A DNA stretch of 36,182 bases from Promethearchaeota archaeon (GTDB lineage: Archaea; Asgardarchaeota; Lokiarchaeia; Sigynarchaeales; SOKP01), in assembly GCA_030620005.1 (NCBI GenBank), contig JAUXAJ010000017.1, positions 1-36,182 of the forward strand. The letters are read 5' to 3'. The position numbers and the translations under genes are program-made. The notes under the pieces were generated by a model. It made no database searches. It had not been told where the DNA came from and saw only the letters and a program-made list of their open reading frames with translations. This document shows, piece by piece, positions 1 to 36,182 of this stretch. How positions within the stretch are numbered: the stretch's first letter is position 1; the number at the start of each line of letters is the position of its first letter.

Positions 1-88
1 GCTTTTTCAAACCAAAATAAGTCAAATAATTTTAATTTGAATTAGTTTTAGGTGTTATTTCAAATGAATATGCTGGAGAACCTTGTTT

Positions 89-1006
89 TTAAGATTTTTC
101 CATTGGATTCCTATCCATGCAAGGAACATTAAATTGACAAAAAGCGCAACCTACGGGTGGTTTTTGCTCTTCCCATTCTCCATTGAGGCTGCGATGATGG
201 GGCTTTAAGATGTGTCCAATGCGAGCTATCACCCTTCTCGCTACTTTTTGGCCATGAGCCCAACATTGATTTTTATCGTGTCCAAGCTCTGTAATTGCTC
301 CGGCTGGACAATTTTCCTCGCATTGTCGACAAGTCCCATTTGAATAGTATAAGCAATTAGCATAAGGTTCATCGCTTTTTCTACGTGTTATTTCGAAAGG
401 AGCATTGGTAATCACGGAACCTAGCCTGACATTGCATCCTAATTCAGTAATAAAACCTTCGTGCAAGCTAAAGGTTCCTAAACCTGCTGCAAATGCTGCG
501 TGGCGTTCTGACCAATTAGAATAAAATCTTCCTTTCGTAGTAATGTTAAATGATTTGCTTGCCAATCCAGCCACGGCACTATAGCCTCGTTCTTCTAAGA
601 ATCCAATTACTTGTCTACACGTCTCCTTTTTAAAGGCGTTAGCGTAGTTTCGCCCAACGCAATAAATCTCAGCAGGTAATTTAATTCTTTTAAGTTGTAT
701 AGGATTTTTACTTTCTTTTCGAATTTTATCTACATATGGAAAGACAATTGAAATAATTCGCAAATTCGAAGCAGGCACGCTCTCATTTCCCTCAGCCAAC
801 CAGAATTCAAGGGGGATGAAATGTACTGGTGCTACAACTTCTTTAAATTTCAAAAAAATATGGTCGTCTCCACTAGCAACTCCTATTATTGGTTTAGAAA
901 AAATCCTACCACCGCCATAATTCTTATGAACTCGATTCAATTCGCTTAAGGCAAAAAAGTCTTCTAAAAACTTAAGTAATTCTTCATTCATCATGAAATT
1001 GAACAA
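89..1006 (-). CDS. QueG-like double [4Fe-4S] cluster protein
   Basis: This 305-residue protein resembles the epoxyqueuosine-reductase-like 4Fe-4S family common in anaerobes. Near the C-terminus it has the dicluster pattern: C218, then C226-RQ-C229-EEN-C233-P, then C248, and a last group C287-AF-C290 with C296. These are ligands for two [4Fe-4S] clusters, so the protein is a cytoplasmic electron-transfer or reductase enzyme. True QueG also binds cobalamin through its N-terminal half; I cannot confirm that here, and most archaea do not use the bacterial queuosine route, so the substrate is unknown. The ATG at 1006 is followed by ATGs at 994 and 991, either of which may be the real start. The stop is TAA. 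It is convergent with nothing on its left and divergent from the sulfatase remnant on its right. Confidence 0.75.
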   Translation of the reverse strand: MFNFMMNEELLKFLEDFFALSELNRVHKNYGGGRIFSKPIIGVASGDDHIFLKFKEVVAPVHFIPLEFWLAEGNESVPASNLRIISIVFPYVDKIRKESKNPIQLKRIKLPAEIYCVGRNYANAFKKETCRQVIGFLEERGYSAVAGLASKSFNITTKGRFYSNWSERHAAFAAGLGTFSLHEGFITELGCNVRLGSVITNAPFEITRRKSDEPYANCLYYSNGTCRQCEENCPAGAITELGHDKNQCWAHGQKVARRVIARIGHILKPHHRSLNGEWEEQKPPVGCAFCQFNVPCMDRNPMEKS

Positions 1007-1112
1007 CTCATAAAAAATGATTTTTTTAAAGGTATTTATACTATTAACATTAATTACATTTATAGATTTAGACTATTTGATAAAATAAGAGATGACTTAT
1101 TTGAGCGAAAAA

Positions 1113-1615
1113 ATGAATGTTTTGTTTATAATTACTGACCAACAATGTTTCACTTCTGAAAGACTGGTGCCATTACAGATTCCCTCATTACAGATTCCCT
1201 CATTAGCTCAATTGATATTCCAATAACTCTTCTAAGTTTATTAAACATTAAAGATAAGTTCCAACCCCCTGGGATGCAAGGGTATGATATGAGTCCGATT
1301 TTAAAAGATCCTTCCGTGAAAATACGAGACCATTGTATAATCGAGGAAGATGAATATGCACATAAGACAACAAAAGCCGAAATTTATCGTGACATGAGGG
1401 TTCGGACAATGGTAACTGAAGATTATAGGTTAACCTTATATCAGGGTTGGGAAGATGTAGGAGATTTGTTTGATTTAAAAAACGATCCAAACGAAATGAA
1501 CAATTTATGGCATGATAAATCTTACAAGAAAATTAGAGATAAATTGGTAAATAAAATGTTCCACGAAATTCTGAATCTTCAAGATCGATTTCCCAAAAAA
1601 CAAGCACAAGCATGA
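1113..1615 (+). pseudogene. Sulfatase remnant with large internal deletion
   Basis: Two parts of one sulfatase survive. The ATG at 1113 begins MNVLFIITDQQ, the standard sulfatase N-terminus carrying a metal-binding Asp, but this frame closes after 36 codons. From about 1160 another frame carries the sulfatase C-terminal third: an ITDSLISSIDIPITLL-type segment, then MQGYDMSPIL, then the terminal block with DLKNDPNEMNNLW, ending at TGA 1615. A normal family member has about 450-500 residues, so roughly 300 codons are missing, including the Cys/Ser that becomes formylglycine. The junction lies around 1150-1165. The protein cannot be an active sulfatase. Preservation of both ends suggests recent loss by a single deletion. 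It lies near a sugar isomerase and a GH94-type phosphorylase, which fits a decaying polysaccharide-use locus. Confidence 0.85.
1171..1200 (+). repeat. 15-bp perfect tandem duplication in sulfatase remnant
   Basis: The unit CATTACAGATTCCCT occurs twice with no gap, at 1171-1185 and 1186-1200. Being 15 bp long it keeps the C-terminal sulfatase frame and duplicates the residues ITDSL. It lies just after the deletion junction, so it may have arisen by slippage in the same event. Confidence 0.9.
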
Positions 1616-1647
1616 AGTTTCTATCAATTTAGGTTAAAGTGGTAAAA

Positions 1648-2487
1648 TTATAAAAAGTTCTTAATGTGATTAACGCTATTGCGAAGCGTCGTGGAACTAA
1701 ATACTTCTATTATCAGTGCTCCTTTATAATCATATTTTTTAATGATGTTCATGATTTCAAGGAAATTGACTTTTCCCATTCCTATTTGAGGATGTGTGTC
1801 AGTTTCTTTATCGAAATTATCGACTATGTGAACATTTTTGATGACATCATGGTATTTGTTCCATAATACTTGGACATCACCATCATTAGTCCAAAAATGA
1901 GACGTGTCATATGTTAAAAATAAATCATCTCGATTCACTTTTGAAAAAAGCTCTTCTATTTCGGGTAGAGTTAACAGCATTCCAGCATCCTTGGGCATAT
2001 TTTCTATGCATATGGTCACATCTAAATCTGCTGTAGCATCTAATAGTTCATTGACAGATTTGGCTAATTGTATTTTATTGTGCATTTTAATAGCAGGAAC
2101 CGGTAGGTTGGCTACACCGGGATGAATGGTCATTATTTTTGCTCCAATTTCTTCACAAATTTTCGCATTATCGACATATGCTTCAATTGTTGCTTTTGAT
2201 AACCATGGATTAAATGAACATAAAGACACGTCAATGAAATTTCCGTGGAGTTGCTTTTCGATTGAAAAAGAATTACATAAATCGATGAAGTTTTTTCTGT
2301 CTTCCTTCTTCATGAGTACTGGAGGTTCTAATATTATTTCACATACTTTAAATCCTTGCTTTTCAGAATATTTCAGAGAAGATTCTGTTGCCTGCATTAA
2401 TAACTCTGTTAAATCCTTAAACTTAGCCTTGATGCCTAAATTTACAAGATACCCTAAAGAACTAATTCCTAACTTCAATTTAACCAC
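1648..2487 (-). CDS. Sugar phosphate isomerase/epimerase-like TIM barrel
   Basis: This is a 279-residue xylose-isomerase-like TIM-barrel protein (AP endonuclease 2 superfamily). Likely divalent-metal and catalytic residues, by pattern, are H122 in HPG, E162 in IENMP, D194 and H197 in YDTSH, H220 in the HIVDN strand, H232 in HPQIGMG, and E261 in IIEV. Family members isomerise or epimerise sugars or cyclitols; the substrate cannot be read from sequence. The start is GTG at 2487 and no clear Shine-Dalgarno sequence precedes it. It converges with the sulfatase remnant and is divergent from the GH94-type gene, so it may belong to a carbohydrate-use region. The same superfamily gives endonuclease IV at 6052-6915, but this protein lacks the full endonuclease IV metal set. 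Confidence 0.8.
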   Translation of the reverse strand: MVKLKLGISSLGYLVNLGIKAKFKDLTELLMQATESSLKYSEKQGFKVCEIILEPPVLMKKEDRKNFIDLCNSFSIEKQLHGNFIDVSLCSFNPWLSKATIEAYVDNAKICEEIGAKIMTIHPGVANLPVPAIKMHNKIQLAKSVNELLDATADLDVTICIENMPKDAGMLLTLPEIEELFSKVNRDDLFLTYDTSHFWTNDGDVQVLWNKYHDVIKNVHIVDNFDKETDTHPQIGMGKVNFLEIMNIIKKYDYKGALIIEVFSSTTLRNSVNHIKNFL

Positions 2488-2793
2488 TTTTATTTTTTGG
2501 AAAATTAAAAAAGCATTAATTATTCAAATTCTTTTTTATCTTTTTAAAACTTTTCGGAATTAAATAGCACTTAATGTTCTTCATAAAAGATTATACTAAT
2601 TGAACTACTCCTTCCTAAAAGAAATTTAACATGTACGACTCTTTTTGACTTCTCAACTTTATCTATTCTTGACTCGATAGGAGGAACATTAATGGAAATC
2701 TTAGGAGTTTCCGAAACGGATATAGATAAAAGACATGCCACTATTGAATAAATTCTAATGATTTATCTTTTAAAATCCATTTTTTCTTATTAA
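2488..2793. other. Intergenic region between divergent genes
   Basis: This AT-rich gap of about 300 bases separates the isomerase from the GH94-type gene. It should hold both promoters, but no single TATA box stands out. The only notable element is a short open frame at 2692-2751 with a strong Shine-Dalgarno sequence. Confidence 0.5.
2692..2751 (+). CDS. 19-codon open frame with strong Shine-Dalgarno
   Basis: ATG 2692 is preceded seven bases upstream by AGGAGG (2679-2684), the clearest Shine-Dalgarno sequence in this part of the window. It opens a frame encoding MEILGVSETDIDKRHATIE, then TAA. It could be a leader peptide for the GH94-type gene 43 bases downstream, or the surviving 5' end of a lost gene. 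I recognise no family. The good ribosome binding site is the only reason to list it. Confidence 0.25.
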   Translation: MEILGVSETDIDKRHATIE

Positions 2794-5466
2794 ATGAATG
2801 GCAATGGAAATTTTGGAAATTGGTTTTTTGATAAACACGGACTTCCAGCTTATAACTATGCGTGTAATCAATATTCTGATCCTCAAGCAACTACTTCTAC
2901 TACGCATGGCCTTTCTATAGATCATTTTCATCAGATTGGAAATGATCAGATTACGGCGACCGTCCACAATGGAGGTCATGTTCAGGTATTAGATTCTAGC
3001 CGAGGATTTCAGTGGTTAACCTATCGTGATGAGAAAAGAAAAAAAATTGGTGGAGGAATTGCCTTATTTAATATAGGAAGTTCTGATAAAGTTTGGACCG
3101 ATTCGTACGATTCCAAAAATGCCGAAAAAATATCAGGCTTTCAAAGAATTTTTGGAATGGGATATTTTCAGAAAAAATTGAATTTAGAAAATTTAAAGGT
3201 TGTTCACGATATTTGTGCGCCCTTTTCAGGCGATCCTGTTATAATTTCTGAAATTGAAGTTACTAACAAATCAAATGGTCCCATTAATGATATTAAGTTA
3301 ATTGATACGTGGGATATTTACTTACATCACATTTTAAAATCTCTCGTCGTGACTTCTAGTAATCGAAGATTATTTGGAATAACAAGATTAATGAACTGGG
3401 CGGGTAAACTCCTTAAATTCCTACAAAAAATAACGAGAACGGACACAGAAGGTTCTCGTAGAAGGTTTGATAAGAAATTCAAATTTACTTACGAATTAAA
3501 TGATGAAAACAATACGCTCATTCTCACACCAAAATACAGGAAAAGGATTCCAGTTTCTTCCAATGAACCAGCGAAACATGACTTTTATCCTAAAACAATC
3601 TTTCTTTCCATGATAATTGGAGACGCCCTAAAACTATTCACGCACCGCGATCAATTATTTAAGAACGATCAAGCAGCATTTCACTGGGAGGATGAGGAAT
3701 TCAAAAAAAAAGGATCGATAGTAAAAAACCCGTGTTTAGGAATAGGTACAGAATTTTCGTTAAAATCTAAAGAGTCTAAAAGAATAACTTGCGTTTTTGG
3801 ATACGCTGATAGTGATGAAATTGAAAATCTCATCTTAAAATATCAAGGAATCGCTAAACAATGTTCAATTACGAAATATAATGCTTTAAAATGGAAAAAA
3901 TCGTTAATTGAATTTGATCTTGAAAAAGATTCTTGGTTAAATCGAGAGGTTATGTGGCATTCCTATTACACTCGAAGTGCGTGCTATTTTGACGAGTATT
4001 TCAACCAACACATTTTTCCTCAAGGTTCTATATATCAGTTTGGACACGGTTTTGACGGAGCAATTAGAGATTACGTCCTCTTTCTTAATTCCATTATTTT
4101 TATTTCTCCTCGTTTGGCTAAGGAATACTTAACCTACATCGTATCTTTAATATCTCCAAATGGAGATTTGCCTTATACTAGATACGGATTCGTAAAGATC
4201 CTCTCTCCTGCTGTTCACTCAAATCCTTCCGATTTACATTTATTTTATTTATGGGGGATTGTTCAATATGTTTATACCACGAGAGATTTTGATTTCTTGA
4301 ACGAAGAATTAGACTTTTACCCAAAATCTTCAGGTAAAAAATCTACCGTTCAAGAAAAAATATATATAGCCCTCAAATATTTATTTTCGGAAAAAATTGG
4401 TCTTGGAGAACACGGATTAATTAAATTTAACGATGGAGACTGGTCTGACGGAATTTCTTTACTGGTTGATAACCGAAAAAAATTTAAAAAATACGGCGAA
4501 TCAAATTTTAATTCTGCCATGGCGCTCTACATTATTCCTGAGATCGTTCCTTTAATAATGCTAGATAACCCAGATTTAGCAACCCTATGTGAGAAAAAAT
4601 TCGACGAATTAAAAAAAGCTGTCTTGAAAACATGGAACGGAAAATGGTTTTATCGGGGTTGGGATGGAAATGGCAAGCCAATAGGAGATGACTCTATTTA
4701 TTTAGAACATCATGCCTGGCTTTTAATCTCAGAGATCTTAGATAGAGACCGTGCTTTAAGTGTCATTAGTGAGATCTATAATAAATTAGACAAACCATCA
4801 CCTATAGGACAATACATATCTTACCCACCTCAAGTTACTAAATTTCAAGTGCTTCCTGAAGGTTGGGACGTTAACGGAGGAATTTGGCACGCTATGAATG
4901 CGTTGTTAACTTGGGGGTATTCAAAATACGACACTGAGAAAGCATGAAATTCTCTAAAGAAGAATTCGTTAGCTCAACGGGCAAATACTTATCCCGATGT
5001 TTGGTACGGCATATGGAGCGGCCCAGACGCGTATAACGCAGATTACGCAGAAAATCCCGGAGAAGCTTTTTATCACTTACCCACGCCCATGTGTGATTTT
5101 CCGTTAATGAATTTAAATGTTCACGCTTGTTACCTTTTATCAGTCATCAAAATTTTAGGTATTGAAGCTAAATACGATTCTCTAATAATAGATCCTAGAA
5201 TTGAAAATGAATCTTTTTCCTTTAAATCACCGTTATTGTCAATAATCGCTACTAATGAACAATTCATGCTTGAATTTTTTCCAAAATGCTGTATAAATTT
5301 AAAAATAAAAATTCGGAAACCAAATTGGTGGTCAAAGGATTCATTAACTTTTTTAAATGGATTAAATATTACAAGGGAAACAGATTTCTTAACAATGGAT
5401 AAGAGAACTTTAATCATAAAAATCGTGGAAAATTATGAGAAAATCAGTATTTTGATAAAAAAATAA
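2794..5466 (+). pseudogene. GH94-type glycoside phosphorylase interrupted by in-frame TGA
   Basis: One continuous frame of about 890 codons encodes a cellobiose-phosphorylase-like (GH94, old GT36) protein, cut by a single TGA at 4945-4947 (codon 718). The N-terminal beta-sandwich is followed by an alpha-helical barrel. A HSNPSD stretch lies near residue 475, and D549-W-S-D552 in a GDWSDG context matches the family's general-acid region. After the TGA the same frame resumes with family-like sequence, including DVWYGIWSGPDAYN and HLPTPMCDFP, and ends at TAA 5466. The context AEKA-stop-NSL suggests the lost residue was Trp (TGG to TGA); this is my inference. TGA terminates many other genes here, so it is not generally reassigned. 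ATG 2794 is preceded directly by in-frame TAA, so the start is secure. Intact enzymes phosphorolyse beta-glucosides or oligosaccharides. Confidence 0.8.
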
Positions 5467-5578
5467 AAATTTATAAGCAGAAATAGAGAAATTAAATTAA
5501 GGAAAATTTTTCGAATTAAAAATGATAGTTACCATTTATTGGGATATAGCATTACTGCAAAGTCATTTAACGTAACAA

Positions 5579-5986
5579 TTGGTAAATCTCGTGAATAATT
5601 TTTTAGAAATTAAGTATATCTCTCCGAAAAAAGGAAAAGGCGTTTTTACCAAAAAAAACGTTAAAAAAGGAACGATTGTGGAAGTTGCTCATGTTATTTT
5701 ACTAACAAACAAGGAATATAGTCTAATTCAGGATACAATCATAGACAATTACACGTTCGAATGGGACGATCCGAAACGTAATTCGGAATACAAGTGTGCC
5801 TTGCCGTTAAGTATGTGCCAATTCGTTAATCACTCCTATGAACCAAATTTAAAATATCAATATGATTACGAGAAAAATACTATAGAATATTTTACAATAC
5901 GGCATGTAAGGAAAGGAGAAGAATTAACGGCAAATTATAACGGGCGGGTTGATGATAACAGTCCAGTTTGGTTCGAAGTAGAATAA
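5579..5986 (+). CDS. SET-domain protein (putative lysine methyltransferase)
   Basis: This is a stand-alone SET domain of about 135 residues. It has GKGVF (19-23) for the S-adenosylmethionine-binding start, N84-H-S-Y-E-P-N90 matching the NHS.xPN core motif, and GEELTANY (113-120) ending in the usual catalytic Tyr. SET proteins methylate lysines on proteins; here the target could be chromatin, ribosomal or another protein. The post-SET cysteines are absent, as in many prokaryotic forms. The start is uncertain: TTG at 5579 opens the frame and GTG at 5591 is an alternative. The stop is TAA. It converges with the endonuclease IV gene across a T-rich gap of about 65 bases. Confidence 0.8.
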   Translation: MVNLVNNFLEIKYISPKKGKGVFTKKNVKKGTIVEVAHVILLTNKEYSLIQDTIIDNYTFEWDDPKRNSEYKCALPLSMCQFVNHSYEPNLKYQYDYEKNTIEYFTIRHVRKGEELTANYNGRVDDNSPVWFEVE

Positions 5987-6051
5987 TCTTTCTATTTTTC
6001 TCTACCAATGATTAATGATTAATCTTGAACCTTAAATTATCATTATTTCGT

Positions 6052-6915
6052 TCATTTTTTGGCACGGAGCGATTTTAGAATTTCCAAATTCACTTTAAAC
6101 ATTTTATCTCCTTCTGGGGTTTCCAAAATACCCGGCATATTCTTAAATTTCTCGTCATTTACGAAAAATCTGAATGGTTCTTTACCAATTTTTCCTTTAC
6201 CTATATGTGCGTGACGGTCCACTCTAGAACCCAAATTTTTATCGGTATCGTTAAGGTGGAAGGCAAATAAGTATTTCAATCCAATTGTATCGTCAAATTT
6301 TTCCCACATTTCATCGTATTTTTTCTTAGTAGTAAAATCATAGCCCGCAGCGAACGAATGAGCCGTGTCAAAACAAATACCTATTCTCTCTTTATCTTTT
6401 ATTTTGTCAATAATGGTTTTAAAATGGTGGAATTTATTACCCAAGCCCTTACCTTGGCCAGCTGTCGTTTCAAGTAAGATTTTAACCTTGGATCCTTTTG
6501 TATCTTCCATCAACTTATTTAATTGATCAGCAATCTGGCTTAAAGCTTCAAGTTTTGTAATCTCCATTTTATCACTCTTAGGAATCACTCCAGGATGTAT
6601 GTTTTCGTATTCTATTCCTAATTGATCCACCTTTAATAACTCATCAAGCATCGCATTGTACGATTTTTCCAATTTTTCCTTATCTAAACTCGCAAGATTA
6701 ATTAGATAGCTATCGTGAGAAATTATCGGCCAAATATCGCTTACTTCTTTCTTTTTCTCTATAAATGCATTAATTTCTTCTTGTTTTAAAGGTGCTGAAC
6801 TCCAGCCTCTTACATTCCTAACAAATATCTGAATGGATTCACAACTGATTTCTTTTCCCCTTTCATATGCCTTCCATTTTCCTCCAGCTACGCTCACGTG
6901 AGCTCCCAATCTCAT
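6052..6915 (-). CDS. nfo: Endonuclease IV (AP endonuclease)
   Basis: This 287-residue protein is a full-length endonuclease IV, a base-excision-repair enzyme that cleaves DNA 5' of abasic sites with three zinc ions. The metal ligands known from the E. coli enzyme all have counterparts: H67, H107 (HPG), E149 (LLETTAGQG), D183 and H186 (CFDTAHSFAAGYD), H220 (FHLNDT), D233 and H235 (DRHAH), and E265 (LETPEGD). The start ATG 6915 gives the canonical MRLGAHVS opening. The stop is TGA. It stands alone, with an AT-rich gap of about 225 bases upstream that shows no other gene. Confidence 0.95.
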   Translation of the reverse strand: MRLGAHVSVAGGKWKAYERGKEISCESIQIFVRNVRGWSSAPLKQEEINAFIEKKKEVSDIWPIISHDSYLINLASLDKEKLEKSYNAMLDELLKVDQLGIEYENIHPGVIPKSDKMEITKLEALSQIADQLNKLMEDTKGSKVKILLETTAGQGKGLGNKFHHFKTIIDKIKDKERIGICFDTAHSFAAGYDFTTKKKYDEMWEKFDDTIGLKYLFAFHLNDTDKNLGSRVDRHAHIGKGKIGKEPFRFFVNDEKFKNMPGILETPEGDKMFKVNLEILKSLRAKK

Positions 6916-7140
6916 TAAATAATCACTTAATTAATTTGTAATTCAAAATTAATAATATTTGTTATTTAATTAAACAAAAATAATAAATAATTCAAATTAA
7001 AAAACATTTGATATTAAAACTCTTATTTTAAAACTTAAATATTTTCAATATTAACTACTATAAATCTCGTATTAAGATAAAAAAAAAAGATTTATTTATT
7101 GTTTATTGTAAGATAAATTACAATATCAAGATTTGAACTT

Positions 7141-8876
7141 TCATTTTCTTCTAAGATACATTGCGATACCAATAATTGCCAAAGCACCGCCTATACCGCC
7201 AACAAGAAGGAGGATCATTGCTAAAGGAATTTCGTCTGCCGGAGTTGGTTCTTCTAGCTCTGGAAAATTAAAGTCCAAATTCCAATTCCAGTTTGGGTTT
7301 CCCCCCAAATCGGGTGGTTCTTTTACGTCTGCAGTAAACGCAAAAATCGATGTGTGGTTAACGCTAATCAAAAATTCATTTCCTATCCTAGTAATATTTA
7401 CTTTCTCCCAGGCACCCCTTCCAATATTGGCAGATTCATTAAACCACCATGCTCTCATATTCTCGTATTTACTTAAGATATCTACAATAGAAGCATTAAT
7501 CGGAGCATTCAAATTACTTTCGTTAAGAAAAAGGTCAATAAACAATTGCCCATCGTCAAGCGTGGTATTAGTCGGATTCATGTTGGTGCTAGCATATGTT
7601 AATAATGTGTCCTCCAAAACTGAGATGTTTACATCAATGGTAAAATCATCTGTACCATAAGGTTCAATTTCAAAATCGTAGAAACCATTTAATACCTCAC
7701 CAAATTTGAAATACATCAGAAAACTTTTACCTCCCCCATAATCAACTAATCCCGTATAATGCTCAAATCCCTCAAATGCCGTCAATTGTATGAATTTAGT
7801 AAATCCATTAGGGAAAAATTCACAATACAAAAATCCTTTATTTGTCTCGTTAGTGATCCTACACCAATCATCTCCGTATTCAACCTTAATTTCAGGATGA
7901 TCGTGAAAGTGATGATTCATTAGGGGTTCTCCTTTAGCGCCCGTAGTTCCTTGTGGAACCCCGCATATAGTTAAATCAGTTGCATTTAAAATCGGATATA
8001 GTTCATTAGCACAACCCACAGTATAATTGGTTCTATGTTGAACCCATTCGTTCCCATTCCAATGTGACTCATTTATTAATACTTCCTGATAAGCTATGAT
8101 ATAATTCTCAAGTAACTGACCTGTGGTGCTATTTCTAAAACCTACGAATGTACCCTTAGTCTCGTTTTGACCAACTCTTCCATAAAAAACCTCTCCTGCT
8201 TCAACACCCCATTCGACTCCATCTAGAGGATTGAAATCGAAAATCCTTTCAAATTTCATATAATTCCCTCCTGGGAACCAGAATTCTCCTTTCTTTAAAG
8301 TGCCATTACCATAATACGCAAATGATGCAAAAGTGTAACCGTAGTAACTAAACGATATCTTATTGTTACTTTTACTAACAGTAGGTGTAGAACCTGGATA
8401 ATTTTTTTTTTCTAATGCATTAGCACACCATTCCGTTTCAATCCCGAGGTATTTTTTGGTATGAACAAGTTAAAATCCTCCTTGAAAGTTGTTATATATT
8501 CAGGAAGTACATCTCCAGGATCCATCCTTCCAGTTCCAAAATTTATTCGTGATGCGTTAATTAATGGTCGGGAAGGAAGTGGTTCTAAGGTATTTGTAGT
8601 AGCGTTGAAAAACATCAATGCTAACTGGACATGATAATAGTGTGAATATTTGTCAAAGTTTGAAACGTTATAGTAAAAAATACATGGAGCCATGGTTTTA
8701 CCAGCTTCTATATAAGTCATTTTATATGCGAGAATATCTCCCTCATCAAAATCCCATTCCGTACCGCCATGAGGATCTGAAGGATCCGGCTCAAATGTAG
8801 TCGATGCTTTCACGAAATTAACGTTAATGGCTAACATCAAGACTGCTAACATTGAATATAATAGAATTGATTTCAA
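7141..8876 (-). pseudogene. Secreted, C-terminally anchored surface protein with frameshift in an A6 run
   Basis: Two open frames read as one protein of about 578 residues. From ATG 8876 there is a signal peptide (about residues 1-24, ending near FVKA), then a module with GTEWDFDEGDILAY. That frame runs into TAG 8412-8414. The other frame continues from about 8460 and includes GVEWGVEAGEVFYG, a second copy of the same module style. It ends with a transmembrane helix of about 20 residues and LRRK just before TGA 7141. Adding one A to the A6 run (T6 on the plus strand, 8452-8457) joins the two without loss. The many N-x-S/T sites and the anchor suggest an exported, possibly glycosylated, cell-surface protein facing outward. 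I recognise no enzyme. Whether the frameshift is real or an assembly error cannot be told. Confidence 0.75.
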
Positions 8877-9026
8877 AATTATTTGTTTTTTGTTTCTAAT
8901 TAGAATTTCACCTTTTACATAATAGTTAAAAAGTAAATTATAATAAAAGTTATGTCGCTTTCATATAAAAATCTATACTTTTTTGTTTGTTAATGATCAT
9001 TTATTTGCAAAATTCACCGAGAAATT

Positions 9027-9074
9027 TAAAAATATTTATATTCTATTTGATTATTGATATTATACAAAAAAGTA
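9027..9074 (+). promoter_or_regulatory. Upstream block shared with the 33352 paralogue
   Basis: The stretch contains a TATA-like AAAATATTTATAT and, after about 15 bases, ATATTATACAAAAAAGTA at 9057-9074. The identical 18 bases occur at 33230-33247, with the same TATA-like element at matching distance. It lies about 45 bases upstream of ATG 9120. It is a probable promoter, with the downstream part near the transcription start or acting as an operator. Confidence 0.55.
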
Positions 9075-9119
9075 GATTAAATTCTTTGAATTGATAAAGA
9101 AAATCACGATGGTGTTGTG

Positions 9120-10421
9120 ATGGTGGAGATAGCATTATGGACCCCTTTTGAATTGTTGTTAGTTGGTATTGCGATAGCCATTTTAATCGTGTGTGGATCC
9201 AAATATGTAAGTAAGGGGAAACAGAGGGAAAACTCAAATGAAAAAATATACATGTATGGATTTGCTAGCTACTTTATAGGGATTGCTTTTTGGTTATTTT
9301 TTGGGTATTTGAGTTTCATTTTCATCCCAGGAACTTTTAAAAACGACGCGTTATATGTTGACCTAAGTCTAATTAATGAATCCGTCATGCGCGTTGTTTT
9401 TATAAAGCTATGCTGGACTTCTGGGATGATTGGAATCACGTTATATATTTACGCTTTCGAGTTAAACGTAAAACTTACTAAACATGTTATAACAATAATT
9501 TTTGTCGGTTTGATAATTGTGATGAATGTGCTTCCTTCAGTACTGGCACAAAACATTCATCTTTTTGTTGTTGCTTTCAGTGGATTAATGATTATTATAA
9601 CGTTAGTTATTATAACAAGATTGTCCCAAGTTGAGTTTAAAGCAATATCATCAGTTTTAATATTCGGTTTTCTATTGATCATATGTGGAATGGACTTAGC
9701 AGATGTTTTAAATAAAAACATAGTCCCATTATTTTATATTTTAGGAGCCCTTATTTGTCTTCTTCCAACTTTCGTTGATCCTAAACATTTTTCACAATCG
9801 TCAATTTATTGGATTTTAATTGGTATTCTTACTATTGGTTTAATTTGCGTTAATATATTCATTTACATGATATCTCATATCTCACATATTCTTAATATCT
9901 TAATCATTGTTCCGCTTTTATCTACTGCGATATCTGTTTTAATTTCGATATCTTCGTTTTATAGTTCAATAAGGCTTAAAAAACCTCATCAAAGACCTGA
10001 GAAAAAAAAAGATTTTCCAAATCTTTTAGAAATGTTTGCGAAACCTCAAACAATTACTGAAAAAGAGGTTACATTTCATAAAGAACAGAAAATCTGCATG
10101 GTGTGTAAAGGAAAGGTAGCTAGGTTTAATGTTTTTATATGTCCGGAATGTGATGTATTATACTGTAGCAAATGTGCTAATGCGTTAAGTAATTTAGAAA
10201 ACGCATATTGGGTATGCAATACAGCCTTTGACGAGTCAAAACCTTGTAAACCATACCAAAAAGAAGAAGAAGAAAAAATTGACTTAGAAATAACAGAAGA
10301 GACTCCTCAAAAAATAACTGAAGAGACTTCTAAAATACACGAAGATAGTTATAAATTTCCTAAAAAGTCGGAAAATAAAGAAATTCATAAGAAAACTCAA
10401 AAGCAGAATTTCAACGATTAA
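9120..10421 (+). CDS. Multi-helix membrane protein with C-terminal Cys-rich RING/treble-clef-like domain (paralogue 1)
   Basis: About 433 residues. The first 290 or so form eight or nine hydrophobic helices with short loops. A linker with TITEKEV leads to the Cys-rich domain at about residues 320-377: CMVC, then eleven residues, CPEC, then YCSKC, then an LENAYWVCN segment and the signature D-E-S-K-P-x-K-P. The tail of about 55 residues is charged, rich in Glu, Lys and Thr, and probably disordered. Seven of the eight expected cysteines are present; the Cys of the paralogues' CWAC is Tyr here. The cysteine spacing suggests two zinc sites and a probable cytoplasmic recognition or signalling domain. 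Function is unknown. ATG 9120 directly follows an in-frame GTG. Paralogues are at 13199-14218 and 33352-34518. Confidence 0.8.
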   Translation: MVEIALWTPFELLLVGIAIAILIVCGSKYVSKGKQRENSNEKIYMYGFASYFIGIAFWLFFGYLSFIFIPGTFKNDALYVDLSLINESVMRVVFIKLCWTSGMIGITLYIYAFELNVKLTKHVITIIFVGLIIVMNVLPSVLAQNIHLFVVAFSGLMIIITLVIITRLSQVEFKAISSVLIFGFLLIICGMDLADVLNKNIVPLFYILGALICLLPTFVDPKHFSQSSIYWILIGILTIGLICVNIFIYMISHISHILNILIIVPLLSTAISVLISISSFYSSIRLKKPHQRPEKKKDFPNLLEMFAKPQTITEKEVTFHKEQKICMVCKGKVARFNVFICPECDVLYCSKCANALSNLENAYWVCNTAFDESKPCKPYQKEEEEKIDLEITEETPQKITEETSKIHEDSYKFPKKSENKEIHKKTQKQNFND

Positions 10422-10442
10422 TCATGAAAATGAATTAAATAT

Positions 10443-11616
10443 TTAATCCGATATGCTGATATCTAATTGGTCCAAGATTTCTATTAAATCTATTACTTCA
10501 AGACCCATATTAAATTTTTCGTTAGCATCGCTTAAATTTGTCTTACAAAACGGGCAAATTGAAGCTACTACGGTGGCTCCAGTTTCTTTCGCCTCGTCTA
10601 ATCTTTCCTTTGAGATTTCTACAGACCATTCAGGATATCCTATTTTAACTCCTCCACCAGCCCCGCAACACCAAGCATTTTCCTTGTTTCTTTTCATTTC
10701 AACAAAATTGGCATCAGGAAATTGCTTAATAACATATCTAGGTTCCTCGTACAACCCTACATGTCTCCCAATGTGGCACGGATCGTGATAAGTAAGTGAT
10801 TTATTATATCCTGACTTGAAACTAATTTTACCCTCGTCAAGCAGCTTCTTAACTAATTCACAAGTATGATAAATCTCAAAATTAATATCGACGCCTGATT
10901 TCTCAAAATCAACCTTAAGTGTTCGATAACACCCAGCACAGGAAGTAATCACTTTAGTTGCTCCCGTTTCGTTAATTTTTTTAACGTTGTAAAGCATGAA
11001 ATCCTTGACAGGGTCAACCTGTCCAGTTCTTATTAAAGGGCTCGTGCAACAACGTTCATCGATTAATGTAAAATTTAGATTTATTTTTTTTTAGAAATCT
11101 TAATGTAGCATCTCTTAAATCTTTTTGACGGTAATTCGAAGTGCATCCTATGAAATAGACCCATTCTGCTTCGTCTGGTAAGTTGTATTCTTTCTTTAAC
11201 TCTTCGTTATTTGAATTAGATTCACCATATGGATTATAATATTCCGTATTGACCATGAGTGTTAATAATTTTTTTTGTCTTTCAGGACAAAATCCATTTC
11301 TTACTGCTTCTGCTCGTGCTGCCTCGATAATATCCACTATAAAATGATTAAATTTGTCAAATCTACAATTTTCCGTGCAATTACCGCAAGTTGTACACGA
11401 GTACAATACATTAGCTGAATTCTGACTCCATTGAAGATCGCCATTCAAGATCCCATAAATAATCCACAGCCTTCCACCGGCGCTGTAAGTCTCAAAAAGA
11501 TGTTTCTTATAGCTGGGACAATTGAAGTCATCAAATTTATTTGTAAACTTGCAATATCCACATCTGAAACATCTGTGAACTATATCTTTCCAATCTTGCC
11601 CTACTTCTGAAGTCAT
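10443..11616 (-). pseudogene. Iron-sulfur oxidoreductase (GlcF/HdrD-like, CCG domains) with frameshift in an A9 run
   Basis: This is the electron-transfer partner of the adjacent FAD oxidase. The N-terminus has two cluster motifs, CFRCGYC with a later CP, and CTTCGNCTENC. Two CCG domains follow, the first with FIGC, DERCC and SCAGCY, the second with HDPCH, WCCGAGGG and CPFC. The 5' frame stops at TGA 11056, while the correct frame opens before it with LIDERCCTSPLIRTGQ and runs to TAA 10443. Removing one A from the A9 run (T9 on the plus strand, 11084-11092) restores about 390 codons. I chose ATG 11616 over the earlier ATG 11634 because GGGAGGT stands nine bases before it. It probably passes electrons from a 2-hydroxy acid to a cellular acceptor. 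Real mutation, programmed slip and assembly error all remain possible. Confidence 0.8.
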
Positions 11617-11618
11617 TT

Positions 11619-12998
11619 TTAATTTACCTCCCAATTACCTGGATTCATGATATTATTAGGGTCTAAAAGATCGTGAATGTTTTTTAAGAGTTTTTTATAA
11701 TTAGGATCCATCTTTTCAAGAATTAATTTTTGACCTGTCAATTCTGCCTTCCACGGAATGCCTCCTAACTCAAGGGCTAATTTATTTGTTTCGTGCAAGG
11801 CATTTCTTGCATTCTTCATTTCTTTGGAATCAGCTCTATTAAACGAATAGGAAAAGAACATTACAATGGTATGAGAACCTCCAATAAGTCGAGAGCCTAA
11901 TGTTGGAGAAATGTCGTATTTTCTAGAAATTTCGGCGCCTCTCTCATAAGCTTCAGGAATTTTTTCTAATGGCATGAAAGCTCCCACGTATTCAAATCCT
12001 CCTCCTTTTCTAAAATCTGCAGCTCCAGCAGCAAATATCGGTTTGTCCATGTATAAATCCATCAATCTTTGTGGTGCCTTCATGAATCTTGCGTTTCCTT
12101 TACGGTATAAACGCTTGAAAATTTTAGTTTGGCGATCGATATCTTCTTTCGAATCCCCTGTAATATAAGTCATAATAAATATGTATCCTTTCATCCACTC
12201 CGGCTTATCTTGTATTCCAAGCAGGACATCTTCAGCTAAATCTGTGGCCGTGATTTTTGAGAGCAAGTTTGGGAGCATTTTTGGGTCCTTCATCATCCCA
12301 AAAATTATATCCCTCTCTTTTGGTTTTGGAAATAACTGTATTGAAAGTTTAGTAACGATTCCCATCGTCCCGAACGAACTAATAAACAAGCCAATCAAGT
12401 CTGGTATGGGACCTCTACCGAACCAGTAATCCGAAACGGCACAAGAACCGAGTTTGCAAATCTCTCCATTTGGCAAAACTACTTCTAATCCATTAATCAA
12501 GGACCCATGGTCTCCATATTTTTGAGATAAATATCCCGAACCATGAATTAGCATGTTTCCAGCGACTGTTGCTGAAGGTGGGGCGTCTGGAATTGGAGAT
12601 TGCAAGTCTGGATAGTTTTCATTTAAATGCGAGAGTAATTGTCCAGTAGTAACTCCTGCTTCAATAAGAGCATAGCGACTTAATTCGTTTATCTCAATAA
12701 TTCCGTTCATTCTTTTCATATCCAAAACAATACCTCCCTTGATAGGGATTACTAAACCGCTAAGCGTCAAGCCTCCTCCCATGGGAACGATAGGAATTTT
12801 TTCCTCGTTGGCTAACTTTACAATATTTTGAACTTCTTCAACAATTTTAGGCATCACCACGAAATCAACTGGTCTAGGTTCAGATGCCCCAGGATCTTGA
12901 GAATAAATAAAAAGGTCTTCAGCTTTATTCGATACAAAATCTTCTCCAACTATATCCTCTAAATTTTTCAAGATCTTATTTTTATTCAAGAAAAACAA
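11619..12998 (-). CDS. FAD-linked oxidase, GlcD/D-lactate dehydrogenase family
   Basis: A 459-residue PCMH-type flavoprotein. The FAD-binding half has VPMGGGLTLSG at about 71-81, a GVTTGQLL segment and SATVAGNMLIHGSGYLS. The C-terminal half, ending with LDPNNIMNPG, is the usual FAD-oxidase C cap. The family oxidises 2-hydroxy acids such as D-lactate or glycolate. Its stop lies two bases before the start of the iron-sulfur gene, which has its own strong Shine-Dalgarno, so the two form an operon equivalent to glcD-glcF. An alkyl-dihydroxyacetone-phosphate-synthase-like or other D-2-hydroxy-acid role cannot be excluded. The start is ATG 12998 and the stop TAA. Confidence 0.88.
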   Translation of the reverse strand: MFFLNKNKILKNLEDIVGEDFVSNKAEDLFIYSQDPGASEPRPVDFVVMPKIVEEVQNIVKLANEEKIPIVPMGGGLTLSGLVIPIKGGIVLDMKRMNGIIEINELSRYALIEAGVTTGQLLSHLNENYPDLQSPIPDAPPSATVAGNMLIHGSGYLSQKYGDHGSLINGLEVVLPNGEICKLGSCAVSDYWFGRGPIPDLIGLFISSFGTMGIVTKLSIQLFPKPKERDIIFGMMKDPKMLPNLLSKITATDLAEDVLLGIQDKPEWMKGYIFIMTYITGDSKEDIDRQTKIFKRLYRKGNARFMKAPQRLMDLYMDKPIFAAGAADFRKGGGFEYVGAFMPLEKIPEAYERGAEISRKYDISPTLGSRLIGGSHTIVMFFSYSFNRADSKEMKNARNALHETNKLALELGGIPWKAELTGQKLILEKMDPNYKKLLKNIHDLLDPNNIMNPGNWEVN

Positions 12999-13198
12999 CT
13001 CATTTTATTGATTTTAAAAGATTTTTTTTCCATTCAAACAAACACTTTTCAAAAACATAATTTTTGATAATGATTCAAAATTTTTATAATGTTAATAAAA
13101 ATAATTATTGAGACTTCTTTATATATATAATTGTTTTTAATAACTTCATTGAAGTTTTCGTCGGGACAAGGAGAACTTGAAAGACATTCTTATCAGGG

Positions 13199-14218
13199 TC
13201 AATTTTTAGGTTCTAAGTCGTCTTGAAGGTCTATATCTTCTTCAACATTATATGGTTTAACCGGTTTAGACTTATCAATTGGTCCATTACAAGCCCAGCA
13301 CGCGTTATCCAAGTCACCCATCGCCAAAGCACATTTTTGGCAATATAGAGCGTCACATTTACAAATAAAACTGAAACCTTCGACTTTTCCTTTACACACT
13401 AAACAAATCTTCTTTTCTCGAAAAAAAGTAACCTCTTCTTCATTTACTCTTCGACGATTACCTAAGATCTTTAAAAAATCTCGAACATCATCTATTTTTT
13501 CAACTGAATATTCCATTTCTGAATAATTGTCTTTTATATTCAAATATTTTTTCATCCAGTTAGGTAGAATGAATCCCAAATAAAAAAAAATCGAACTCAT
13601 CAATAATAAAAATTGTCCGATGGTTTCTATCAGGAATTCCCTTATCAACATAGTGATAAATGCTCCAATTATAAAAAAAATAAAAGCTAAAAACAATATT
13701 TTTCCTTTCACGTTAGTTTCTTTATCGTTTGAATCTAAAGATTGTTTTACAAATAAAATTCCCATGGTTAAAAATATTAACGAAGTTAAAGAATAAATGA
13801 AAATGCTAAAAGGAGTAAACTCTGTATTAAATCCCATATTATATCCTATTGTTGTAGGATCTGAAAAAATGAAATATAAAAGTATTATTTCAGTAATTCC
13901 AATGGTTATTATAAACACCCTTAAAGTTATCTTACGCTTCAATAATTTTAAATGAAGTAATTTTGACATTGCTAACACCCAACATATTAGCCCTGGGAGA
14001 ATAAAACCTATATCTAACAAAAAAAATACTTCATAAGAAATAACTACATTGAAAAAAACATATAAGATGAAATATGCCACTATTGAGATTGCCCAAGTTG
14101 ACATCGCAATCCACGTTAATCCAACAAGAATTAAAACACTGTTTTTAGTCTTGAAATATTTTGAAATCATTTTAATTCCTACAATTAGGGTTACTGTGAC
14201 ATATATTGAAGGTAACAC
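13199..14218 (-). CDS. Seven-helix-type membrane protein with C-terminal Cys-rich domain (paralogue 2)
   Basis: A 339-residue protein with about seven hydrophobic helices over the first 225 residues, then a linker and the same Cys-rich domain as the 9120 and 33352 genes. The domain reads CLVC, then C-K-C (one residue shorter than in the others), YCQKC, CWAC, and the closing D-K-S-K-P-V-K-P. Its membrane half does not resemble that of the other two paralogues; it recalls seven-helix sensor modules by layout only. So the domain is combined with more than one membrane module. The start is GTG 14218, with AGAAGGA touching it. A TATA-like element (ATATATAAAC on this strand, around 14258-14268) lies about 45 bases upstream. 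Function is unknown; a membrane receptor or ubiquitin-like ligase component are guesses. Confidence 0.75.
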   Translation of the reverse strand: MLPSIYVTVTLIVGIKMISKYFKTKNSVLILVGLTWIAMSTWAISIVAYFILYVFFNVVISYEVFFLLDIGFILPGLICWVLAMSKLLHLKLLKRKITLRVFIITIGITEIILLYFIFSDPTTIGYNMGFNTEFTPFSIFIYSLTSLIFLTMGILFVKQSLDSNDKETNVKGKILFLAFIFFIIGAFITMLIREFLIETIGQFLLLMSSIFFYLGFILPNWMKKYLNIKDNYSEMEYSVEKIDDVRDFLKILGNRRRVNEEEVTFFREKKICLVCKGKVEGFSFICKCDALYCQKCALAMGDLDNACWACNGPIDKSKPVKPYNVEEDIDLQDDLEPKN

Positions 14219-14293
14219 TCCTTCTATTAGTTGAACTTGAATGTTTTTTCACCAATGTTTATATATTTCTAACATTTAATTAATCATTAATAT

Positions 14294-14992
14294 TTAGATC
14301 TTTTGCATCCAGACTCTAAGTCTGGAAAATAAAATATCAAACTTGTATAGTTCCTTCTCTATAATAGGAAATTCTTTTTCAGGAATAATAAACGAACCCC
14401 TGCCTAATTTTACTCCTTTTAGTTTGTAGACTAGTCCTTGTTTTTGATAGGAATATATTTTATCAGAATATTTCTTAGAAGTTTTATAACCATATAGAAT
14501 TCTCTTGAGTTTCATCTTGTTAGACTTGTCTAATCTTCTTAAATTTAACGTGATAATTTGATAAGGATCTAGCTGTAGAGCTTTTTTAAGAGTATCTTGA
14601 TAATTTGAATTGCCATATAGTAATTTACCTTCTGCTAACATGTTTTCAATAAAAATTCGATCCCAATCATGAATTCTTTCGGGATAAATAAAAACACATT
14701 GTATTGATTTATCTATTTCCTTTCCTAAACTTAAAAAATGTTCGAAAACTAGCTCTTCAGAACTCTTTGATGCACGATTTTTAAATATAATGCATGAATC
14801 AACATCACTTTCTTCTGTAAAAGTCTTTGTTGCGTAGGAACCGAAAAGTAAGATTGAGTTTATTTCTGGATATTTGGATATTTTCTTTTTCAAGTATGTT
14901 TTAATGAAACTTACTAATTTCTCGTATTCTGAGTTATCTTTACTTATTTCTTCACCTTTTTTTTTAAAACCAAGATTAAGCTCCGTTTTCAA
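14294..14992 (-). CDS. MNT-type nucleotidyltransferase
   Basis: A 232-residue protein of the DNA polymerase beta-like nucleotidyltransferase superfamily. It contains GSYATKTFTEESDVD, an exact GS-x10-D-x-D catalytic motif, near residues 51-65. In known MntA-HepT pairs this type of enzyme inactivates the HEPN toxin by adding AMP; that is family knowledge, not shown here. The C-terminal half of about 120 residues, rich in Lys and Tyr, is longer than in minimal MNT antitoxins. Its start overlaps the preceding HEPN-like gene by 17 bases, so the two are translationally coupled. A role as a lone nucleotidyltransferase acting on RNA is an alternative. Confidence 0.75.
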   Translation of the reverse strand: MKTELNLGFKKKGEEISKDNSEYEKLVSFIKTYLKKKISKYPEINSILLFGSYATKTFTEESDVDSCIIFKNRASKSSEELVFEHFLSLGKEIDKSIQCVFIYPERIHDWDRIFIENMLAEGKLLYGNSNYQDTLKKALQLDPYQIITLNLRRLDKSNKMKLKRILYGYKTSKKYSDKIYSYQKQGLVYKLKGVKLGRGSFIIPEKEFPIIEKELYKFDILFSRLRVWMQKI

Positions 14993-15347
14993 TCACCTTT
15001 AGGCATATCGCTTCTAATTTGAAATATTGGGTTTTTAAATCATCAAAATCCTCATCGTTCCAACTAAATCCATAAGAAAATTTCGGTCTAAGTTTATTTT
15101 CTATTTTTTGGAAAAAACGCCATACTTTTTCTGTTTGGTTCTTAAATATGTTGACATTTTCCTCTAAAACTCTCCTTACACTTTTATGCTTATTAATGTG
15201 TACCCTATTTTTTGCCGCACAAGCTTCGATTAAATGAAATAATGAAAGAAAAAACAATTCAGCGCAAGTGGGTTTTGAATTTTCATCATTTTCCGCATCT
15301 TTTTTGAAAGTTAAATATAATTTCTTATGATTTTGAAATGTTCCCAT
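14976..15347 (-). CDS. HEPN-like small helical protein paired with MNT gene
   Basis: A 123-residue, mostly helical protein. The segment LFHLIEACAAKNRVHINKH resembles the first helices of HEPN proteins, and RVHINKH fits the R-x(4-6)-H ribonuclease pattern, though I cannot confirm it sits in the correct helix. It overlaps the MNT nucleotidyltransferase by 17 bases in the order seen in HEPN-MNT toxin-antitoxin operons. If the pair is of that kind, this is the RNase toxin and the downstream protein its antitoxin. The start is ATG 15347, directly after a run of T/A. The assignment leans mainly on gene order. Confidence 0.5.
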   Translation of the reverse strand: MGTFQNHKKLYLTFKKDAENDENSKPTCAELFFLSLFHLIEACAAKNRVHINKHKSVRRVLEENVNIFKNQTEKVWRFFQKIENKLRPKFSYGFSWNDEDFDDLKTQYFKLEAICLKVIENGA

Positions 15348-15480
15348 AAAATTTCATTTTTTTTTTTTTCGTAATATTATAATACGAATTTGTATATAAA
15401 TTTTTATCCATATCATTTCGCTTGTAATTGTTCTAAATGAATTTCAATAATTATTTTAAATAATTTTTCTTATAACACTT

Positions 15481-16038
15481 ATGTCAATTCAAGCAAAAAA
15501 AGAAGGAATATTTCGCATATTAGGAATGTTAATGATTTTCATTAGTTTAATCTCCTCCATTATCTTCGATTTTTATGTTTTAGGCGAAATAGGCTTGTAT
15601 GCTCTAAATCTGACAATCGCCATTTCTTGGCTAATCTTAATTGCATTATTAAAGTTGTCGGTTGATTTTTTCGTAGAAAATTTCTTGAAAGTGTCGATTG
15701 TTTTAGCCATTGTTTCAATAATAATGATCATTATTGGTTCGATGATAAGTCCTCAAGTTGCCATGATAATGCCATTCGTATTCATATCAATTTCAAACAT
15801 TTTAGCCATACTATGCTGGCAGTTTTCTCTTTCAATTTATAAAGCTAAAAAGTTATTCTTTATTATTGGTGGATTAATCTGCTGCGTATTCACGATCATT
15901 TTCAGAACTGGAACCTTGACGACTCGGATTGGATGGTTATTGGGCGTGGCGCCGTTATTGTTATTCGCTTTAGGAATTTGCCTGGTAATTTTAGCTGAAA
16001 TGTTTATGAAAAAAAAAGGATTTTTAAACTATATTTGA
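15481..16038 (+). CDS. Six-helix membrane protein of unknown function
   Basis: A 185-residue, very hydrophobic protein with about six transmembrane helices (near residues 10-30, 35-57, 65-86, 90-110, 118-136 and 145-172) and a short KKKGFLNYI tail. It has no charged catalytic motif and I recognise no family. It stands alone after a 130-base AT-rich promoter region. Start ATG, stop TGA. Confidence 0.65.
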   Translation: MSIQAKKEGIFRILGMLMIFISLISSIIFDFYVLGEIGLYALNLTIAISWLILIALLKLSVDFFVENFLKVSIVLAIVSIIMIIIGSMISPQVAMIMPFVFISISNILAILCWQFSLSIYKAKKLFFIIGGLICCVFTIIFRTGTLTTRIGWLLGVAPLLLFALGICLVILAEMFMKKKGFLNYI

Positions 16039-16242
16039 AAGAAATTCGTTGAAGACATCCTTTAAGACCAGCACATGTGGCGGAATTAAGAACTCTTTTG
16101 ACAATAAAGTCTCTTTTAAGGATTAATTAATATAAATTAGAAAAAATCAATATTATTAAGATAGGCTAGTCAAGAATTCAAATCATGTTGTCCATCCTTT
16201 TTTTGAAATCTTTTTTAACCTTAATCTCCTATTATATATATC

Positions 16243-16932
16243 ATGAGCAGTTCTAAACCCGTCGCTCCTTCCCGTCCGCTTCACTCGAAGGAGTGTAAGA
16301 ATTTTAGATTCCTCGCCTTTTGGTCAAAAAAAATTACCGAATTTTTTGATCAAATTGAAAAAACGGGTACTAATGCTCGAGTCACCCATCACGATTTACT
16401 CGTCAACTTCGTGAACGAGGAATATCTTGACGGGGCAGGTGAATTGGATCTTGAAAAACGAGTAAAGGGTTCGAAGCACGATGACTTGAGCCTTCCTTCC
16501 AAGGTAATAGAATTCAAATTTCGTTCAAGCGCCTTAACTTCGTTGCCCGGTGTTTTAAGAAATGCGAAGAACATTTTCACGCGCAATGATTTTCTCTATT
16601 TCTCGTACTTTCGCAGAAGAATCAAAAAAGAAAAAACCAAAATTATAAAAAACCAAGGGTGCATGTATTACTTAATAATTATCATATTTCCGAAAGAGAT
16701 TGAACACCTAAATTTAAAAGTTCTGTTGAAAGAAATAAGAAAGGAGGAGATAGACTTTACCAAAGAAGTAGCCCAAAAAAGCGGTATTGATATGGATGAT
16801 GAAGAATTATATGCAGTCGGTAATATGATTAAAGAAATCCAGCTTGAGCGAAAGTTAGAAGAAAAAGACAAGATAATAGAAGATAAAAACAAGATTATTG
16901 AACATTTGAAGAAACAATTAAACGGAAAATAG
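16243..16932 (+). CDS. Unknown protein with C-terminal coiled coil, possible nuclease-like core
   Basis: A 229-residue protein. The N-terminal 30 residues are rich in Ser, Pro and Lys. The middle contains an E-L-D-L segment and a later VIEFKFR strand; the E-x-K spacing recalls PD-(D/E)XK folds but is too weak for a call. The last 45 residues (from about LERKLEEKDKIIEDKNK) form a heptad coiled coil. Codons in the first 300 bases are richer in G and C than in neighbouring genes, which may mean transfer. The TAG stop is followed by an AT-rich gap. Rpn-like transposase-associated nucleases have a similar layout and are the best alternative. Confidence 0.5.
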   Translation: MSSSKPVAPSRPLHSKECKNFRFLAFWSKKITEFFDQIEKTGTNARVTHHDLLVNFVNEEYLDGAGELDLEKRVKGSKHDDLSLPSKVIEFKFRSSALTSLPGVLRNAKNIFTRNDFLYFSYFRRRIKKEKTKIIKNQGCMYYLIIIIFPKEIEHLNLKVLLKEIRKEEIDFTKEVAQKSGIDMDDEELYAVGNMIKEIQLERKLEEKDKIIEDKNKIIEHLKKQLNGK

Positions 16933-17021
16933 GATTTCTTTACTATATTTCTCTTTTACATTTAGGAAATAAAATTGATCTCTAGCTTAATTTAATAATA
17001 TTGGAAAAAATATATTATTCA

Positions 17022-18737
17022 TTAGTCTAATTTTTTCCATAAATCTCTTAATTCTTCTTTAGGAAATGTTACCTTAAATCCAGAAGGTTCTAAAGGTTCT
17101 TCTCTAAAAAATTCAGGGAGATCGTTCGTATCTTGACCAATACCCGCTTTTTCGTTGAATTCTATCTCGTTTTTTAAGATTTTCTTTCCAATGTTAATAA
17201 CATCGTTTATTTTTAAACTTGTTCCGTGCATTGCGTTCATTGCTTTCGTGATTATCTCCATGTTTTGATAATCTGGACCGATAAAATAACAACAACCCAT
17301 TGAATCCAAAATTGTTGTGTATAATTGTAATTCGTAAGACAAATCTAGTTTTCCCTCATTTTCAGTAAGTTCGCCAAAATCCTTCTCCTTGTTAGCAGAT
17401 CTTCCTGAAATTGCGGCACCTGCAGTATGGTCAGCACCCATGGGAGATGTTGCAAAGGTCACGCTCATTCCTTTCATTATCCTTGGATCGTATGCAGAAA
17501 TTCCTTGCCCTTTTACTTGAGGGATTCTTTTTGCGTTTAATTCTCTTCCTATATGGAGCAAACCGTTGCCATATAATTTTCCAATATCAGAATTAGCCTT
17601 AATTTCTTCAAAAATCTCCAAGACTCTTTCAGCATCGCCCCACTCAATTTTACCATTATCCATGGCAACTGCCACTGTGCCACCAAATTCAATAGTGTCG
17701 ATCCCCGCATCGTCGCACGCATGATCGATTTTCGCTAAACTGTCTATACTATTTATCATGCAATTCGTTCCATTCAAGACCATTGTTTCATATTCGAGGC
17801 TTGAGGTCACGTGTTGTCCATTTTCGTCAACGAAAAGATTTGAACATTTAATCACGCAAGTAGGACTACACGGCAACCTTTTTTTTCCTCCTCTTGCTAC
17901 AGTGAGCTCGTGAAGTTCTTGCCCTGAAATTAAATCAATGTCTTTAAATTGTCCCATTCTAAAATTCTTGGTGGGGATTCCTCCGATTTCGTTCATGATT
18001 TTCATCATTAAAGGAGTGCCAAAAATTGAAAATGTTTCTTTTGATTCCGATAACCATTTTACAAATGGCTTGACGATTTCTCGAAATTCTTTAAGATCGT
18101 GAATTTTCACTTTACTACTTTTAGTTGGGAATATCACTACAGCTTTTATTTTTTTTGAACCCATTACCGCCCCTAATCCACCTCTTCCTGCGTGTCGGCT
18201 TGGATGCCCTTCTAAATCGTTTGCAGCCACGGTTGAGCTTTTCAAGAGGTTCTCGCCGGCTGGCCCAATTGAATATATTCCAATTTGCTCTCCGTATTTC
18301 GCTCTTAATTTGGAATGAAGCTCATAGTTGCCCAAGCCTTTATATTCTTCAGCTTTTTCCAATTCAATTCCGTTATCGTTTATTAATATTATTTTTAATT
18401 CTGGAGAAATATCTTCCAAAATTAATGCCCTTATTCCATGTAAAGCCAACATCATTCCAGGCCTTCCTCCTACATTTGCTTCCTTAATACCATTTGTAAG
18501 AGGACTTTTACCACAAACTGATGTGCGGGCAGAACACGGAAAGAAACTACCTGCAAGTATCCCGTTTGAAATGATGAGCTTGTTCTTATCGCTAATAGGG
18601 TCACAAGTGGGGGGAACCTCGTCAAGAAGGATCTGGGAGCCTAAACCTCTCCCACCTAATAGAAAATATTTTGAACCTGACGTGATTTCTTCGTATTGAA
18701 CTAGGTCGTTCTTAAGTTTAATTCTGGCGATTTTCAT
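17022..18737 (-). CDS. Aldehyde:ferredoxin oxidoreductase family (tungsten enzyme)
   Basis: A 571-residue AOR-family enzyme, which oxidises aldehydes to acids with ferredoxin as acceptor through a tungsto-bispterin cofactor and one [4Fe-4S] cluster. Cluster cysteines appear as C290-SPT-C294-VIK-C298 and, near the end, LDSMGCC (C482/C483). Pterin-binding features include LLGGRGLG near the start, SARTSVCGKSPLTNG, and the HPSRHAGRGGLGAVMGSK block. I place the start at ATG 18737, giving MKIARIKL. An ATG 72 bases upstream at 18809 would add a Lys-rich stretch overlapping the nitroreductase end. It lies 49 bases downstream of the nitroreductase on the same strand. A separate acceptor such as FOR/GOR-type aldehydes cannot be distinguished. 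Confidence 0.93.
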   Translation of the reverse strand: MKIARIKLKNDLVQYEEITSGSKYFLLGGRGLGSQILLDEVPPTCDPISDKNKLIISNGILAGSFFPCSARTSVCGKSPLTNGIKEANVGGRPGMMLALHGIRALILEDISPELKIILINDNGIELEKAEEYKGLGNYELHSKLRAKYGEQIGIYSIGPAGENLLKSSTVAANDLEGHPSRHAGRGGLGAVMGSKKIKAVVIFPTKSSKVKIHDLKEFREIVKPFVKWLSESKETFSIFGTPLMMKIMNEIGGIPTKNFRMGQFKDIDLISGQELHELTVARGGKKRLPCSPTCVIKCSNLFVDENGQHVTSSLEYETMVLNGTNCMINSIDSLAKIDHACDDAGIDTIEFGGTVAVAMDNGKIEWGDAERVLEIFEEIKANSDIGKLYGNGLLHIGRELNAKRIPQVKGQGISAYDPRIMKGMSVTFATSPMGADHTAGAAISGRSANKEKDFGELTENEGKLDLSYELQLYTTILDSMGCCYFIGPDYQNMEIITKAMNAMHGTSLKINDVINIGKKILKNEIEFNEKAGIGQDTNDLPEFFREEPLEPSGFKVTFPKEELRDLWKKLD

Positions 18738-18786
18738 AATAAATAATAAATTAAAACAAGCATTTGTATTTTTTCCTTTCTTTTTT

Positions 18787-19302
18787 TCAAAATTTTTCGT
18801 AATGAACAATATCGTTCAACGATTTTCGTTCTGTTATTTCTCCTTTCAGCTTAACAGGATATCCTAAGGGAGTTAATCCGATTACGAGAAATTCTTCTGG
18901 TATTTCTAATATTTTCTTTATTTTTTTTTCGTTAAACCAACCGATCCAACAAGTTGCCAACCCTTCTGCAGTAGCTGCCAGGATTAAATGCTCAAAACAT
19001 ATGCCAAAATCTACTGTAAAGTATTTTAATCCGTTAGCATTTGCTCCAGAGCCTTTTTCAGATATAATTCCAACAATGAACATTGGAGCTTTGCCGAATT
19101 TTGTGCGCTGACCTATTGCTTTCCAGATTAATTTCACTTTCTCCGAGTTTTGCACGACGATGTAGTGCATTCCTTGCATGTTCGCCCATGTAGGCGCTAA
19201 TCTCGCAGCATCGATAATCCTTTCAATTCTTTCCTTTTCGGGCATGTCTGGTTTGAATACTCGATAACTTCTTCTTTTTCTTACAACTTCATAAAATTCC
19301 AT
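18787..19302 (-). CDS. Nitroreductase-family FMN oxidoreductase
   Basis: A 171-residue FMN-dependent nitroreductase-fold protein, a little under 200 residues as in the short anaerobic subfamily. Visible motifs are KRRSYRVFKPD at the N-terminus (FMN phosphate contacts), RLAPTWANMQGMHYIVV, DFGICFEHLILAATAEGLATCWIGWF, and VIGLTPLGYP. These bind FMN and form the dimer. The natural substrate is unknown. It precedes the aldehyde oxidoreductase by about 50 bases and may be co-transcribed with it. Start ATG 19302, stop TGA. Confidence 0.88.
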   Translation of the reverse strand: MEFYEVVRKRRSYRVFKPDMPEKERIERIIDAARLAPTWANMQGMHYIVVQNSEKVKLIWKAIGQRTKFGKAPMFIVGIISEKGSGANANGLKYFTVDFGICFEHLILAATAEGLATCWIGWFNEKKIKKILEIPEEFLVIGLTPLGYPVKLKGEITERKSLNDIVHYEKF

Positions 19303-19512
19303 TTTTCATTCTCCATAGCATGATTTTTTTATTACATGTTATTTATATATCTTGAAGACGAGATGGTTTAATTATTTTTATTTTTTCTTTTATAAGTTAT
19401 TGTGGGACGCTGGTTTTACCTTAAGTTTTACTCAAACATTTATCTAGATAAATAAAGAATCTTTTGGTAATGATTTAGGAAAAATTTATGAAGGCAAAAA
19501 GTACGATGTTTA

Positions 19513-19520
19513 TTTAAATA
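19513..19520 (+). promoter_or_regulatory. TATA box (TTTAAATA) for leaderless transcript
   Basis: TTTAAATA ends 23 bases before ATG 19544. Archaeal TATA boxes lie about 25 bases upstream of the transcription start, so the message of the Cys-rich gene is probably leaderless or nearly so. Confidence 0.5.
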
Positions 19521-19543
19521 CTTAAAAAAACATTTTTTTAATA

Positions 19544-20056
19544 ATGAAATCGTTAAAAGTAAAAAAAATCGTGCTGAAAGACCCGCGCTTGCGCAAGATG
19601 AGAAGCAACCTTCGAACGATTCTCAAGCTTGCCGTTAAGACCAAGAGAGAGCAATTAGACGAGTATAGTAGGCGTGGCTATAGTTATAAATATAGTGATT
19701 TAAGCAATGCTTTATTTACCGCTTACCGGACATCCATTAGCGAGTGTAATACGGCATGTGACTGCGAGTCTCTTAAAGACAGGGTCGAGAAAGGGTTCAT
19801 GAAACCGTGGGAGACTTCCGTGGATTTGGTCATGGCGTGGATTCCCTGGGAGGAAAGATGGTGCTGTGTAAAATGTTACGAGAAGTATTACAAAAACATG
19901 ACCTTTAACGACTTTAAAAAGGCACTTGAACATTTAACAAGGTATCCAACGATTTTTAATCCAAAGACGCTCACTCTTAGGTGTTTATCAATGGATGACG
20001 ATTATATAAAGTCCAAGATTAAAAAATACGCCGATTCTTTTAAAGATATGCCATGA
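19544..20056 (+). CDS. Unknown basic protein with clustered cysteines
   Basis: A 170-residue protein I do not recognise. The first 40 residues are very basic (KKIVLKDPRLRKMRSNLR). Cysteines cluster in SECNTACDCES near residues 67-77 and WCCVKCYEKYY near 105-115, with one more at RCLSM near 146. This could be a zinc site. Basic N-terminus plus Cys cluster suggests nucleic-acid binding, which is only inference. Codon use in the first half is richer in G and C than the surrounding DNA. It ends 144 bases before a TFB gene, with a T9 run (20057-20065) directly after TGA that could terminate transcription. Confidence 0.6.
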   Translation: MKSLKVKKIVLKDPRLRKMRSNLRTILKLAVKTKREQLDEYSRRGYSYKYSDLSNALFTAYRTSISECNTACDCESLKDRVEKGFMKPWETSVDLVMAWIPWEERWCCVKCYEKYYKNMTFNDFKKALEHLTRYPTIFNPKTLTLRCLSMDDDYIKSKIKKYADSFKDMP

Positions 20057-20065
20057 TTTTTTTTT
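20057..20065 (+). terminator. T9 run after the Cys-rich gene
   Basis: Nine T residues start directly after the TGA. Oligo-T tracts terminate archaeal RNA polymerase without needing a hairpin. It separates this gene from the duplicated TFB start region. Confidence 0.4.
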
Positions 20066-20066
20066 G

Positions 20067-20205
20067 AGGAAAATTAGAATAAAAGATATTATTACAAGAT
20101 TTTAAATTTAAGTTAAAAAATGAATCTTTGTATAGTAATATTTATTAGGACAATTAGAATAAAAGATATTATTACAAGATTTTAAATTTAGGTTAAAAAA
20201 TGAAT
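20067..20205 (+). repeat. 80-bp-period tandem duplication of the TFB start region
   Basis: A 59-base segment at 20067-20125 recurs at 20147-20205 with two mismatches (20071/20151 and 20111/20191). Each copy runs from AGGA through AATTAGAATAAAAGATATT to TTAAAAAATGAAT and includes an ATG. The second copy's ATG (20200) starts the TFB gene. The first copy's ATG (20120) opens a 21-codon frame ending in the second copy. The promoter-proximal region plus start codon has been copied in tandem. Confidence 0.9.
20120..20185 (+). CDS. 21-codon upstream open frame from duplicated TFB start
   Basis: The ATG in the first repeat copy gives MNLCIVIFIRTIRIKDIITRF then TAA, ending 14 bases before the TFB start. 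It probably arose by accident of the duplication, but if translated it could regulate TFB expression as an upstream open frame. Confidence 0.2.
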   Translation: MNLCIVIFIRTIRIKDIITRF

Positions 20206-21147
20206 AGTCTCATGATGAATTGTTATCGTACTCTTTTAAAGAATAGAAATAGTAAAGACGAAAATTTTTCCCCCTTTGAATGTTGTGATAATCAAAACAT
20301 CGAGTCCCGCGATGGTAACAAAGTCTGCTTAAACTGTGGGATGATTCTTGAAAGAACATTCATAGGAAATGAACGAAGGGCCTATACGGTAGAAGAGATT
20401 CAAAATAGAAGGCGAACTGAACCACGTTGGAGAGAATTCGGTCCAAGAACAATGCTTCCTACAACAAGGACTGATTCTAAAGGTAAATCGATAGGACCTA
20501 AAGAACGGGCATTATTTTCAAGATTATCTAAAATTCAAAATTCTTTAATTTCTAGCATTGAAAGAAATTTATGGGAAGCTAAACCAAAATTAAAAATGCT
20601 TACATCCAAGCTTAACATTCCTTATTATATTGCTGAAACTGCGTGGAAGATTTACATGGTAGTTGCCAAGAAAAAGCTTACAATGGGACGCTCCATTGAT
20701 GGTTTTATTTCCGGTTCACTCTACGCAGCCATCCGAGTCCACGAATTCCCTCGTTTATTAGACGAGATTTGCGAGGCTCTTTTAACTCCAAGAAGAACAG
20801 TCCATAGAAGTCTGGCAATGATAATAAGAAATGTATTACCACAATTAAATCTCCGTTATCAACCAATCAACGCCGAAACATTAGTCTTTAGATTTGGAAA
20901 TGATCTGAATCTTCCGATGGGTGTTCAACAATGTGCGATAAAAATGTTAATTAAAGCTTCCAAAAACGGCTTACAACGAACAGGTAAGGACCCAAAAGGT
21001 TTGGCCGCAGCTTGCATATATATTGCGGCAAAAAATGCTGCAATAAGAAGAACTCAATCAAGAATCGCAGAAACGGCGAAGATTACCGAGGTTACACTTC
21101 GATCTCGCGCTAAACAAATCAAAAACAAATTAGAGCAGAACTATTGA
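20200..21147 (+). CDS. tfb: Transcription initiation factor B (TFB/TFIIB)
   Basis: A 315-residue TFB that bridges TBP at the TATA box and RNA polymerase. The N-terminal zinc ribbon has C43-LN-C46-G as its second pair, but its first pair is C28-C29, without the usual C-x2-C spacing. The B-reader/linker region follows (RRAYTVEEIQNRRR, FGPRTMLP). Then come two cyclin folds at about 95-195 and 200-312, the second ending in TLRSRAKQIKNKL, a TFB-type recognition helix. Length is normal for archaeal TFB. ATG 20200 lies in the second copy of a tandem repeat; later in-frame ATGs (codons 5 and 6) are also possible. A second, divergent TFB lies 720 bases downstream, so this genome uses more than one TFB, as do haloarchaea and other Asgards. 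Confidence 0.92.
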   Translation: MNSLMMNCYRTLLKNRNSKDENFSPFECCDNQNIESRDGNKVCLNCGMILERTFIGNERRAYTVEEIQNRRRTEPRWREFGPRTMLPTTRTDSKGKSIGPKERALFSRLSKIQNSLISSIERNLWEAKPKLKMLTSKLNIPYYIAETAWKIYMVVAKKKLTMGRSIDGFISGSLYAAIRVHEFPRLLDEICEALLTPRRTVHRSLAMIIRNVLPQLNLRYQPINAETLVFRFGNDLNLPMGVQQCAIKMLIKASKNGLQRTGKDPKGLAAACIYIAAKNAAIRRTQSRIAETAKITEVTLRSRAKQIKNKLEQNY

Positions 21148-21196
21148 GCGGACATTTAATTTAAAGAGAAAAAAAGTAGTTTCTTATTTCAGAGTA

Positions 21197-21772
21197 TTAT
21201 TTTTTATCGCTTGACTTTTCTTGCTTTTCAATTTCAATTTCCCAATTTATCCCGGCAACTGTAATGATTAATCCTAATATCACGTACGTACACGCTACGA
21301 AGATGAAAAAATTCCACAATATTGCCAGGATAAATGGCGTGATTTCAGGATTAGATATAGCTGATTGAAAAGTGATGGCGTTATTGTTCATTACTATTTC
21401 AGTCTTATTTATCATTATTACATATTCAAGCTTGAGAAACGAAGCTACCATGATAAAAAAACCAATAACAACTAGATATTTGGATAACGTCTTGATTTCA
21501 TAGCTTTTTTTAATCGCAACTTTAAATAAGACAAATCCAAGTAATAAAAAGCAACACGTTGTAAGAAATAATAAAACCCATATTAAAACAGCGTTTAAAG
21601 GAAATATTCCTGAGCTAAAAATAAAATCTTGAAATGACATTGCTTGACCATTAAAGGAGAGCTCTAAGCTTCCTAGCAAAATAAAATCAATAATTTCAAC
21701 TATTGAAAGTGTAATAAAAACAAATGAAAAACCCTTTAACAAGTTTGAAACTCCTTTGTGTTTCAATTTCAT
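21197..21772 (-). CDS. Four-helix membrane protein with internal duplication
   Basis: A 191-residue protein with four transmembrane helices. It is built of two similar halves, each with helix, outer loop, helix. The loop of the first half has ELSFNGQAMSFQDFIFSSGIF and that of the second EIVMNNNAITFQSAISNPEIT, each followed by a helix of the NAVLIWVLLF / FILAILWNFFIF type. The C-terminus is charged (EIEIEKQEKSSDKK) and probably cytoplasmic. I recognise no family. It sits opposite in direction between the two TFB genes and has its own AT-rich promoter region. Start ATG 21772, stop TAA. Confidence 0.65.
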   Translation of the reverse strand: MKLKHKGVSNLLKGFSFVFITLSIVEIIDFILLGSLELSFNGQAMSFQDFIFSSGIFPLNAVLIWVLLFLTTCCFLLLGFVLFKVAIKKSYEIKTLSKYLVVIGFFIMVASFLKLEYVIMINKTEIVMNNNAITFQSAISNPEITPFILAILWNFFIFVACTYVILGLIITVAGINWEIEIEKQEKSSDKK

Positions 21773-21871
21773 TACCTTTTTTTTTTAAAAGCAAGTTATA
21801 AAAAAATAATACATTTTTATTTGTTTGCTTTTTTAATATAGTTATTTTATAAGTATAAAAATGATGATTTA

Positions 21872-22852
21872 TTGAAAAATTCAGACCGTTCTAATCAGAA
21901 CCTCCCAGAATGTAATCACAAGAACATGATACAAGAAGGAGGGTCTGTTGTTTGTAAGGATTGTGGATTAATATTAGAAGAAGGGATAACTTTCGAGAAA
22001 GGCATGCCTGTTACCACTTTCTATAAGGATTCGCAGAGAGAATACGAAAGAACGATTAGAATTAAAGATTCAAGAGCCATTCAAGACCCCACAATAAAGC
22101 AAAAATACGATAAAATCAAGACTCTCGATATATGGTATCGAGACGCTCAATCAAGCTTTGGACAACAAAATCAAACCATTGAACTATTGAAAAGTTATGG
22201 TATTGGATTAAATATTGACAACGCGAAATATCAAGAAATTAAAGAAAGGTACTTGTCATTTAACAAAAAACATAGAAAAACCTATCAAAACATGGTAATA
22301 ATTTTCTTGGCAATTGTTTGGATGAAGATTAAAGAAACAACTAGCGTTAGAATCGAGCGGTTTATAGAAGTTTGCGTTGAACTAGGACATAAAATAAACA
22401 AAAAGATGCTTAACAACGCCATGTTAAAAGTCAAAAAAACTGAAAAGAAATGGCAGAAAAAATTCAAGACTCCAGAAAAACTTGAAAAAGAAATAAAAAA
22501 TAAAATAAAAATTTTATTTCAAAAGGACTTGAATAATATTACACACGAAAGCGTTAAAGAAAACGTATACTATGAATCAAAATACTATAAGATAAAAATT
22601 GAAATGCAATTATTAGCAGGTAAATTACTTGACATGATTCCTTACGAAAAAATAAGAAATTTAAATTATAAAGCCTTTACAGCCGGTTTAATCTATTACG
22701 TGGGTCAATGTTTGCCAAATCGAAAAATATTTACTCAAAGCCTCTTAGAAAAAACAACTAATTTTTCTAGCACGACTATTCGTAAAAAGTTCCACATGCT
22801 TAAAGATATCTTAGGTGAACCTCAAGAATTTCGGTTTAGATTGGGGAATTAA
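21872..22852 (+). CDS. Divergent TFB-like transcription factor
   Basis: A 326-residue protein with a TFB plan. The zinc ribbon is C14-N-H16 with C28-KD-C31-G, followed by GLILEEG. Two degenerate cyclin folds follow (about 75-200 and 225-322), joined by a Lys-rich stretch; the second ends with FSSTTIRKKFHMLKDIL, a TFB-like helix-turn-helix. The His in the first ligand pair recalls eukaryotic TFIIB. The core is far less conserved than in the TFB at 20200, so it may serve special promoters. No ATG is available in frame; TTG 21872 is the likely start. A tiny ATG frame (21861, four codons) ends by overlapping this TTG (ATTGA), which could couple re-initiation. Stop TAA. Confidence 0.75.
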   Translation: MKNSDRSNQNLPECNHKNMIQEGGSVVCKDCGLILEEGITFEKGMPVTTFYKDSQREYERTIRIKDSRAIQDPTIKQKYDKIKTLDIWYRDAQSSFGQQNQTIELLKSYGIGLNIDNAKYQEIKERYLSFNKKHRKTYQNMVIIFLAIVWMKIKETTSVRIERFIEVCVELGHKINKKMLNNAMLKVKKTEKKWQKKFKTPEKLEKEIKNKIKILFQKDLNNITHESVKENVYYESKYYKIKIEMQLLAGKLLDMIPYEKIRNLNYKAFTAGLIYYVGQCLPNRKIFTQSLLEKTTNFSSTTIRKKFHMLKDILGEPQEFRFRLGN

Positions 22853-22989
22853 ATGAACGTTCTTCATGGTTCAACATTTTAAGAACAAATTCAAGATTGT
22901 CACAAATCTCATGTTTTTAAAAGTTCTCAAATATTACTTTATTATTATAATTATAATTTTTCTAATATAATTCAGAAAAAGAAAGCATA

Positions 22990-23910
22990 ATGACGATAGT
23001 AGTTAATAGCACGACTAAAAACGAGAAATCTTTTTTAATGAAGTATGGCGGCGCAATTTTCATTGCTGCTATTGTAATTGTTTTCTTATTATTGGCAATA
23101 AGTCAAATCAACTTCGGACAATGGCTTGCAAATAGTATCATTTGGTTTTATAATGAATTTGGTGATGTGGGAATTTATATTGGTGTATTTACCATAAGTA
23201 TTTTTGGAAATTTTACAGTGATATTCCCCGTGCCTTACGCAATCGCACTTATTGTGGTTTCGGCGGTAATTCCAGGAGTAAACCCAGTTTTTATAGGAAT
23301 TTTTGGAGCACTTGGGGCAAGTATAGGAGAAACATCTGCTTGGTTGATTGGTCGCAGTTCTAAAGAAATCATTGGAGATTCTCAATCTATTGAACGGATG
23401 AGACGATATGTCGATAAAGGTTGGGCGCCTCTTCTTATATTTATCTTTGCTGCAACACCTCTCCCCGATGATGCTTTTTTAATCGTCTTAGGAATTGCTC
23501 AATATAGCATATTAAAAACCTTGCTTTTTTGTTTTCTTGGTAAATTTGTATTGTGTTTCCTTTGCAGTGCCCTTCCAATTTGGCTTGCGAATACACCAAT
23601 TAGTGATTTTTTATTTGGATTATTTGGAATAAATCTTGAGGCTGCGCAAAGTGGAATTATTCCCCCTAGTACTCCTGGAGATCTCATGCAAAGTTCAATT
23701 ATCTGGTCTGCAACAATCATCATAATGTTCTTATTGATTTACATAGATTGGGGGAAAATTTTGAAAAAAGGAACAAGCAAGAAGAATCAAAATTCGAATT
23801 TGACGACGTCAAATCACTCGGAAAAAACAAACTATTTCAAAGGTTTTTCTTTAAAAAAAGTGAATAAATACTATATTATTACGCATGGATTTAAAATTGG
23901 TCAATTTTGA
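22990..23910 (+). CDS. VTT (DedA/SNARE-associated) family membrane protein
   Basis: A 306-residue membrane protein of the VTT-domain family, whose members act as lipid scramblases or in undecaprenyl/lipid carrier recycling. After an N-terminal helix (about 18-38) the VTT core spans about 55-205, with FPVPYAIALIV, then GASIGETSAWLIGR, then FIFAATPLPDDAFLIVLG. The last matches the family's re-entrant-loop Pro-Asp motif. A further helix (about 235-255) and a basic tail of about 50 residues rich in Lys, Asn and Ser follow, longer than in most bacterial forms. It is followed after 83 bases by the P-type ATPase on the same strand, with an AT-rich spacer likely holding a promoter. Confidence 0.82.
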   Translation: MTIVVNSTTKNEKSFLMKYGGAIFIAAIVIVFLLLAISQINFGQWLANSIIWFYNEFGDVGIYIGVFTISIFGNFTVIFPVPYAIALIVVSAVIPGVNPVFIGIFGALGASIGETSAWLIGRSSKEIIGDSQSIERMRRYVDKGWAPLLIFIFAATPLPDDAFLIVLGIAQYSILKTLLFCFLGKFVLCFLCSALPIWLANTPISDFLFGLFGINLEAAQSGIIPPSTPGDLMQSSIIWSATIIIMFLLIYIDWGKILKKGTSKKNQNSNLTTSNHSEKTNYFKGFSLKKVNKYYIITHGFKIGQF

Positions 23911-23993
23911 AACATTTTTACTTAAAGTCAAATTTTTTAAGAGTTCATTTTATATAAATTATTATTTTAACATATCTTTTCATTTGAAAAAAA

Positions 23994-26867
23994 ATGTCGA
24001 AACAATTAATTCTTAAAGAAAGTTATTATTCTCAACCAATAGACGAGTTACTTTCGAAATTTAATTCTAATGCTGAAGAGGGTCTTAAATCATCCCAATT
24101 AGCAAAACTTTATTTAAAACACGGTTATAATGAGCTGCCTAAAATCAAGAAAAGCCTATGGAAGGTCTACATAGCTCCAATTTTTAATTTCTTGATACTC
24201 ATACTCCTGGTTACAGGAATCATTATTGTTATTTTAGGTGATCCTGGTTCAACCATCATAACATTTACAGTAGTTATAATAAACTCAATTACAGTCATCG
24301 TACAACAATATCGCGCGCAAAAGGCACTAGAATCTCTAAGGAAAATCTCTGCGTTAACGGCGGTGGTTTTAAGAGGCGGCAGCCAACTAGAAATACCTAC
24401 AAGAGAAATCGTGCCGGGAGATATTGTAGTGCTTGACCAAGGAAACAAGATTCCCGCAGACGGAAGAGTTATAGAATCAACGAATTTAAGTGTAGATGAA
24501 GCTCTTTTAACAGGTGAAAGCGAACCCGTTGAAAAAAATAATAAATTGATCGAAGGTAAGAACATGCCCATCAATGAACAATATAACATGGTTTTTATGG
24601 GTACTTACATAAAAACGGGAAGAGCATTCGCATTAATTACTGGTACGGGCATTAACACAGAAATTGGTCATATTAGTAACCAATTAAACGAAATGGGGAG
24701 CATAGAAGATATTCCCCTGACGCGAAAGTTAAACAGATTAGGGTATATATTAGGAGTGGTCATTATTATCAACCTTATTATTTTAATCACATACAAGTTC
24801 ATAATTTTAAACATCGAAGGAAAATTTGTAGGGGTAGAAATTAGTAATGCTCTAATAGATTCAATATTAAGAGTTACGGGAATACTTCCGATTAATCTCC
24901 CCTTATTGTGTACGTTGGTTTTAATCACGGGAGTTCTCCACATGGCAGAAATGGGGGTAATTATTAAAAATCTATCCGCACTTGAATCTCTTGGAAGAGT
25001 TTCCGTTATTTGCTCGGATAAAACAGGAACAATTACTAGAAATGAAATGACCGTCGAAAAATTTTGGATAAATGACGCGGAATACGATGTAAGCGGTTCA
25101 GGATATGAAGATGATGGAAAGATTTTGAAAAACGGTATTCCAATTGATTTGAACGATGATCCCACCTTTCGAAAATTTATAGACTCAATCGTTTTAAACA
25201 ATAACGCAAAGCTTTTTTACGAAGATGTTAAAGTGAGAGTGGGAGATACGAAAGAAATGGCCGTAAGAAAGGCTTTCGGTTCTCCTACGGAAGCAGCTTT
25301 GTTAGTTTTGGCTGAAAAAGCAGGACATTTACTTTATGATGTTAATAAAAAACACGAGAAGTTACACGAATTCTCTTTTAGTTCTGAAGTTAAAAGAATG
25401 ACAATTATCGCTAAATCTCTCGAAGGCGATTCAGAAATCCACGTTTTTTCAAAAGGAGCTCCGGAACGCATCTTAGATATTTCAAGTCAAATTGAAATCA
25501 ATGGAAAGATTGACCAATTAAACGAAAATAGGAAGCAAGAAATCTTAGATTTAATACAAGATCGAGCAAATCTAGGGTATAGGACGTTAGGAATAGCATA
25601 TAGAAAATTGGCTGATTCCAATGATTATAAAAGAGAAGATGTTGAAAACAACTTGATATTCTTAAGCTTCGTCTCAATCATTGATCCGCCTAGATCAGGA
25701 GTAAAAGAAGCAGTTCTTGAATGTAAATTGGCAGAAATTAAAGTAGTAATGATTACTGGAGATCATCCCGCAACCGCAAAAACTATTGCGTCTGAAATGG
25801 GAATTTATAGGACGGGCGATTTAGTAGTAGAAGGAAAAGATATTAAGGAACTAAAACAAGACGATTTTAATAAAATATCTGTTTTTAGTAGAGTTGATCC
25901 GATTGATAAAGAAATAATCGTTGAAAATTATCAAAGACAAGATAAAATCTGTGCGATGACCGGAGATGGAATAAACGATTCTCTTGCATTAAAGTTAGCA
26001 AATGCGGGCATCGCAATGGGAATTACTGGGACAGATGTAGCAAAAGAAACCGCTGATATGGTTATTTCAGACGATAATTTTGCAACTATAGAAAAAGGCG
26101 TAAAAATAGGAAGGGGACTTTTCGCTAAAATAAGAATAATTATTTACTTTTTCATATGCTTGAATATAATGGAAGCCACTATATTTTTTGCTTATGAATT
26201 CATACCTACATTTGATTTATTTTTCTCAAATTGGCAACACATTTACATATTTAGCATTGTTCACTCGTTTCCGTCCTTAGCATTAGTAATAGATTCTCAT
26301 CCTAAAGATATAATGCTTGAGCCCCCAAGAAACGATGAAGAAATATTAAATAAAAATATGTGGTTAATGCTTTTAATACAAGCTTTTTTAATGGGTTTGG
26401 GGTTAGTCCTAGCGATTGAATTATCTTTAAACGGAATTATTCCCTTAAATGGATGGAATACCAACGAATTCGTTCAATTAAGTTACATACCCGCGGGCAC
26501 TACGAACTTAGAATTAATTCACATGAAGGCAAGAACCATATTCATGACAACTCTTTTCATCGAAGAAACTTTTTTCATTTGGAGCTTTAGAAGGCCTAAC
26601 AAATCTCTGGTCGTTAGTCTTAAAGAAGAATTGAATGGCACGCTATTATTTATTTGCCTTTTTACGCTTTCCTTACACGCTTTAGTCGTAATTTTCTCTC
26701 AAGCGGTCAACGAAACGATAAACGAAACACTAGGGCTTAACTTTCAATTAAATTTCCTGTTCTTAAGCGTTGAAGATTGGTTTATTTGTATATTACTCGC
26801 TTTACCGGGAATTATCGGGATTGAGTTTTATAAATTTTACGCAAGGAAAAAGAAAATCTATTTTTAA
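23994..26867 (+). CDS. P-type ATPase (type II-like) with unusual ion-binding residues
   Basis: A 957-residue P-type ATPase with all catalytic motifs: T173-G-E-S in the actuator, phosphorylated D342 in CSDKTGTITRNEMT, and D658 in MTGDGIND with the hinge. The layout (N-terminal cation-ATPase domain, M1-M10, C-terminal membrane block) is type II. The transport site differs from SERCA-like pumps. M4 reads P299-I-N-L-P303 instead of PEGLP, so the M4 Glu is missing. M6 reads F753-S-I-V756-H757 where N, T and D are expected. M5 keeps N724 and E727. The ion is therefore not simply Ca2+ or Na+/K+; proton or another substrate is possible. The start is ATG 23994 preceded by A-rich sequence; the stop is TAA. 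A VTT lipid-scramblase-type gene lies upstream. Confidence 0.9.
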   Translation: MSKQLILKESYYSQPIDELLSKFNSNAEEGLKSSQLAKLYLKHGYNELPKIKKSLWKVYIAPIFNFLILILLVTGIIIVILGDPGSTIITFTVVIINSITVIVQQYRAQKALESLRKISALTAVVLRGGSQLEIPTREIVPGDIVVLDQGNKIPADGRVIESTNLSVDEALLTGESEPVEKNNKLIEGKNMPINEQYNMVFMGTYIKTGRAFALITGTGINTEIGHISNQLNEMGSIEDIPLTRKLNRLGYILGVVIIINLIILITYKFIILNIEGKFVGVEISNALIDSILRVTGILPINLPLLCTLVLITGVLHMAEMGVIIKNLSALESLGRVSVICSDKTGTITRNEMTVEKFWINDAEYDVSGSGYEDDGKILKNGIPIDLNDDPTFRKFIDSIVLNNNAKLFYEDVKVRVGDTKEMAVRKAFGSPTEAALLVLAEKAGHLLYDVNKKHEKLHEFSFSSEVKRMTIIAKSLEGDSEIHVFSKGAPERILDISSQIEINGKIDQLNENRKQEILDLIQDRANLGYRTLGIAYRKLADSNDYKREDVENNLIFLSFVSIIDPPRSGVKEAVLECKLAEIKVVMITGDHPATAKTIASEMGIYRTGDLVVEGKDIKELKQDDFNKISVFSRVDPIDKEIIVENYQRQDKICAMTGDGINDSLALKLANAGIAMGITGTDVAKETADMVISDDNFATIEKGVKIGRGLFAKIRIIIYFFICLNIMEATIFFAYEFIPTFDLFFSNWQHIYIFSIVHSFPSLALVIDSHPKDIMLEPPRNDEEILNKNMWLMLLIQAFLMGLGLVLAIELSLNGIIPLNGWNTNEFVQLSYIPAGTTNLELIHMKARTIFMTTLFIEETFFIWSFRRPNKSLVVSLKEELNGTLLFICLFTLSLHALVVIFSQAVNETINETLGLNFQLNFLFLSVEDWFICILLALPGIIGIEFYKFYARKKKIYF

Positions 26868-26966
26868 CATGAATTCTTTTTTTCTTATATTTTTTTAAAA
26901 TATTAGGAATAATACTTTTAATTCTAGAGGGCGGTAAGGGTGCAATCATGAGGGGATTTAAGAAAC

Positions 26967-27101
26967 ATGATTGGAAAATTATATGATATAAGTAAAGATT
27001 CTTACATTATAAAAATTAATACTAAAAATATTGCACTACCTGTTCACTTTGAATCGGATTTAGTTGATTTTATTGCTTCGGATAAATTTATAAATTTATA
27101 A
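26967..27101 (+). CDS. Possible 44-residue small protein
   Basis: ATG 26967 opens a 44-codon frame (MIGKLYDISKDSYIIKIN and onward) to TAA 27101, 23 bases before the VOC gene. It has an alternating hydrophobic pattern that could form a small beta fold. No Shine-Dalgarno is evident and I recognise no family. It is listed because it fills the gap on the coding strand. Confidence 0.3.
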   Translation: MIGKLYDISKDSYIIKINTKNIALPVHFESDLVDFIASDKFINL

Positions 27102-27124
27102 ATTTTAATTCTTAACAAAATAAT

Positions 27125-27553
27125 ATGGAGTCTAAAATGAAAAAAATTACACCAAACATCATGGTAAAAGATGTGAATAAAACTATTGACTACTACAATG
27201 AAAATCTTGAATTTGAATTTGTCATGGGAGTTGATGAGAGCAAAAAAGTTAAAACGGGGAATTATTCTGGCTCAGTTTTAACTTGGGCAATGATTAATAA
27301 AGATGATATTGAAATAATGTTTCAACGAGAGGATAGTTTGGTTGAGGAAATCCCTGAATTTAAAGATATGAAAATTGGAGGAACGTTTACTTTATTCATT
27401 AGTACCAGAGATGTAAAAAATCTTTACAAAAAGATAAAGAATAAAGTAGAAATTTTAAAAGAAATGCACAAAACTTTTTATGGTGCTGATGAATTTGTAA
27501 TGAAAGATTTAAATGGTTACATTATTTATTTCTCGGAAGCCCAAGATGAATAG
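27125..27553 (+). CDS. VOC/glyoxalase-fold protein
   Basis: A 142-residue protein of the vicinal-oxygen-chelate superfamily (glyoxalase, bleomycin resistance, dioxygenase). It has the two beta-alpha-beta-beta-beta halves: a first with ITPNIMVKDVNKTIDYYNENLEF and the second ending in KDLNGYIIYFSEAQDE, where the Glu is a typical metal ligand position. The usual first-half His is not clear, so it may bind rather than chelate. Two starts are possible, ATG 27125 or ATG 27137. It ends in TAG, overlapped by the start of the next small frame. Confidence 0.8.
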   Translation: MESKMKKITPNIMVKDVNKTIDYYNENLEFEFVMGVDESKKVKTGNYSGSVLTWAMINKDDIEIMFQREDSLVEEIPEFKDMKIGGTFTLFISTRDVKNLYKKIKNKVEILKEMHKTFYGADEFVMKDLNGYIIYFSEAQDE

Positions 27554-27650
27554 TAATCTGAAAGAATTGCAAACAATTCCAGGAGTCGGGATATCACTTT
27601 TAAGTTTGATCACTCCTAAAAATTCATTCTTTTTCAAGAAACTCTCATGA
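27546..27650 (+). pseudogene. Truncated helix-hairpin-helix (Cdd1-like) fragment
   Basis: ATG 27546, overlapping the VOC stop, begins MNSNLKELQTIPGVGISLLSL. LQTIPGVG is the core of the helix-hairpin-helix domain in the Cdd1/pathogenicity-locus family, which normally continues for about 60 further residues. Here the frame is lost after LLSL and ends at TGA 27650. It is best read as a remnant; a real 34-residue protein is unlikely. The following 245 bases up to the symporter hold nothing I recognise. Confidence 0.45.
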
Positions 27651-27895
27651 GGAGGGATTACAAAATTACTTTGGATATTTCTTTACAAACATGTAACATG
27701 ATATTAAAATCTTATTACAACAGACTTCATTGTGTAAACTTCCATTTATTAGTATTATCAGATTACTTTTTAGTATTTTTATTGAAAATTTTTACCTTAC
27801 ACAAATCTAAAATATAATTCTTAAGATTAAAACACCTAAACCTCTGAACAATGGTGAAATAAGAAAAAGATCATTTTAGTAACAAAATTACACAT

Positions 27896-29341
27896 TTAAA
27901 GACCGAATTCTTTCAATTTAGACCTTATTTTTTCAGATTTCTTGGGAGTAAGGTCATAATATATCCAGAAAATTGCTGTACCAAATAGCATGAAAATCCC
28001 GGGAATTAAGGCCATTGAAATATGAATCCCCACAATTGCTAAGTCGGATTGAGTTACTGCTCCCTCATCAAATCCAGTTAATTCATGCACCACCCCAAAG
28101 ATGATTGCTTGAATGACTATAGAAAAACGATATATAAAAGCATTGAACCCGTTAAAAAGCCCTTCATTTCGTTGCTTGGTTGTAACTATATTTTCATCAA
28201 TGACATCTGCAAAAACAGTCCCTCCTATTATAAACAGCCCCGCCAAACTAATACCCCATAAACACATCATGATCATCAAACTAATTAGATCTTCAAGAAA
28301 TACCAAGGGAATTGTATTTAGAACCGTCATCACCGCACTTAATATCATCAATTTTCTATTATTGTTCTCTTTTTTTGCCCATTTAACCCAGAAAGGAATA
28401 GAAATAAAGGTTGCCATGAGATAGGGTGCAAAAAGCAATGTTGAATATGTTGCTGGCAATTTTAAAATGTATCGTAAACTATATTGTAATGAACCCAGCA
28501 AGCAACCCCTTAATACCCCAAAACTTAATATTAGTACAACATAAACTCTGAAATTTTTTTGCTTAAAGGCGGATATAAAAGCTTGAAAAAATGATGGCCT
28601 GTAGGCTCTTTCTTCTTCATATTTTCGCAAGTAAAGCGTTATTGATTCTTTATCCTCGCGTAATCCGGGAATTGCAAATAATCCTGAAATTAAAGCAACT
28701 AAGGATAATGCCCACGCATGATCTATGAAAGACTGTGTAACTCCATAGTGTACAATGAATGGAGGTATTAAAGCCCCAAATGCGGTACCAAGGGAGGAAA
28801 ATATGAAACCTATTCCAGATGCGGTTCTTCGTTCATTTAAATTGCGAAACTTATCAGGAAAGAGTGCTGCACTATTTATACCCCAAAAAGATAATGTAGT
28901 ATCAAATAAACAAGTAGAAAATACGAGCCAAGCAAAAATAGACCATTGACCTGCAATGGGATCAACTGAAGGTGGTGTAAATAGAAGTACATAAATTAAT
29001 ATTGAAGGAAACATTGAAGAAATGATCCATGGAAACCTTCTTCCCCATCTTTTTGTGAAGAAAAACGGTCGATCACAAATGTAACCAACAAGAGGATCAT
29101 TTACCGCGTTCCAGATTGCGTACAAAATAAAACCGAACATTGTTAGCAAACTATCTAACCCCATCTCAACCTCGTAGAAATAAAAAACATATGTACTAAA
29201 TGTAAGAGAAAAGATACTAGAAGTAAAGCGATTCATGCTGTATGAAGTAATATTCCATGTAGAATGTAATCTTTCTGGAATGTTTTCACTTGAATTCTCG
29301 ATTTCTTTTCTTTGAGAGTTCATTTTTTCATCGAATTTCAA
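27896..29341 (-). CDS. GPH-family (MelB-like) sugar:cation symporter
   Basis: A 481-residue membrane protein of the glycoside-pentoside-hexuronide:cation symporter family within the MFS fold, with about 12 helices. The N-terminal half has NAVNDPLVGYICDRPFF, matching the family's Asn/Asp cation-site motif in helix 2, and the loop RWGRRFPWI is the typical cytoplasmic basic loop. The loop KYEEERAYRPSFFQAF lies in the central cytoplasmic link. A region with VFADVIDENIVTTKQRNEGLFNG matches the helix 10-11 loop of the family. It imports sugars with H+ or Na+. It lies next to a D-aminoacylase, but no operon is formed. Start ATG 29341, stop TAA. Confidence 0.88.
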   Translation of the reverse strand: MKFDEKMNSQRKEIENSSENIPERLHSTWNITSYSMNRFTSSIFSLTFSTYVFYFYEVEMGLDSLLTMFGFILYAIWNAVNDPLVGYICDRPFFFTKRWGRRFPWIISSMFPSILIYVLLFTPPSVDPIAGQWSIFAWLVFSTCLFDTTLSFWGINSAALFPDKFRNLNERRTASGIGFIFSSLGTAFGALIPPFIVHYGVTQSFIDHAWALSLVALISGLFAIPGLREDKESITLYLRKYEEERAYRPSFFQAFISAFKQKNFRVYVVLILSFGVLRGCLLGSLQYSLRYILKLPATYSTLLFAPYLMATFISIPFWVKWAKKENNNRKLMILSAVMTVLNTIPLVFLEDLISLMIMMCLWGISLAGLFIIGGTVFADVIDENIVTTKQRNEGLFNGFNAFIYRFSIVIQAIIFGVVHELTGFDEGAVTQSDLAIVGIHISMALIPGIFMLFGTAIFWIYYDLTPKKSEKIRSKLKEFGL

Positions 29342-29384
29342 AAAAGTTTTTTCGTATTAACTTAGAATTAGTATAACAAAATTT

Positions 29385-29525
29385 TTAAAATTTACGCTTA
29401 TAATACTTATGAGATTTTAGAAAAAGGGGCTCTGCTTTACGATACTCTCCATATAAGAAGAAATTCACTGCTTTTTGTAAATCTTTTTCATATTTACTTT
29501 CAGTTTTTTTATCATATTTTGGCAT
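29385..29525 (-). CDS. Small TPR-like helical protein
   Basis: From ATG 29525 a 46-residue protein begins MPKYDKKTESKYEK and continues AVNFFLYGEYRKAEPLFLKS. The latter fits one TPR-like helix pair (G-E-Y-x-K-A). It is basic and probably cytoplasmic. An ATG upstream at 29648 gives 87 residues, but that extension runs antisense to a fragment at 29542-29766, so I prefer the short form. Function unknown. Confidence 0.4.
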   Translation of the reverse strand: MPKYDKKTESKYEKDLQKAVNFFLYGEYRKAEPLFLKSHKYYKRKF

Positions 29526-29541
29526 TTTTATTAATTTTAGT

Positions 29542-29766
29542 TTGTTTTTCGAATTTTCCTTCACCGACGGGTATTTAGTCAGTTCCGAAGACACCAAGTC
29601 GCCAATGCATGTCAGGTATGCAGATAATTTTGAAGGAGACGGTTCCACGACCGATTTTACCCTAAATTACACGGTTCAAACCGCGGAATTGTCCGATATC
29701 TACATTTATAACGGCGACGAGTTGAACAACACTCTAGGAGAGTTTAGCACGAAAAATAAAAAATAA
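29542..29766 (+). pseudogene. Fragment resembling a phage/virus tail-fibre module
   Basis: A 74-codon frame with TTG 29542 as the only start reads YADNFEGDGSTTDFTLNY, then LSDIYIYNGDELNNT. The pattern F-x-GDGSTT-x-F-T-L followed by a VYxNG-like strand is common in tail-fibre and receptor-binding proteins of viruses. It is richer in G and C than its surroundings. It has no proper start and is probably a piece of a larger, imported gene. Stop TAA 29766, eight bases before the converging D-aminoacylase. Confidence 0.35.
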
Positions 29767-29774
29767 TCAAAGGC

Positions 29775-31418
29775 TTAATTCAATCTTCTTAAAACTACTC
29801 CCGGATATTTATTCTTTTGTTTATTGTTATCAACGACAATTACACCATTAACAATTACATATAGCATTCCTTCTGGAAATTGGTTGGGATTTTCATATGT
29901 TGCCTTATCAATTATAGTGCTTGGATCGAAAATTACGATGTCTGCCCATGTTCCCTCGTATAATAGGCCTCTATCTCTTAATCCCAATCGTTGAGCTGGG
30001 AACGACGTCATCCTGCGAATGGCATCTTCTAAAGTTAAAACATTTTCTTCTCTAACATATTTTCCAAGAATTCTAGGATATGTTCCGTAGAAACGAGGGT
30101 GAAACTTTCCAAGTTGAGGTAAATACGGAATACCAAGACCGTCAGTACCGACCATTTGGTAACGACTTGTCATGATTCTTCGGATGTCTTCTTCTCCCAT
30201 AGTTTCAATTGTCATTGCAGCTCCTAGCTCTTCATCTATAAGTATTTCTAATAGAGTTTCCCATTCATCTTTTTTGCCTTTAATCTTGGTAATTTCACTA
30301 ATGTTCTTGCCCTCGATATCTTTCCATTTTTTTGTTCTGGCAGACGCAATGAATATGTAATCGAATCCATTTTCACCGTTGAAATTCCCCCAACCTTTAA
30401 TACCCTCAACAACATCTTTTTTCATACGCTCTCTATCGTCTGGGTTTCGTAATCTTTCTAATAACATTTCATCACCGCCCTCATGAGCCCAAGAAGGAAG
30501 TAATTGAGATAGTTTTGTCATGCTCCTGTTGTACGGATATTGATCACAACTAATATTTATACCACGGGCATTTGCTTCTTCTATAAGGCGTAATGTCTCT
30601 TTACTTGTACCCCAATATATCTTACCAGCGATTTTATGGTGTGATATGTGCCCACCCACGCAACCTGATTTTTCTACAATCTCAATTACTTCTTCTACTG
30701 CGTCTACAACAGTCTGACCTTCACCGCGAATGTGTGAGAAATATAGACCTTGATACTCCCCTACAACCTTAGCAACTTCCAAGATCTCGTCAGTTTTTGC
30801 AAAGACTTGTGGAGCGTAAATTAATCCCGTGCTTAGCCCTAAAGCTCCTGCCTCCATGGCTTCTATCGCATATTTTTTCATTTCTTCGATTTCTTCAGGT
30901 GAAGGGGGACGATTTTCATGGCCTGGACCACCAGCAATACGGATGTTTTCATACCCAACAAAGGGTACCAAATTGGCGGGACAGCCCTTTTTTTCCAATG
31001 CTTGTAAATATTGCTCAAATGTGTTCCACTGGAATTTAAAATCTTTATATTGAGGGATAAATCTAGTATAAAACCTTCTAAAATCATCCTCTTTATCTGG
31101 ACGGATTGGAGCGAAACTATTTCCACACTGACCAATAACGCAAGTTGTTATCCCTTGTCGTAGGAACGAGTCGGCTTTATTAAAAAGAGGAAGAACAAAA
31201 TCAGTATGGGAATGCATATCGATGAAACCTGGGCATGCGATTAGTCCAGATGCGTCGATCTCTTTTATAGCGTCCCCACTTAATTTTGGTCTGATCTTGG
31301 CAATTTTTCCATCTTTTATAGCAATATCAGCGCGATACCAAGGATTTCCTGCTCCATCGATAACATTTCCATTCTTAATAATGATATCAGAGCTCAATTT
31401 TATCAATTCTCTATTCAT
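29775..31418 (-). CDS. N-acyl-D-amino-acid deacylase (D-aminoacylase)
   Basis: A 547-residue zinc amidohydrolase that removes acyl groups from N-acyl-D-amino acids. Visible motifs are H69-S-H71-T-D in GFIDMHSHTD, C98 in IGQCGNS (the bridging Cys), SHIRGEG and ISHHKIAGK for the later His ligands, and GTDGLG with the catalytic Asp. The C-terminal GTWADIVIFDP closes the small beta domain. Length and order match the family, so it is probably active and allows use of D-amino-acid derivatives from peptidoglycan or necromass. Start ATG 31418, stop TAA. An AT-rich promoter region of about 150 bases lies upstream. Confidence 0.92.
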   Translation of the reverse strand: MNRELIKLSSDIIIKNGNVIDGAGNPWYRADIAIKDGKIAKIRPKLSGDAIKEIDASGLIACPGFIDMHSHTDFVLPLFNKADSFLRQGITTCVIGQCGNSFAPIRPDKEDDFRRFYTRFIPQYKDFKFQWNTFEQYLQALEKKGCPANLVPFVGYENIRIAGGPGHENRPPSPEEIEEMKKYAIEAMEAGALGLSTGLIYAPQVFAKTDEILEVAKVVGEYQGLYFSHIRGEGQTVVDAVEEVIEIVEKSGCVGGHISHHKIAGKIYWGTSKETLRLIEEANARGINISCDQYPYNRSMTKLSQLLPSWAHEGGDEMLLERLRNPDDRERMKKDVVEGIKGWGNFNGENGFDYIFIASARTKKWKDIEGKNISEITKIKGKKDEWETLLEILIDEELGAAMTIETMGEEDIRRIMTSRYQMVGTDGLGIPYLPQLGKFHPRFYGTYPRILGKYVREENVLTLEDAIRRMTSFPAQRLGLRDRGLLYEGTWADIVIFDPSTIIDKATYENPNQFPEGMLYVIVNGVIVVDNNKQKNKYPGVVLRRLN

Positions 31419-31573
31419 ATTTGATTTTAACGTACTATATCTCTTTAAAATGTTTAAAAGTTAAATAATTTAGGCATGAAACAAACAGATAAAACAAAAT
31501 TACTTTTTCACTAAATATATATCTTCCTAATACTTTAATTTGCAATATAAAAAAAAAGGTTTTAAAACAAGCA

Positions 31574-31795
31574 GTGGAATATTTTGGAAAGCAATGTGGA
31601 AAAAAAATTGCTAAAAAAGTTCAAGTTGAGGGAAAACCATTGACTTTCAAGAATTGGCTCATATATACCTATATAGATTCAATGAAAAATTTTGGACCAA
31701 TACCGAGCATTGAAAACGGCGATTTCGCGACTAAAATAAAGCATGGCACCTTTTACAACGCTGCCGAGGAATGGGGATTAAGTGAATACGATTAG
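31574..31795 (+). CDS. Short open frame, probable gene fragment
   Basis: A 73-codon frame from GTG 31574 (EYFGKQCGKKIAKKVQVEGK) ends FYNAAEEWGLSEYD then TAG 31795. The frame stays open upstream of the GTG without a good start, which suggests a lost 5' part. I recognise no family with confidence. The amphipathic Lys-rich start looks like the inner part of a helical domain. It lies upstream of a TIGR04076-type gene, with an LRR remnant on the opposite strand between them. Confidence 0.35.
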   Translation: MEYFGKQCGKKIAKKVQVEGKPLTFKNWLIYTYIDSMKNFGPIPSIENGDFATKIKHGTFYNAAEEWGLSEYD

Positions 31796-31839
31796 ATTTA
31801 TTGCGAGTATGTAGACTATAAAATACTACAATTTTATTA

Positions 31840-32034
31840 TCAACTTTCTGGTTTCTTTATCTTTTTATTATTTAATTGCTTTTTCATTATTTCTGGAGAA
31901 GGAATGAGGACATTTTTTGGACCTTTTCTTTTATCAAGTCCCTTAATTTCGGAGATTTTATTTGACCCTAATCCCAACTATTTCAAGTTCTGAAGATTGT
32001 CTAAACCTTTTATTTCCAAAATCTGGTTCTTACA
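31840..32034 (-). pseudogene. Remnant of an SDS22-like leucine-rich-repeat gene
   Basis: Reading the minus strand from 32034, the frame gives NQILEIKGLDNLQNLK, then TAG (31978-31980), then LGLGSNKISEIKGLD, then about 30 Lys-rich residues ending in KKPES and TGA 31840. The two copies of N-x-I-x-EIKGLD are the 22-residue SDS22-type repeat. No start codon exists, so only the 3' end of a gene survives. The in-frame TAG replaces the position usually Glu in NLKEL. This class is unlike the 23-residue repeats of the LRR gene at 35249-36157. Confidence 0.75.
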
Positions 32035-32144
32035 TTATAAAAATGTAAGCTTCTTTAGAAAATATTCATATTTCTACAAAAAATAATTTAAACTCAAGAA
32101 AATAATAAGAATTAAATTGAAAAAAAAAAAATAATGTTTGTTGA

Positions 32145-32567
32145 ATGATTATGGAAGAAGGTCTAAAATACATGCAAAAACTTTTAGAATTTACAGATGA
32201 AGAGATGGAACTTTTTAAGGCAAACCCGAAAAATTTGGAAATTCTTAAAAAGACTCCTGACCTAATAAACAAGACAATTATCGTCGAAGTGACAAAGTCT
32301 CATGGCTGTGCTAGCCAGCATAGAGTTGGAGATATGTTTTATTTTACGGGCGATGGAAATTTGCTAACTAAATTATGTCCTAAAAAAATATGCATGTCCG
32401 CTCTTAATGCTGCAGGTGGTTTAGTAAATAGTGCAGCAATGTTCATGTGGGCTGGTCGAGATGCCAATGAAATGCCGTTTACAGTAGCAGGATGTTCTGA
32501 TGTAGGCATACAATGTGGCGGCTGGGGACACGTCGTTTTGAATATTAGAGTTGAAGATCGCAAATAA
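32145..32567 (+). CDS. TIGR04076-type cysteine-rich conserved protein
   Basis: A 140-residue protein matching the TIGR04076 family of uncharacterised proteins from anaerobes. Diagnostic segments are DEEMELFKANPKN near the N-terminus, then VEVTKSHGCASQHRVGD, LLTKLCPKKICMSAL, and the C-terminal GCSDVGIQCGGWGH. The conserved cysteines (about C46, C74, C79, C117, C124) and His residues suggest metal or cluster binding, which is not proved for the family. Two ATGs (32145 and 32151) are possible starts. It is flanked by gene remnants and looks intact, so it is presumably under selection. Confidence 0.85.
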   Translation: MIMEEGLKYMQKLLEFTDEEMELFKANPKNLEILKKTPDLINKTIIVEVTKSHGCASQHRVGDMFYFTGDGNLLTKLCPKKICMSALNAAGGLVNSAAMFMWAGRDANEMPFTVAGCSDVGIQCGGWGHVVLNIRVEDRK

Positions 32568-32569
32568 CT

Positions 32570-32767
32570 CAAATCTTCCGCAAGCTCCGTTTTTGGCTGG
32601 ATCTTTCCGTTTAAATTTGTTAGATTTGCATTTATATCGTTAATTTCTGAATCGAACTCTTTAATCACATTCAGGATCTCCTTCCACCCTTTTCTATATA
32701 CATCTACCTGCAAAATTGGATTAAAAAATTTCTTCCGATTTCGCTTATTGTTTAACTTCATGACCAT
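32570..32767 (-). CDS. Weak open frame, convergent with TIGR04076 gene
   Basis: From ATG 32767 the minus strand reads KLNNKRNRKKFFNPILQ and about 40 further residues with a coiled-coil flavour (WKEILNVIKEFDSEINDINA). The frame then runs antisense into the TIGR04076 coding region to 32339, so I count only the part outside it. It may be a truncated gene or chance. I recognise no family. Confidence 0.2.
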
Positions 32768-32870
32768 GATTTAAAAAAAAATAGATTTCTAGCTTTTCAT
32801 GAGTTCAAATATTTATTCCTTTAAAAATAATTTAAAAATAAAAAAAAATTTGAAAAAAAGATCTATTTAG

Positions 32871-33122
32871 AACTGCGTTGAAGGAATAGCAAATCCTTCC
32901 ATCGAACTCATGCATCTAGAGAATAAATTAAGGTTCTCTGAGGAGGGACGGGCAACCTTATATAATAAAAGCAAGCTTAGTGGCAAAAAGGTGCCAAGAT
33001 ACATCGAGATCGATAATAAACCAGAAAACAACAAGGAGGATAAAATATTTTTCATTTTACATTCTTTTTTTCATGTTTATTTAATCTATTTTTATAAAGA
33101 AATTAGACTCTTAAAAACCTAA
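32871..33122 (+). pseudogene. Orphan open fragment
   Basis: After TAG 32868-32870 the frame reads CVEGIANPSIELMHLENK, then RFSEEGRATLYNKSKLSGKK and PRYIEIDNKPENNK, before turning into low-complexity AT-rich codons and stopping at 33122. The first 55 residues have a protein-like composition and better codon use than the rest. An internal ATG at 32910 is present. Probably a decayed gene piece; no family recognised. Confidence 0.25.
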
Positions 33123-33202
33123 TGGTTACTTTTTAATTGTCTTGAACCTCATTTTTATAGTAAGATTTATTATTTTTCAACATTATTCAGCATTTTTTTC
33201 GA

Positions 33203-33247
33203 AAATATTTATATAAAAACGATTAACTAATATTATACAAAAAAGTA
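33203..33247 (+). promoter_or_regulatory. Upstream block shared with the 9120 paralogue
   Basis: GAAAATATTTATAT is followed after about 15 bases by ATATTATACAAAAAAGTA at 33230-33247, identical over 18 bases to 9057-9074. It lies about 105 bases upstream of ATG 33352, some 60 bases farther than in the other gene. It is likely the promoter of this paralogue. Confidence 0.55.
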
Positions 33248-33351
33248 CGATGAAATCTAAAATTTTGATTCGTACAAAAAAAATTCAAAATCTCACGAAC
33301 TTGGAAAGGTGAGCAAAAATCTCGGATGTAGTCATTTATACTGACTTTGAC

Positions 33352-34518
33352 ATGATTTTATATGGAATGGGAATTATTCTACTGTTCATTACTGCCCTCC
33401 GATATCTCGGAATGGCACGAAAAAAGGAGAATCCAAACGAAAAATTGATTAATCGAGCATACGGCATCGTTTTCATTGGTCTTACCATTCTATTTAGCTT
33501 GTATGTTCTTTACTTTTTATCCTTGGAAGGTTATCATGTTAAAAATGTTTACATGGGAGCACTTGAAAAACTATCTTTCATTTCTGAATGGCTGTATAGA
33601 AGTGCGTTGAGTTTATTGATCGTATTTCAGACGATTTTTATTTATGCTTTTGAAAAAATACGGAATAAAAAATATACTTTCAGCCTGATTATCGGCATCA
33701 TAGGTATCATCTTGATGATTTTACTCCCATTAGAAATGTTATTTACATTAGGTCTTGTTCCAATTACAATAATATACTTTTATTTCATTCACGTGTTATT
33801 TACTCTCATGAAATGGGCTAAAAAGGAGCTAAAAGCGGCTACTTCTTTTATCATCTTGGGGACTATTTTAATTGCCAATTCCACTATATTTACAAATCCC
33901 ATTATCATGATGACTGGAGCGATGCCCTCAATACTCCTTCCTTTATCGTTACTAACGGGCACGATTCTCTGCGTGGCACCGACATCCTTGAAATCAAAGT
34001 TCTTCTTGCAAAGCACAAGTTTTTGGTACGTGTTCTGTGCAGGCGTGATTGGGTATAGCGTGTTCTTGTTTATTTTTACTATAATTTTTATCCCCGAACT
34101 TGCTATTTTTGCTTTTATATTGCTCATTTTTTTTAGCGTTGAATTCATGTTTTTTCTCAAGTCCCTCTTAAAAGAAGAAGGAGTTAGCACGAAAAAGAGC
34201 GTTGGTGTCATCGGCGTTTTCACACGACCCGAGACCATCACGGAAGAAGAAGTGTCGGTGTCGAAAGAAAAGAAGATCTGCTTGGTCTGCAAGGGAAAAT
34301 TGGGGGGATTTAACACGTATATTTTCATGTGTTCTGACTGTAATGCGTTTTACTGCGAAAAATGTTCAAAAGCGTTAAGCAATTTAGAAAACTCGTGTTG
34401 GGCGTGTAATGCTCCCATCGATCCTTCAAAACCCTCAAAACCGTTTGAGCAAGAAGAAAAAGAAGAAGTAGTGGTGGAAGAAAAAGTTCCAAAAAAGGTT
34501 GGAGGCGACGCGAAATGA
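33352..34518 (+). CDS. Multi-helix membrane protein with C-terminal Cys-rich RING/treble-clef-like domain (paralogue 3)
   Basis: A 388-residue protein with the same plan as the 9120 gene: eight or nine helices over about 285 residues, a linker with PETITEEEV, then CLVC, CSDC, YCEKC and CWAC, closing with D-P-S-K-P-S-K-P. All eight cysteines are present. The tail is short and acidic, then basic. Its membrane half aligns by eye with that of the 9120 protein at several points, for example K-x-E-N-x-NEK after helix 1, IYAFE in the middle, and a later L-Q/S-Q-S-x-S/I-x-W segment. In-frame TGA 33310 precedes ATG 33352 with no other start between. Probably a receptor- or adaptor-like membrane protein; the biochemical role is unknown. 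Confidence 0.8.
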   Translation: MILYGMGIILLFITALRYLGMARKKENPNEKLINRAYGIVFIGLTILFSLYVLYFLSLEGYHVKNVYMGALEKLSFISEWLYRSALSLLIVFQTIFIYAFEKIRNKKYTFSLIIGIIGIILMILLPLEMLFTLGLVPITIIYFYFIHVLFTLMKWAKKELKAATSFIILGTILIANSTIFTNPIIMMTGAMPSILLPLSLLTGTILCVAPTSLKSKFFLQSTSFWYVFCAGVIGYSVFLFIFTIIFIPELAIFAFILLIFFSVEFMFFLKSLLKEEGVSTKKSVGVIGVFTRPETITEEEVSVSKEKKICLVCKGKLGGFNTYIFMCSDCNAFYCEKCSKALSNLENSCWACNAPIDPSKPSKPFEQEEKEEVVVEEKVPKKVGGDAK

Positions 34519-34551
34519 TGGAAATAATGTTTTTTAATTTGAAGTGCCATA

Positions 34552-34616
34552 CTGAATTTTGTAACCATCCAAAAATATAGAAAGATACAAAATTCAGAGA
34601 TCCTGAGTTTTTTTTC
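34552..34616 (+). terminator. 12-bp inverted repeat followed by T8
   Basis: CTGAATTTTGTA (34552-34563) and TACAAAATTCAG (34586-34597) are perfect reverse complements around a 22-base loop, followed at 34608-34615 by eight T residues. It begins 33 bases after paralogue 3's stop and looks like a transcript-end structure. Confidence 0.5.
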
Positions 34617-34618
34617 TT

Positions 34619-34834
34619 CTACTTGTTCCTAATAATGGTATTAACACAATCCAATAAATCATTCAATAATTCCTTGTATTTCAGACCGTGTAGTTTTGAA
34701 CCGATGTGTTTATTAAGAACGTCTTCGATGCTTGCCAACGCTAGACCGTCATCAGCAATTGACTATTTCAGAAACATTGATAAGAATTTTACCTTATTCA
34801 CTTCGTATTTTACCTTGAAAGAAAGCCACGCCCT
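34619..34834 (-). pseudogene. C-terminal gene remnant with in-frame TAG
   Basis: The minus strand from 34834 reads WLSFKVKYEVNKVKFLSMF, then TAG 34763-34765, then SIADDGLALASIEDVLNKHI, then LHGLKYKELLNDLLDCVNTI and ends at TAG 34619-34621. The composition and helical pattern are clearly protein-like, and no start codon covers the whole. It is the 3' end of a lost gene whose family I do not recognise. Confidence 0.5.
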
Positions 34835-34844
34835 TCATTCTTGA

Positions 34845-34973
34845 TTTTTTTTTTACCAAACGCCCGCGCTTGCCAGCTTCGGGATCGCGTTGTTTTTTGG
34901 GCTCACGACAGCCTACTCGGACGCCAAGATATTGATTACCTTACTTGTCCAAAAATTTGCATTGAATAAATAA
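34845..34973 (+). pseudogene. C-terminal fragment of a membrane protein
   Basis: After a T-run the plus strand reads TPALASFGIALFFGLTTAYS, then DAKILITLLVQKFALNK and TAA 34973. This is one transmembrane helix and a short basic tail with no start codon. It is far richer in G and C than its surroundings, which suggests a piece of different origin or a slower-decaying fragment. Confidence 0.4.
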
Positions 34974-35116
34974 TTCTCCATTTACATATGTATTCGTCTT
35001 GCCAGCTTCCAATTTGAGTGTAATGAACTTATTAACCTTAAATTAAAAACTATTATTGTTATTTCCTTAATAGAATTGTAAACCTATATATAAATTACAT
35101 GCTATTATCTCACTAA

Positions 35117-35165
35117 AGAGCAAATTTTGATGATGGGTTGACCGAACAAGAAGCTGCCAAGCGTT
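35117..35165 (+). pseudogene. Short trace of a P-type ATPase N-terminus
   Basis: The frame reads NFDDGLTEQEAAKRF before losing sense. The pattern GLT-x-x-E-A-x-x-R is typical of the N-terminal domain of type II P-ATPases. It is only fifteen residues, so this is suggestive only. The rest of 34974-35176 shows nothing else. Confidence 0.2.
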
Positions 35166-35248
35166 TTATATTCCTGTCATTTAGTGTCATATCTTTTAAG
35201 TTTGTTAATTTTCGCTTTTAATAACCCTGGTAATTGATTAAGAGTTTT

Positions 35249-36157
35249 CTATCTAATAACATGTATTTTATCGAGCAGAGACTCAGGAACGATGGGAATT
35301 TGGGAGTTATCGAAGTCTATTTTATCGAGAGATTTAATGTTAGCTAAGGTACTTGGTAGACTTATTAAAGGATTGCCCTCTAACCGAAGCGTTTTAAGGG
35401 TTTTTAGTTTCCCTATTGATTGAGGAAGCGAGGTTAAAAGATTATCGTTTAACCATATTGTCTTAATTGACGAAAGATTACCTATAGAATCTGGAACGGT
35501 AGTTAAACAATTTCTCGATAAAACCAAGCGAACAAGATTTTCTAGGTCCCCGAAAGCTTCAGGTAAGGACGACAATTTATTATTTAACAAATCTAAAGAT
35601 TTTAACATTTTTAATCGTCCTATTGACTCGGGAAGGTTTTGAATGTAATTATTATCCAAATATAAGTTTTCTAAATGGTCCAGATTGGCAATAGATTCGG
35701 GAATTTCCTTTAAAAAACTATAATCAAGCGCAATGTGATCAAGCAGCTTTAAATTGTTAATAATTTCGGGAAAAACTTTAAAAGGATTTTTACCTATATT
35801 TAATACTTTTAACGAGGTTAAATTTTCCATCGATTTTGGCAGAGTAGTCAAATCGTTCATGCTTAAATGTAATCTTTTTAAATTCGGTAAGCTACAAAAC
35901 GAGTCAGGAATAGATTTAATTGAATTACCGCTCAGGCATAACTCTTTGAGAAAATCTAACTTTCCTAATGATCTAGGAATCCCATCCAAACGAGCAAACC
36001 ACAAACCAAGACTAATAATGCGCCCATCGCGATGCTCATATGCGTGCTCAAAGTCGGAAATCTCAAATTCGAAACTTTCGTGACTTTTAGGTTTAATCCT
36101 TGAACCAGTTAAACCTTCCAACTCTCGAATTACACGCAAATCTTTAGAAGAGATCAT
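35249..36157 (-). CDS. Cytoplasmic leucine-rich-repeat protein
   Basis: A 302-residue protein with no signal peptide or membrane helix. After an N-terminal region of about 55 residues (VIRELEGLTGSRIKPKS, then a capping strand ISLGLWFARLDGIP) it has ten consecutive 23-residue repeats of the type L-x2-L-x2-L-x-L-x2-N-x-L-x2-L-P-x-S-I. These form a curved protein-binding surface. Such proteins are numerous in Lokiarchaea, where GTPase-linked signalling roles have been proposed; partner unknown. It ends at TAG 35249. The same frame then continues 23 codons (KTLNQLPGLLKAK, then INKL, to TGA 35177) with LRR-like sequence, so the TAG may be a late nonsense mutation. ATG 36157 is near the window edge but the gene is complete at that end. 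Confidence 0.88.
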   Translation of the reverse strand: MISSKDLRVIRELEGLTGSRIKPKSHESFEFEISDFEHAYEHRDGRIISLGLWFARLDGIPRSLGKLDFLKELCLSGNSIKSIPDSFCSLPNLKRLHLSMNDLTTLPKSMENLTSLKVLNIGKNPFKVFPEIINNLKLLDHIALDYSFLKEIPESIANLDHLENLYLDNNYIQNLPESIGRLKMLKSLDLLNNKLSSLPEAFGDLENLVRLVLSRNCLTTVPDSIGNLSSIKTIWLNDNLLTSLPQSIGKLKTLKTLRLEGNPLISLPSTLANIKSLDKIDFDNSQIPIVPESLLDKIHVIR

Positions 36158-36182
36158 GATTCAAATTTCTTTTTTTTTTTTT

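Follow-up and report, generated by a model that had tools for sequence, protein, structure and literature searches.

How ubiquitin signalling acquired its large, substrate-specific repertoire of E3 ligases is an open question, and Lokiarchaea, relatives of the cells ancestral to ours, bear on it. The window analysed here, a stretch of 36,182 nucleotides from a lokiarchaeal contig, contains three genes in which a Cys-rich C-terminal domain follows a multi-helix membrane half, and raises the question of what such a tail does. In this Asgard lineage, one RING-like tail is spread over many N-terminal modules, beside a compact cassette encoding a ubiquitin-like protein (Ubl), E1, E2, and JAMM protease.

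Three membrane proteins share a homologous C-terminal domain

The three genes and their parts are as follows.

9117–10421, plus strand: gene 1 (P0001), ATG at 9120, 434-aa ORF; 9TM-type membrane half and C-terminal RING-like domain
10059–10268, plus strand: gene 1 RING-like domain, HMM positions 315–384, seventh Cys replaced by Tyr
13199–14218, minus strand: gene 2 (P0003); 7TM half and C-terminal RING-like domain
13241–13441, minus strand: gene 2 RING-like domain, HMM positions 260–326; C-x2-C, C-x-C, C-x2-C, C-W-x-C
13544–14218, minus strand: gene 2 seven-helix membrane module, GPCR/rhodopsin-like arrangement in the model
33352–34518, plus strand: gene 3 (P0002); 9TM-type membrane half and C-terminal RING-like domain
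33352–34197, plus strand: gene 3 membrane module of about nine helices; residues 1–217 (the span of the VIA-align rows) GPCR-like in the model
34243–34458, plus strand: gene 3 RING-like domain, HMM positions 298–369

The initial annotation proposed that these genes end in a common Cys-rich domain. All three ORFs lie where it placed them, and their C-terminal domains, of ~70 residues with eight ligands, are homologous; gene 2 is on the minus strand, which had been left unsaid. In a single BLASTP comparison of P0002 with P0003, the sole significant alignment is the 77-column tail (56% identity, E 7e-29). The acidic EEV linker preceding the domain belongs to the conserved unit, as had been suggested. 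As to the ligands, P0001 reads ENAYWVCN, with Tyr at the position of the seventh Cys, so its second metal site is one ligand short. None of the three proteins reaches the cut-off of any Pfam or NCBIfam family. Four listed relatives (P0008, P0009, P0010, and P0040) carry the precomputed label PF26037.

Homology between P0001 and P0002 spans almost the entire proteins (28% identity, 384 columns), in line with the proposed relationship of their membrane halves. The further idea that the genes were copied within 25 kb is to be taken in the sense of old paralogues; a tandem duplication of recent date was rejected, P0001 and P0002 being only 28% identical. A viral origin was also rejected, because tblastn gave no relative in viral contigs.

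The membrane half of P0003 had been called unrelated to the other two. On the contrary, hhalign groups it with the 7TM set at a probability of 98.6 and with the 9TM set at 92.6, and judged by these profiles it is probably related to the halves of P0001 and P0002. In the same type of comparison, the MFS set gives a probability of 0.1 with the 9TM set and with the 7TM set. Basic residues of the gene 2 module are found mainly in loops predicted inside. Foldseek returned no hit at E≤0.001, and the 66 relatives of the 7TM set gave no 7tm Pfam match at E≤0.01. The structure models are of full-length proteins, and the VIA-align rows span the membrane part, with the zinc domain outside them. The models are fairly confident in the zinc-domain region of the gene 2 and gene 3 proteins; ten-residue blocks over residues 301–360 of the gene 3 model have mean pLDDT of 77–91.

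The domain profile is nearest to RINGs

Of 234 distinct domains, 202 fit a pattern of eight metal ligands, paired and spaced as in a cross-brace with four pairs. Among the 32 domains that do not fit this pattern, 26 have His as ligand 2, and the remaining six are truncated, one ligand short, or without the Trp that the pattern requires. A profile of 28 domains matches solved RINGs in the PDB at 1e-5 to 1e-3 overall: RNF4 (1.3e-5, in two stretches), TFIIH p44 (4e-4), and RBBP6 (5e-4), followed by PCGF5 and Mdm2. Pfam zf-C3HC4_3 is matched at E≤0.01 by 7 of the 28 domains and by 15 of the 66 7TM-set proteins. A single domain, that of P0052, exceeds the curated cut-off (28.7 versus 27 bits); most of the scanned domains, including the three in the window, stay below the cut-off of every Pfam RING model. 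FYVE, C1, and B-box models match the domain sequences about as frequently as RING models.

Positions that we take to be E2-facing, by mapping on c-Cbl, are hydrophobic throughout: V or I is found two residues past ligand 1, and L, I, M, or V four residues past ligand 6, in all of the 202 pattern-fitting domains, which these counts cover, the other 32 rows lying outside them. Ligand 7 is followed by Trp, in place of Pro, in 225 of 234 domains. RING E3s are said in part of PMC5654768 to carry Lys or Arg after ligand 8. This basic linchpin is mostly missing here (N 119, D 33, E 27, K 4, and R 0 in the 202 domains), so canonical E3 catalysis is only putative. The 26 His-type domains, outside the 202, have K 8, G 11, and R 0 at this position, and the three window domains have Asn.

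The domain is spread over many scaffolds

A profile search of Asgard genomes, which the initial annotation had recommended, gave 159 protein hits, and 39 of the phylum's 227 genomes were domain-positive. Within the data searched, the family is nearly confined to Lokiarchaeia and near relatives. The N-terminal modules form 14 BLAST groups, membrane bundles being commonest; fusion partners are 7TM or 9TM bundles, MFS, TPR or enzyme domains, and giant surface proteins. The multi-helix modules are probably related to one another, to judge from their sequences. The homologous domain is usually C-terminal on these scaffolds, with no predicted membrane helix past it, and its tail is very strictly conserved across them. 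The tail is Lys-rich on both flanks of the zinc domain, and it is carried equally by transporters, 7TM proteins, and surface proteins. The suggestion of a metal domain that moved between scaffolds in an expanding family agrees with this range of partners and with the presence of up to 36 domain matches in one genome.

The domain gene is linked to a ubiquitin-like cassette

A search for linked ubiquitin, E1, or E2 genes had also been advised. Using phmmer with nine seed proteins at E≤0.1, we found among the window ORFs no relative of the cassette proteins and none of the proteins of a second E1/E2/ubiquitin-fold cluster; the linkage is present in relatives. There, the cassette contains an E1 (E1B), a JAMM protease, a divergent E2 (E2B), and an 84–89-residue ubiquitin-like protein (Ubl-B) ending in Gly-Gly. 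At 17 of 20 loci, E2B has a domain gene no more than 5 kb away, versus ~0.3 expected by random placement, although cassette synteny may have been inherited once, and the 17 linkages are not 17 independent events. Four other E2B genomes have no domain gene near E2B, giving 17 of 24 genomes; some of the seven without linkage have E2B near contig ends. For typical E2 genes (>80 bits), the same distance takes in a domain gene in 0 of 46 cases (30 domain-positive genomes).

In the 20 loci, which were chosen for E2B, E1B and JAMM are found in 20, a long family, TPRlg, in 19, the domain gene in 17, and a Ras-like GTPase in 12; the family ranking after these is seen in 5. Because the cassette-linked domain gene may encode a 7TM bundle, a 9TM bundle, or neither, the domain is the constant part. 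In 14 loci the Ubl-B gene is 3' of the domain gene, on the same strand and within 400 bp, and at 23 of 33 Ubl-B places a domain gene is at most 5 kb away. Extra Ubl-B copies away from E2B lie 1.4–1.8 kb from further domain genes (G001 twice, G117:C13, G135:C173, and G138:C76).

Of the 227 genomes, the 39 that are domain-positive include 23 of 24 genomes with E2B and 26 of 27 with Ubl-B; the exception, G141, has a weak domain match with a broader profile. Sixteen of the 39, many of them draft assemblies, have no E2B at E≤1e-20, and most domain copies, the three of the window among them, have no cassette nearby. An E2 of any type is present in 37 of 39 domain-positive versus 130 of 188 domain-negative genomes, which says little because it is confounded by kinship.

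Judged from sequence, the cassette motifs are intact: HPN and the catalytic Cys in E2B (17/17), a candidate catalytic Cys and two CxxC in E1B (11/11), Glu, HxH, and Asp in JAMM (10/10), and Gly-Gly, followed by 0–4 residues, in Ubl-B (14/14). One E2B (locus L005) matches UQ_con at 1.8e-11 (44.3 bits, cut-off 27), and the cassette JAMM matches JAB at 1.1e-13. In a search of the PDB with the Ubl-B profile, 30 of 32 rows are ubiquitin or ubiquitin-derived. Similarity to single ubiquitin is weak (polyubiquitin chain 0.0013; 76-residue ubiquitins 0.35), the value of 1e-11 for nine-repeat chains arises by summing over repeats, and Pfam matches are sub-threshold. These genomes encode another ubiquitin-fold protein, and profile comparison gave no match between it and Ubl-B. 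That other protein ends in TAGI, without Gly-Gly, so its cluster is not called a canonical ubiquitin system; in G112 that E1/E2 cluster, with the ubiquitin-fold protein and proteasome beta, is on C12 and the E2B cassette is on C28. Most proteins of the cassette are small and look soluble, making membrane-linked ubiquitin-like signalling before eukaryotes directly testable in vitro.

Proposed role and alternatives

We favour the reading that the family members, with their receptor-like membrane modules, recruit a ubiquitin-like conjugation system of the Loki lineage in an E3-like manner, at a probability of roughly 0.58. The strongest evidence for it is the genomic linkage: a family member lies beside ubiquitin-like tagging genes in many genomes, so membrane receptors may direct protein tagging. 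The variable N-terminal module would lie in the membrane, face outside, or bind partners, and the constant RING-like domain, predicted to be cytoplasmic and to bind zinc, would most likely dock E2B. E1B would charge E2B with Ubl-B, and the JAMM protease would trim the residues past Gly-Gly and remove Ubl-B from targets. The 7TM and 9TM versions could link sensing at the membrane to the tagging of nearby proteins with Ubl-B, perhaps including the receptor itself, and the three window proteins would presumably depend on a cassette at another site of the same genome. The membrane E3-like role raised by the initial annotation thus gains from the RING-like profile and from the cassette linkage in relatives, but loses from the mostly missing linchpin. 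A more far-reaching version, which we consider doubtful, is that GPCR-like seven-helix receptors with their own RING-type recruiter signal by Ubl-B tagging, the tail having been pasted on new scaffolds to reach tens of proteins per genome; in prokaryotes, these would correspond to receptor-E3 and HRD1-type membrane ligases, predating or paralleling the eukaryotic ones.

The same linchpin loss, the Trp in place of Pro, and the close profile match to p44 would also fit a non-catalytic RING-like adaptor that docks E2B or Ubl-B-modified partners without activating transfer and gathers membrane proteins into a common complex. The RINGs of TFIIH p44 and Polycomb PCGF proteins are thought to act as such adaptors, and a tail kept so strictly across unrelated scaffolds resembles a docking tag. 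However, the hydrophobic E2-facing positions are retained, and the RING-like gene next to E2B is the domain gene (in a search confined to this domain type); we consider an adaptor rather unlikely. It is improbable that the domain is itself the target, a Lys-rich tail marking membrane proteins for Ubl-B modification or sorting, for example by Asgard ESCRT. A folded eight-ligand domain exceeds the needs of a tag, and soluble TPR and enzyme fusions bear it too, although its Lys-rich flanks recur on membrane and surface proteins alike, and PMC9192718 reports gene regions for ubiquitin and ESCRT in Lokiarchaeota.

We give an equally low chance to an unrelated treble-clef or FYVE/C1/B-box-like domain that binds lipid or nucleic acid, the neighbourhood being functionless inherited synteny. 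FYVE_2, C1_2, and ANCHR-like B-box matches are about as weak as RING matches, the spacing C3-x2-C4-x4-C5-x2-C6 is also that of FYVE and PHD, and our first domain profile ranked a PHD chain best (1.1e-4). Against this, no other flanking family is present at more than 5 of 20 loci, versus 17–20 for the cassette core and domain gene, and the extra Ubl-B copies away from E2B also lie close to further domain genes.

Comparison with known systems

The cassette with its putative E3-like recruiter resembles the Caldiarchaeum ubiquitin operon, a prokaryotic cluster for which part of PMC5654768 lists a ubiquitin-like protein, E1, E2, JAMM/Rpn11, transcribed opposite to the other genes, and a small RING finger protein (srfp). 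E3 activity is reported there for srfp, and changing its Arg R69 impairs the cascade; by comparison, the Loki RING-like domain is mostly membrane-fused, mostly without linchpin, and present in many copies. The lokiarchaeal ubiquitin-ESCRT regions, in which ubiquitin, E1, E2, and deubiquitinase genes cluster, are similar in lineage and in their clustered tagging genes; as far as the sections of PMC9192718 covered here go, E3 is named by IPR018611 only, and no membrane RING family or E2B/Ubl-B cassette is described. Titles and abstract starts of the open-access literature yielded no paper describing the domain family or cassette, a scope too narrow to prove that none exists.

The C4C4 RINGs of TFIIH p44 and RBBP6 are among the best profile matches. 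Neither of the two is known to carry a membrane bundle of receptor type. Also among the closest known systems are 7TM receptors (GPCR, microbial rhodopsin) and HisKA_7TM sensors. HRD1, gp78, TRC8, and MARCH6 are polytopic eukaryotic membrane RING E3s with a multi-helix membrane half and a cytosolic RING. The likeness to them is one of architecture; the archaeal domain is a C8 or C-H variant, mostly without linchpin, and is tied to its own modifier.

A shared C-terminal domain in three window proteins

One domain of ~70 residues terminates all three window proteins, P0001, P0002 and P0003. The tail consensus is, with small variations, TEEEVSxxKEKKICLVCKGK...C-x(1-2)-C-x4-C-x2-C-x10-CWxCNxPIDxSKPxKP; the seventh Cys is absent from P0001. 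Significant alignment between P0002 and P0003 is confined to the tail (56% identity, 77 columns), while P0001 and P0002 align over nearly their full length at 28% identity. None of the three reaches the cut-off of any Pfam or NCBIfam family. The P0003 gene and other genes of the window are as follows.

5579-5986, SET-domain protein of 135 residues (Pfam 9.4e-18)
13199-14218, minus strand, gene 2 (P0003)
14294-15347, gene with a nucleotidyltransferase domain; it overlaps a small ORF and is located upstream of gene 2
20200-21147, TFIIB gene
21872-22852, diverged protein with a weak TFIIB zinc-ribbon match only, 0.7 kb beyond the TFIIB gene
27896-29341, MFS_2 sugar-type transporter
35249-36157, leucine-rich-repeat protein

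The nucleotidyltransferase gene and small ORF presumably resemble an MNT/HEPN pair. Neighbour grouping places relatives of the MFS_2 transporter near RING-like genes at six loci including the window, and ORFs related to the leucine-rich-repeat protein lie near such genes at L009 and L031.

Distribution and architecture of the family

A search with the P0002 tail recovered 159 of 160 candidate proteins at E ≤ 0.01, 120 of them listed. Two short CLVC-type peptide patterns found 64 loci in 84,980 species genomes: 62 in Lokiarchaeota/Lokiarchaeia records, one in Sigynarchaeota and one in an Anoxychlamydiales bin. The last, a domain-bearing protein on a short contig of 4.5 kb (L058), is possibly mis-binned Lokiarchaeal DNA. 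Profile searches covered the genomes of this phylum, where 39 of 227 are positive at E ≤ 1e-5, with at most 24 matches per genome at this threshold; a broader profile gives 26 matches in G104 and 36 in G004. The viral contigs searched contain no relatives of the domain.

In 99 of 123 rows (E < 1e-5) no more than 30 residues separate the end of the domain from the C-terminus, and in 118 no more than 100; exceptions include L092 (313 residues), L131 (196), L130 (172) and L159 (150). By a simple hydropathy count, no membrane helix is predicted C-terminal to the domain in 128 rows from the loci, barring a chance sub-hit in L149. BLAST grouping of 240 N-terminal halves, a few proteins being entered twice (as protein and as locus), yields 14 components, with 97 (9TM membrane type), 86 (7TM membrane type), 25 (large surface proteins), 13 (TPR), 5 (MFS) and 4 (P0003 type) members, and one or two in each of the remaining eight. 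Pfam assigns TPR, MFS, PNPOx, ATC_hydrolase and beta-helix/NosD with PKD to domain-bearing proteins.

In 26 of 234 distinct domains, which form a second subfamily and sit chiefly on surface proteins, ligand 2 is His instead of Cys (CIVH). Giant surface-type proteins with the His-variant domain close to the C-terminal end occur at L125, L136, L122, L123 and L130; the first two contain beta-helix, and L125 also PKD. At L139, an LRR-like protein bears a shortened domain copy.

Linkage to ubiquitin-like genes

Among 668 ORFs grouped around the 64 loci and the window, E1-like genes occur at 11 loci, JAMM protease genes at 9 and E2-like genes at 8; the commonest group (15 loci) is a mixed single-linkage group including Ras-like GTPases. 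Pfam confirms UQ_con, ThiF, JAB and Ras at L005. The E2-like protein, E2B, is divergent, with 36-46 bits against UQ_con in most genomes. Of 30 domain-positive genomes examined, 20 have E2B, with a domain gene within 5 kb in 17, and phylum-wide in 24 of 227 genomes, 17 of them linked; because the genomes share kinship, such linkage and co-occurrence counts are not independent events. The four E2B genomes outside the 20 have no domain-gene linkage. As a control, none of 46 E2 hits above 80 bits in the 30 domain-positive genomes has a domain gene within 5 kb, the nearest being ~7.7 kb away (G112:C12).

The 20 loci selected for E2B carry E1B (20), JAMM (20), the long flanking family TPRlg (19), the domain gene (17), Ras (12) and the next flanking family (5). 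The linked domain gene encodes a 7TM or 9TM protein, a soluble-looking protein of 590 residues, or just a fragment. Features in relatives are as follows.

L177:5845-7617, E2B-adjacent RING-like gene for a charged 590-residue protein with zinc-ribbon-like CxxC pairs, the domain not C-terminal
L183:10540-10794, minus strand, Ubl-B ORF between the E2B and RING-like genes (homologous places in L165-L182)
L142:4498-4794 and 10275-10550, opposite strand, two Ubl-B-like paralogues (G001), each ~1.4 kb from another RING-like gene
L189:7913-15887 (also L190), E2, E1, ubiquitin-fold protein without Gly-Gly, 20S proteasome beta and 9TM RING-like gene

Ubl-B is a conserved, ubiquitin-like small ORF, 84-89 residues long, in 14 of 15 gaps read beside E2B; L184 has a short call of it. 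Its C-terminus is Gly-Gly followed by 0-4 residues, the Gly-Gly being invariant in 14 of 14 aligned sequences. In the PDB, its profile hits ubiquitin or a derivative of it in 30 of 32 rows, scoring 1e-11 for nine-repeat chains (repeats summed), 0.0013 for a 160-residue polyubiquitin and 0.35 for single 76-residue ubiquitins. Pfam matches are all sub-threshold; several point to ubiquitin-like families, Rad60-SLD, TUG-UBL1 and RA among them.

The 27 genomes (of 227) with Ubl-B include 26 of the 39 domain-positive ones. Of its 33 places, 23 have a domain gene no more than 5 kb away and 10 do not. At 14 loci Ubl-B lies at most 400 bp 3' of the domain gene and in the same orientation, and at 3 others it is farther off; at L167 and twice at L142 the orientation is opposite; five Ubl-B loci have no domain gene within view. 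Extra copies that are remote from E2B and paired with a domain gene occur in G001 (two), G117:C13, G135:C173 and G138:C76.

The other E1/E2 cluster, in G112 and G111, has the 9TM domain gene adjoining proteasome beta, and its other genes ~4-7 kb off. Nine seed proteins of these systems have no match among the window ORFs, and the three window genes would be tied to the ubiquitin-like system by homology only.

Identity and interpretation of the domain

Against solved structures, a 28-sequence profile matches RNF4 (1.3e-5), p44 (4e-4) and RBBP6 (5e-4), followed by PCGF5 and Mdm2; an earlier, first profile had ranked a PHD chain top (1.1e-4). The domain of one relative, P0052, passes the zf-C3HC4_3 cut-off (28.7 versus 27 bits). 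Trp follows ligand 7 in 225 of the 234 domains. Residue counts rest on the 202 that match the ligand pattern, which itself requires Trp; in these, hydrophobic residues occupy the E2-facing positions, and ligand 8 is mostly followed by N, D or E. Among the 26 His-type domains, Gly (11), Lys (8) or other residues follow it.

The simplest account, with a probability of roughly 0.58, is a ubiquitin-like system of the Loki lineage in which the RING-like recruiter was fused to many bodies, chiefly membrane bundles. Because the match of Ubl-B to single ubiquitin is weak, this account is rated slightly lower, and a treble-clef reading of the domain, still improbable, slightly higher. Since the linchpin, the basic residue after ligand 8 in RING E3s, is mostly missing, two further readings stand: the domain may be a non-catalytic adaptor, which is unlikely though the strongest competitor, or a target tag, which is improbable.

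RBX1 has Asn at the residue after the last ligand. According to PMC5654768, all RING E3s carry Lys or Arg there, and R69A impairs the archaeal cascade; because N, D or E mostly stands there in this family, the domain is labelled RING-like here and is not classed as a catalytic RING E3.
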